DNA from: Orobanche coerulescens
Taxonomy: Eukaryota; Streptophyta; Magnoliopsida; Lamiales; Orobanchaceae
Length of the DNA stretch: 64,000 nt
Direction of reading: 5' to 3'
Assembly: GCA_033398695.1 (NCBI GenBank)
Contig: CM065809.1
Span: forward strand, 173,528,501-173,592,500
Part shown: one piece after another, positions 1 to 64,000 of the stretch
Position numbering within the stretch: position 1 is the first letter of the stretch
How the letters are laid out: every line of letters begins with the position of its first letter
Made by a program: the position numbers and the translations under genes
The notes under the pieces: generated by a model
Told to the model about the DNA's origin: nothing
The model's input: only the letters and a program-made list of their open reading frames with translations
The model's database searches: none

Positions 1-383
1 TAGCGTTGGCTGACAGTTCTTCTGTATTATAACTGGATTTTGTGATTTTTTAGCAACCCGGGTTCTTCTATTTGAACTGATCGGTAGTTACAATTATCAC
101 TGCAGTTTGAGAACTACTCGAAATCGATAGACAACTTGCTGGCAGGGAGTGGAGCGGACCGATAAGTTGGTTGTGAAACTAGCTGAAGTTATGCATCATG
201 AATATGCACACGTGAATCTTTTTTATTGGGCGTTATAACTTAAATAGTACCTTAAATAGATCATAATTTTTTCGAAAGCCCGTTAAGATATGTTATACCA
301 ATCACATGACTATAGCAATTATCTCAATGTATCGTCGTGTCATGATATTTTTGGAATTTTATCTCAGTTTCCTTCATATGAAG
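1..383. other. Intergenic sequence, no feature seen
   Basis: Mixed-composition plant spacer up to the first LINE scar. I see no ORF of interest, no RNA gene and no terminal repeats. Confidence 0.6.
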
Positions 384-399
384 TTTGTCAGGAAGGGTA
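384..399. repeat. Target-site duplication, 3' side of LINE-1
   Basis: TTTGTCAGGAAGGGTA. It matches 1927-1942 (TTTGCCAGGAAGGGTA) at 15 of 16 positions and directly abuts the LINE 3' end, as expected for target-primed reverse transcription. Confidence 0.8.
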
Positions 400-1926
400 C
401 AACATCTAAGCCTTAGTCCCAAAATGATTTGGGATCGGCTAACATGAATCAAATTTTGAAATCGTCAATGATGGTTACATAAATAACATAAAAGGAAAAA
501 AAAGAGGGAAAAAAATAGAGAAAGAAGCAAAAAAAAGGAATCAGATTGCATCCACCATTCGTATTCTTTCCCGCCACAATTGCCTCTCCATTGCCATATT
601 TTCTCCAATTTCAAGAAATCGCATATCATTTTCAATTATCTTTATCCAAGTTTTCTTGGGTTTTCCTCTATCTTTCACAATATTACTTGTTCTCTAACTT
701 TCTAGCCTCCTTACTGGACATCAACAAGTTTTCTCACATGACCAAACCATCGTAATCGATTCTCCATCATATTGTCTTCTATAGACGTAATTCTTACCTT
801 CTCTCTAATCACTTCATTTCTGAGCCGATCCTTTTTTGTATGACTACACATCCATCGTAGCATACGTATCTCCGCCACATTCATCTTTTGAACGTGACAT
901 TGTTTTACAGCCTAACAATCGGTGCTATATAACAATGCAGATCTAATTGCTGTGTGGTAAAATTTATCCTTTAATTTATGAGGCATGTTAGGATCACATA
1001 AAACCCATGTGGCATTCTTCCACTTCAACCACCCTGCTTTTATTCTATGAGTTACATTGTCATCTAGCTCTACATCCTTTTGGATAATAGATCCAAGATA
1101 CTGAAAGAAAGTGGATTCATGAATAATTTTCCCATCAAGTGTGATCATCTCTGCCTCTCTATCACTGTTTTCGCTAAATCTACACTCCATATATTCAGTC
1201 TTACTTCTGCTCATAAAGCCTCGAGCTTCCAAAGTTCCAATTTCTGTTGCACTCCAACCTTCGTTTCATCAATCAACACAATATCATCTGCGGACATCAT
1301 ACACTACGGAACGTCATTTTGAATTTCTCTTGTCAATTCATCCATGACTATGGCAAAGAGAAAAGGACTAAGAGCAGTTCTTTGATGCACCCCAATCGTA
1401 ATAGGGAATTCTTCTGTCCTCCCAACATTAGTACGTCTTGCACTAGCTCCCTCATACATGTCCTTTATAATGTTAATATATTCTGCGATACACCCTTCTT
1501 TACTAAGGCACATCAAAGTACTTCTCTTGGTATTTTATCATATGCCTTCTCTAAATTAATAAAAACCATACGTAGATCTTTCTTTTTATCTCGATAATGT
1601 TCCATCAATTGCCGGATAAGATAAATTGCTTCCATGGTCGATTTTTCAGGCATAAATCCAAATTGATTTTCTGTTATCTTCACATATTTGTTGATCCTTT
1701 TCAACCACTCGTTCCCACAACTTCATGGTATGACTCATTAATTTAATTCTGCGATAATTAGAACAATCTTTAACATTACCTTTGTTCTTATACAAAGGGA
1801 CGAGAATATTTTTTCTCTAGGCTCATGGCATCTTATTGCTTCTCCAAATCTTATTGAAAAGCATAGTTATCCGTTCGATCTCTCTCTCTCCCAAACACCT
1901 TCAAACTTCAATAGGTATACATCTGG
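400..1926 (-). mobile_element. 5'-truncated L1-type LINE (LINE-1)
   Basis: A non-LTR retrotransposon lying on the minus strand. The 3' end at 400-420 is the common plant LINE tail (reverse complement reads GACTAAGGCTTAGATGTTGT), and the upstream part encodes the C-terminal half of a reverse transcriptase. The 5' end is cut off at 1926 inside the RT coding region, the usual result of incomplete reverse transcription. Near-identical 16-bp direct repeats bracket the copy, so both boundaries are firm. At about 1.53 kb it is only a fragment of a full element of 5-7 kb. Confidence 0.85.
540..1704 (-). pseudogene. LINE reverse transcriptase C-terminal part, frameshifted
   Basis: Three consecutive blocks in different frames carry RT signatures. 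Block 1513-1704 has ENQFGFMPEKSTMEAI and NLEKAYDKIPREVL, the palm region with the first catalytic Asp context. Block 1304-1516 has VHQRTALSPFLFAIVMDEL (the QG.ALSP.LF motif). Block 912-1232 has EYMECRF and FQYLGS. Downstream, 760-905 reads on the minus strand as HVQKMNVAEIRMLRWMC and ENRLRWFGHV, and 550-660 as KKTWIKIIENDM. The FADD box lies in decayed sequence between blocks. Several frameshifts and stops separate the blocks, so no functional protein is possible. Confidence 0.85.
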
Positions 1927-1942
1927 TTTGCCAGGAAGGGTA
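1927..1942. repeat. Target-site duplication, 5' side of LINE-1
   Basis: TTTGCCAGGAAGGGTA, partner of 384-399, immediately outside the truncated 5' end. Confidence 0.8.
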
Positions 1943-2440
1943 TCCAGTATAAAATATTGCCATTTTTTTTTTATTGATTTCACACATTTAATTGAAACTA
2001 TATTTTCATGCACCCGAACCCATTATAGTGAGATTAAGGTTCAATTGATGATATTGATCAAAGTTGTGAAAATGAAACACACTCCACATATTCACTTTAA
2101 TTGCAATATTTCACTATTTTGCATTATTATATACGAACTTTATACCGTAATTAATATAAAAATAACTGTTAGCATAAGATGTTGCTGGATTTGTTGCGAT
2201 CTATATTTTTAAAATATTACTTTTTTTCATATTTTTTTATTAACACGAAATCGCAGATATTAATGATTAAATTTATATTATCGATGTTGCATCTATGAGT
2301 GAAGGAGGTGGCTATAAATTAGAGATATAGACCAAATACGTTACTATAATCGGGTTCAGAATCTTTTTTGGTATTTCTTGGATGTTGATCGCCCTAGGCA
2401 AGTTATATAGTCGAGGATGTGTCTGTGATTTGAGATATTA
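1943..2440. other. AT-rich spacer, no gene
   Basis: Homopolymer-rich spacer. The small open frame at 1928-2212 has no recognisable domain and its composition matches the surrounding noncoding DNA. Confidence 0.5.
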
Positions 2441-3330
2441 AGAGCTTGTTTGGATGAGTTTTTTTAGCAGCTTTTGGCTTTTACTTTTGAAAAAAAAGAA
2501 TGTTTTTTAGAAGCAATTTTGAGTTGCTTTTAGAAAGAGCAGAAGCAGGATTATTTTAATTATAAAAATTTTCTTAATTTATTATTGGTCTAATCTGCAA
2601 AATCTATTCACGATGGGAACGAAGATATTGTAAATAGTTTTCTAATTGCTTTAATGATTTTATATTATCTAGAGTACAGAGCGACATATTACATATTTTT
2701 TAAGTAGAGATTTTAAAGTTACATGACATTTCTTTATTTTATCAACATAATCTATATCTGTCGACAACAAAAAATGAAAGATTATAATTTTTAATATGCC
2801 TATATTAGATATTAGAGCTATTTATCACAAAAAGCAAAAGATTATATTTTTAGTATATGTACATGTTAAAAATTATGATTATATATCAAATAAATTAGAT
2901 GTTTATGTGTGTAAATATATGTATATATTTAACATTAGGGGTAATATAAAAAAATAAAGGATTATATTCTTTAATGTACACTTATTGAAAAACATATACC
3001 TTTTAATTTTTTTTATATATACTCATAATTTTTAATGTATACCTACTAAGTGTATATATTAAAAATTAGGGAAATATATAAAGATTAAAAGATTATATTT
3101 TTTTTTATTATATGCATAAATAAATATCAAAGAGTACGGAATGTCATGTTCTTTTTGGTAATTCTAATATATCAAATGCATTTTTGACTTTGATGTCCCA
3201 AACACATTTTTATTAAAAGCTATTTTTTTAAAAGTCCATCCAAATACAAAATAAAATTACTTCTGCTTTTGACTTTTGCTTTTAGATTTAATTTCTGCTT
3301 TTGCAAGGAGTCCATCCAAAACGAGTTCTA
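2441..3330. mobile_element. MITE-like nonautonomous DNA element
   Basis: About 0.9 kb of AT-rich sequence with imperfect terminal inverted repeats. The left end starts AGAGCTTGTTTGGATGAG; the reverse complement of the right end starts AGAACTCGTTTTGGATGG. Subterminal tracts of 'gcttttggcttttac' and 'cttctgcttttgacttttg' are also inverted. There is no coding capacity. The same style of ends recurs at 44123-45115. No clean TSD was found, so the superfamily (Mutator or hAT) is open. Confidence 0.55.
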
Positions 3331-5040
3331 ACTTATTTTTTGTCCATGATTTTTCTTTATCCTCTTGACGGTGTAATCCACCTTGAACCTTCTCTTTTCA
3401 GGAATAGTGTCTATTAATTCACACATGAGGCACTACGTTTCGTGCACGAATTTTATTTCTCGATAAAAAATTGAACTTTTGTTTATATTTAAAACTCAAC
3501 TTTTTTGTATATGTTATTATAATTAACAAAAAACTTTGGTAAAAGTATATCTTTTTCTTTTATTCATTATGCATTGTAAATACAAAAGATTATAATATTG
3601 GTTTTCACTAAAATATTTTTGTGGGTTATTAGTAAAAATAAAAATATAAAGTAATACTAATAAACTACATTTTCTTTCAAGGCCAAAAATTAAAGCCCAT
3701 AAAATGGTAAAACGCAGTCTTATTAAACCATCAATATTGGCGTGAATAATGCGCGTGTGTTGGCAATTTTTATCTAAATGTTTATCATGATTTGTATTCA
3801 TCTTTGTTTGTAAAAACCTTCTTGTAATATATGAAATTCTCTTGTCTAATTATTTTCTTTTGTTGTTGATATGCAACACTCCCGTAAAAATATCCATTAA
3901 TATCAATAAGAGATCAATATTTAAAATCTTGTTGAGTGCTATAAGTTTACTTGACATAAAATTTTAGATTCCTAGTGACAGACAAATATTTAAGACATAT
4001 GAGTAACTAGAACTCTATAAAATGATTATTAGTTATTCACAAAAATGTAACTAAGAGATTGACCAAAAATCTAAATTTATCTAATCTTTGGTATATTAAA
4101 TAAGCTTAGTGAGAAACCACCCATCATGGCACTTCAATAAAAAAAAAAAAATTACTTATAGTCATGCAAAAATAACAGACCATAAGTATAACAATCCGAA
4201 AATTTTTCAAACTCTTTATATGCGACTCACAAAAGTAATAAGCCAAGTGGCATAATAATATTATCACAAACTTCAATGATACAATGTAGACGACCATACA
4301 TCTAGATAATGTAGTTATCATGGTCTTCTTGCCTGTCATCTTGTAGCTTATTTGACGAACGATTTCTCTTCGTAATTTACCAAGCAACCATGTTCAAGTG
4401 GTAAGAGGTCTTCTTTTGTTTTCGTTTGGATTAATATTGTTTGATATGCAAAGTAAACTATTTATAAACACAATATGTAGTATGTAACCTTCCATAAGGA
4501 TATGAACGGTCTATTTAATTACTTGCAAAATGAAGCTATTTATGAAAGAGAGTTAATAGATGGGTCCAAAGAATTTTGCCACCGTTTGAGTTTTGTTTGG
4601 GTTTAGTATAAATAATAATAAAGCTTTAATGAAGGTGTTTGTAAAAATTCAGAAAATTAACTTATTGCTATAGTTATGGCAAATGTTATTACAAAATTCA
4701 TAAAGATTTAAACCATGAATACTCAACTTAATTCAATTAATTGGACAATAGAATGAGATGAAGCCAAAAAGATTTGTAACGATTTTTATAAAAATGAAGT
4801 GATGGACATTCAAGTTCATTCAAATAAAGGAATTTAAGTCGTAAAGATTTAACATGAAACTTAATTTTTAAATAAATGATAGCTAATTGAAGTATAGGAT
4901 TTTAAGTCATCAAATACTTAACATTTAAGACATGGACTCAATATTTAGATACAATAGATAATTACACCAACGTCAAATAAATATGAAAAACACTCATGTT
5001 TATTAATGGGGCTAATTTAGTAAAAAAAAAAAATATCAAA
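3331..5040. other. AT-rich spacer, no gene
   Basis: Low-GC spacer. The open frames at 3523-3801 (-) and 4124-4387 (-) show no domain, no upstream signals and AT-driven residue composition (many I, F, K, Y). I treat them as chance ORFs. Confidence 0.5.
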
Positions 5041-5290
5041 ATGCCAAAAATAAGGAATTTCTCATACCGAAGAATTATTAAACATACTGAAAATTTGGGG
5101 ATACTTCGATATATATATATATTGGTATATCATTTTTTTCGGTATTTTAGTTGTTCGGTATTTCAATATATATCAGTATATTAAATTACTATCTAGATTT
5201 TGGTATTTTAGTAAGTACTAATACCAACATAAAATTTTGTATGTGGAAATTTTAGTACGATATCAATATGGCCCGAAAACAATGCCAAAA
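5041..5290. repeat. Decayed CGGTAT-type repeat
   Basis: Repeated near-palindromic phrases such as ttcggtattttag, ttcggtatttcaat and ttttggtatttta resemble the better preserved hAT MITE at 44485-44953 (cggtataccgaaatac phrases). It is too diverged to set boundaries. Confidence 0.35.
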
Positions 5291-5302
5291 TTTATTGTTT
5301 TG

Positions 5303-5484
5303 TGTTAAAGTAAATACACAGTGTGTGCCTTAGTCTACGGGCTATTGAGTTTCTCCCAACTAGTATAGAGCTGGCGCATTAGAATATTCCAGAATATGTA
5401 ATCTCTCCCTATTTAAAAGGACCCTATCAATGAGAATGTATACATCTTCTGCCCTAATTTCTTGCCTTGCGTGCTTTCTCTACA
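5303..5484 (+). repeat. Copia-1 5' LTR
   Basis: Begins TGTTAAAGTAAATACAC and ends about TCTCTACA. It matches 12172-12350 over its length with scattered substitutions. CCCTATTTAAAAGG near 5407-5421 is the likely TATA element. Confidence 0.85.
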
Positions 5485-6414
5485 ACACGTTATCAGCACG
5501 TAGTCTACCACTGAGACCAAAAAAAAATCCGTCCGAAAATTCAAAAAAAAAAAGGGGAAAACCCTAGCGTGATCCGTCGTCGCCCCGTCGCGGCCTTTGC
5601 AAACCTAACAATGATCTGCCGCGTCGCCCCAGCGCGGCCTGCAAACCTAGCAGCCGATCGCCGCCCGCCGAACCCCGCCGCGCGGCGCTGCAAAACCTAT
5701 GACTACTGCCGTCGCCGCTCCTGCTCGTTTTCTCTCCCCCGCGCGACCAGCCGTCGCCGCTCGCCCTGCTCGTCGCGCAGAACCCCCGCGCTACGGGCCA
5801 GGCCAGCGCCCCTCTCACGGACGACCGCGCGCCCCTCTCACCGGACTGTCAGCCTGTCTTCCGAGTACAAAGCAGCGTACTCGCCGTCTTCACCGGGCCG
5901 CGACCGTCACTATCTTCACCGAGTACAAATAGCGTGCAGCGTTTGAGCGGTTCCGATTTCAGAACCACGCATCGCCACGGCACAAAGGTCGGATTCCCGG
6001 CCACTTTGCCACCCCGCTCCCGTCCCATTCGCACCTTTCTCTTTTCCACCCCAACCCGGTTCGATTGCGATCACAGTCCAGTTCGGTATCGTCCCGGATC
6101 CGATTCATCATGATGCGACCGACTTTTTTTCCAGTACCCGCTCATTTTTTAGCCCAACTCGTGAAGTAAGGTACACGAACTCGGCTCTACTATTTGCTTC
6201 GTGTACAAACTTGTATGCTATATGTGATTCAATATCATAATATGATTATTAATTAATTATGTCTAATTAAATCAAATAAATTAATTAGCCACTTGAATTA
6301 AATTATTTAATTCATGATCTTAGATTATTAATTAATCATAATTGCGCCATAAAATATCTATTTGGCTGCATAATATGTATATAATTATATAATGTAGGAA
6401 TTATATGTTTATAT

Positions 6415-6451
<37 letters not shown>

Positions 6452-6673
6452 ATATGCATGCATATTTAGATATGACATGCAATTAGGCTACATACCTAGC
6501 ATATTTAGATGACTACCACTCATAATACTATGATAACGAAATTTCATGTGTATCACATCGAAATCATGACCATACATCTTGGTTCTAAAATAAAATAATC
6601 CCAATTATTGAATAATTTATCATGGACGAACTCATGATTATGTGAAACTTATTCATTTGCTCTTCTTGTATAG
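5485..6673 (+). other. Copia-1 5' leader with GC-rich block
   Basis: A leader of about 1.2 kb separates LTR and gag. 5565-6110 is strongly GC- and CpG-rich, with two loose copies of a unit containing CGCGGCCT..GCAAACCTA; 6200-6660 is AT-rich with an (AT)n run at 6410-6452. Open frames on both strands of the GC block (5564-5946) look like products of base composition. There is no recognisable captured gene. Confidence 0.6.
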
Positions 6674-7728
6674 ATGACTGATCCGACTCGTCCGGAATTC
6701 GACATCCTGGACTCAGAAGGACTCGAGTACCATCGATGGGTATCCAACGTCGAGACCACTTTTGTCGCTAAGGACTATAGCGCAACGCTCCTTGATCTTA
6801 CGGCGAACGTACCGTCTGATAAGGTGAAAGCGAGTGCGCTAATGTTCCTTAGGCGACACATCGACCCTAGCCTAAGGTGGGAGTATCTTCAGTTGAAATC
6901 CCCTAAAGAACTGTGGGATGCCCTTAAGGGCCGTTTCGGGAATATACACAATACCTTACTTCCCGAGTTGACCGTACAATGGAACGAAATTCGCTTACTT
7001 GATTACATACGAGTCAACGATTTCAACAAAGATATGCTCCACCTCAAGGCACGTCTCAACTTCTGTGGAAAGGAAATCACAGAGGACGACATGATCCAGA
7101 AAACGCTTTCCCGTTTCCTACTTCAGCATTGATACTAGCGAACCAGTATCGATTGGAGTACAATAACAAGCGTATTACCACATTCAGTAAGCTAATCAAC
7201 CTCATTCAGGTGGCTGAAAAGCATAATGAGGTGTTGGTGAACAATAATGCCAGGTCAGCCGGGACAAAGCAAATTCCTGAGGCTAATTTTGGCAAAATGA
7301 AATGTGGAAGGCATCCCGACGAACAGGGTACTGGACGCGCTAATCCTAAACCACATGGAACGAAACCGCATGGTGGTAAGGGACGTGGCGGTCGAAGGCG
7401 TGGTCAAGGTCGTGGAGGCTCTTCCAGCGGAGAAAGGAAAGATAATGCTCCCGGTCATGGAACCAAGCAGCAAGCACCTCCTAAGACTCATGACCCCACA
7501 GAACGAGTACATGACGCCCTATGCTTTCACTGTGGAATGACTGGCCATTGGTTCGGAAATTGCCACGCAAGCAAGCACGTCGCAGCTGCATACAAGAAAT
7601 ATAAAGAGACCAAAGCAGAGGCTCAATATATGGAGGAAAATGATTACGACATTCCACCCAATGTCAATTTCACAGTCACTGATAACACATACGAGTCGGA
7701 ATCATTAGATGCCCCACTCTATGAGTAA
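6674..7728 (+). pseudogene. Copia-1 gag (capsid/nucleocapsid), one frameshift
   Basis: The first segment, 6674-7132, has the UBN2-type gag fold signature (RWVSNVETTFV, LKSPKELWDALKGRFG). Around 7110-7130 the frame changes and the protein continues to 7728 through a basic glycine/arginine-rich stretch and a CCHC zinc knuckle (CFHCGMTGHWFGNCH, about 7531-7575) that would bind genomic RNA in the particle. The product forms virus-like particles in the cytoplasm in intact relatives. The start at 6674 follows the AT-rich leader and is the first ATG in frame. The frameshift near 7115 prevents full-length Gag. Confidence 0.85.
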
Positions 7729-7930
7729 TTTATGTTTCAGTTGACAATTTTCGTATTTTGGCTGTTTTGCCCTAAACGATTCTATTCAATAATAGTGTGG
7801 TGCATTTTGATTTTTGAACAAGATATTATTGTTGCTTACGTTATACATGTGATTGGCTTTATTCTACGTCTTGAATATTGCTCCTTATGCTTGAGTCTGT
7901 AAGTTCATAGTTTTTCCACTTTACGTAGGA
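7729..7930 (+). other. gag-pol spacer, intron-like
   Basis: About 200 bp, AT-rich, between the gag stop and the first in-frame Met of pol. The right edge (TTTTTCCACTTTACGTAG, then G) resembles a plant 3' splice site and the left edge contains GTAATT. The exact junctions I tried do not give a clean phase, so this is only a candidate intron. Confidence 0.3.
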
Positions 7931-10900
7931 ATGAATCGTGGGGAACTTGAATGTTTGGTAGATAGTGGGATGACCCATACTATCCTCAGAAATAGGTTAT
8001 TATTCATCGAACTAATAGCCTATCGCACATCGGTGACCACGATGATTGGATCATCTCAGCTCATTCAAGGACGCGGCACTGCCCGGTTCTTGATGCCTAA
8101 CGGCACAGCTTTTACCGTCACCGACGCTCTTTATGCACCAAGAGCAACCCGAAAATTACTAAGCTTCAAGGATATACGTACCAACGTTTTTCACATTGAA
8201 ACACATTGTGAGAATGGGATAGAATTTCTCTATATCACCTCTAACGAATGCGGACGAAAACGCATCTTAGAGAAACTTACGAGTCAATCGAGTGGACTTT
8301 ACTTTACTACGATTAGGGTTGTTGAATCTTATGCAATTACCCAAAATGAACTTTGGGATGCTGACTCGTATAGGCTTTGGCACGATAGATTAGGACATCT
8401 GAGGCGTGACATGATGATTCGCATACTTAAGAATACGCACGGACATCATTTCTTTCGCACAAAAAGTAGAAAAGGACAACAACCCAACATAACGAACTTT
8501 GTCGGTGTTCCCCACAACACGTCGTCCGAAGTACCGGAGACATCATCCCATTCTACAAACTTGACTTTCTCAAATGCACATCGTCATTTCTGCAAAGCCT
8601 GCTCTTTAGCCAAAGTAGGAGCGAGACCTTCCTACGCTAAAGATGCAACTGAGAACATTCCATTCTTACATAGGATTCAAGGTGATATTTGTGGACCTAT
8701 TCAACCAGAATGCGGACCATTCAGATATTTTATGGTTCTGGTTGACGCTTTGACACGATGGTCACATGTCGCCCTATTGTCCACCCGAAATGCTGCTTTT
8801 TCAAAACTTCTCGTACAGATTATCCGTCTAAGGGCTCACCACCCTGACCACCCTATTCGGTCAATAAGATCGGATAATGCTGGAGAGTTTACATCTAAAG
8901 TATTTGATGAATACTGCATGTCAATCGGGATCGACGTAGAGCATCCCGTCCCCCACGTGCATACACAAAATGGTTCTCGCAGAGGCAACCATCAAACGAA
9001 TTCAGATGGTGGCCCGGGCATTGGTTATGCGCACCAATTTACCTGTTTCTGCCTGGGATATGTAGTCTTGCATGCAACTTTACTTATTCGTTTCCGACCC
9101 ACAGCTAACCAACCATTTTCTGCATACCAATTGGTAACTGGATATGAGCCAGACATTTCACATTTGCGAATATTTGGTTGTGCAGCTTATGTGCCAATTG
9201 CGCCCCCACAACGCAATAAAATGGGTCCGCGGAGACATTTAGGTATTTATGTTGGATACGAATCACCAACAATTATCCGCTACTTAGAAACTTCGACAGG
9301 CAATCTATTTACCGCTCGATTTGCGGATTGTCACTTCGATGAGACAACCTTCCCGTCATTAGGGAGAGGGGAGAAGACGAACTTTCTCTAGGAACGACAG
9401 GAATTGTTGTGGTCGGCTCCCACTCTGTCTCATTTTGATCCCCGAACTTCGCTACGTGATAGTGAAGTGAAAAGAATTCTCGATCTTCAGAACGTAGCAA
9501 ATTCGATGCCTGATGCGTTTACTGATATTGCGAAAGTGACAAGATCACACATACCTGTTGCAAACGTGCCTGCAAGGTTAGAAGTCCCCAGGAAGGGGCA
9601 TAATACCGACGAACTGAGTGCTGCTGTCGCACCTGGTGGCGGTGCGGCTGAGGTCGTGGCTCCCCAAAGGAAGCGGGGAAGACCACTTGGTTCGATTGAC
9701 ACCCGCCCAAGGAAGAAACGGGCCAGTGAGGCACATAATAATCCCCTAAACATCAATACTGGGAATCCTTCCCACGAGATTATCTCTGACTATAGCTATG
9801 TCCATGAATCATTTCCGGGGGATGCCCCGAGGTCTGATTCGAGCTCAGAGAACAAAGAAATCTCCCTGTACGAGAGTGTGTGCGATGTAGTTGATAGGTC
9901 GACAACTCGCATTGATGATGCGTTCGCTTACGCTGTCGCCCATGACATCATGGAGCATGACGATATCGAATCACACTCCGTGGCCGAATGCCAACGCAGA
10001 GCAGATTGGCCCAAATAGAAAGAAGCAATCCAGGAAGAACTTGATTCTATGACAAAACACCAGGTATTTGGCCCGGTAGTGCTAACCCCACCAAGTGTAA
10101 AGCCTGTTGGACATAAATGGGTTTTTGTCAGAAAGCGAAATGAGAAGAAAGAGGTCCTTCGGTACAAGGCACGACTTGTCGCCCAAGGCTTCTCACAATG
10201 CCCTGGAATTGACTATGAGGAGACGTATTCTCCCGTAATGGACGTGATAACATTCCGTTACTTAATTAGCTTAGTAGTTTCCGAAGGATTGGAAATGAAG
10301 CTAATGGATATGGTCACTGCGTATCTATACGGGGATCTTAATAGAGAGATATACATGAAAGTGTCTGATGGAATTTCACTACCCAAGTCAAGTGACTCTA
10401 GGCCACGGAGTGCGTATTCAGTCTGATTGAAATGCTCACTTTACGGATTAAAACAATCCGGGCGGATGTGGTATACCCGCCTAAGTGACTACTTGATTAG
10501 AAGGGGATATAAGAACGACGAACTGTGTCCCTGCATGTTTATCAAGAAAACAAGTTCCGGATTAGCGATTGTAGCTGTATATGTTAACGATATGAACATA
10601 ATCGGCACCCTTGACGAAATAAGGGAAACTGCCAGCTATCTAAAATCCGAATTTGAGATGAAAGATCTCGGGAAAACTCGGTTTTGTCTAGGTATTGAGC
10701 TAGAACACCGAGCTTGTGGAATCCTCATCCACCAGTCTGCCTATGTCCAAAAGATACTCAGGCGTTTCAATATGGACAAGGCACACCCGGTTAACACCCC
10801 ATGATCGGTCGCAGTCTGGATTTGGAAAAAGATCCATTTCGTCCGAAGCAATGTGACGAAGAGCCTTTGGGAGCCGAAATTCCCTACTTAAGTGCAATAG

Positions 10901-11652
10901 GCGCATTATTGTACTTAGCTCAGTGTACTCGACCTGATATTGCTTTCTCAGTGAACTTGTTGGCAAGATATAGTTCTGAGCCCATGCAAAGTCATTGGAC
11001 TGGTATAAAGAACATCTTTCGATACCTGAAAGGAACCATTGACTTGGGACTTTTCTTCCCGTACAAGGCTAACGAACCTGCCAATGATTGTGCAATCACT
11101 AAAGCAAGTGTGAATGCCAATATTACTACCCCGACGAATGTGTTGGTAGGTTTTGCTGATGCTGGATATCTTTTAGACCCTTATAAAGGCCGATCCCAAA
11201 CTGGTTACGTATTCACAGTTGGAGATACCGCTATATCTTGGAGATCAACTAAGCAAACCCTTGTTGCTACCTCCTCGAATCACGCTGAGATTATCGCTCT
11301 ACACGAGGCAGTACGTGAGTGTATATGGTTGAGAGCCATCATCACATATATTCGAGGTAACAATGGACTAAGTAATGTCACTGATGCACCCACATGCATA
11401 TACGAAGATAATGCCGCTTGCATCAAACAGATGAAGCTTGGGTATATCAAGGGGGATAATACGAAGCATATCTCTACAAAGTTTTTCTATAATCAGCAAC
11501 AACAGGCCCTCCTCAATATCCAAGTTAAGCAAATGAAGTCTGGGGAGAATGCGGCTGATTTATTCACTAAATCACTACCCAAGGCCGTGTTCGAAAAACA
11601 TGTGAGAAATATCGGAATGCGTAGGATTTCCGAACTCCCGAGATCGAAGTAA
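7931..11652 (+). pseudogene. Copia-1 pol (PR-IN-RT-RNase H), multiply broken
   Basis: Segment 7931-9391 holds protease (CLVDSGMTH, catalytic Asp codon near 7961), the pre-integrase zinc region ([11 protein letters not shown] then CKAC) and integrase with the first two catalytic Asp residues (QGDICGPI; IRSDNAGEF). Segments 9404-10426 and 10427-10804 hold the RT (ARLVAQGF, SLYGLKQ), and 10801-11652 holds RNase H (GFADAGYL, SNHAEIIAL, YEDNAAC). Lesions: +1 near 8974 and -1 near 9055 in integrase, TAG at 10016-10018, TGA at 10424-10426, -1 near 10800. The catalytic YVDD of RT is YVND (10580-10591). A basic hinge (KRGRPLGS) lies before RT. No active enzyme can be made. Confidence 0.9.
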
Positions 11653-12171
11653 GGATCGGATGGGAGGGTGAGGTATAACGAATTTTACCCATCAATGTTG
11701 TACTCTTTTCTTTGATCAACGTTTATTTTTCCCCACTGGTTTTTTGTTACTTGGCAAAGTTTTTAACGAGTCAACATCACTTACACTATTTTTCATATCC
11801 CTTGATTGACGAACTAATTAGGGGGGATGTAGACTTGAGGGGGAGTCTTACATCCACGTCGTAAGTTACACTCTTTTCCTTAACCAAGGATTCTTTTTTT
11901 TTTCACTGGGCTTTTATCACTTGGAAAGATTTTTAACGAGGTAACTAGACGTTTAGCTCATTGATCGACGAACTGATCACGTTCTTGAGCACACATTGAT
12001 CGACAAAATGATCAATAGATGTTTTGGCTTAACGAAATTAGCGTAACCTATATGTCTGGATGTTGTACTCTTTTTACCTACGATCAAGGCATTTTTCCCA
12101 CGTGCTTTTTGCTTGACGAGGTTTTTAACGAGACAACTTGACATGCATTGGAGACTCGGCACAAGGGGGAG
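11653..12171 (+). repeat. Copia-1 3' UTR repeats and polypurine tract
   Basis: Three degenerate units, each with a TTGTACTCTTTTC-like start and a TTTTTAACGAG end (about 11697-11774, 11866-11942 and 12061-12134). This arrangement is common downstream of RNase H in plant copia elements. The polypurine tract AAGGGGGAG sits directly before the 3' LTR and would prime plus-strand synthesis. Confidence 0.75.
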
Positions 12172-12350
12172 TATTAAAGTAAATACACAGTGTGTGCCTT
12201 AGTCTACGGGCTATTGGGTTTCTCCCAACTAGTATAGGGCTAGGCCTGTTAGAATATTCCAGAACATGTAATCTCTCCCTATTTAAAGGGATCCTATCAA
12301 TGAGAATGCATACATCTTCTGCCCTAATTTCTTGTCTTGCGTGTTTTCTT
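12172..12350 (+). repeat. Copia-1 3' LTR
   Basis: Begins TATTAAAGTAAATACAC (the terminal TG has become TA). It matches 5303-5480 with about a dozen differences; the last few bases are uncertain. Confidence 0.85.
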
Positions 12351-12686
12351 ATCGAAACCACATATAATATGGGTAAATATTTTTTACTGCGGTAGGATAC
12401 TGGCATACAAGCCCTAGTGATATTCATGGCCACACTCCCATGGTCAATTGGAATACGATTACAAAAGCCAATACAAGTATAAAAAATAAAAGATAAAAAC
12501 AATTTCAAAAAAATATGCTAGTGTTAAACATTTCCCCAACAGTTTCAAGACTTCGTATCCTTATTCTGACTCCAACAATGCTACATGCACAACCAATTAA
12601 CACAACTAAACTTTACAACACATCATCTCACCATACATTTATCACTAAATTCATTGTTTATTCCACCACCTACTCCACCACCCACG
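12351..12686. other. Spacer, no gene
   Basis: About 335 bp of A/C-rich low-complexity sequence between Copia-1 and the solo LTR. No feature seen. Confidence 0.5.
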
Positions 12687-12914
12687 TAATCTGTAATACC
12701 CACGATTTTCGTTCCGGTTATTTTGGATTTTTCCGGATATTCCCCGGTTGTCGAGTCCCGGTATTATTTTCTCGACAACTGATTTTGGCATCTATGACCA
12801 TAGGTGATGATTGGTTATCCGTTATTTTCATTTCGGATCGATGATGTTGTCCTCGGGTGTTTTGTCGTGTTCGTTCAGTGCGATTTTGGAAAATCGAGTC
12901 GTCGAATCATGGTG

Positions 12915-13030
12915 GTCGGGCACTGGCCGGACGGTTGGGGACGCTGGCCGGACGGCTGCGGGCACTGGCCGGACGAGTGGAGGCACTGGCCGGACGGGTG
13001 CAGGCACTGGCCGGGCGGGTGCGGCAGGAA
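12915..13030. repeat. GC-rich minisatellite, ~21-bp unit
   Basis: About five tandem units of the form GGCACTGGCCGGACGGGTGC with point changes. They lie in the presumed U3 of the solo LTR. The overlapping open frames in all phases are a by-product of this repeat. Confidence 0.8.
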
Positions 13031-13035
13031 CCGGC

Positions 13036-13204
13036 GTAGCGCACGCTACGGCCGGAAGGTAGCGCACGCTACGGCCAGGAGGCAGCGCACGCTACGGCCG
13101 GTTGGTTGCGCGCGCTAGTCGGCCGAGGCAGTAGGGGCAGAAAGGTTCTGGACTCAGGAGGATCGGCAGGTAGCGCACGCTACTGTTGGACACTGCGCAC
13201 GCTA
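13036..13204. repeat. Palindromic GTAGCGCACGCTAC repeat cluster
   Basis: The 14-mer GTAGCGCACGCTAC (6-bp arms, CA centre) occurs exactly at 13036-13049, 13059-13072 and 13170-13183, with one-base variants at 13082-13095 and near 13192. The first three are in a 23-bp tandem unit. A related core (CTAGCGCACGCTAG) is found near 13352. It lies 200-340 bp upstream of the TATA box. Confidence 0.8.
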
Positions 13205-13376
13205 CGTCCGTGAGTAGCGCGCCTTCTGGCCGGAAGGTGCGACGCCTTCTGGCCGAGCCAGGAAGTCTCTGGATTGTGGCCTGGGCCGACAACGCACGTG
13301 TTCAGCGCATGATGGCGGGCCCCGGCCGAACATTCTCGACCATGACCGCCCGCTAGCGCACGCTAGGCTGCACCAG

Positions 13377-13384
13377 TATAAATA
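13377..13384 (+). promoter_or_regulatory. TATA box of the solo LTR
   Basis: TATAAATA in a CCAGTATAAATATGACC context, followed by pyrimidine-rich sequence (CCTCTCTTTCTCTTCC near 13421). This is consistent with a U3/R promoter. Confidence 0.5.
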
Positions 13385-14082
13385 TGACCGAGCAACCCTG
13401 TTTGCACTCATTTTTCATTTCCTCTCTTTCTCTTCCGCGGCTGGATCCTTTGGGAACTTGAAGACATGTTGTTATACAACTAATCCACGAAGTTTGGGAG
13501 CTCCTATCATTGATTAATCATTCCATAACATCCTTCAATCCAGCGAATCAAGGTTAGTTTTCCTAAAATCCTAGTTTTGGGAAAAATTGGGGATTTTGTT
13601 GATTTCGTCCGTTTGATTCGTTATAACTTATAATAGTGATGGATTGATGATTATTAAGTTGTGTTATATCGAATCCCTTGCTTTTCCACGGTTGGATTTC
13701 CGAGGATTCGTCGTTTTATTGAGTTTCTAATCGACACCTTGAAAGTGTTCGATAAAATGTCACAAAGGGGATTCGTGCATTGTACGACTATTCTTCCTCG
13801 TTCAATCGTCAATTTATTCATGGTATGATGTTGGGGTCAGGTTCCTTGCAAAGAACTCGAGTCGGAACCCTTCCGTTCGCCGTTTCCCGATCGGTTGTTA
13901 TTCTGCCGTTTCATAGGAGAATTTTGGGCGTTCGAGGTTCCGGTTGAGCCATGTTCGTCGGAGTGTCCGGAATCGACTATTGAGGCAAGTATCTTGCCCA
14001 TACACTTCGTGTTTCATAGACATAATAAATTGGTGATTGTCTATGTGTGAAAATTGAATGTTATATTAACTTTCAAAAGAAT

Positions 14083-14115
<33 letters not shown>

Positions 14116-14654
14116 TATCTATTCCCGATAAAGGTCTTCTTCAAATTAACTTGAGTGTTCAAGAACGAATGTGTCATTCTGAGAATGGTTATTAGTATTG
14201 TATGTTGTGCCCGGTTTTCGTGTGGTACTGTTAGATGACTGTCGTCACGATGATGTGTGATGTTGTGTGGTTTTCCATTGGGTTTTTCACTCGGGGATGT
14301 CTCAAGGAGGCTCCGAGGTCCGTGGCTTACTAGCACGGGATGCGAATAACCCTTGGGAGGATGTCGATGTGAATATTTGGGTCTTGGACCCCGTGATTTG
14401 TGATTGGAATTGTATTTTGGAAATAACCTTGGGTTGTGTCCCAAAATGGGTTCCGGAAGGCTGTGAATTCTTTGAAAACATTTTACTAGCTGTTTACCTC
14501 GTTTCATTCCTACCTTTCATAGTTTGTAGATTATATTGTTAATCTTGCTTGTGTCCGATTGCGGAGGCCATTCTAGTGAGTACTCTGAGTATATGGTTTA
14601 TAGTCCTTTGCATTGGAAGTCGGATATTACTTCTGAGTGTGAGAGTAATATTCG

Positions 14655-14770
14655 TTCACTCCAAGAGGGCCTGACGGGGTCGAGGAGGGTTCCGCTTATG
14701 ACGGTTCCGCGAACATTTGGGTTAGCCACTCCGAGAGGGCCCGATGGGGTCGAGGAGGGATTCGCGTGTT
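14655..14770. repeat. Direct repeat within the solo LTR
   Basis: Two copies about 68 bp apart of a phrase reading CACTCC(A/G)AGAGGGCC followed by (T)GA(C/T)GGGGTCGAGGAGGG. Confidence 0.6.
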
Positions 14771-15670
14771 TTCGGATCCACGGTTAACCAGGAGTATTTT
14801 TAGCCTTGTGGCTTGATGCATTTTTGTGATATGTCCGGAGTATCACGATGTTTTGACTTGCCATAATGCTTGGGATGTAATACATATTTATCAGAGGTGC
14901 TTGGACTAGAATGGCTTATGGATGATGTGTGTGTGTAATTGGTCCTCAGTTGTGAATTGATGTATGGCTATAGTTTTTGTGATTATTTTCCAATAAAAAA
15001 AAACTCCCGGGATTCGGAGTTGTTTTCAAAGTGCTTACTTGTTCAATTCTATTTTCAAGACTTGAACTATTTTTAATTATCAAAATATCTCGGGAAGTCT
15101 CTTGTTGTATTCTCGGAATGTGTTATGTATGGCTCGTACTTGCACTTTATACTTGCACTAGCAAAACAGTGGAGTTTTGCTAACCCCCGAGTATTCGGGG
15201 GTGGATGTTTGTTTTTGCATCCAGGTACATGCAGGTTTGGGAGCAAATCACAGGATCGGTGCGAAGGATGATGGAAGGCGAATGATACTAATCACACGAA
15301 GGCCAGTGTTGGATGCAGTCAGTTGGAGTTTGTGTATGGTCTTTCTTTTGTCGTACCCTTGGTTTGTGAGTGTACTTTACCCTTGCATGGGTATGAGTCG
15401 AGATAGAAATGTGCATTTTGACTTGTATGTTTGTGATGAAAGACCAAGTTAGTATGTTGATTTGGTATTTTATCATGTCGATATGTAATGAGTTGTGTTG
15501 TTTGGATGTCTAGCCTGGTGGATCTTCACGGAGAGGGTCTGCGACGTGTAATATTCCCGGTATGATTCTGGGGGTGTTACATAATCAATGATTCAAAACA
15601 AACACAACCGTTACAACAGTTGTGATTGTATAATTTTTCTTCTGACCCGATCTTCTTTTCCGGCATAATT

Positions 15671-15682
15671 AATTATTGAGAT
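15671..15682. repeat. TSD of LINE-2, left copy
   Basis: AATTATTGAGAT. The partner is found only in inverted orientation at 23468-23479, next to the LINE-2 poly(A) end. It is one of three scars that document the inversion. Confidence 0.75.
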
Positions 15683-16266
15683 AGATATGAACCAGCTCTA
15701 TCCCATCTATTCTTTGCTGACGACTTGGTTCTAATGGGGAAGGCAGCACAACCCGTACAATCAAATCAATAGTGGATAAATCCTGAGATTCTTCAGGTTT
15801 GACCGGAAGGTATATGTGACCAGTTGGATAGACTAAATAGAAATTTTCTTTGGTCGAACGATCCTAGCCAAAGAAAAATACATCTCCTCTGTTGGGAGAA
15901 AGTACTGTTACCAAAAAAAGAAAGTGGTTTGGGCATCCGAAGTGCAAGAATCTGTAATGAAGCTTTATTAGCTAAAATTGCTTGGAAAGTTAGGCAAGGT
16001 GAAGAAAGTGTGTGGATTGACATGGTGATGGCTAAATATCTCAAAGGTAAACGTATTCTTGATAGTATTCCTAAACCAGGTGATAGCCAAACCTGAAAAG
16101 GTGCACTCCGTTGTGTTGACAAGATGAAACAAACAACATATCAAGTGGAGAGTTGGCAATGGAAGGAATATATCCGTTTGGTTCGATAATTGGACAGGTT
16201 TGGGTCCATTAGCAAGTCAGGGAGCACAAATACACCACTCTGAAGCCACATTACGGTTGACGGATG
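15683..16266 (+). pseudogene. LINE-2 reverse transcriptase, 5' half of a split copy
   Basis: An L1-type RT fragment on the plus strand. LFFADDLVLM at about 15707-15736 is the catalytic FADD box. It is followed by the thumb/linker region RLNRNFLWSND, HLLCWEKVLLPKKESGLGIR and LLAKIAWKVRQ (15824-16000) and, in another phase, GNGRNISVWFDNWTGLGPLAS (about 16155-16215). The copy is 5'-truncated at 15683 and stops at 16266, where the LTR of element A begins. The codon phase at 16266 continues exactly in the minus-strand fragment starting at 24684 if one copy of the 5-bp TSD is kept. Confidence 0.85.
16262..16266. repeat. TSD GGATG outside element A
   Basis: GGATG just left of the A 3' LTR. Its reverse complement CATCC lies just left of the B 5' LTR (24685-24689). 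This pairing joins A and B rather than the two ends of A. Confidence 0.75.
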
Positions 16267-17203
16267 TGTTGTTGGAGATGCTTTAGAAAATGACAAATGA
16301 TGCAAAACCGAGGCAAGAGTTGGACTCTCTCTCCGTAAGACGAAATTACCCCGCACATTACACACGGCTCAACGGCAAACATCCCCAAGACACAACGGTT
16401 TTCTATGAACTCGATACCTTGTATTAGGAATCGAATTCCAGGCGAACTACTGAATACTCGGGACTTATAGTATGAAGTCTAGGCTAGTATGAGTGTATTA
16501 TTATCTTGATTAATTCTGTGTGAATGATCATCATCTGCAGGGGCTTATTTATAGCCTGTAAAGCACCCTGTCCGAATCAGTGTGACTTTCTGGCTGGACA
16601 GACACCTTGTGGTATAGTGGGAAGGGTTGCATTGGTTTAGGCGAGACAAAACATTGTGTTGGTTCAGATTGCACAGAATGGTCCGAACCATTGCACTGGT
16701 TAGGTCGTGAACCGCCGCTCGTGTTTACACCCGCCAAATCATGTATTTGACATGTCACTGCCACGTGTCAGCCAAGTCACCCTCCACGTCAAAGTGTGCC
16801 TACGAAGCCCGTTGCGAGACGTGCGACGTGCACGTGCTCGGACTCGGACTCGGAAGGTGCTTTGCTCCTTCCTCGTAGAATTCAGATTTTAGCCTTAAAA
16901 ATTAAGTTAAGCCAACTAGGGTGCACCATAATGGAGCACACTTGATTACTCCTTTATGATGGAAAGTCCTTTATAAATAGCTCAACTTTTCCTTATTTTT
17001 CCAATGTGGGATGAGATTCAACACCACATTCCCAACTATTAAATGGCTTAACTTTGTGCATTAATTACTCATTCATTTCTTAATGAAATTGAACAAGTAA
17101 ATACACTAAATTAATCTACACAAAATGTAGATTCCAAATATACCATTTAATGTCATTAATTATCATAATTAATTATGGTATTAATTAAGCTATTTTTCCA
17201 ACA
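16267..17203 (-). repeat. Element A 3' LTR
   Basis: On the minus strand it starts TGTTGGAAAAATAGC (right edge 17203) and ends CATCTCCAACAACA (left edge 16267). The minus-strand TATA box GGCTATAAATAAG is at 16544-16556. Relative to the B LTRs it lacks about 75 bp around position 16784. Confidence 0.85.
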
Positions 17204-17743
17204 ATCCCTTATATGAATGATGATTAATGCAAATGCAATATGCACTAAGTCCCGACGACCTATTAATGCTTCAGGATAGGTAGTACTTAGCCTTGAACCT
17301 TCCTTAGTGTAATGCTATTGGATTTACTCGTTGCTCGGTGAACGTGATGTATTGAACCGGTCAACTTTTATGTAAACTAAGACAACAACATACACACAAT
17401 AATAGATCTAATATCTTTCATTCTCACGCTGTGTCCATTTTGGCCTTGGACCATTTCTTGGATTCATAAGTGTTACTAATTTTATGAAGCGGCCTTACTT
17501 CTTCACTTATATAGGTAATCTCCTATAAAGAGTATCCTGCCATACTCCACCTATAAAAGGCTATAGGAATCATTAAAAGCTTTAAAAAGCTTACAATTTA
17601 CCACAAACTGCAGGCTTGCATTTGAGCAGCTATGAGAATAGATTTTCAAGTGCTTAACTTGAACTTTCACAACTTAGTTGTCTCATTGAACCAAGTTCTT
17701 GTGATCTCCAATCATCCTGGTTGAGTTACCATTATGAAAATTC

Positions 17744-19261
17744 TCAATGTGTGGATTTCAATCCCATTCCCCTTACTGCATTATATAATTGATCACGATT
17801 AGTACCTTTCGTAAACGGATCCTCTATATTATCTTTTGACTTTACATAGTCAATATACATTATTCCTGTAGTGATCAATTGTCTAATGGTATTGTGTGTT
17901 CGATGAATATGTCGAGACTTACCATTATATATACTGTTATTTGCCCTCCCTATGGCTGCCATGCTTTCACAGTGTATCATAACGGGAGGCAAAGGTTTTT
18001 CCCAACAGGGAATATCTTCTACGAAGTTTCTTAACCATTAGGCTTCTTCGCCGGCTTTGTCTAAAGCAATAAACTCCAATTTCATTGTAGATCGGGCTAT
18101 GTACGTTTGCTTAGTAGATTTCCATGATATTGCTCCTCCACCAATGGTAAATACATAACCGCTTGTGGATTTAGAGTCTTTAGTGTCGGATATCAAGTTG
18201 GTATCACAATATCCTTCCAAAACAGCTGGATATCTCGAATAGAATATACCATGATTGACAGTGTGTTTTAAGTATCTCAACACTCTTGTCAATGCGGTCC
18301 AATGATCCTTTCTGGGATTACTCGTAAACCGACTCAGTTTACTAATAGAATATGCTATGTATGGCCTTGTAAAATTTGCTAAGTACATTAAGCTTACAAT
18401 TATCCTAGCATATTCTGTTTGTGATATGGGTTCTCCTCGATTTTTGGCTAAGTGTAAACTTAAGTCAACAGGTGTCTTAGCCGGAGGTAGATCGTATGCC
18501 TTGAATTTCTTAAGCACATTCTCAACATAGTGAGATTGTGATAAGACTATTCCATCGGGTGTTCTGGGGATCTTGATTCCTAGAATCACATCGGCTAGTC
18601 CCATATCCTTCATGTCGAAGCTTTTCTTTAACATTTCCTTAGTACCTATGATGATTTTATTATTGTTACCCATAATTAGCATATCATCAACGTAGAGATG
18701 CATGATGACAAAATTATCAGATGTACCTTTGATGTACACACATTTATCACATTCATTGATTTTGAAACCATTTGACATCATTAATTGATCAAATTTCTCA
18801 TGCCATTGTTTGGGTGCTTGCTTAAGTCCATATAAAGGCTTGACAAGTTTACAAACTTTGTTTTCTTGGCCGGGAACCACGAACCCTTCGGGTTGTTCCA
18901 TATAAATTTCATCTTCTAAATCTCCATTTAGAAAGGCCGTTTTTATATCCATTTGGTGTATCTCAAGATTGTATAATGCGGCTATTGCAAGTAGCATTCT
19001 AATGGATGTAATCCGAGTAACTGGTGAGTATGTATCAAAGTAATCATACCCTTCCTTTTGTTTGTATCCTTTAGCTACCAAACGTGCTTTGTATTTGTCA
19101 ATAGATTTATCGCCTTTGTATTTCTTCTTGAGAATCCACTTGCAACCTAAAGGTTTATTTCCCGGAGGAAGATCAACAATATGCCAAGTGTGATTGTTCA
19201 AGATTAACTCGATTTCACTATTAATCGCTTCTTCCCATAGATCGGCATCGGAACCAGACAA
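17744..19261 (-). pseudogene. Element A RT and RNase H
   Basis: Segment 18038-19261 is a 407-residue continuous [38 protein letters not shown] (first catalytic Asp), [17 protein letters not shown] and [10 protein letters not shown] (intact YVDD). RNase H starts at [15 protein letters not shown] stop at 18038-18040 replaces the Glu codon of the EEAEWLRNF motif; the frame reopens at once and continues to 17744 (HCESMAAIG, KSRHIHRTHN, DPFTKG). The same stop is present in B at 42273-42275. RT itself looks undamaged. Confidence 0.9.
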
Positions 19262-19518
19262 TGCTTCCTTGATTGTCTTCGGTTCGCCTTCTAAAGATTA
19301 GACTACAAAATCCGGACCAAAGGTTTTTGCAGTTTTTATTCTTTTTCCTCGCCTTGGTTGCGGTGTTGGTCCATTATTATTTGGCGAGATTTCATCATAA
19401 GTCCTCTTTTTCGAACTTATTTCATTCTTTTCTTTCTTAGGGAATATAGTTTAAAAAAATATGGCATTTCTTGATTCTATGATCATTCCCTCATTTATAT
19501 CGGGTACTTCTGATTTGT

Positions 19519-20244
19519 CTACCAAAATCGGTATGCACTACTATTATTTACATATCCTATGAAAATGCAATCAATCGTTTTTTGTCCTATTTTTACTTGC
19601 TTGGGTTTCGGTACTTCAACTTTTGTTAAGCACCCCCACACTTTTAAGTATTTATAGGACGGCTTCCTTCCTTTCCATAATTCATATGGAGTTTTATCTT
19701 GCTTCTTTTGGGGTAATTTATTCAAAATTTTATTAGCTGAAAGAATAGCTTCTCCACACATGTTAAGTGATAGGCCCGATCTTATCAACATAGCATTCAT
19801 CATTTCCTTCAATGTTCTATTCTTTCGTTCTGCAACACCATTCGATTGGGGTGCATAAGGTGCAGTCGTTTGGTGAATAATGCCATTTTCACGACAATAT
19901 TCTTCAAAAGGTGCAACATATTCACTACCTCGATCACTTCGAATCATTTTGATTTTGGTGTTGAGTTAATTTTCAACTTCTCTTTTGTATGTTTTGAAAG
20001 CTTCGAATGCTTCGTCTTTGCTTCTCAAAAGATACACATAACAAAATCTTGTGCAATCGTCTATAAAAGTTATAAAATAATTCTTTCCACCTCTTCTTTG
20101 CACAAGTTTTAAATTGCATAGATCGGTGTGAATTAATTCAAGAGGTTTTGTCGATCTTTCCACTGAATGAAAATGAGATTTTGCCATTTTCGCTTCAACA
20201 CAGATTTCACAACTTTTGTATCGATCGAAAGTCATTTTTAGCAA
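19519..20244 (-). pseudogene. Element A integrase
   Basis: The first part (19966-20244) has the CEICVEAKM end of the pre-integrase zinc motif and HTDLCNL with the first catalytic Asp. A nonsense TAA at about 19966 (CAA Gln in B) interrupts the frame, which resumes as IRSDRGSEY (second Asp) and [11 protein letters not shown] (catalytic Glu), then the GKE-type C-terminal part ([20 protein letters not shown]) to 19519. Between 19519 and 19261 lies the decayed hinge to RT. Confidence 0.9.
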
Positions 20245-20291
20245 TAAATCTAAATTTACTAAACGACGTAGTATATTTAGATTTGCATGTC

Positions 20292-21625
20292 CTAATCTAT
20301 CATGCCATAAATTAGAGACTCAACCAAATAAACAACTTTATCATTTATTTCATTATTACCACGTACATTGATAGCATTAAGTTTGAAAAGGCCGTTATCT
20401 ATGTAGCCTTTTCCGATAAAGTGACAATTCTTGGTTATGACAACTTTATCTGCTTTAAACACTAGCCTAAATCCGGCTTTGCTCAATATTGAGCCAGACA
20501 CAAGATTTTTACGGATGTCTGGAACATGTAGCACATTCTTGAGCGTCATTTTCAATTCCGACGTCATCTTGGGTATAACCTCTCCAGTTCCGACAACATT
20601 TGAGGCAGCGGAGTTTCCCATGTACAACTTTCTTTCCTCGGTGATGGGCTCGTAGGAGTAGAACATGGCTTTATCGGCACAAATGTGTTTGGTAGTGCCG
20701 GTGTCAACCCACCATCCGACTGGAATACCGACCATGTTGACTTCATCTACAACTGCATACAGATCAAGACTGGACAAATCGACGGGCACATACTTATTTT
20801 CGATATAATTTGCTTGATCTCTCTTCTTGTCCTTCTTTGGTTTGCGGCAATTTTTCGCCATATGCCCGAATTTACCGCAGTTGTAGCATTCTCCTTTGAT
20901 CTTCTTTTGATTCTTCGAGTCTTGTCTCTTCTCGTTAAATTTTCGGTTTTTATTGTGGCTTGACTTGACGAGATTTGCTTTTGCCTCGATAGATGACTTG
21001 TTCATCTTGACATCGGTCTTCCAATTGTCTTCTTCGATCCTCAGTCGCACAATAAGATCTTCAAGGCCCATTTCATTGCGCTTGCGCTTGAGGTAGTTTT
21101 TAAAATCCTTCCACATCGGGGGCAACTTCTCTATTATGACAGCAACTTGAAAGGATTCAGACAGGCTCATTCCTTCTACCAAAATATCGTGCAGGATCAA
21201 CTGTATTTCCTGCACTTGCTCAAGAACAGTTTTGTTGTCCGCCATCTTGAAGTCGAGAAAATGACCCACGATGAACTTCTTCAAACCGGCATCTTCTGTT
21301 TTATATTTTGTCTCCAATGAGTCCCACAACTCTTTGGACGTTTTGATTGTGGAATAAATACTGTAAAGTGTGTCATACAATCCATTCAAAATATAGTTTC
21401 GACATAAGAAGTCGCTATGATGCCATGCATCCAATGCCGTGCATTTCTGGTTGTCAGTTTCATCATCCCCACAACAGGAGGAGATTCAGAAAGAAAACGA
21501 CAGAGGTTGAGAGTAGTAAGGTAGAACAGCATTTTTGATTGCCAACGTTTGAAATCAATAATTAAAAACTTCTCTGGTTTCTCGGCATGGGCAGGAGCAT
21601 GAATATTGTTGCTTGACGACGCCAT
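20292..21625 (-). pseudogene. Element A gag and protease
   Basis: Gag starts at 21625 (MASSSNNIH), 28 nt inside the 5' LTR. After about 50 residues a missing G in a G run (near 21468) shifts the frame; the main block 21434-20292 then carries the UBN2 gag core ([13 protein letters not shown]), a CCHC knuckle ([14 protein letters not shown]) and protease ([12 protein letters not shown]). A second single-base loss near 20316 breaks the link to the pre-integrase [10 protein letters not shown] sequence. Both lesions occur identically in B. Confidence 0.9.
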
Positions 21626-21652
21626 CTTCTATAGAAAATTTCCTCTTACGAA

Positions 21653-22833
21653 TGTTGTTGTAGATGGTGTAGAAAATGACGAATGATGCAAAACCGAGGC
21701 AAGAGTTGTACTCTCTCCGTAAGATGAAATTTCCCCGCACATCACACACGGCTCAACGACAAACATCCTCAAGATACAACGGTTTTCTATGAACTCGATA
21801 CCTTGTACTAGGAATCGAATTCCGGGCGAACTACTGAATACTCGGGACTTGTAGTATGAAGTCTAGGCTAGTATGAGTGTATTATTATCTTGATTAATTC
21901 TGTGTGAATGATCATCATCTGCAGGGGCTTATTTATGGCCTGTAAAGCACCCTGTCCGAATCAGTATGACTTTCAGGCTGGACAGACACCTTGTGGTCTG
22001 GTGGGAAGGGTTGCATTGGTTTAGGCGAGACAAACCATTGTTGTGGTTCAGATTGCACAGAATTGTCCGAACCATTGCACTGGTTAGGTCGTGAACCGCC
22101 GCTCGTGTTCCACACATGTATTTGACATGTCATTGCCACGTATCAGCCAAGTCACCCTCCACGTCATCCGAGCCAATATCTCAGTTGTCAAAGACGTTTA
22201 TATAGCTATGAAAGTGATACAGCATATGCTCGAAATACGAGCTTCGGCCCTCAGTAGCTCGAATAAAAATAAACCTTGTTCATTTATGTTACCTGTTATG
22301 GATCTTAAACGTTTCACCTTTCATAGATCTGGGAAAGGGGTTTGGGAAGTGACGTTGAGGCCTTCTTTCGGATGACGGCTTCATGCGCGCATTCTATTGT
22401 GATGGTCGAACGAAGTGCAAAGTGTGCCTACGAAGCGCCCGTTGCGACACGTGCAATGTGCACGTGCTCGGACTCGGACTCGGAAGGTGCTTTGCACCTT
22501 TCTCGTAGGATTCAGATTTTAGCCTTAAAAATTAATTAAAGCCAACTAGGGTGCACCATAATGGAGCACACTTGATTTCTCCTTTATGATGGAAAGTCCT
22601 TTATAGATAGCTCAATTTTTCCTTGTTTTTCCAATATGGGATGGGATTCCACACCACATTCCCAATTATTAAATGGCTTAATTTTGTGCATTAATTACTC
22701 ATTCATTTCTTAATGAAATTAAACAAGTAAATATACTAAATTAATCTACAAAAAATGTAGATTCCAAATATACTATTTAATATCATTAATTACCATAATT
22801 AATTATGGTATTAATTAAGCTATTTTTCCAACA
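21653..22833 (-). repeat. Element A 5' LTR with foreign insert
   Basis: 1181 bp, about 170 bp longer than its relatives because 22193-22408 replaces about 40 bp of LTR with unrelated sequence. It ends TTTTTCCAACA at 22833. The rest aligns well with the other three LTRs of the family. Confidence 0.85.
22193..22408. other. Filler sequence inside element A 5' LTR
   Basis: About 215 bp that has no counterpart in the three other family LTRs. The left junction follows CTCAGTTGTCAAA and the right junction precedes CGAAGTGCAAAGTG. No terminal repeats or TSD are visible, so it looks like filler DNA from double-strand-break repair rather than a transposon. Source unknown. Confidence 0.55.
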
Positions 22834-23467
22834 CTCCCAAAAGCAAATCCGATTATCCTTTTAGTAGTTTTTCATTATTTGGTTGCCATTTGTCTTTTCT
22901 TAATGCTTCTTCCCTTTATGTGTCAGTTGATATATTAATCCAGAACGCGTTGAGTTTAAGTGGCAGTCGTCTCCTCATGCTTTATACTTCGGCCACTTAT
23001 TTTACATATCACTGGCATGTTTTCTTTGATAAACCAATCAATAGTTTTAACAAAAATATTTTGACATAATTATATTTTACATGAAAATTATAAACATGTT
23101 TTTTCTTGGCAAACCAATTAATAGCCTGTATAGGGTCAACAATCAACAAATGAATAAATAAAAAACAACAAAAAACAAAATGATTATCAGCAAAGATCAA
23201 ACCCAAACTGGTGCGACAAATAAGACCGATCTATACTAGCTGCTTATTAATATTGTGCAAAAAGTTCTAAATATTATATACGAATAAATTAGAAGGCCTT
23301 TTTTTAGGAGAAGAATTTGTTGCGCAAATCCTTGCTTTAGTTGCTTGAGCTTTGGCCCGGGCCTGTATTATACCACCATTTTATTGAGTCGGGTTGCGAA
23401 GGGCTATTGGGCTGGTGTTTCAACGAGCTTTTCAATGCCTCGCTTTTGGTGCTGTTTGTTAATTTTC
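22834..23467. other. Spacer inside the inverted segment
   Basis: No gene. The first ~40 bp, read on the minus strand (ending GGATTTGCTTTTGGGAG), fit directly onto the MITE that starts at 44123. The remainder is unremarkable AT-rich DNA. Confidence 0.55.
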
Positions 23468-23479
23468 ATCTCAATAATT

Positions 23480-24689
23480 TTTTTATTTTTTTGGTAACGA
23501 AAGACTTTCATTCATTTAGATAACGTCGAACTCATAAAGAGGTATAATTTCTGGAGGAATAATTTCCCGAAAGATTTCACTCTCCACATTCTCACAAACT
23601 AGTCTAGACATCTTGTCTGCACAAAGATTTGCTCTACGGTTTATCCATCTTAGCTCCGCTTGCCAAGGTTTATGCAATAGTCTTTTACATTGCTCCACAC
23701 TCTCCTTTGTGTCACTATTTGCATTCCCTTCCTCATTCTCCACAACCATCTTGTAGAGTTGTAGTGAGTTAACTTCGATAACGATTTTCTAATAGCGGCA
23801 TTCCCAAACTAGTTGGAGTCCCAATCTCAACGCCTCCGCTTCCGCCGAATTCACTGAAGTAGGAACTAACTTCTTATTAACCAATGCCCTTGTTCATCTC
23901 TAAGAAGTCCCCCAACTGCTCATTCGCATCGATTTAGAGACATTCTTCCATCCACATTTAGTTTCACCCAACCTGTATCTGGTTTTCTCCATTTTGTTGA
24001 GGTTGTCGGGTTTATTTGTCCTTAAATTGTGCTCCATCTCCACACTAAGTTGCTTTACTTTGAAGATGATTTCCCCATGGTTGTCCGGTATCCCCCTGAA
24101 CACTACTGAATTTCTGGATTTCCATATAGTCCAGCATGCCGCAATAAAATTCCATGGCCATCCATTTCCGTCACTTCTAGTGTTTCGATCTGCCTGAATC
24201 GTACTCTTCTACAGCCAGTCTTCGTTCCTCATGTTGTCGAAAGCACCCCAATCCTCTGGTTTCACCAGTTTCCTCTATATTTACTGAGCCGCCGGACGGT
24301 GGCGGAGTGTATGTAAGGTCGATTCATTCTCGCACTCGCATTGAGGACACTTTGCAAAATCAGTAATATTCCAGTTTTTGCGTACAACATTCGTAGCCAA
24401 TCTCTCATGAGAAGCTAGCCGTAAGAAATGCTTGATCATGTTACTAAACTTTCTGTTCCAGATCCACTTCCAAGCTTTGGTGCTGCTTGCTTTGTCCCTT
24501 TCGGCATCGCGAAATGCCACAAATGCAGACTGACAAGTGAATTTACCACTGGCCGTTTTACTCCATGTAAGGACATCATCTCAGTCTGTGAGAGTTATCG
24601 ATGCCTGTTGTATGGCTTCTATAGCTGCTGGCGGAATATGGGGCTGCAATTGAGTCCAGAGCCAGTTTTCGTGCTGGTCTATAACATCC
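23480..24689 (-). pseudogene. LINE-2 3' half (zf-RVT and RNase H), inverted
   Basis: The minus strand reads from 24684 as DVIDQHENWLWTQLQ, then the zf-RVT region (24281-24520: KAWKWIWNRKFSNM, HERLATNVVRK, CPQCECENESTLHTLRH) and an RNase H domain with stops (23900-24103 and 23516-23749: ELRWINRRANLCADKMSRL). The 3' UTR ends in AATGAAAGTCTTTCGTTACC plus an A-rich tail near 23480. This is the missing second half of the fragment at 15683-16266, now on the opposite strand. Confidence 0.85.
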
Positions 24690-25711
24690 TGTTGGAAAAA
24701 TAGCTTAATTAATACCATAATTAATTATGGTAATTAATGACATTAAATGATATATTTGGATTCTACATTTTGTGTAGATTAATTTAATGTATTTACTTGT
24801 TCAACTTCATTAAGAAATGAATGAGTAATTAATGCACAAAGTTAAGCCATTTAATAGTTGGGAATGTGGTGTGGAATCCCATCCCACATTGGAAAAACAA
24901 GGAAAAGTTGAGCTATTTATAAAGGACTTTTCATCATAAAGGAGCAATCCAGTGCGCTCCATTATGGTGCACCTTAGTTGGCTTTAATTAATTTTTAAGG
25001 CTAAAATCCAAATCCTACGAGGAAGGTGCAAAGCACCTTCCGAGTCCGAGTCCGAGTCCGAGCACGTGCACGTTGCAAGTGTAGCAACGGACGCTTCGTA
25101 GGTGCACTTTGCACTTCGCTCGAATGCCTCAGAGCGAGGAGCTATGAGGAGCCTTTCATTTTGACAACTGAGGTAGTGGCTCGGATGACGTGGAGGGTGA
25201 CTTGGCTGACACGTGGCAGTGACATGTCAAATACATGATTTGGAGGCTGTGGAACATGAGTGGCGGTTCGCACGACCTAACCAGTGCAATGGTTCAGACC
25301 ATTCTATGCAATCTGAACTAGCACAATGGTTTGTCTCGCCTAAACCAATGCAACCCTTCCCACCAGACCACAAGGTGTCTGTCCAGCCTGAAAGTCATAC
25401 TGATTCGGACAGGGTGATTTATAGGCCATAAATAAGCCCCTGCAGATGATGATCATTCACACAGAATTAATCAAGATAATAATACACTCATACTAGCCTA
25501 GACTTCATACTACAAGTCCCGAGTATTCAGTAGTTCGCTCGGAATTCGATTCCTAGTACAAGGTATCGAGTTCATAGAAAACCGTTGTATCTTGAGGACG
25601 TTTGCCGTTGAGCCGTGTGTGTTGTGCGTGGCAATTTCATCTTACGGAGAGAGTACAACTCTTGCCTCGGTTTTGCATCATTCGTCATTTTCTACAGAAT
25701 CTACAACAACA
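24690..25711 (+). repeat. Element B 5' LTR
   Basis: Starts TGTTGGAAAAATAGC and ends ATCTACAACAACA. It contains three tandem GAGTCC hexamers near 25040 (the other LTRs have two). The TATA element seen in other copies is weakened here (GGCCATAAATAAG). Confidence 0.85.
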
Positions 25712-25738
25712 TTCGTAATAGGAAATTTTCTATAGAAG

Positions 25739-27072
25739 ATGGTGTTGTCAAGCAACAATATTCATGCTTGTGCCCATGCCGAGAAACCAGAGAAGTTTTT
25801 AGTTAATGATTTCAAACATTGGCAATCAAAAATGCTGTTCTACCTTACTACTCTCAACCTCTGTCGTTTTCTTTCTGAATCTCCTCCTGTTGTGGGGATG
25901 ATGAAACTGACACCCAGAAATGCACGGCATTGGATGTATGGCATCATAGCGACTTCTTATGTCGAAACTATATTTTGAATGGATTGGATGACACACTTTA
26001 CAGTGTTTATTCCACAATCAAAACGTCCAAAGAGTTGTGGGACTCATTGGAGACAAAATATAAAACAGAAGATGCCGGTTTGAAGAAGTTCATCGTGGGT
26101 CGTTTTCTCGACTTCAAGATGGCGGACAACAAAACTGTTCTTGAGCAAGTGCAGGAAATACAATTGATCCTGCACGATATTTTGGTAGAAGGAATGAGCC
26201 TGTCTGAATCCTTTCAAGTTGCTGCCATAATCGAGAAGTTGCCCCCAATGTGGAAGGATTTCAAAAACTACCTCAAGCGCAAGTGCAAGGAAATGGGCCT
26301 TGAAGATCTTATTGTGCGACTGAGGATCGAAGAAGACAATTGGAAGACCGATGTCAAGATGAACAAGTCATCTATGGAGGCAAAAGCAAATCTCGTCGAG
26401 TCAAGCCACAATAAAAAGCGAAAATTTAACGAGAAGAGCCAAGACTCGAAGAATCAAAAAAGATCAAAGGAGAATGCTACAACTGCGGTAAATTCGGGCA
26501 TATGGCGAAAAATTGCCGCAAAACCAAGGAAGGACAAGAAGAGAGATCAAGCAAATTATATGGAAAATAAGTATTTGCCCGTCGATTTGTCCAGTCTTGA
26601 TCTGTATACAGTTGTAGATGAAGTCAACATGGTCGGTATTCCAGTCGGATGGTGGGTGGACACCGGCACTACCAAACACATTTGTGCCGATAAAGCCATG
26701 TTCTACTCCTACGAGCCCATCACCGAGGAAAGAAAGTTGTACATGGGAAACTCTGCTGCCTCAAATGTTGTCGGAACTGGAGAGGTTATACCCAAGATGA
26801 CGTCGGGATTGAAAATGACGCTCAAGAATGTGCTACATGTTTCGGACATCCGTAAAAATCTTGTGTCTGGCTCAATATTGAGCAAAGCCGGATTTAGGCT
26901 AGTGTTTGAAGCAGATAAAGTTGTCATAACCAAGAATGGTCACTTTATCGGAAAAGGCTACATAGATAACGGCCTTTTCAAACTTAATGCTATCAATGTA
27001 CGTGGTAATAATGAAATAAATGATAAAGTTGTTTATTTGGTTGAGTCTCTAATTTATGGCATGATAGATTAG
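25739..27072 (+). pseudogene. Element B gag and protease
   Basis: Gag start at 25739; the frame shifts near 25896 at the same G run as in A, and the main block runs 25930-27072. Protease [12 protein letters not shown] is intact. In the zinc-knuckle region a -1 near 26456 and a +1 near 26522 put about 20 codons out of frame, so the CCHC residues are lost although their coding DNA is still present in another phase. The block ends with the same frameshift before pre-integrase as A. Confidence 0.9.
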
Positions 27073-27119
27073 AACATGCAAATCTAAATATACTACGTCG
27101 TTTAGTAAATTTAGATTTA

Positions 27120-28591
27120 TTGCCAAAAATGACTTTCGATCGACACAAAAGATGTGAAATCTATGTTGAAGCGAAAATGGCAAAATCTCATTTTCATTCA
27201 GTGGAAAGATCGACAAAACCTCTTGAATTAATTCACATCGATCTATGCAATTTAAAACTTGTGCAAATAAGAGGTGAAAAGAATTATTTTAAAACTTTTA
27301 TAGATGATTGCACAAGATTTTGTTATGTGTATCTTTTGAGAAGCAAAGACGAAACATTCGAGGCTTTCAAAACATACAAAACAGAAGTTGAAAATCAACT
27401 CAACACCAAAATCAAAATGATTCGAAGTGATCGAGGTGGTGAATATGTTTCACATTTTGAAGAATATTGTCGTGAAAATGGCATTATTCACCAAACGGCT
27501 GCACCTTATGCACCCCAATCGAATGGTGTTGCAGAACGAAAGAATAGAACAGTGAAGGAAATGATGAATGCTATGTTGATAAGCTCGGGCCTATCACTTA
27601 ACATGTGGGGAGAAGCTATTCTTTCGGCTAATAAAATTTTGAATAAATTACCCAAAAGAAGCAAGATAAAACTCCATATGAATTATGGAAAGGAAGGAAG
27701 TCGTCCTATAAATACTTAAAATTGTGAGGGTGCTTAGCAAAAGTTGAAGTACCAAAACCCAAGCAAATAAAAACAGGACCAAAAATGGCTGATTGAATTT
27801 TCATACGATATGCAAATAATAGTAGTGCATACCGATTTTTGGTACCCAAATCTGAAGTACCCGATATAAATGAGGGAATGATCATAGAATGAAGAAATGC
27901 CATATTTTTTGAAACTATATCCCCTAAGAAAAAAAAGAATGAAATAAGTTCGAAAAAGAGGACTTATGATGAAATCTCGCCAAATAATAATGGACCAACA
28001 CCACAACCAAGGCGAGGAAAAAGAATAAAAGCTGCAAAAACCTTTGGTCCGGATTTTATAGTCTACTCTTTAGAAAACGAACAGAAGACAATCAAAGAAG
28101 CATTGTCTGGTTCCGATGCCGATCTATGGCAAGAAGCGATTAATAGTGAAATCGAGTCAATCTTGTACAATCACACTTGGCATATTGTTGATCTTCCTCC
28201 GGGAAATAAACCTTTGGGTTGCAAGTGGATTCTCAAGAATAAATACAAATGCGATAAATCTATTGACAAATACAAAGCACGTTTGGTAGCTAAAGGATAC
28301 AAACAAAAGGAAGGGTATGATTACTTTGATACATACTCACCAGTTACTCGAATTACATCCATTATAATGCTACTTGCAATAGCGGCATTATACAATCTTG
28401 AGATACACCAAATGGATGTAAAACGGCCTTTCTAAATGGAGATTTAGAAGATGAAATTTATATGGAACAACCTGAAGGGTTCGTGGTTCCCGACCAAGAA
28501 AACAAAGTTTATAAACTTGTCAAGTCTTTATATGGACTTAAGCAAGCACCCAAACAATGGCATGAGAAATTTGACCAAGTAATGATGTCAA
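27120..28591 (+). pseudogene. Element B integrase and 5' part of RT
   Basis: Integrase (27120-27719) has [16 protein letters not shown] and [11 protein letters not shown], so all three catalytic acidic residues are present, then a frameshift near 27655. The hinge is decayed. RT resumes at 28103-28435 ([22 protein letters not shown]), shifts by one base near 28426 (loss of A before CGGCC) and continues at 28462-28591 ([17 protein letters not shown]) up to the insertion of C. The YVDD half of RT lies at 41.6 kb. Confidence 0.9.
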
Positions 28592-30074
28592 TGTTGGGTT
28601 TTCTATGCATCGAATACAAAATAATCGGAGTAAAAACGCAGCGGAATAATAAATGTGAAAACCCAATTTAGGATCTCATGCAGTTATTTAATTATTTAAT
28701 TAAAGAGCTAATCGAATTACCTTAATCCGATTGAACAATTCTAGATCCGGACTAGAAGCAGATGAATATCTCCTTCATCTTTTGGTGATCCACACACGAA
28801 CAATTCTACAAGCCGGATTGCTAGATCCTTACGAATAATATTGATAAATAGTACAACACAAATTCCTTACTAGAAGTATTGTACTATTGATCAAGATCAA
28901 CTAAGGGAAGAGGATTAGATGACCGACTCCGTTCTCCTAGATGGCTGATTTTCTCTTGCTCTTGAAGCGGGGCGATTTTTTTAGGTTTTTTTCTTATAAC
29001 AACTCCTTGTCCAAGACCTTATATTTATACTAAGTAAACCCTAGAGTCAAACTATAGTATTTGCTTAGTTGCCCCTCAACTTATTAAATAATACAATATA
29101 TATACTATCTAATATTATATATTACTTATTGTTTAATCTCCTTATAAATATAATATCCAATATTATATTTATTATTCCCAATTGATATTTATTCCTACTT
29201 GTCTATAATTGCCGTACGTGTGACCCAAAAGGCTTATATTAAGTTGGCAATTATTTAATACCTTATTAAATATTAAATCATAAGCGGCCTCTAGCAAGAC
29301 ATTATGATTACTCAAATAATATAAGTTAATAGTCCATTAAACCTTTTAACATGTCAAATCCCTTTGTCACGCGATATCATATTTGAACTAAGTCATGGAG
29401 TCTGTCATACTTATTTATGTTCAAATGCTTTCTCGATCTTAAGTAGGCTGATTGAATCAAATGACTCTTCATTTGAGCATGTCCATGCATTTCCTTCAGT
29501 CCTACTTATCGAGGGGCCTAACAGATATCTCACTCACTAAAGAGAAGAACAAATCCCCATCTTGATTATTCATTGCCCTCTACATGACTCCCACTAATCC
29601 TGATCGCTAACCTTCATGATCACCATATTTCAGATGACATTGGATTACGTCAAGGCATAGCAGTTATCATGTTGGACTCTATGATAATCTCAGGTTCAAG
29701 GATTTATTGACATACTATTATATTGAGATTCACTTATGACATTTCCATGCAGTGATCTCAATGCGGGTCTGTCCAGTATTAGTTCTCCAACCAATACCCA
29801 TAAGATTAATCCGTACCATACACATAATCATCCGATGATTATCAATCAAACTTATACTAGTATATTAATCACTTGAGTCTCTACTCAACACAATTGTACT
29901 AGGGACATTTGAATAATCTTATTATTCGTGAAAACTATTATTCGATTATTATAATATTAAAACATGCACACATTATAATAATCAATGAGAAATAAATGAT
30001 ATCAAATAACTTTATTTAAATGTGACAATTACAAATCTAGGCACATCGAATGTCTTAGGGCACTATTCCCAACA
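28592..30074 (-). repeat. Element C 3' LTR
   Basis: Left edge TGTTGGGTTTTCTATGC, right edge CACTATTCCCAACA. It aligns with 40042-41536 along its length, with small substitutions and a few short indels. Confidence 0.85.
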
Positions 30075-30088
30075 ATCTCCGACTTACA

Positions 30089-32668
30089 CTAGGACCATTC
30101 ATTCATGACTTTTAGTTCTATCGCTCTAGCATGCTCAACATGCTTTCCTTGTGAGAGAGGCTTGGTAAGTGGATCTGCAACATTCTCTTCCGTTGCTACT
30201 TTGCATATTGTAATATCTCCTCGTCTGACGATCTCTCTGACTAAGTGATATTTTCTGAGTATATGTTTAGAATTATGATGGGACCTAGGCTCTTTAGCTT
30301 GTGCAATAGCACCATTATTGTCACAATAAAGGCTTATGGGACCTTGGATGGTCGGCACCACTCCTAGTTTGGTAACGAACTTCTTGATCCATACGGCTTT
30401 CTTAGCTGCATCCGATGCTGCTAGGTACTCAGCTTCTGTAACAGAATCAGCAACCGTGCTTTGCTTGGAACTCTTCCAACTCACAGCACCTCCATGCAAT
30501 ACAAACACATAACCAGTTTGCGATTTGAAATCGTCTTTGTTGGTTTCGAAACTTGCATCAGTGTAACCTCTTACAGCTAGCTCGTTTCCCAACCCTCCAT
30601 AAACTAGGAAATCATCCTTAGTTCTTCTCAAGTACTTTAGGATGGTTTTCACTGTTATCCAGTGACTTTCACCTGGATTCGATTGGTATCGACTTGTCAT
30701 GCTAAGGGCAAACGATACATCTGGTCGAGTACAAATCATGGCATACATGATCGATCCGATAGCCGAAGCGTATGGTATCTTGCTCATGCGGGCTCGCTCA
30801 TTAGAAGTCATATGACTCTGAGTCTCACTTAGATGAATGCCATGTGACATTGGTAAGAGTCCTCTCTTGGAGTCTTGCATATTGAACCTCTTCAATATTT
30901 TATTAATGTAGGTACATTGACTCTGACCAATCAATCTCTTTGATCTATCTCTATAGATCTTTATCCCAAGAATGTAAGCAGTTTCTCCTAAGTCTTTCAT
31001 TGAGAAACAACTTCCCAACCAAGTCTTGACTGTCTGCAATGTGGGAATATCATTTTCAATGAGTAATATGTCATCTACATATTAGACTAAGAAGATAACT
31101 ATGCTCCCACTAATCTTCTTGTAAACACATGGTTCATCTTCATTTTGAATGAACCCAAACTCTTTGACAGTTTCATCAAAACGAAGATTCCAGCTTCGAG
31201 AAGCCTGCTTCAACCCATAAATGGATTCTTGAAGCTTGTAAACCTTTTTAGAATTTTTTGGATGAACAAAACCTTCAAGTTATGTCATGTACACATCCTC
31301 AAGTAAGTTTCCATTAAGGAATGCTGTTTTGACATCCATTTGCCATATTTTATAATCATAGTATGCGGCAATGGCAAATAAAATTCTAACTGATTTAAGA
31401 ATGACTACTGCGAAAAGGTCTCATCATAGTCAACACCATGAATCTGTCTATAACCTTTTGACACTAGTCTAGCTTTATAGGCTTGCAGATTATCATCCAT
31501 ATCTTTCTTCTTTTTATAGACCCATTTGCACCCAATGGTTTTAACACCGTCAGGTGGATCTATCAAGTTTCAAACTTGATTGGCATACATGGACTACATC
31601 TCTGGCTTCATGGCTTCTAGCCATTCCTCGGACTCTGGTCCTGAATCAGCTTTTGTATAGATACTAGGCTCATCATCTATGAGCGATGCGTCATCATCCT
31701 CTGTTACGAGATAACCATATCTCTCAGGTTCATGTCGCACCCTATCAGATCTGCGAGGGACTTGTGTGCTTTGAAAGGGTTCTTAAATTGATTGTTGAGC
31801 CTGTTCGATTTCCATTGGTGAAGCAATGTCTTCTTATGGTTCTCGAGTTTCCTCGAGAATTACTCTTCTCCTACTGTCTCTTTTGGAAATAAATTCCCTT
31901 TCTAAGAATAGAGCAACAAACACTTTGTTCTCTGCGGGCTTATAAAAGTAATATCCTTTAGTTTCCTTATGATGCCCCACAAATAAACATCTTTCAGACC
32001 TGGCTGCCAGTTTGTCAAACATTTGGCACCTTACGAACGCTTCGCAACCCCAGATCTTTAGAAAAAACAAGTTTGGTCTCTTACCAGTCCATTTCTCAAA
32101 TGGTGTCTTTTCGACTGCTTTAGATGGAACGCGGTTAAGGGTGAATGCTACTGTTTCTAAGGCGTGGCCCCAAAATGATAATAGAAGCTCTGTTCGACTC
32201 ATCATGGATCGAACCATATCTAATAAAGTTCGATCCCTCCTCTCGGACACTCCGTTATGCTGAGGTGTTCCGGGAGGAGTAAGTTGTGAAACAATTCCAC
32301 AACTCCTAAGATGATCATCAAATTCTTGGCTCAAGTATTCCCCACCTCGATCCGATCGAAGGGCTTTAATTGTCTTGACAAGTTGATTCTGTACTTCATT
32401 TTGGAATATTTTGAACATTTCAAAAGATTCATGTTTATACTTCATAAGATAAACATATCCATATCGGCTAAAATCATCGGTGAATGTAATGAAGTATTGG
32501 TATCTGCCTCTGACATGAGTGCTAAGAGGTCCACATACATCAATATGTATTAGGCCTAATAGATTACTAGCCCTTTCTACATGACCGGTGAAAGGATTCT
32601 TCGTCATCTTGCCTAATAAAAAAGATTCGCATGTCCCATATGATTCATAGTCAAAAGAGTCTAAAAGT
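30089..32668 (-). pseudogene. Element C integrase, RT and RNase H
   Basis: Integrase 31834-32668: [18 protein letters not shown] and NGVSERRDRTL give D, D and E, followed by FEKWTGKRPNLFFLKIWGC. RT between about 31830 and 31070 is recognisable (KARLVSKGYRQIHGVDYDET) but has many stops, one (31082-31084) just before the YVDD codons at 31070-31081. RNase H 30089-31039 is one clean frame: RGYTDASF, TEAEYLAASDA, YCDNNGAIA, HHNSKHI. The uneven decay leaves RNase H intact next to a ruined RT. Confidence 0.9.
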
Positions 32669-32673
32669 CCATC

Positions 32674-33826
32674 TGTTGTGTCAAGAATTAACACTCTCCG
32701 ACCGGCGATCGCCTCGGAGATTGGGCGATCGAGTCATCGGCGGCAAAGCGAGCTGAGCCAGCGACCAGGCGGCCGAGCCTTTACCCAGCGGACAAGCTAA
32801 ATCGGCCAACTGAAGGTCCCAGGACAAGTCCCGGTGCCGAGCGATCGACCTCAGATACGATCGTCACTCGGTACTCGGCGACCGACCCTTGGTGACCGAC
32901 CAATGCCGACCCTCGACAACTAGCCGATGGCGACCTCTGATGACCAGCTAGAGACGACCGCCTCATGTCGATCAGGGCCGATGGCCATCCAATCGGCAAA
33001 GGACGAGCCTCAAGACTGGCACCACGTGCAAGATACGAGACAAGATCCGCATATCACGGATCGTTGACCACAGCCTGGCAGAATCTTTCCACCAGCCGAC
33101 AAGCCGCCGAAAGCTGTCAGTAGGGCCGCATGTGACAGTAAGTCCGCCGAAAGCTGTCAGTAGGGCCGCATGTGACAGTGACTCCGGACGCGTGCTGGCT
33201 CCTCATTGGACCTCCCAGCTGGCGCCTGCCTCTTCCTTGGACTTTAGCCCGACAGCCCGGGTGATCGCCCCATTATAATATTGGCCGACAGACGATCGCC
33301 CCATTATTATAATGGCCGGAAGGCGATCGCCCACCAAAGGACAAGACCCGGCTGCCACTATAAATACACGGCTCCCTACATTTGTCCAAAGGGACCGAGA
33401 TTTTGGCTCACAAATTACTCTCTGCATTATCGCGACTTCAACTTCCTTCGGATTTCACGCAATACAGAAGCAAAATACCCAGCACTTGGCTATCTCCAAA
33501 TCTTGGCAACAGCTATCATTCGGTCCTACTTCTCCCGGCCTCTCTCATCGAGCAGACTATCAGCAGGGACGAAGAACACCGAGCTTCGCTCAAGAGCCGG
33601 ATTAACAGAGTCTTTTTACACTCATTGTATTTAGATTTCTCTCATTAATACTTGTACCCACGAATATTTGTATTAATAACATCTCGCGAGAGCATCCAAG
33701 CCCAAGCCTAACAAACCCGGCAAATCTTGTATTATTTATCTTCTCTCGGAAGTGCTCCCGCAATTGTTGTTTGTTGTCCGTCTTCCAGCAGTATTAATCT
33801 TCGGATAAATATTTTGGGCAACAACA
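32674..33826 (+). repeat. Element D 5' LTR
   Basis: 1153 bp, rich in GCGATCG phrases. TATA element CTATAAATACA at 33358-33368. Includes a short direct repeat (GCCGAAAGCTGTCAGTAGGG, twice, about 33108-33165). Confidence 0.9.
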
Positions 33827-33853
33827 ATTGGCGCTAGAAGGAGGGCAGGCGCC

Positions 33854-34528
33854 ATGAAGACGATCGCCAAGCCAAGCGAGCCGCTCGCGATCGACATAGA
33901 GCTCGCCCCCGTGCAGCACAAGATCGCTCCCCCGCAAACACCCTTGTACGAGGGGCGATCGGACCCCGAAGTGCACCTGAGCAAGTTCAACATCTACATG
34001 ACCGGGTGTGGGGCATCTGACGCGACCAGGTGCCGAATATTCCCTATGACGCTGGACGACCTCGCCCACCGGTGGTACACCTCATTGCCACCTCGGTCCA
34101 TTGGCTCCTTTAACGAGCTGGCGAACGTCTTCACAAGGTACTTCGCCGCCAAGGTCGCTCGACCGGAAGGTCCCCATCGCATGCTGCGAATCAAGCAAGG
34201 GAGAGAAGAATCCGACTCGAACTACATCGACCGGGTAGACGAGATCATCCTCAACGGCGAGCCCGTAAGCGATGAGATCGCCCTCCACGTGGTCCTAGCA
34301 GGATTCCATGGTCTTTTGCCTATGTTCAGGCATCTTACGAAGGACCAGCCCACGACCTACGCGGTCTTCCGAGCTAAAGCCGCAGATTTCCTGGCCAGGC
34401 AAAGGCTTCTTCTTAGCCTAGGAGTAGAGCGATCGGCGCCCGAGCGACGACCTCCAGTATCCCAGCCCGGTCGCTACTATCCAGCAGAGCCGGAGGACTC
34501 GCTCACCGCCTATAGTCCACCATTTTAA
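33854..34528 (+). CDS. Element D truncated gag
   Basis: 224 residues, continuous, starting 27 nt after the LTR. It corresponds to about residue 225 onward of the E gag: ELAPVQHKIAPPQTPLYEGR, HRWYTSLPPRSIGSFNELA, RPEGPHRMLRIKQG and FRAKAADFLARQRLL. This is the retrotransposon capsid domain of Tat-like gypsy elements. The N-terminal extension and the C-terminal zinc-binding stretch seen in E are missing. An intact frame in an element without other genes may mean selection for particle assembly or simply youth. Confidence 0.85.
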   Translation: MKTIAKPSEPLAIDIELAPVQHKIAPPQTPLYEGRSDPEVHLSKFNIYMTGCGASDATRCRIFPMTLDDLAHRWYTSLPPRSIGSFNELANVFTRYFAAKVARPEGPHRMLRIKQGREESDSNYIDRVDEIILNGEPVSDEIALHVVLAGFHGLLPMFRHLTKDQPTTYAVFRAKAADFLARQRLLLSLGVERSAPERRPPVSQPGRYYPAEPEDSLTAYSPPF

Positions 34529-34701
34529 ATGAGGGACTAACTCCCGCCCGATCGCCGATATCGACCTACGAATAAAGCGATCGGCTGCCGAGCGACGATC
34601 ACTAGTCTTCCAGCCCGATCGCCGATCATCACGCTACATCATCAGCACCCGGAGGACACGATCGCCATCTACAGTCCAGCATTTAACGTGAGGGACTAAG
34701 G
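34420..34701 (+). repeat. Tandem duplication at the D gag 3' end
   Basis: Two ~130-150-bp units, each with GAGCGACGA, then CCAGCCCG(G/A)TCGC, a CGGAGGAC block and a TGAGGGACTAA end (34541-34551 and 34690-34700). The first unit includes the end of the gag frame. Confidence 0.65.
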
Positions 34702-35366
34702 CTCGCGATCGCCTCCACCGCACATCATAAAGCCATGGTCCTGGCAGCCGATGGAACCGGCTGCTTCGGCCATGCAAGGTCCCTTTCGGCCGAGATCGCC
34801 CGCCCTTCGTTTAAATACGAGGCCGGCGTAGTCTGAGGGCTCTCCAAAATTAATCAGTGGACACGTGCCACTACCCCCGTCTCAACGTACACCGTCGAGG
34901 TTCGTCATCTCCATGGCGGGCCAAGGTGGAAGCAGAGCTAAACAAGCCGCGGGCATGGAGTTGATTCATCCGACGCTGCCCCGCGCAAGGACTCCTCTAG
35001 ACCGAGACCGCACGCCCTTCGTTTAAATACGAGGCGGCGCGCCTATGAGAGGACCCTCATAATAAAGTGAGTCACGAGACACTCAATGTCTTCGCGCACC
35101 AAGACACGGTCATGGAGTCGGTCCATCGAATTCCGCGACTGTGCACGATTCCTCAAACAAAGTGAAACCACCAAGTTTCCGAGGGGGATCGGCCAATGTT
35201 GTTTTTTGCAGGTACAAGACCGAAAGATATCTAGCCAATCGACCATGATAGCCCAAGTCCGAACTAAGTCAGCTCAGCAAAGATCGCCCGTCCTCATCCT
35301 TACACGATCGCCAGCAAGAACCACCTCGCCCCATGTCTTCAACATAGGAGCAAGCTGGGGGGCAAT
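34702..35366 (+). other. Element D noncoding internal region
   Basis: Between gag and the polypurine tract. It holds two copies of CCCTTCGTTTAAATACGAGG (about 34803 and 35015), a motif shared with the equivalent region of E (58829 and 59094). No ORF with a domain. Confidence 0.6.
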
Positions 35367-36526
35367 TGTTGTGTCAAGAATTAACACTCTCCGACCGGCG
35401 ATCGCCTCGGAGATCGGGCGATCGAGTCACTGCCGAGCAGCAAGGCAGAACTGCCAACCAGCGACTAGGCGGCCGAGCCTTTACCCAGCGGACAAGATAA
35501 ATCGGCCAACCGAAGGTCCCAGGACAAGTCCCGGTGCCGAGCGATCGACCTCAGATACGATCGTCACTCGGTACTCGGCGACCGACCCTTGGTGACCGAC
35601 TAATGCCGACCCTCGACAACTAGCCGATGGCGACCTCTGATGACCAGCTAGAGACGACCGCCTCATGTCGATCAGGGCCGATGGCCATCCAATCGGCAAA
35701 GGCCGAGCCTCAAGACTGGCACCACGTGCAAGATCCGAGACAAGATCTGCATATCACGGATCGTTGACCACAGCCTGGCAGAAACTTTCCACCAGCCGAC
35801 AAGCCGCCGAAAGTTGTCAGTAGGGCCGCATGTGACAGTAAGTCCGCCGAAAGCTGTCAGTAGGGCCGCATGTGACAGTGACTCCGGACGCGTGCTGGCT
35901 CCTCATTGGACCGCCCAGCTGGCGCCTGCCTCTTCCTTGGACTTTAGCCCGACAGCCCGGGTGATCGCCCCATTATAATATTGGCCGGCGGATGATCGCC
36001 CCATTATTATAATGGCCGGAAGGCGATCGCCCACCAAAGGACAAGACCCGGCTGCCACTATAAATACACGGCTCCCTACACTTGTCCAAAGGGACTGAGA
36101 TTTTGGCTCACAAAACACTCTCTGCATTATCGCGACTTCAACTTCCTTCAGATTTCACGCAATACAGAAGCAAAATACCCAGCACTTGGCTATCTCCAAC
36201 TCTTGGCAACAGCTATCATTCGGTCCTACTTCTCCCGGCCTCTCTCATCGAGCAGACTATCGGCAGGGACGAAGAACACCGAGCTTCGCTCAAGAGCCGG
36301 ATTAACAGAGTCTTTTTACACTCATTGTATTTAGATTTCTCTCATTAATACTTGTATCCACGAATATTTGTATTAATAACATCTCGCGAGAGCATTCATG
36401 CCCGGGCCTAACAAACCCGGCAAATCTTGTATTATTTATCTTCTCTCGGAAGTGCTCCCGCAATTGTTGTTTGTTGTCCGTATTCCAGTAGTATTAATCT
36501 TCGGATAAATATTTTGGGCAACAACA
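35367..36526 (+). repeat. Element D 3' LTR
   Basis: 1160 bp, near-identical to 32674-33826. TATA element at about 36058-36068. Confidence 0.9.
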
Positions 36527-36531
36527 CCATC

Positions 36532-37895
36532 ATTATGGAGTTTAGAAATGCGTTTCTCATTTATGTGACCAAGTCGACAATGCCATAAGTAAGTCGGATT
36601 AGAATCATTGAACTTAGGTTTCTTGGATGCAATGTTATAGATTTCCAAAGTGTCAGACTCATCTAGATCAATATTGTAAAGGCCAGTATATAACTTTGCA
36701 GTACCATAAAGCAAGTCATCAAAGAAAATACGAATAATCTTATTCTTAATAAGAAAACTGTAACGTGCACAATCTAATGTAGAAACTGAAATAATATTCC
36801 TATTCATAGCAGGAACATAATAGCAATTGTTCAAAACTAACAAAAGCCCGTTGGGTAAAACTAGATCATAAGTTCCTACGGCTAGTGCAGCAACTCTTGC
36901 TCCATTGCCGACTTTTAAATCCACTTCCCCTTTCTTCAGTTCTCTACTGCTTCTCAACCCCTGCACATTTGTACAAATGTGAGATCCACATCCAGTATCC
37001 AATACCCAGGAGTTAGAAGTAGATAAGTTAACTTCTATAACAAATATACCTGTGGTAGTCCCACTACCCTTGGTACGCTTTAGCTCTTCCAAGTAAACCT
37101 TGCAATTTCTTTTCCAATGTCCTGGTTTATTGCAATGATGGCAATTTCCATCTTTGGGAGCTTTATCCTTGGAAGATGGCTTAGCAGAGTCTTTACATTT
37201 GGCAACTTTTGCCTTACCCTTGCCCTTGTCTTTGTTCTTAAAGGATTTCCCTTTGCTGACCATCAACACATGGCTTGGTTTCTTCTTAATATTCTGCTCA
37301 GCCGTTTTAAGCATCCCATGCAGCTCAGCAATGGACTTCTCCATCTCATTCATATTATAGTTCATAATGAACTGACCGAAACTTTCGGGCAATGAGTTTA
37401 GGATCACATCCGTGGAGTGCTCCTTAGAAAGTGGAAAACCAAGCCTTTCAAGATGATCAATATATCCTTCATCTTGAGCACATGAGCGCTGACAGATGTC
37501 CCCTCAACCATCTTGCAAGCATACAAGGTTGGAAAGGTCTCATACCTCTCTTGCCTAGCATGCTTCGAGAAAGTTTCCTTGAGGTGAGCATTTAGCTCAT
37601 AAGCTTCCATTTCCTCCAGATTCTTCTGAAGTTCTGGACAAATGGTGGCTAACATAAGACAACTGACATCAATGGAATCATCACAATATTTCTTCCATTT
37701 GTCTTTTGTTGCTTTGTTTGCATTGTCAGCCGGCTCATCGGGAATTTCTTCCTCAAGAATATACATCTTTCTTTCTTGCTTGAGAACTATTCTCAAGCTC
37801 CGGATCCAATCCAGATAGTTGCTGCCGTTTTCTTTGAGCTTGTCTTTCTCAAGGACGGATCGCAGTGAAATGGTGGATGTGTTGTTTGATGCCAT
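36532..37895 (-). pseudogene. Element C gag and protease
   Basis: Gag begins at 37895 (MASNNTSTISL) and shifts frame near 37465. The second block carries LNSLPESFGQFIMNYN, a CCHC knuckle (CHHCNKPGHWKRNC), protease (WVLDTGCGSHIC) and the pre-integrase motif (LWHCRLGHINEKRISKL). It is cut at 36532 by element D; integrase continues at 32668. The apparent ORF end at 36436 reads into the D LTR and is not part of C. Confidence 0.9.
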
Positions 37896-40041
37896 TCTAC
37901 AAAATTCAATATGAAAAATATTTAGTCACATTATTTTATTTCTCGAAAAATACTCCCACTATAACAAAGTACCCTCAATTTACAATATTTGTAATTTTAG
38001 TGGGCTAAGATCCCATTTTGCACAATCCTAAACTCAGCTTTGGCATGACGCCTGGAATTGAGCTACTTTAGGTGGATAACTCTTTATCGATTACATCATA
38101 TGTAACTCTTAGATTATATCATGGGATTTGGAATCGTATGCCGAAGCATGTTATAATCCCATCTTATGCCTTAAGGTTCAAAACTATTTTGATTTCGAAA
38201 TTCATTAAACGTATAGGTATCACCATTACCTATCCTACCTTACTAAGATAATCCGAGTGCCCAGCTTTGGCATGACCCACTCATGATGATCGAAGTCTTG
38301 ATAGGTATTTTTCAAATGAACGGCATTTTAAAATTTTAACGAGGGATTTTTATCCTATGTTAATGTCTATGTTTGCTAACATACATCTAAACATACATAG
38401 CATCACATACATGCATAAATTTAAACATACATCGCATCACATGACAATAAAAGCATAGGACCGTGTATAGCATGACCATAATCCTAACGTGATTTTCATG
38501 AGCCAACATGAAAATCACAAAGGTCAATCTAAAGGGTTAAATATAGTCTTCATTGATCTTCCTAACTCCTTGGAACGTCATACGCGATCACTTTGCTCCT
38601 CGAGTCCGTCCTTCTTGTCTTCACTACATTAATAAAATTTAATACTACACTAGTAAATTTACAAGAAGTGCAAACGACATACATGCCGTAAAATAATAAA
38701 TAATTTAAATAGACGACTCGCAGGCCGTAAAACCAATTATAATTAAACGACACGCAGGCCGTAAAACCAACCCATAAGGAAATAAATTATCCAATAATAT
38801 TGGTCAATTTATGGTCATGCCATACACCATACACATACCAAAAATAATTATCAAATAATTAATAAAGCATGTAATATACTAAATAATCAATCTGTCTGAC
38901 AATAAGATAATAAATGAAAACTATGTCAAAAATTAACAATCTGGATCCCTATCCCATACGGCCGAGCACGCATCTCCCCTTACGGCTGCGCGGGTTCAAA
39001 TCCTGTCGGCCGCAAAAATGCATTTTCAAACCTTAATTTTGATTTTTTAAAACACGGGTCAAGTAGAAAATCAGTGAGCAAGATTTACAAAAAGGTGCCC
39101 CAGCCAAGATTGTCCAGGCGCGGCATTCGGCTTGAGCCAATGCGGGTTCGAGTCCCCTTGGCTGCGTTATTAATTTTGCAATCTTAAAACAGATTTCCTT
39201 CCTTTTATAAAACTTCCGTGAGATAATTTCCAAAAGAAAACTACAGCCCACTTGGTAAGTCCGCGGAAGGCGGCGGATGACCAGGGTTTGAAACCCTGGT
39301 ATTGCGGTTTCTAATTAAAGCAGCCCGCGGGTCCAGCCCGAACCCACCCAGATCTGTTCCAGAATATTTCTGGAGCAGAAATTCACGAAAACAGTCCAGA
39401 AAATTAATTTTTGATGATCCGATTTAATCAAATTAAACCAGAAAAATTATTTTATAAAATCTATATTTTATAAACATAATCAAGAACATAATTTACACAT
39501 AAACATATTCTACATAAATAATTAAATTACTTGCAAGTTGGCTCCGATACCACTGTTGGGTTTTCTATGCATTGAATACAAAATAATCGGAGTAAAAACG
39601 CAGCAGAAGAATAAATATGAAAACCCAATTTAGGATATGATGCAGTAATTTAATTGTTTAATTAAAGGGTTAATCGAATTACCTTAATCCGATTGAACAA
39701 TTCTAGATCCGGACTAGAAGCAGATGAATATCTCCTTCCTCTTTTGATGATCCACACACAAACAATTCTACAAGGTAAAATATTGCGGAAATATTTTTTC
39801 TAATTAAAGCGACAGCGAGTCCATTTAACCCGACCCGAACCCGACCAGATGTTCCGAATATTTACGGAGCGAAATTCACGATCCGAGAAAATTAATTTTT
39901 GATGATCCGATTTAATCAAATTAAACCAGAAAAATTATTTTATAAAATCTATATTTTATAAACATAATCAAGAACATAATTTACACATAAACATATTCTA
40001 CATAAATAATTAAATTACTTGCAAGTTGGCTCCGATACCAC
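37896..40041 (-). other. Element C 5' leader
   Basis: A 2.1-kb noncoding leader between the 5' LTR and gag. It contains a primer-binding site (TGGTATCGGAGCC, minus strand, 40028-40040), a duplicated primer site at 39540-39552, three tRNA-like B-box segments at 38.9-39.3 kb and small repeats of GCAGGCCGTAAAACCAA (38730-38775). Confidence 0.75.
38940..39310. repeat. Three tRNA-like B-box segments in the C leader
   Basis: GGTTCAAATCC (38993-39003), GGTTCGAGTCC (39145-39155) and GGTTTGAAACC (39285-39295) are at near-regular spacing (152 and 140 bp) on the plus strand. Each is followed by a pyrimidine/purine tail that pairs with upstream sequence (for example CAGCCAAG at 39101 with CTTGGCTG at 39158). 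None folds as a standard tRNA: D arm and anticodon arm are not convincing and lengths are short. Confidence 0.5.
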
Positions 40042-40264
40042 TGTTGGGTTTTCTATGCATTGAATACAAAATAATCGGAGTAAAAACGCAGCAGAAGAAT
40101 AAATATGAAAACCCAATTTAGGATATGATGCAGTAATTTAATTGTTTAATTAAAGGGTTAATCGAATTACCTTAATCCGATTGAACAATTCTAGATCCGG
40201 ACTAGAAGCAGATGAATATCTCCTTCCTCTTTTGATGATCCACACACAAACAATTCTACAAGCC
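39288..40264. repeat. 488-bp tandem duplication of leader, primer site and LTR end in C
   Basis: 39288-39776 and 39777-40264 align at a constant 488-bp offset. The distal ~370 bp (from AATTAATTTTTGATGATCC through the primer site and the first 223 bp of LTR) appear identical, while the proximal ~110 bp have diverged. The element therefore has two primer sites and a partial extra LTR end. Confidence 0.85.
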
Positions 40265-41536
40265 GGATTGCTAGATCCTTACGAATAATATTGATAAATA
40301 GTACAACACAAATTCCTTACTAGAAGGATTGTACTATTGATCAAGATTAACTAAGGGAAGAGGATTAGATGACCGACTCCGTTCTCCTACAATAGAAAGT
40401 AGATGGCTGATTTTCTCTTGCTCTTGAAGCGGGGCGATTTTTTTAAGTTTTTGTCTTATAACAACTCCTTGTCCAAGACCTTATATTTATACTAAGTAAA
40501 CCCTATAGTCAAACTCTAATATTTGCTTAGTTGCCCCTCAACTTATTAAATAATACAATATATATACTATCTAATATTATATATATTACTTATATTTAAT
40601 CTCCTTATAAATATAATATCCAATATTATATTTATTATTCCAAATTGATATTTATTCCTACTTGTCTATAATTATCGTACGTGTGACCCAAAAGACTTAT
40701 ATTATGTTCGCAATTATTTAATATATTATTAAATAATAAATCATAAGCGGCCTCTAGTAAGACATTATGATTACCCAAATAAAATAAGGTAATAGCCCAT
40801 TAAACCTTTTAACGTGTCAAATCCCTTTGTCACGCGATATTATATTTGAACTAAGTCATGGAGTCTGTCATACTTATTTATGTTCAAATGCTTTCTCGAT
40901 CTTAAGTAGGCTGATTGAATCAAATGACTCTTCATTTGAGCATGGCCATGCATTTCCTTCAATCCTGCTTTTCGAGGCCCCAGCAGATATCTCTCTCACT
41001 AAAGAGAGGGACAAATCCCCATCTTGATTATTCATTGCCCTCTACATGACTCCCACTAATCCTGATCGCTAATCTTCATGATCACCATGTTTCAGATGAC
41101 GTTGGATTACGTTAAGGCATAATAGTTATCATGTTGGACTCTATAATAATCTCAGGTTCAAGGATTTATTGACATACTGTTATATTGAGATTCACTTATG
41201 ACATTTCCATGTAGTGATCTCAATGCGGGTCTGTCCAGTATTAGTTCTCCAACCAATACCATAAGATTGATCCGTACCATACGCATAATTATCCGATGAT
41301 TATCAATTAAACTTATACTAGTATATTAATCACTTGAGTCTCTACTCAACATGATTGTACCATGGACATTTGAATAATCTTATTATTCGTGAATAACTAT
41401 TATTCGATTATTATAATATTAAAACATGCACACATTATAATAATCAATGAGAAATAAATGATATCAAATAATTTTATTTAAATGTGATAATTACAAATCT
41501 AAGCACATCGAATGTCCTAGGGCACTATTCCGAACA
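40042..41536 (-). repeat. Element C 5' LTR
   Basis: 1495 bp, left edge TGTTGGGTTTTCTATGC, right edge CTATTCCGAACA. The GTCAA TSD follows. It aligns with the 3' LTR at 28592-30074. Confidence 0.85.
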
Positions 41537-42580
41537 GTCAAATGGTTTCGAAATCAATGAATATGATAAATGTGTGTACATCAAATGTACATCTGATAAT
41601 TTTGTCATCGTGTGTCTCTACGTTGATGATATGCTAATTATGGGTAGCAATAATAAAATCATCATAGGCACTAAGGAAATGTTAAAAAAAAACTTCGACA
41701 TGAAGGATATGAGATTAGCCGATGTGATTCTAGGAATCAAGATCTCCAGAACACCCGATGGAATAGTCTTATCACAATCTCACTATGTTGAGAATGTGCT
41801 TAAGAAATTCAAGGCATACGATCTACCTCCGGCTAAGACACCTATTGACTTAAGTTTACACTTAGCCAAAAATCGAGGAGAACCCATATCACAAACAGAA
41901 TATGCGAGGATAATTGGAAGCCTAATGTACTTAGAAAATTGTACAAGGCCAGACATAGCATATTATATTAGTAAACTGAGTCGGTTAACGAGTAATCCCG
42001 GAAAGGATCATTGGACCGCATTGACAAGAGTGTTGAGATACTTAAAACACACTGTCAATCATGGTATATTCTATTCGAGATATCCAGCTGTTTTGGAAGG
42101 ATATTGTGATACCAACTTGATATCCGACACTAAAGACTCTAAATCCACAAGCGGTTATGTATTTACCATTGGTGGAGGAGCAATATCATGGAAATCTACT
42201 AAGCAAACGTACATAGCCCGATCTACAATGAAATTGGAGTTTATTGCTTTAGACAAAGCCGGCGAAGAAGCCTAATGGTTAAGAAACTTCGTAGAAGATA
42301 TTCCCTGTTGGGAAAAACCTTTGCCTCCCGTTATGATACACTGTGAAAGCATGGCAGCCATAGGGAGGGCAAATAACAGTATATATAATGGTAAGTCTCG
42401 ACATATTCATCGAACACACAATACCATTAGACAATTGATCACTACAGGAATAATGTGTATTGACTATGTAAAGTCAAAAGACAATATAACGGATCCATTT
42501 ACGAAAGGTATTAACCGTGATTAATTATATAATGCAACAAGGGGAATGGGATTGAAATCCACACATTGAGAATTTTCATA
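41537..42580 (+). pseudogene. Element B RT 3' part and RNase H
   Basis: Continuation of the RT interrupted at 28591: [25 protein letters not shown] (YVDD intact) and [20 protein letters not shown]. RNase H begins [11 protein letters not shown]; a TAA at 42273-42275 sits at the same Glu position as in A, and the frame continues to about 42570 (HCESMAAIG, KSRHIHRTHN). The ORF start drawn at 41484 lies in the LTR of C and is not real. Confidence 0.9.
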
Positions 42581-43109
42581 ATGGCAACCCAACCAGGATG
42601 ATTGGAGATCCCAAGAACATAGTTCAATGAGACAACTAAGTTGTGAAAGTTCAAGTTAAGCACTTGAAAATTCATTCTCGTAGCTACTCAAGTGCAAGCC
42701 TGCAATTTGTGGTAAAGGGTAAGCTTTTTAAAGCATTTAATGATTCCTATAGCCTTTTATAGGTGGAGTATGGCAGGATACTCTTTATAGGAGATCACCT
42801 ATATAAGTGAAGAAGTAAGACCGCTTCATAAAATTAGTATCACTTATGAATCCAAGAAATGGTCCAAGGCTAAAATGGACACAACGTGAGAACGAAAGAT
42901 ATTAGATCTATTATTGTGTGTATGTTTTTGTCTTGGTTTACATAAAAGTTGACCGGTTCAAGGCATCATGTTCACCGAGCAACGAGTAAATCCGATAGCA
43001 TTACACTAAGGAAGGTTCAAGGCTAACTACTACCTATCCTGAAGCAATAATAGGTCGTCGGGACTTAGTGCATATTGCATTTGCATTAATCATCATTCAT
43101 GTGGGGGAT

Positions 43110-44122
43110 TGTTGGAAAAATATCTTAATTAATACCATAACTAATTATGGTAATTAATGATATTAAATGGTATATTTGGAATCTATATTTTGTGTAGATT
43201 AATTTAGTGCATTTACTTGTTCAATTTCATTAAGAAATGAATGAGTAATTAATGCACAAAGTTAAGCAATTTAATAGTTGGGAATGTGGTGTGGAATCCC
43301 ATCCCACGTTGGAAAAATAAGAAAAAGTTGAGCTATTTATAAAGGACTTTCCATCATAAAGGAGCAATCAAGTTAGCTCCATTATGGTGCACCCTAGTTG
43401 GCTTTAATTAATTTTTAAGGTTAAAATCTGAATCCTACGAGGAAGGTGCAAAGCACCTTCCGAGTCCGAGTCCGAGCACGTCACACGTGTCGTAACGGGC
43501 GCTTCGTAGGCACACTTTGCACTTCGCTCGAATGCCTCAGAGCGAGGAGTTGTGAGGAGCCTTTCATTTTGACAACTGAGGTAGTGGCTCGGATGACGTG
43601 GAGAGTGGCTTGGCTGACACGTGGCAGTGACATGTCAAATACATGATTTGACGGGTGTGGAACACGAGCGGCAGTTCACAACCTAACCAGTGCAATGGTT
43701 CAGACCATTCTATGCAATCTGAACCAGCACAATGGTTTGTCTCGCCTAAACCAATGCAACCCTTCCCACCAGACCACAAGGTGTCTGTCCAGCCAGAAAG
43801 TCACACTGATTCGGACAGGGTGCTTTACATGTTATAAATAAGCCCCTGAAGATGATGATCATTCACACAGAATTAATCAAGACAATAATACACTCATACT
43901 AGCCTAGACTTCATCTACAAGTCCCGAGTATTCAGTAGTTCGCCCGGAATTTAATTCCTAGTACAAGGTATCGAATTCATAGAAAACCGTTGTATCTTGG
44001 GGATGTTTGCCATTGAGCCGTGTGTACTGTGCGGGGAAATTTCGTCTTACGGAGAGAGAGAGAGTCCAACTCTTGCCTTGATTTTGCACCATTCGTCATT
44101 TTCTACAGCATCTACAACAACA
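43110..44122 (+). repeat. Element B 3' LTR
   Basis: Starts TGTTGGAAAAATATC after the polypurine tract and ends ATCTACAACAACA. The TATA region is altered (TTACATGTTATAAATAAG). Confidence 0.85.
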
Positions 44123-45115
44123 GTGAGTGCTTCTGGCTTTTACTTTTAAAAAAATAATTTTGTCGTATTTTGATAGTGCTTCTGTAAAAAGCAGAATCAC
44201 TTTCAAAAGTTGAAAATGTGTTTTTTTTGGAAGTACTTCTCGGGGTGCTTCTAAAAAAAGAAGAAGCAGTTTTTTTTTCAAATTATCAAATTACCCCTAA
44301 ATTAAATTAAATTTTAAGGCAATTGATGTCTTTTTCTCCGTCGCAGTCTCATATTGTATTAATAAATTATTATTAATAAATACCTTTAATATAATACATT
44401 TAATTTAAATAAAGACAAAAATATTAATAAGACAGCACACCCTTTTTGGTTTTTGAACAGGTTAAAAGTACTTCTAGTTATAACTAAGGATGATATATCG
44501 TACCGTATCGAAGTTTTTTGCCAATACCGTATATCGTATCGAAAGTTTCGGTACAACAAAATTCATATGGATACCATACCGAAAGTTATTTCGGTATACC
44601 TAAATTTCGGTATGGCTTTCGGTCCATACCGATACCGCATCGAAATTTTGGTATACCAAATTTTATTTCGATATCGGCATACACCGAACTTATCGAAATA
44701 CCGAATTACCAAAATATCGAAAAAATCTTGATATACCGATATATACCGAAATACCGAACAAATAATATACCAAAAACATCGATATACCAATACATATTAA
44801 AATACCATTTTTTTGGTAAAATCATACCGTTACTGTACCGAAAATTGGTACCGTACCGAAAAATTGGCATACCGAAATTTTCGGTAATTTCAGTAATTTT
44901 TCGGTACGATAAATTTGATATTTCAATATTTCGATATATTTTGTCACCCCCTAATTATAACCGATCCAAACACTTTTTTTTTTCCAAAAAACTGCTTTCA
45001 TAAAAATTTATACAAATATAAAATTAAACTGCTTCTACGTTTGACTTATGCTTCTCCTTTTAATTTTTGATTTTTTTAAGAGCCAATTCACACGGACCTA
45101 ATTAGACTCGGCGCA
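44123..45115. mobile_element. MITE-like element with nested hAT MITE
   Basis: Subterminal phrases GTGCTTCTGGCTTTTACTTTT (left) and CTGCTTCTACGTTTGACTTATG (right) recall the element at 2441-3330. The left end is cut by the element B LTR; its missing first ~20-40 bp appear at 22834-22870 on the minus strand. No coding capacity. Confidence 0.55.
44485..44953. mobile_element. hAT-type MITE with CGGTAT repeats
   Basis: 469 bp bounded by TAAGGATGA on the left and TCACCCCCTA on the right (inverted-repeat partners), flanked by 8-bp direct repeats GTTATAAC (44477-44484) and ATTATAAC (44954-44961) with one mismatch. An 8-bp TSD and a TAGGGGTG-like end are typical of hAT. The interior is a mass of short palindromes such as CGGTATACC and TACCGAAATTTCGGTA variants. 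Confidence 0.7.
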
Positions 45116-45159
45116 TCTTTATATATATTAAAATAATATAGTTATTTAGGAAGGAGATT

Positions 45160-45620
45160 TCTCACCCAAATTTAATAGGTATAATAGCGGATTTTTTAAT
45201 AAAACCGTTGCAAAAAAAATTAAAGAAAAATAGGTGTAATGACGGTTTTATTAATAAAACCGTTGCAAAAAAATTAAAGAATTTTTTTTTAATAAAAGCA
45301 ATAAATTTGAAGATAAAAATACGAGATTTCCTGCTCAAATTATAGTTAGTGCATAGTAGGTCTAATGGCGGTTTTATGAATAAAACCATCGCAAAAAAAT
45401 TAATAAAAGCAATAAATTTGAAGATAAAAATATAGAACTTGATTACAATAAATCATCACAGCCACATTCTTCACTAGCAGGTTATTGTATCGTAGCTGCA
45501 ATGACGGTTTATCAAAAAACTGCCCCATTAGAATTAGTGGTTTTTTTAGAATTGGCGATTTTATTAGGAGTGGCGGTTTAACAAAAAACTGTTTATGTCT
45601 TCCTATCCACAACAACCATA
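45160..45620. repeat. Palindromic tandem units in the Helitron 5' part
   Basis: Repeated units around the near-palindrome GGCGGTTTTATTAATAAAACCG, seen at about 45188, 45242, 45366 and more diverged at 45500-45600, each followed by GCAAAAAAATTAA. Between them the phrase AAGCAATAAATTTGAAGATA occurs twice (45296 and 45407). Confidence 0.7.
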
Positions 45621-45779
45621 TTGTCCACTACTTTAGTCACTAAGATAAAACTTCCTTATAACCGGCATATTAAAATAGAAAACAGTATAAAATGAGCCCT
45701 CAACCAAGGAATATACATCAGCTCCATTCCATCCTTCCTATAGTTGCACAAATGATCACCATAGAAATATATTAACAAA

Positions 45780-46310
45780 AGATTGACAACATGCCGATTT
45801 GGAGCAGTATAAGAGATCTGGAACCCAGAAATTTCGGATGGAGCATGAGATTGCGTCTGGTCAGATCATTGATGTGCTTGATTTTGCTGGGAGAGACATA
45901 AAAACAGTTGAATGCATATTTCACGATGTAAACAGTAAGATTCTATTACATTGTGATTACGTTTTCCATATATAAAGATATATCTCATTTACTTGATGCA
46001 ACATTGTGTAATTCTTTTTATTTATAGGGAGACATGATTCATGCTCAAATAAAAAAACCATGAGTTTCGAAGCACATGCCCATGTTGCAGGAAGAAAAAC
46101 TATATAAAATATCTAAATTTTTTGTTGCCTTAAATGATATGCCATATCCAACAACTGATGCACCCTTCATGATCAACATTTGTGGATGAACTCTCATATA
46201 TTAAGATCCGAAAGAAGAATTTCCAAATTTGAGATTTGTGCTTAAAAGCTTTGCAGATTTTTTAGACAAACACCAACATTGTCACAGGGAAACTTTACGG
46301 TAAGTTACTG
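45780..46310 (+). pseudogene. RPA1-like OB-fold fragment (Helitron)
   Basis: Broken frames read IRDLEPRNFGWSMRLRLVR, then a phrase close to the plant Helitron RPA/DUF223 signature (FHDVN, MIHAQIKK) and YKISKFFVALNDMPYPTT. In Helitrons such proteins bind single-stranded DNA. Stops interrupt every segment. Confidence 0.55.
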
Positions 46311-46389
46311 CAATTTCTAAATTTCAGGATAACAATATCTTTTCTACATTCCTCATGATTTTTTGATACAAGGCTTCGAGAATCCTATC

Positions 46390-47100
46390 CCATCAATTTT
46401 TGAGAGCACATATTCATCCTCTGGCATTTACACTAAAGATTCGTCTTACTTTAAAGAAAGGGCAATTTTGGCACCTACACTAGACGTCGTTGATGAAGTA
46501 AATCAGTACATGAACGCATAATTAGTTGGAGATGGACGTTTATATTTAAGTTCGGACGAACCATGTCATTCAAACAAGACAACTGATGTCATAAATGCAC
46601 TTCACACAACTGAATTTTTGTATGAAATCAGATCTTTAGGGGTTCCAAACCATGAACTTAATTTGAAAGTAGGTACTCCGGTGATGTTGCTACGAAATAT
46701 CGACTATTCAATTGGACTATGCAATGGTGCAAGAATGGTCGTGACAAAGCTTGAGAACTATGTCATTGAAGCTGAGATTTTAACATGAAGTAACGCAGGA
46801 CATCGAGCACTAATTCCTAGAATGTCGTTGACACCTTCTGATCAGGCTACAAGTCAAATTCACAAGAAGGCAATATCCCTTGATTGTGTCATTTGCAATG
46901 ACCATAAATAAGAGTCAAGGTCAATCTTTGACTCACGTTGGACTATTTATAAGGAAACCAGTTTTTTTGTCACGGTCAACTATATGTGGCTTTGTCAAGG
47001 GTTACTCATCCAAAGGGTCTCAAAATCTTGATGGGCGACAAAGAAAACAACAAATCTGCCATAACAAGAAATGTCGTCTATAGAGATGTCTTCCGCAATT
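46390..47100 (+). pseudogene. PIF1-like helicase C-terminal part (Helitron)
   Basis: 46510-46785 reads VGDGRLYLSSDEP, FLYEIRSLGVPNHELNLKVG, TPVMLLRNIDYSIGLCNGAR; then NAGHRALIPRMSLTPSD after a TGA, and from 46880 in another frame VSFAMTINKSQGQSLTHVGL (helicase motif VI region). This is the C-terminal half of a Helitron PIF1/RecD-type helicase. The Walker A part is absent. Two stops and at least one frameshift make it non-functional. Confidence 0.85.
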
Positions 47101-47269
47101 TGTAAAAATCGTTATTTTCATTTATCTCGAACAATATTAAATATATCGCACTGTGTTATATTGATCTGAATATTTTTTCTCTTAATTATTTAAACTCTCT
47201 CAATGTACAAATATCTCAACTATTTACAGAATTTAAACTAGAACCCGTGCAACAAGGAGTATTACTAGT

Positions 47270-47559
47270 TCTCAATATAATGGGATGCGTTTAATCAAAT
47301 GAATGTGTAGGGAAATCAGCCCAAAGTGGCTCGAAGCAAGAACCCGACTTCAACCTTTAACAGTCCAACTGGAAAGGGCGACTTAAGTCGTCCTCCTCCT
47401 CCCCCGTCATCTTGAAGAAAGCCTGATATTGTTCAAAAAAAGCACCAAACAAAAACGCAAAAGATCAGATTTACAGCGATCGCCTCTTTCATCGTCTCGA
47501 TCTTCGATAGGGCTTGACCACCGTCACTTTCTGTTTTAATATTTCGACGTTAAAGGAAG
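47270..47559 (+). promoter_or_regulatory. Upstream region and probable 5' UTR of the phytoceramidase-like gene
   Basis: Only 290 bp separate the Helitron 3' end from the start codon. I see no clear TATA box. 47390-47550 has a CCTCCTCCTCCCCC tract and pyrimidine-rich sequence typical of a 5' UTR. Any element further upstream now lies in or beyond the Helitron. Confidence 0.4.
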
Positions 47560-49573
47560 ATGAGGAAACGAACGGCGTTGGTTTGGGGCGTCTCGATCAT
47601 ATGTTTCGTAGTACTGATGCTAGTCACTCCGGCAATTCCTCAGTCCCAAGAATACCACAATTTCGCCGATAACCGTGAATTCCTCGGTATTTTTTTTTTG
47701 TTTAATTTTCTTGTTTTCGCTAGTTGTATTCTCTTGCTGCCCTATTTTTGTTCTTCTCCACCTTCGCTTCAACTGAAATTTGAATTTATAGGAATTGAAT
47801 AGTCGTATATATATATATATATATATATATATTATGTGTATCCAGTTTTTTATGTCGCTCAATAATTTTCTCTTTGGAGTTTTTATTCGGCTACTTAGTT
47901 TTTATGTGTGCATTTGTGCTTCAAGGCGGATAGTGGTGACTTGTATTTGTTCGATTACTCATTCCTAGACTTCATATAGAATCTATCTTAAACGATTTTC
48001 GACTTCCTTTTGCTGAATGTCTGCGTAGATGCAATAATAAAGATGCTGCTACTATTTTCGGTTATGTGGTGATTTTCTTTTGTAAAATTTCTAGAAAATT
48101 TCCGTTACCAAACAGGGTTGCTTTGTTTTTTGTCGTTTGATTTTCAGGAATACCAAATGCGTTGAATGTCATTTCCAACATTCCATTCTTCTTTGTGGGT
48201 CTAATAGGCCTCGTACTTTGCTACTACGGGAACTACTTCAAGCTAAGGTATCATGATTTTTGTTTTTATTTATGGTGAAGTAGTTTGCTTCTGATGGTTA
48301 TTTATTCGATTTCCTCTATAAATATATCTGTGAAAAATAGTTTGAAGGGGGAGCTTTGCGGTTGGACATGTTTCTTCATTGGTGTGGCAGCAGTTGCTTT
48401 TGGTTCCTCATACTATCATCTCCAACCCAACGATGCTCGTCTCGTATGGGACCGCTTGCCAGTGCGTTTTTTTGCACTGTGAACCGCTTTTTTTTCAATT
48501 GTTTGAATTATTTGATTTTTTTCTTCCGATGCTTAGAAAGGTTCAGTCATTAACACTTGAAATGTGGTTATCATAGATGACGGTGGCATTTACATCTATC
48601 ATTGCGATCTTTATCATTGAAAGAGTAGATGCGCATAAAGGAACCTTGTCCATTGTACCCCTCCTCTTGGTGGGTGTAGTCAGCATATTGTATTGGAGGT
48701 AAGCATTCCTTATTTTGTCATAGAAGATATGCTTCTTGTTAACGATACATGATCTTGTTTACTTAATGTGATTGTTGCCGTTTTTCCTGAATTCTTTGAA
48801 TTTAGTTACTTATTTTGGTTCTATTTTTTACACAAAAAACGTAGAAGTTGATGGTATGTTGTACAGCTTTATATTGTTGTATATCGAGAGACACTACAAG
48901 ACAAAATACTCCCCTCTAATGTAGGTTTTTCAATGACCTCCGCCCTTATGCTCTGGTCCAGTTTGTTCCGATTATAGCAGTCCCAATAATGGCTATATTA
49001 TTGCCTCCCATGTACACACATTCTACATATTGGCTTTGGGCAGCAGGTTATTTTTTTTTTGCTTAATGCAATTTGCTGCATTCCCTGCTTGTTGAGTTTC
49101 CGGCATGATGAGTAAGGTTTTGGTTGGTCATTGCAGGGTTCTATCTCCTAGCGAAGGTTGAAGAAGCAGCCGACAGACCTATTTATAATTTGACCCATCA
49201 TTTTGTTAGTGGTCACACGCTTAAGCATTTATGTGCTGCTATGGTCCCAGTATTCTTAACTCTTATGCTTGCAAAGAGGGACGTCACACACGAGAGGTAT
49301 CTTTTTTCCTGTTCATGCCGTTGTTTTTCCAGCTCCATTATAGGTGACCTTGTGAATATTAATACTGTTCCGTTGAAGAAGGTGCGTTATTGCAGATAAG
49401 ATTGGTAAATTACATCTTACAAATATTGATGAGTTGCTCTTACACTTTTGCATTTCAGGGTCAGTTTAATACAGATATGGAGAATGTCGTGGACCAAGGT
49501 TAAAGAGAACGGCGCCGATGTAGAGAGTATCTCGTGTACGTACTCTGCCGTTCCTGTGGTGGAATCTAGATAA
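47560..49573 (+). CDS. Alkaline phytoceramidase-like membrane protein, 7 exons
   Basis: Exons 47560-47686, 48148-48247, 48341-48461, 48577-48698, 48925-49046, 49137-49296 and 49459-49573 sum to 867 nt (288 residues plus stop); all six introns are GT-AG and keep phase. The protein resembles plant proteins annotated alkaline phytoceramidase (ceramidase family, CREST superfamily), which hydrolyse ceramides in ER/Golgi membranes to sphingoid base and fatty acid. Visible signatures: GSSYYHLQPND (97-107), WDRLPM (112-117) and GHTLKHLCAA (223-232), supplying the Ser, Asp and His residues of the metal site. There are about seven hydrophobic segments, the first at residues 8-26. No stop or frameshift is seen. 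Substrate is inferred from family only. Confidence 0.9.
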
Positions 49574-50967
49574 ATATATATGTAGCAAGTAACTCACGGT
49601 TTCATTATGCGGAAAAAGATGTACATTTTGGTAGCGGGTAAGGGTATATATGTAGAACTCGCGGAAATTACTACTACAACTACTCTTGATTTTGTACAGC
49701 ACTAAATGCTGGATTGGCTGTGCCTGTTTAAGTAAATGCGTCAATAGAAGCGGTGTAAACGAACCGCGCCGCTCGTGAACTATTCGGATTGTGACTCGAT
49801 AAAAGCTCGTTTTAACCCGTTTAATAAGGCTCGTGTAAATAAACGAACCAAATTCAAACTTAACGATATTCGGTTCTTTAGCTTGTGAACAAGCTTGTTA
49901 GTAGGCTTGTGAGCTTGCTCGTCAGAAAGCTCATATATTATAAGCCAGTAGATCGGTTTTTTTTTTTTATGTATAAATTTGCAATAACTATAGAAACATT
50001 TAAACAAACTCAGTTAATGATTTTAGTAGATCCACTATGTTCTTTAGATGTATGAACTGAAATTTGTTTTGATTTATAATTAACTTAAGGTTGTTTAAAC
50101 TCGATTAAGCTTGAGAGAACTTGTGAACCATCAATATGTTTGATGAATTGTCTCGATAATAGACTAACTGAATTCAAAACTCTTCGCTAACTAAATTCAA
50201 ACTCTCGGAAGTACGACTCAATTCGGTTCGATTGTAGCCTACCTCGATATTTCCAGTGAAATTCCATTTTTGAAGAGGGTGATTTTCTGGGAAGATGCTA
50301 CGGGCAATTTTTAGATTAATGTATTAGGGTTTACTAGAAAGGGGCGATGGGTGTTGGGGGCGACAAACAAGCCAAGTACGATTTTAAGAATTATTGTTGT
50401 TCTTTTTTTTTTTAAAATATCCGTGTGACAGAACGAGGTAGCACAAACGTGGATATAGGCGTCCTTGTCACCATTTTTAACCGGAAATAATCGCTATGTA
50501 ATGATTTAAAAAATATAAAAAAATTATTCGTACATCATATTGTAAATAAAAAATATTCGTGTTGTAATTGATGAAAAACATAAAGTTCGTAATTTATTTT
50601 GCAATCAACCCAAACCAAATATTGTTTATCTAAAATATCCTCAGAGAAATAATTTTATGAAAAAACATTACAACATGTGATATTTTAATTCCAAAGATAT
50701 CCCATCTTCCCAAATCCTAATAATTCTTACGACCCCAATATTGAAAGAAATCGTGTGAATTACACCACGGAACCCATAAAGTTGCAAAAATGTCACCAAA
50801 CATCTCAAAATCATTTGACAATCGGTCAACAGACCGACATAAACTGTTCGGTCATTGCTGGGCAAGCCATATGTTACATCGGAAGCCCTACAACCATATG
50901 CTCCTACTAGGTTGGCTTGGCTATGTAGTATGTCCATAACCAATGTCACATGCAACTTTCGTGGATA
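49574..50967. other. Spacer with a dispersed repeat
   Basis: 3' UTR of the upstream gene, then AT-rich DNA. 49750-50240 contains many GCTCG/CGAGC-type phrases (AAGCTCGTTTTAACCCG, AGGCTTGTGAGCTTGCTCG) typical of a common plant MITE, without clear ends. No gene. Confidence 0.5.
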
Positions 50968-50970
50968 TAA

Positions 50971-52333
50971 GGGGGGTGGCAACACCCACGGTATGACCCC
51001 CATACTGTGTGGGAACACCGCCGCCGACCCCACGGTATTGGGTGCGGTATGGAGATCACGGCATGGATTGCCGCACGATAAGGAGACGTTGGAGGCCTCC
51101 AACGGTCTTATTTTTTTTTTTTTTAAAATATCTATTTTCAACCTATTCTTTTCAAACAACAAACAACAACCATTTTCAATTTTTAACATCCAAAAAATAC
51201 CCAACTCATTTTTCACACTAAAATCATATATGGATAAAAGAATTGGTTCGACTATATTCTCAGATGAGCCGTTTGAGTGGTCTAACGATAGTAGTCTCGA
51301 CATTTTTCTGAACGCGATTGAGGAAGATGATACGGCAAGGTCGAAACGAAAAGTAGGCAACCGCAATTAGGTCGAAGCTTCAGAAAGATTGCATCGTGAT
51401 TATTTTTGTGACGATCCGATTTTCGACGATCAATTTTTTGAAGATAGGTATCGTATGCCTAAATATCTATTTTTAAAAATCGCACATGATCTTGAGTCTA
51501 GATACGAGTATTTTCAAGAGGGTTATGATGGTAGATTGAAAAAAAGTTTCACGCACATACAAAAATGTACGTCTGCCATTAGACAACTCGCAACCGGTAA
51601 TCCACCGGATGAGTTCGACGAATATTTAGAAATGGCACAAAGAACGTCACGTGAATGCCTTCAATATTTTTGTGACGCTATTGTTCAGTTATATGGTCGA
51701 GATTTCCTACGTAGGCCCGAAAGAGAAAAAGTTCAAGAAAGTACAAGAGTCGGCTCGAAAGGATGTTGAACGGGCATTTGGTGTTCTCAAGGATAAATGG
51801 GGTATACTGAGTCGACCCTTGCGGCAACACACAATAGACAAAATTAGAAACCTGGTGTATGCGTGTGTGATATTGCACAACATGATCATACATGACGCCG
51901 GTAACACAATCTCGTCAGTTCATATTCGGGATCCACCGATCCAACCGGTGTTTGACGAGGAAGCCTTAGAAGAGATACGACGTGAGGAAACACATTTTCG
52001 CCTCCGATTTGATCTTACGGAGCATATTCACGCTCAAGACTTACCATACATCGAGGCGGATGATGAAGACGAGTAATATGTTTTTAGTAGTCTTATGTAA
52101 TGTTTTTATGTTTTTTATGTTTTTTAGCAATATTATGTAATGTTTTTTAATTTTAATGAAATTTTAGTTTTTTGTTTTTTAAAAAAAAAAGTGTGGTATG
52201 GATTGCGGCACAACTACCCATTGCCAACAAAATAAGAGAGTGTGGTATGAAAAAGGAAGGGAATAAGGTGACATAAGGGAATTGGTTAAAGAGTGTGGTA
52301 TAGATTATAGCACAACATCCCATTGCCAACCCC
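50971..52333 (+). mobile_element. PIF/Harbinger-type element, internally deleted
   Basis: The left end GGGGGGTGGCAACACCC (after TAA, 50968-50970) and the reverse complement of the right end (GGGGTTGGCAATGGGATG, ending near 52333) form imperfect inverted repeats around a Harbinger transposase relic. The 3-bp TSD is clear only on the left. Total about 1.36 kb. Confidence 0.6.
51229..52076 (+). pseudogene. Harbinger (HARBI1-like) transposase lacking the catalytic core
   Basis: N-terminal part from 51229 with an in-frame TAG at 51368-51370, then HRDYFCDDPIFDDQFFEDRY and RMPKYLFLKIAHDLESRYEY (51389 on). At about 51712-51730 the sequence jumps from the RDFLRRP region to KFKKVQESARKDVERAFGVL, followed by NLVYACVILHNMII to 52076. 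In intact relatives about 130 residues with the DDE residues lie between these points, so the nuclease core has been removed and the frame changed. Confidence 0.85.
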
Positions 52334-53420
52334 AAAAACCTTGTGGTTTGCATATGGAGGTATGATTATCTATGTCTCACTTTTTTGTATCACAATGTGT
52401 ATCATTAGTGAAAATAGAGCGAGGCTTAGAACATTTGTGATAGAATATGGTGAAAAATATACTAGTGGTACGCAATATGGTCCATACAAATTATAAATTC
52501 GATTTTTTCCGAGTAGGGTGGGATGTGCGTGTCTTATCCAATATACTTGATTTGATTGCACCCAATTTTTTTATCCAATATAAAATATGTTTTTATTTGA
52601 AATATTTTGTTTAAATTGTGCAACAACAACTTGGAAAAGTTTTCTGCATAGTTCTGCATTTCATAAGTCAGTTCTGTTCTCAACTCGTTCCAGTTCGTCG
52701 GAGCTCGTGGGTTTGTGGTGCTGCTACCTTCGAGACGAAGTCGTTTTATCTTTGGGGACGACACGCCTAAACCGAGAACACTACCGGGACGTATCTCGTC
52801 TTGCGGATAGAGGGTTCCTCGACTCGGATATACCTTACGATTTTCTGTCCTTTTAGTTTGTTTATTTTTGATTCAGTTTCAAAATCTATAATTTCTATTT
52901 CTTTTATTTCAGTTTTGTCTCGAGTTGTAATCCAATTTCAAGTTGTATTCCAATTTTTTTTCGAGTTGTAATTTAATTTCACCCCAGCAAGTTTCTAAGA
53001 CAGAATTTTCCAACACCTTATAACTTCCACTTTATCCAATTCCATAAGTTCTTCAAAATCAAACCCATCCAATATAACCTATCAACTTTAAGGGGCTATT
53101 TAATAATGGACATTTCTGGAGGAACTCAACCGCCACCTTAACTTTCCAAAGGTGCATATAGGATGATAAAAGTACAGAATAACTACAAAAACTACCCGAG
53201 GGTTGGCATATTTACTAAAAAGTAAACATATAGATAAAAAAAAAAAAAGGAAAAAAAAAACTTGAAATTACTTTGGCCCCCAAAGAGGGGTTATCTGTAA
53301 GGTAAATATACTAAATATAAAGCTCAAAGAGTTGCTTGTAATTGGGATTCCTTGCAATTATACAGAACCTCAGTTGGAGCTTTTGCAATTAATCCTAAAA
53401 GTTAGGCCACCCCTTTTCTT
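52334..53420. other. Spacer and 3' flank of the PPR gene
   Basis: AT-rich, with poly(A)/poly(T) tracts (53238-53270). A GC-richer stretch at 52650-52855 has open frames on both strands without a recognisable domain. No gene supported. Confidence 0.5.
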
Positions 53421-55340
53421 TTACCAGTAGTCATCACAAGAACACCAACCATCTCTAAAATGATGAAACCGATTTACATCCCTCACAACAATCTCCCGTT
53501 CATAAATCTTAGAAATAAACTTGATCGCCGTGTGACAGTCTCCACAAATCCTAAGGTTCTTGGTAACTCGAAGAACAGTACCAGGGCCCGTATTAAGAAG
53601 CCCAAACACAATTGCCAATTTCTCGCTATGAGTGGCCAGAGAATATTCTTTTTCCTCCTCACTCACATCGTGCAATGCGAAGCTAGTGTCCGGCAGATAA
53701 CCAGCTGCTTTCATCTTCTCAGGAAGTTCCTCCAAGAGCAGGTAAATTTGTTTCGTCTGACCATGAGACACATCTCCACCGAGAAATAAATGGACGTCTC
53801 CATTAATTTCGATCCAACTGCATCCTGGATTTTTCTTCACAGACTGTGATTTCAAAAGAGCCCTTAAACTGTCCACTTGGTCCCACATGCCAGCCTCGGC
53901 ATACATATTCGAGAGTATAACATAGTTCCCACTATTCTCCGGTTCTAAAATAAATAGCCTTCTAGCAGCTAATTCCGCTATTTCAAGATTACGCTGTCGT
54001 CTAGCCGAAGCCAATAAAGAACCCCAAACACTTGGCCCCGCCTGCATTGGCATTTTCGACACAATATTATAAGCTTCCACTAATCGTCCAGCACGTCCCA
54101 AAAGATCTACAATACAAGCATAATGCTCGTGTTTTTTCTCCATAAAATATACCGAACTCATGGTGTCAAAGTAATTTAATCCTGCATCCACTAGACCAGA
54201 ATGACTACATCCCGATAATAATCCTGTAAATGTAATCCCATCGGGATGTACCCCATCTCGTATCATACACTCAAACGTTCGAATTGCCTCCATGCCAAGC
54301 CCATGAGAAGCATAAGCGCCAATCATTGTATTCCAAGCAACCGAATTTCTCGAGTTTGGTTTTATTCTATCAAAGCACCACCTAGCATCAGATAAACTAC
54401 CACATTTAGCGTACATACCAACGAGTGCCGTTTGGACTGACGGATGAGAATCCAACCCCTTCTCTCGAGCGTATTTATGAATTCTTTTACCCCGATCCAG
54501 TGCGGATGAGTACCCGCATGAAGGCAAAACACTCATAATTGTCACCCAGTTGGGCTTGACTTCTGAGTCTTCCCTCGACATTTCATCGAACAAATACAAA
54601 GCATGACCCACCAGCCCGTTTTGGGTGTAACCCGAAATCATAGTTGTCCACGAGACAATATTCTTCAATGGCATATTGATGAACATCTTCCTGGCTAAAT
54701 CAACAGCTCCATCTCTCATATAGCCCGAAATCAATGCGTTCCAAGAGGAAACGTCCCTCACAGGCATTTCGTCAAACATCCTGCGCGCATCACCCAGTTC
54801 GCCACATTTTACGTACATGTCAATCAACGAAGTCCCCACATACACATCAAAGGCCAGCCCGTCTTTCATGATTAACCCATGAGTGCTTTTACCTAAATCA
54901 ACAAAGCAAAGATCCGCAACAGACTTCAAAACAAACGGGTAGGTAAAATAATCCCCGCGAAAACTCAAAGAACTCATTTGCACATAAACGTGCAAAGTCT
55001 CTTGGGATAATTTGTACAGAGTGAAGGCACGGATAATAGAGTTAAACAAAAGGGGAGACGGGTTCGGAGTGGAGTGGAAAATGGTGGAGGCGGAGGTGAT
55101 GTCGCCGGAGCTGGCGTACATGGCGACCATTTTGGCAGCGAGTAAAGCAGCGGGGCGGAGGCCGCGCAGGAACATTTGTGCGTGAAGCTGTTGTCCTTGT
55201 TTAAGAAGGCTTTTGCCTGTGAATGCCTGGAAAACGGCGGCGTAGGAGGAGGGCTGAACTGGTACTTGTGGTGATTTGAGTACAGGTTCCAGAAGGGTGT
55301 TCATGGTCGGTTTTAGAAAAGCTTGGTGGTTCCATTTCAT
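53421..55340 (-). CDS. PLS-DYW pentatricopeptide repeat protein
   Basis: 639 residues, one uninterrupted exon, usual for this family. PPR/PLS repeats run from about residue 31 to 500 (for example [20 protein letters not shown] at 168-187 and [19 protein letters not shown] at 303-321), then the E/E+ region with [11 protein letters not shown] (502-512) and a complete DYW deaminase: HSEK (571-574), CGDCH (599-603), HHF (626-628), C633 and C635, ending DDYW. HxE and CxxC residues of the cytidine-deaminase site are intact, so a C-to-U RNA-editing role in mitochondria or plastids is expected. The N terminus before the repeats is short; a Met at residue 13 is an alternative start. Target transcript unknown. 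Confidence 0.93.
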
Positions 55341-55880
55341 GGAAATATTGGAGTGTGAAGTGTCTCTCTTTGGGTATGTGATGAAAGGAGGGGACGAGAG
55401 AGGGATGCCGAGGGTGGGAAGTGTTTGGCTGAGAAGATCGTGCCAAAAATATATATTCCAGAAGAATTCGAGTCATCCTTAAGCGAATAAAATCTTTGAA
55501 TATTTTATTCGATAAATTAATATTCCACGAATTAATAATTTTGATTAAATAATATTTTTTATTAGTCTCAATATAGAATATTTAGTGTTAAATATATTTT
55601 GGTTAATTAATAATATCAATTGATTAATATTTTTCTGATCCCGACTTTATTAATTTATTAAGGTTCTACTTGTATTTATGGGTCATTGCTATTTATTATG
55701 TTTGAGTTAATATGGTTATCGTACATTTGCGTATCGATTTATTTTGATAATCAAAATTGAGTATTAGAGAGAACCACATAATTCAGTATAGTGGATAAAA
55801 TCGGTAATTGTTAGGATAAATCGGTAATTGATACGTGATGAGCACGAAGAGACCGATCACCAAAAATTGAACTGAACTGC
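55341..55880. other. PPR upstream region and AT-rich spacer
   Basis: 55341-55480 is the likely 5' UTR/promoter of the PPR gene (minus strand); 55490-55870 is very AT-rich. No other feature. Confidence 0.5.
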
Positions 55881-56722
55881 TGTTGTGCGGCGATTTATAC
55901 GCCTCGACGGCGATCGGCATAAGGGCCGAGCGACCAAAGACAGCATCAAATAATCCAAAGGCAGACAGACAGACCCATCAAACAGCTGTCCTACCGACAG
56001 ACCCGCCGAAAGGTCTTAGGTGGGACCTCAAGGCGCCGCAAGAACAGGCTGGACTCCAGCCCATCAGCAGCTGTCAGCGACAAGGACTGCCTCACCTACC
56101 GACGGACCCGCCAAAAGGTCCTAGGTGGGGCCTCCCAAGAGAACGACTCCGGACGCGTGTGGTCTTCTCATTGGTTCGTGCATCCGGCTGCCAGCAGCTG
56201 CTGCGGACTCTAAGGAGACCAACCCATGTGCTAAAGACGATCGCCCGCTTATTATAATACGGCAGAGGCGATCGCCCAGCTACCTCCACTCTTATAAATA
56301 TAAACCTTCAGCAACTGGAAAAAGGTTCAGATTTTAAGAGATTCACAAGTTCAGAAATCATTTTCATACGAGAGTTCAGCTAATTCACACAGTGAGAGAC
56401 CGTCGATTTCTCACAGTCAACACAGCACTCCATCGTTGTTACAAGAACTCACAGAGCATCAACTCTAGTTCTTCCGGTAATCTTCAGCACTCAAGAGCTA
56501 AGATAACTAGGGTCTTTACACTCATTGTAATTGTACTCTAACATTAATATTTGTACTCCCAAGTATTCGCATTAATAATATCTCGCGAGAGCATTCAAGC
56601 CCGGGACTAATAACCCCGGTAAATCTTGTGTTATTTACTTCCCTATGGACGTGCTTTCGCATTTTGTTTGTTACTCTTCCATTCCAGCATATCATCTCCG
56701 GATAATATTTTGGGTAACAACA
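55881..56722 (+). repeat. Element E 5' LTR
   Basis: 842 bp. TATA element TATAAATATAAA at 56293-56304. Compared with 62438-63136 it lacks about 225 bp after position 55950 and has a small extra block near 56248. Confidence 0.85.
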
Positions 56723-56849
56723 ATTGGCGCTAGAAGAAGGGGCCTGAACCTCCGTTTTCATCCCGACCGTTTCGAAGAACACTCACTGTTCTCCGGGGCA
56801 TATACTTGAAGAAACACTCACTGTTCTTCAAAGAAAAACCTTCAGAATC

Positions 56850-58427
56850 ATGATGTCTGCCACCACATCGAAGAGAGCCACTCTCCGATCCACCGGACGC
56901 CTTATTCCGACTCAATCCGAGCCCCAACCTACGGCGGAGGGTAGCCGCGGCGGCGCGAGACTCTCGATCCCGCCCCCGAGGGACGGCCCTAGCCTCTCGC
57001 TCGATCAGTTCCAAACAGCGGAACAGATCGAGGAGGCTATGGCCATCCTAAGGGAGCGATGGAGAGCATGCGCAGCGCCCGCTATAACCCCATCGGCCAT
57101 CCGCCGCGCGGGCAAACGGAAGCTCAAGGGGTTACTGGTCGAGCGATCGTCAGAAAGCCCCGATTCGCGAGAAAAGGCTCTCGCGAGGCGGGACGGTTCC
57201 GTCTTTAGCCGCCTAGGAAGCGATCCATCATGGCGACCGGGGCATTCTGGCCCCAACCACGAGACGACGGAGTCCGAATCCGTCACCAGGAGTTCGGCAT
57301 ACCCAACTCCCAACCAAATACAGGTCAGCCGTTTGGCCCCCATCGGCCGAAGAGTCGAGCCACGCGGCAAGGACAACATCGACAGTGGAGCCACGGGATC
57401 AGTACTTGATCGCCTCGGCTCACGCTCCGAGCGCCTAGCTGCGAGCAGCCAGGCCACGACGATGGCCGCTATGCAACGCCAGCTCGACGAGATGAAAACG
57501 CTAATGGAAACTGGGGCAAGCGCCAGTAGAAAGATCATCGGACCGACTGAGCCACTCGCGGTACACATCGAGCTTGCCCCCGCGCAACCAAGGATCTCTC
57601 CTCCCCAAACACCTTTGTATGAGGGCAGATCGGACCCCGAGACCCACTTGAGCAAGTTCCGGATCTACATGATCGGGTGTGGGGAATCAGATGCGACCAG
57701 GTGCCGAATATTCCCGTTAACGTTGGGCGGACTGGCCCATAGGTGGTACGTCTCACTGCCACCGCGATCAATCATTTCCTTTGAGAAACTGGCGAGTGAC
57801 TTCACATCATACTTCGCCGCCAAGGTAGCCAGACCAGAAGGCCCCCACCGCATGATCAAAATCAAGCAGGGGGAAGATGAGTCCGACGCAGATTACATCG
57901 ACCGGGTGGATGAAATAGTCCTCACCGGCGAGCCCATAAGCGACGAGCTCGCCCTCTACTCGGTCGTGGGGAGATTCTATGGTCATTCACTCATGTTTAG
58001 GCACCTCACGAAGGACATCCCTCTGACCTACGCGATCTTCCGCGCCAAGGCTGCCGATTTTCTGGCCAGGCAAAGGCTCCTCACCCTTCGCCTAGGTGAG
58101 GATACGCCACCTCCCGTCCGAAAGATGTCGATCGCCAAATCCAACAAGGCGGTCGCCAAGCCACTCGGTGATTCCAAGGCCTTCGAGGAGGTGGAAGCCC
58201 ATCTCCTCCACAAGTTCAACCGAACTCCGGCTCATATTTTTTACGCTATCAAGGGGCGCGAACCGCTAAGCAAGCCAAAGGCGATAAGGGACAACGATCA
58301 TCTGGACCACAACAAATTTTGTGCTTACCACAAGAGTCCCGGTCACAGCACCGACCAATGCCGCGATCTCCTCAGACAACTCTGGAGATTGTTCGAGGAG
58401 GGCAAGCTGAACAGTTTATTGGCTTAG
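56850..58427 (+). CDS. Element E gag
   Basis: 525 residues, no internal stop. The N-terminal ~220 residues are basic, Ser/Arg-rich and low-complexity. The capsid domain is at about 245-410: PPQTPLYEGRSDPETHLSKF, LAHRWYVSLPPRSIISFEKL, ARPEGPHRMIKIKQG and FRAKAADFLARQRLL. The C-terminal part has the zinc-binding signature of Tat-type gag (CAYHKSPGHSTDQC) followed by LRQLWRLFEEGKL. The stop at 58425-58427 comes where a protease would follow in autonomous relatives; the downstream DNA shows none. Confidence 0.88.
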   Translation: MMSATTSKRATLRSTGRLIPTQSEPQPTAEGSRGGARLSIPPPRDGPSLSLDQFQTAEQIEEAMAILRERWRACAAPAITPSAIRRAGKRKLKGLLVERSSESPDSREKALARRDGSVFSRLGSDPSWRPGHSGPNHETTESESVTRSSAYPTPNQIQVSRLAPIGRRVEPRGKDNIDSGATGSVLDRLGSRSERLAASSQATTMAAMQRQLDEMKTLMETGASASRKIIGPTEPLAVHIELAPAQPRISPPQTPLYEGRSDPETHLSKFRIYMIGCGESDATRCRIFPLTLGGLAHRWYVSLPPRSIISFEKLASDFTSYFAAKVARPEGPHRMIKIKQGEDESDADYIDRVDEIVLTGEPISDELALYSVVGRFYGHSLMFRHLTKDIPLTYAIFRAKAADFLARQRLLTLRLGEDTPPPVRKMSIAKSNKAVAKPLGDSKAFEEVEAHLLHKFNRTPAHIFYAIKGREPLSKPKAIRDNDHLDHNKFCAYHKSPGHSTDQCRDLLRQLWRLFEEGKLNSLLA

Positions 58428-59631
58428 TCGGAGCCTCGTCAATCTCCCAAACCGGTCGCCAGAGTCGAATGTGACAGGCTGAAAGACTCATACGAGTCGA
58501 CCCATCGATCAACCTCGGCGGCCGGATCTATATGTTTCAATCAAGAGGTGGGAACTTCTGAAGTCTTTCCCCGATTCCCACCACGTCAAACGAAAGGCTA
58601 CTGCCCAAAGCAACGTCTCTAAAAAATGGAGGACTCGCTCGCCATCTAAAGTTCATCATCTAACATAATGGACCTAGGCACGAGATCGCCTCCCTCAGCA
58701 CAACGTATACCGTCGAGGATCGCCATCTAACATGACGATCCGAGGTAGAAGAGTGCAGCCATGGTCCTGGAGGTCGATGGAACCGACAGCCTCATCCATG
58801 CAAGGTTCCTTTGGACTGCGATCGCTCGCCCTTCGTTTAAATACGAGGCGGGCATAGACGAAGGACCCTCCAAACAAATCTGTGGACACGCTCGCCCGCC
58901 CTCAAAGGTTCATCATCTAACATGGTAGATCCGGATAATACGACGCGTCCCTCCCCCTGTCACAACGTATACCGTCGAGGATCGCCATCTAACATGACGG
59001 TCCGAGGTAGAAAAGTGCTAACAAGCCGCGGTCGTGGAGTCGATTAATCCGACAACGCCCCGTGCAAGGACTCCTCCAGACCGAGACCGCCCATCCTTCG
59101 TTTAAATACGAGGCGGGTGCGGCCTACGGAGGACCCTCACAATTAAGTGAGTCGCGAGAAGTTGGCCATCAGACGGAATGTCGCTCGCTCACAAGACATG
59201 GTCGCGGAGGTTGGTTCCATCGAACTCTACGATTGTGCACGGTTCCTCTAGGCCGGGATGGTCGGCCTTCCTCGAGGAATCTGCAAAATTGAAGACCGCT
59301 CACTAAACGATTTATTTTCGTCCACTTACTTTCACTAAGTAAACAAAAACAAGGGGGAAGGGCGGAGCTATGTATATCACGATCGTCTCTACTCAAATAC
59401 ACGTACGACGATCGGCATTTTTCAGATGTACACACAACGATCGTTCCTTAAACACTTGTATAAAATCATGCAAGCAAGAAATGAGAGAAGCGAACTTTTA
59501 TTTCATCACTTGGAATAAAAATACAAACACGGTCGCCCGAAGGCGAAAGTACAACGAAAGCTACAAAAAATTACAAGTAAAAAGTAGAAAAGTTCAAGGG
59601 TCGGCGCCCGTTCCGTCGCCAGCAGCAGGCT
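58428..59631 (+). other. Element E noncoding region with repeated motifs
   Basis: Two ~265-bp related units, each with ACAACGTATACCGTCGAGGA, CGCCATCTAACATGACG, GAGGTAGAA and the near-palindrome TTCGTTTAAATACGAGG (58832 and 59097). Same motif pair as in D. The last 200 bp would be the 3' UTR of the antisense gene. Confidence 0.65.
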
Positions 59632-61906
59632 CTAAACCCCATCCTCCGGGGCACCCGGATGGACAAGGTTGTCCGGCAACGGGTACCAGCTCAAGTCTAT
59701 CCCAAGATCCGCGGAAAGGTCTAGGATAGGCACAGTAAAGTCGGGCTGCAGAGGATGCTCCAGCACACAGGCTTTAAAATTTTCAGCCAAAGGGCCGACC
59801 TTGAGCCCTCCATTCTTAGCGGCGCGGATCGCGTCAGCATAAGACATATAGTAAGCGAATTCGCTGACGTACTCCACGTTAGCGAAGGGATCGGCCTCAG
59901 TCGCCTTCAGCTTTTCCTTCAACTCCTCAACCGTTTGGCTCACGCCCTCGAGCTCGGCAGTTTTGGCGGCCGCCTCTTCATTCGAGGACGCCAGCTCACT
60001 AGTCAGTCGGGCGACGGTTACCTTCAGCTGGTTGGCCTCCTTCGGTCGTACAGGCCTTCGGGAGGGAAGCGGTATCCCGAGCATCGTAGGACGGGATATC
60101 GCTGACCTCGCAAGGAGCTTTGCTCGACAGGAAGTCCAACACCATCGACGAGCAATTCGAGTCGGAATGGCGGACCCTACACAAATGACAAAAGATCTAA
60201 GTGTGTTTCCTACACAAGGTTCATAACTTGGCAAAACGACCAGGCTCACCTCTCGACCTTCTCTGGGTCACGACCGAAGAACGGCCGGCCACGCGAAGTC
60301 TCGGCCTCAGCAGTCGCCATGGACTAAAGAAACGCCGAAGATGGCGTGGACCCCTCCACCGGAGGAATCGCGAAAATCGGAGGCACAGAGATCGGCGGCT
60401 CGCCGGCAGTAACAGGGGTCGTGGGCTCCACAGTCCTCCGTTTCTTACGGATAAGCGAAAGTTGCTCCTCCTCCTAAGGCTCCCGCCCTTCGACAACAGG
60501 CTCCTGGGGAGGTCTTGCCTCTGGGGTCTGTCTCGGCGGAACAGAAGGAGCTCGGCTCACCTTTTTCCCTTGGCGAAGATGATTCATGACCCCCGGATTA
60601 GACATGGCAATCGCAGCAGGAGGCTCTGGGAAATAAGGGAAACGAATTTCTGCAAAGGAAAACAATCGACAAAATTAGTAATCCTTCTCGGTCAAGGCGA
60701 TCGACATGTCAAAAAAGATTGCAAAAGTTCATACCTGGAACCTTTAGATGGCGAGGGTAGCGAAATAGACGAGCAGCCAACCAACAGGCTTCGTTGTTAA
60801 TTTGGCGAGCGTCTATACGGTCGTCAGGAAGACTCCGTATTTTCTCCCAGACAATTGCGAAATCAAAAGTGAGATCGCCCGCCGCCGGAACAATGACACC
60901 TGCAAAAAGAAGGCCAAAATAAGATCAGTTCAGAATGCATCCGAACAAAGGTAGAGTCTAAATCCTTACTCGGACTCCTCTCCCGAAAGCCGGTGGGAAT
61001 ATCCAACTCGTCGGTCGGGTTGTCGCTCGCTGCCGACTTCCAAGCACCGCTGACCCAGAACCACTTTGACGGATCACCCCTCACTTTATCCGGGACTCCA
61101 AGAACCACCCGACCTGATCGACCTTGGATATGGTAGCCACCGACTGAACCTTTTTGAACCGTCAGTTTGAAGAGATGGTTCATCTCCAACGGTGAAGGAA
61201 GACGATACAACCGATGGCCTCCAAACAGGGTGAGGGTGCACATGATCTGCAGCCAGGCGTTCGGCGTCAATTGAAGGGGCGCCACGTTCCAGGCGGTCAG
61301 CAAATAGGAGACAGCGAACGGCAGCGGGAATCGCAGTCCAGTCTCCATTATCGCCTCATTGACGGCGACCATACCCTCGATAGGTTGATCGGCTCGCTCG
61401 TTCTCGGCAGGCGCGTGGAGGCTGACATCAGAAGGAACATGGAACCTCGCCCTCCAAAGGTCCAGATCCTTCCTGGTCGCCGAGCTCGCGATCTGGCCAA
61501 GGATCCACGGAGAACGGCGAGCAGCCCGGAACAATGTCCTTCTTACAGGCTCATAAGGATGGGCGATCGAATACTCGTTCAAATTAAATTTGGGGAGTGG
61601 GCCGGCCAATCTCTCCATGAGTTCGGCAAAATCTGTGAAGGCTTTGCCAAATGCACTGTCCCGCTCCCTGTGTGCCATCGCATCCGCCTCTTCCCGTTTC
61701 AGTGAAGGGATTCGATCGGCCTCCACCGTTTTGGCCGCGTCAGCCTCATTAAAAAGTTCCTCGATCTCCGCAGGCTCAATCCCAGCCCGGATGGCCTTGG
61801 CGGAGGTATCCACATGAAATTCCGCAGAAGGTTCATCCCGGGCGGTCAAAGCCCCGGCGGTGGAAGAGCTACCCAACTCATACACATATGGCCTTCCTCC
61901 GGACAT
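59632..61906 (-). pseudogene. Antisense multi-exon gene of element E (plant-transposon-protein-like domain plus coiled coil)
   Basis: Exons on the minus strand: 61906-60970, 60899-60735, 60649-60251 and 60176-59632; each intron begins GT and ends AG (GTAAGG..TTTGCAG, GTATGA..TTTGCAG, GTGAGC..TTGTGTAG) and phases agree. Exon 1 carries PSDVSLHA, PFAVSYLLTAWNVAPLQLTP and GHRLYRLPSPLEMNHLF, which I recognise as the type of domain called putative plant transposon protein in plant genomes. The last exon has a coiled coil (RLTSELASSNEEAAAKTAEL, EELKEKLKATE). Lesions: TAG at 60474-60476, another at 60324-60326, and a 1-bp shift between about 60040 and 60110. Tat-lineage gypsy elements are known to carry extra antisense ORFs. 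Function unknown. Confidence 0.7.
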
Positions 61907-62056
61907 ATATTCAAAGAGAAATGAGGGAGAAGGAGTTTTTTGTTCTTACCTAAGGTCTGAGTCGAACGATGATCGTCACACAGAGCTTCGAGAGAAATCG
62001 CCTACGTCTTCTTCTAAGGCAGAAATGCATAAGGTTTTTTACCTTGTAACCCCAGT

Positions 62057-62068
62057 CCTTTTTATAGG
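62057..62068 (-). promoter_or_regulatory. TATA box for the antisense gene
   Basis: The minus strand reads CCTATAAAAAGG, about 150 bp upstream of the ATG at 61906. A transcript would start near 62030. A donor-like CTTAG/GTAAGAA at 61949 hints at a leader intron, whose acceptor I could not identify. Confidence 0.5.
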
Positions 62069-62437
62069 CAGAAGCGGGGGGCTTCTGAGCAATAAGCGGA
62101 GTCCCGAGGATCGAAGTGCAACCGTCAGATAGGCCGCGTTTAATGCTGTCCTGGAATCCCACATGCGCGTCGTTTCGAAGGCAAGCTGAAAGACATCCTC
62201 ATAAAACCGTCGGACTCCCCCAATGGGAGCCCGACACGTGCCCTGGTGACTTTTCCACAACCGCTGTCATTTCCCGCTCATTTCAGCGATCGATCAGGTC
62301 ATCCAAATTCAAAATCAGTCTATTCGAGAGACGATCGTCTATTCCGTAGAATGCCGAGTCGCTTGTCTAAGTCAAGTGATCGCCGGTAGAACCACCTCAC
62401 CCCACGTCTTTAACATCGGAGCAAGCTGGGGGGAAAT

Positions 62438-63136
62438 TGTTGTGCGGCGATTTATACGCCTCGACGGCGATCGGCATAAGGGCCGAGCGACCAAAGACAT
62501 CATCAAATAATCTAAAGGTAGACTTGCCAAACGAAGAGTCCAGTCCGAGATCAGGTACCGACCGATCGACGTCCGGGGCGATCGCCTTCTGAAACCTAGC
62601 GATCGACTCTGATGCCCGACCGAGGACGATCGTCCTACGCCAGGTGTAAGGCCATCATCCGGCATATTTACAAGGACCGGATCTCGGAGCGAGGACCCAC
62701 GTGCAAATCCGAGAATGGCGCCGCAGAATAAGGATCTTTGACTCCAGACCATCAAACAGCTGTCCTACCGACAGACCCGCCGAAAGGTCTTAGGTGGGAC
62801 CTCAAGGCGCCGCAACAACAGGCTGGACTCTAGCCCATCAACAGCTGTCAGCGACAAGGACTGCCTCACCTACCGACGGACCCGCCAAAAGTTCCTAGGT
62901 GGGGCCTCCCAAGAGAACGACTCTGGATGCGTGTGGTCTTCTCATTGGTTCGTCCATCCGGCTGCCAGCAGCTGCTGCGGACTCTAAGGAGATCAACCCA
63001 TATGCTAAAGACGATCGCCCAACTACCTCCACTCCTATAAATTGGAAACCTTCAGCAACTGGAAAAAGTTTCAGATTTTAAGAGATTCACAAGTTCATAA
63101 ATCATTTTCATACGAGAGTTCAGCTAATTCACAAGT
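62438..63136 (+). repeat. Element E 3' LTR, truncated
   Basis: Starts TGTTGTGCGGCG after the polypurine tract and follows the 5' LTR as far as GCTAATTCACA, where about 333 bp of LTR end are missing. The next base belongs to an internal-region copy. Confidence 0.85.
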
Positions 63137-64000
63137 TTGAAGAGATGGTTCATCTCCAACGGCGAAGGAAGACGATACAACCGATGGCCTCCAAACAGGG
63201 TGAGGGTGCAGATGATCTGCAGCCAGGCGTTCGGCGTCAATTGAAGGGGCGCCACGTTCCAGGCGGTCAGCAAATAGAAGACAGCGAACGGCAGCGGGAA
63301 TCGCAGTCCAGCCTCCATTATCGCCTCATTGACGGCGACCATACCCACGGGAGGTTGATCGGCTCGCTCGTTCTCAGCAAGCGCGTGGAGGCTGACATCA
63401 GAAGGAACATGGAACCTCGCCCTCCAACGGTCCAGATCCTTCCTGGTCGCCGAGCTCGCGATCTGGCCAAGGATCCACGGAGAATGGCGAGCAGCCCAGA
63501 ACAATGTCCTCCTTACAGGCTCATAAGGATGGGCGATCGAATACTCGTTAAAATTAAATTTGGGGAGTGGGCCGGCCAATCTCTCCATGAGTTCGGCAAA
63601 ATCTCTGAAGGCTTTGCCAAACGCACTGTCCCGCTCCCTATGCGCCGTCGCATCCGCCTCTTCCCATTTCAGTGAACGGATCCGATCGGCCTCCACCGTC
63701 TTGGCCGCGTCAGCCTCATTAAAAAGTTCCTTGATCTCCGCGGGCTCAATCCCGGCACGGAGGGCCTCAGCGGCGGTATCCACATGAAATTCCGCAGAAG
63801 GTTCATCCCGGGCGGTCAAAGCCCCGGCGGCGGAAGACCTACCCGACTCATACACATCTGGCCTTCCTCCGGACATATTCAAAGAGAAAGGAGGGAGAAG
63901 GAGTTTTTTGTTCTTACCTAAGGTCTGAGTCGAACGACGATCGTCGCACAGAGCTTCGAGAGAAATCGCCTACGTCTTCTTCTAAGGCAGAAATGCATAA
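63137..64000. repeat. Second copy of the E internal region (equivalent to 61168-62032)
   Basis: About 864 bp collinear with 61168-62032, with scattered substitutions, fused directly to the truncated LTR. It continues past the window edge. Confidence 0.88.
63138..63882 (-). pseudogene. Antisense gene, second copy, first exon only
   Basis: Frame open from 63882 (MNMSGGRPDVYE) to the junction at about 63137, same domain as 61906-61170 with around 25 residue differences. It lacks its later exons because of the fusion to the LTR, so it cannot encode the full protein. The open frame over 245 codons despite substitutions suggests that the coding sequence was under selection until recently. Confidence 0.75.

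Follow-up and report, generated by a model that had tools for sequence, protein, structure and literature searches.

Evidence for an inversion between two facing copia elements in Orobanche coerulescens

Transposable elements are known to generate inversions by recombination between their copies. In the portion of PMC2775673 considered here, ectopic recombination between copies of Galileo is reported to have made inversion 2z3 of Drosophila buzzatii. For plants, the parts of PMC7156093 and PMC7251063 considered describe recombination between copies of LTR elements and gene conversion among LTRs. The inversion process is already known from other organisms, and the locus described here, in a 64,000-nucleotide stretch of Orobanche coerulescens DNA (the window), appears to be a clean example of it. 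In the part of the open-licence literature covered, no case of exchanged duplications around a copia inversion was noticed in plants, and its absence is not claimed.

Two copia elements and their target-site flanks

Two elements of one family, recognized by LTR alignment and domain content, lie in opposite orientations in the window. Element A is on the minus strand (16267-22833), with its 3' LTR at 16267-17203 and its 5' LTR at 21653-22833. Element B is on the plus strand (24690-44122), with LTRs at 24690-25711 (5') and 43110-44122 (3'), and is interrupted by a nested element. Retrotran_gag_2, zf-CCHC, Pol_BBD, and RVT_2 domains were found in A, whose integrase lay outside the domain scan, and Retrotran_gag_2, Pol_BBD, rve, and RVT_2 in B, where the full Ty1/copia order of gag, integrase, and reverse transcriptase can be read. 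Identity between A and B is 95.65% in one compared piece and 95.29% in the other, their LTRs have the ends TGTTGG...CAACA, and the closest protein matches are Tnt 1-94-like, from Sesamum radiatum, at 76%. In Gag, Pol_BBD, the integrase core, RVT_2, and the TG...CA LTR ends, A and B agree with a Tnt1-like Ty1/copia element; they are unlike it in being defective copies, both with frame changes and stops. The start of the copia LTR had 0 exact matches in viral contigs, and the 3 stretches of these contigs that matched the pattern of the copia reverse transcriptase included no relatives.

Neither element on its own is bounded by a 5-bp target-site duplication, the flanking 5-mers agreeing at 0/5 positions in A and 0/5 in B. 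Such duplications do appear when flanks are paired across the elements, as an inversion predicts. GGATG to the left of A (16262-16266, plus strand) and CATCC to the left of B (24685-24689, plus strand) agree at 5/5 positions when both are read on the element strand, and would be the two target-site copies of an insertion X. The right flanks, CTCCC at A (22834-22838, plus strand; GGGAG on the minus strand) and GTGAG at B (44123-44127, plus strand), agree at 4/5 positions and would be those of a second insertion, Y; their one mismatch in five bases counts against the model. Both pairings, proposed in an earlier note on this DNA, are borne out, and random 5-mers from the window agree at 5/5 positions with a frequency of 0.0013 and at 4/5 or more with one of 0.018. 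Exchanged duplications of this kind, around members of one family in opposite orientation, are the features expected of an inversion mediated by transposable elements. The mismatched flanks of A and B do not merely reflect age, because the LTR retrotransposon nested inside B (28592-41536), an unrearranged control within the window, has LTRs that are 94.1% identical and yet retains a perfect duplication, GTCAA (28587-28591 and 41537-41541). Two other LTR-type repeats (5302-12349 and 55975-63020, with guessed limits) had no readable duplication and were left out as controls.

The split LINE and the MITE

The left flanks of A and B belong to a LINE that is divided between the two strands. Its 5' half, a truncated and decayed copy of the end of the reverse transcriptase and the following region, with stops and a frame change, occupies 15683-16266 on the plus strand and ends in GGATG; its 3' half runs on the minus strand from 24689 to an A-rich end at 23480. 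Joined over one GGATG, the halves form a single frame through ...LRLTDVIDQHENW..., and the read-through peptide (query 32-333 of 335) aligns to the protein P0121 over 302 residues with 0 gaps, at 45%. Taken separately, the halves align to adjoining parts of P0121, the 5' half to residues 167-316 (49%) and the 3' half to residues 320-468 (42%), and P0121 is the best match of each among the 9 proteins returned. A shorter LINE query (192 aa) had no match at E<=1e-3 among 43 candidates; a longer query matched. The opening residues of the 5' half align apart, at P0121 36-47, which indicates an internal deletion. The target-site duplication of the LINE, AATTATTGAGAT, lies at 15671-15682 on the plus strand and as its reverse complement at 23468-23479 on the minus strand, with a single occurrence of each in the window. 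The continuous codon phase and the inverted duplication that had been read from the sequence at first sight are therefore both confirmed.

On the other side, the remainder of the inverted segment (22839-23467) starts on the left with what would be the outer end of the MITE targeted by Y, placed by its register with a related copy that begins near 2440. The rest of that MITE, holding another insert, would lie at 44128-45060 (the right limit is approximate), where the BLAST match to the related copy spans 2470-3302. With a 5-bp target site, 28 nt of the right flank of A (minus strand) match this copy at 18/28 positions; the other ten target-site lengths (0 to 10 bp) give only 6-12 of 28, and 18 matches were reached in 11 of 127,946 ungapped placements across both strands of the window, self included. 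The joined flank is in register with the second MITE copy solely for a 5-bp site, in line with the proposal that it restores a MITE. Rejoining the flanks thus restores an older feature in the LINE and, less strongly, in the MITE, for which the support is weaker because the copy near 2440 is a diverged relative. LINE continuity against an outside protein and the register in the second MITE copy both favor the core of the reading, and the cross-paired target sites, the split LINE, its inverted duplication, and the MITE register are direct observations.

The inversion model and DNA exchange between the elements

In the model that we favor, X and Y would be two copies of one Tnt1-like copia element, inserted in opposite orientation and close in time, X into the LINE at the target GGATG and Y into the MITE at G(G/T)GAG. 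A crossover at some point between these facing copies, by homologous (ectopic) recombination, would have inverted the intervening DNA and left A and B each with one flank of X's site and one of Y's. We assign this full model a probability of roughly 0.84; the crossover as cause, its position, and the closeness in time of the insertions are the parts that we infer. The definitely inverted segment spans 22834-24689 (1.86 kb), and the inversion could extend up to ~24.6 kb if the crossover fell in the identical tract described below and the nested element was already there.

The copies have also exchanged DNA non-reciprocally, once recently and probably once earlier. The recent exchange is recorded by a 456-bp tract, presumably in the RNase H region given the usual copia layout, in which A (17857-18312, minus strand) and B (42001-42456, plus strand) have 0 differences; the neighboring sequence is ~5-6% different. 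A run of this length was reached in 0 of 20,000 shuffles (longest run, 318), and a three-segment model is ahead by 17.6 BIC units, an advantage that 0 of 100 permutations attained. The tract contains a nonsense codon common to both elements (18038-18040 in A, 42273-42275 in B), and conserved residues are altered identically in A and B at 7/59 columns inside it versus 0/68 outside, with unshared changes at 0/59 versus 7/68. Excess identity that includes changes arising after insertion is characteristic of gene conversion between elements, and the tract may also be the site of the crossover. An older conversion tract over the inner 5' LTR is only suggestive, because segmentation of the 5' half gave no gain over a single rate (with the badly aligned U3 stretch A 22190-22406 masked). 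The A-B distance is 3.23% in the inner 5' LTR versus 5.5-6.7% in the other five LTR pairs, with the inner/outer split at B 25308 picked post hoc, and 2.8% over B 25328-27698.

If A and B were reciprocal chimeras, as the earlier note maintained, the 3' LTR of A should pair with the 5' LTR of B, and the 5' LTR of A with the 3' LTR of B. Twelve sites divide the LTRs two against two, and 9 of them join 5' with 5', 2 join A with A, and 1 has the predicted pairing; in the inner LTR, all 7 of 7 unite the 5' LTRs. The 5' grouping points to gene conversion, and the four LTRs otherwise lie at almost equal distances from one another (5.3-7.9% raw; K2P 0.055-0.085), so the comparison is weak at placing a crossover. 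The LTR tree was set aside as a test of chimerism on the same grounds, with sites at 9:2:1 for 5'/3', A/B, and X/Y groupings. In U3, the 5' LTR of A has a variant unlike the form common to both B LTRs, and the 3' LTR of A is deleted there, a pattern that fits A/A and B/B pairing better than pairing by crossover. This pattern, like the single site out of 12 with the predicted pairing, counts against the favored model. Chimerism is not demonstrated by this low-power test, in which conversion obscures the signal.

An inversion between the facing copies is well supported by these sequence comparisons, with misassembly still a rival. The true order could be uninverted if the assembler had switched between X and Y within the identical stretch, whose 456 bp exceed typical short reads; a switch there would give exactly these scars. 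This is unlikely, as long reads easily separate A and B, which are 4.35% and 4.71% different in the two compared pieces, and the decay shared within the tract argues against it as well, implying that DNA was really exchanged between A and B regardless of the assembly. The core of the earlier reading holds up against the flanks, the LINE, and the MITE, but its claim that the scars "prove" an inversion was too strong, because the same picture would result if the assembler had switched inside the elements.

Decidedly less probable is the repair of a break in or beside X through break-induced replication or template switching that used an inverted copy, with no reciprocal crossover; one element would then be in part copied from the other, and the flip would date from the repair. 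Non-reciprocal exchange is evident in the 456-bp tract and in the inner-LTR sites that unite the 5' LTRs, but each site retains both copies of its target duplication (Y's with one mismatch), the direct outcome when two insertions already in place undergo a reciprocal crossover. Oppositely oriented LINE halves are common in L1 biology, and twin priming could have inverted the LINE as it inserted, with two unrelated copia insertions at its ends. Twin priming leaves target duplications in direct orientation; those of this LINE are inverted relative to each other, which refutes such an origin, and the cross-matching copia flanks and the MITE register would have to be coincidence. Independent old insertions whose duplications decayed or were deleted, with no inversion, accord with LTRs several percent diverged (K2P up to 0.085) but are very unlikely, given the intact GTCAA of the nested element and the 5/5 and 4/5 cross matches and LINE continuity that they leave unexplained.

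Comparison with known systems

Under the inversion model, the locus documents an inversion by plant LTR retrotransposons with unusual completeness for a single site, holding two donor sites, each a rejoinable older element, and an exchange tract that can be given age limits. It offers a concrete place to ask whether facing retrotransposons give small inversions that are recent and polymorphic, and how much conversion between elements upsets LTR dating. A tentative and rather doubtful extension is that the facing pair keeps exchanging DNA, which would keep the stretch identical and recombination possible, so that the inversion would be recent and perhaps repeated; both orientations might then persist in the species.

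As far as the portion of PMC2775673 considered describes it, Galileo 2z3 resembles A and B in the opposite orientation of the copies, in the exchanged target-site duplications, and in its explanation by ectopic recombination. Galileo, however, is a DNA transposon, and A and B are LTR retrotransposons; moreover, the study of 2z3 included uninverted chromosomes for comparison and reported chimerism in both copies, whereas A and B are read from one arrangement alone. The parts of PMC7156093 and PMC7251063 considered report recombination between copies and LTR gene conversion in plant LTR retrotransposons, as is proposed for A and B. The wheat case (PMC7156093) involves LTRs in the same orientation and sequence loss, in contrast to the facing elements and inversion seen here, and conversion is described in PMC7251063 as far commoner within the LTR pair of one element than between elements, whereas in A and B it was apparently between elements.

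Exchanged flanks and two rejoined insertion sites

Copia elements A (16267-22833, minus strand) and B (24690-44122, plus strand), two facing copies of one Tnt1-like family, both start with TGTTGG and end with CAACA. Read on the element strand, A is flanked by GGGAG upstream and CATCC downstream, and B by CATCC upstream and GTGAG downstream. The two 5-mers of one element do not agree at any position (0/5 for A, 0/5 for B), whereas across elements the downstream flank of A matches the upstream flank of B at 5/5 positions and the upstream flank of A matches the downstream flank of B at 4/5; two random 5-mers of the window agree at 5/5 with a frequency of 0.0013 and at 4/5 or better with one of 0.018. 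The earlier proposal that the flanks of each element derive from two different insertion sites is thus upheld. Age alone fails to explain the mismatches, since an LTR retrotransposon nested in B (28592-41536), the single unrearranged control for target duplications (n=1), keeps a perfect GTCAA duplication with LTRs that are 94.1% identical.

The nested element carries minus-strand copia-type matches (RVT_2, 30089-31039, under the Pfam cutoff; Pol_BBD, 36436-37407), a direct repeat of ~1.16 kb (32674-33826 and 35367-36526, 96.6% identical) and a tandem duplication (39337-39774 and 39834-40262, 96.6%) that overlaps the start of its second LTR. Both A and B are defective: judged by eye from the translations, their gag-integrase part has frame changes common to both, along with private frame changes and private stops. 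The shared lesions may have been inherited from the source or converted. Among the matches listed, the best named protein relatives are from Sesamum. A further diverged copia gag-integrase remnant lies at 6674-9391 (plus strand; gag match under the Pfam cutoff), and a PPR-DYW type gene with a 639-aa open frame at 53421-55340 (minus strand).

The LINE halves at 15683-16266 (5' half, plus strand) and 24689-23480 (3' half, minus strand) share one frame once they are joined across a single GGATG. A database search with the 335-aa read-through peptide, in which stops were written as X and one frame change was bridged, yielded 680 candidates, of which 9 proteins passed E<=1e-3. The best match, LINE protein P0121, aligned to residues 32-333 of the joined peptide (0 gaps, 45%). 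Taken alone, the 5' half matches P0121 167-316 (49%) and the 3' half the adjoining 320-468 (42%), and P0121 ranks first among the 9 proteins for either half, which speaks for one LINE rather than the different LINE families that the earlier note had named as a refutation. The first 12 query residues align apart, further upstream (P0121 36-47), implying an internal deletion in the 5' half. The 12-bp duplication AATTATTGAGAT stands at one end of the LINE and its reverse complement at the other, each with a single occurrence in the window.

At the second site, the inferred insertion Y entered a MITE of which a related but diverged copy of the same family lies at ~2440-3330. The register was anchored on 26 nt to the right of B that share 92.3% identity with that copy. 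With the site counted once as 5 bp, the 28 nt to its left match the copy at 18/28 positions; ten other site lengths in the range 0-10 gave 6 to 12 matches of 28, and a score of at least 18/28 was reached by 11 of 127,946 window placements, self included. The right end of the copy aligns as well (81/109 columns). This register supports Y as a putative separate insertion with a 5-bp duplication, one base of which would since have been altered. The MITE sequence right of B includes an A+T-rich self-complementary stretch (44490-44960) with a diverged relative at ~5028-5294.

Duplications paired across elements, together with a LINE and a MITE that can be rejoined, are what inversion by ectopic recombination is recognized by; they point to recombination between Y and X, the insertion into the LINE, that would have flipped the DNA lying between them.

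An identical tract shared by A and B

Element A was compared separately with B piece 1 (24690-28591; 169 differences in 3,882 ungapped columns) and piece 2 (41537-44122; 118 in 2,503). Piece 2 contains a difference-free run of 456 bp (A 17857-18312, B 42001-42456), the next longest in either piece being 134. Shuffling the differences of piece 2 reached this length in 0 of 20,000 trials (largest run, 318). A three-segment model of piece 2 (4.9%, 0% and 6.0%) beats a single rate by 17.6 BIC units, a gain that none of 100 permutations, each allowed up to three segments in the fit, could match; for piece 1, no segmentation was better than a single rate.

The tract codes for part of the region following RVT_2, presumably RNase H, judging from the order typical of copia elements. 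Conservation was assessed in 120 listed of 7,210 relatives, limited to columns with residues in 40 or more of them and a conservation of 90% or more. Inside the tract, 7 of 59 such columns are altered, all identically in A and B and one to a nonsense codon; outside, 0 of 68 are altered identically and 7 of 68 carry unshared changes, four in a single copy and three in both copies but differing (Fisher p = 0.004 for identical and 0.015 for unshared changes). The identity of the tract is apparently not explained by conservation, and this distribution suggests that the tract was most likely passed from one element to the other when one of them was already decayed. Family traits could account for a few of these seven shared changes, in which case the same would be expected outside.

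Zero differences in 456 bp bound the divergence of the tract at roughly 0.7% (95%, own calculation), far below the LTR K2P distances of 0.055-0.085. At the often-used rate of 1.3e-8 substitutions per site per year, the tract would be younger than about 0.25 million years, against 2-3 million for the insertions. The main uncertainty is an assembly error, in that the assembler could have switched copies within the identical tract.

LTR relationships and possible positions of a crossover

A crossover inside the elements predicts that the A 3' LTR pairs with the B 5' LTR and the A 5' LTR with the B 3' LTR. Over 918 gap-free columns with 12 two-against-two sites, 1/12 fits this pairing, 2/12 unite the LTRs of A, and 9/12 separate 5' from 3' LTRs (chance of at least 9/12 for one named pairing, 0.004). 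The pairing expected if A and B were reciprocal chimeras, as the earlier note held, is not shown by these sites, and the outer LTR carries little pairing signal. Its six pairwise distances are alike (5.2-6.8%), suggesting that X and Y probably inserted close together in time.

Seven of the nine 5'-uniting sites lie in the inner LTR (from B 25308, a split picked after the data were seen), where no site conflicts and the 5' pair differs by 3.23% versus 5.5-6.7% for the five other pairs. A crossover alone merely shuffles X and Y at a column and cannot pair 5' with 5', whereas gene conversion between the 5' LTRs of A and B can account for such sites. A structural feature points in the other direction: at 22167-22405, the U3 of the A 5' LTR differs from, and is longer than, that of both B LTRs, and the A 3' LTR is deleted there; if this difference reflects two source variants, it would put the crossover in the outer LTR rather than the interior. 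The crossover may have lain in the 456-bp tract, in the inner region of the 5' LTRs or at the tips of the LTRs.

Among the published cases consulted, the closest is inversion 2z3 with Galileo (PMC2775673), where copies in opposite orientation have exchanged duplications, as have A and B. The Galileo copies are described there as chimeric, whereas A and B are candidate chimeras only.
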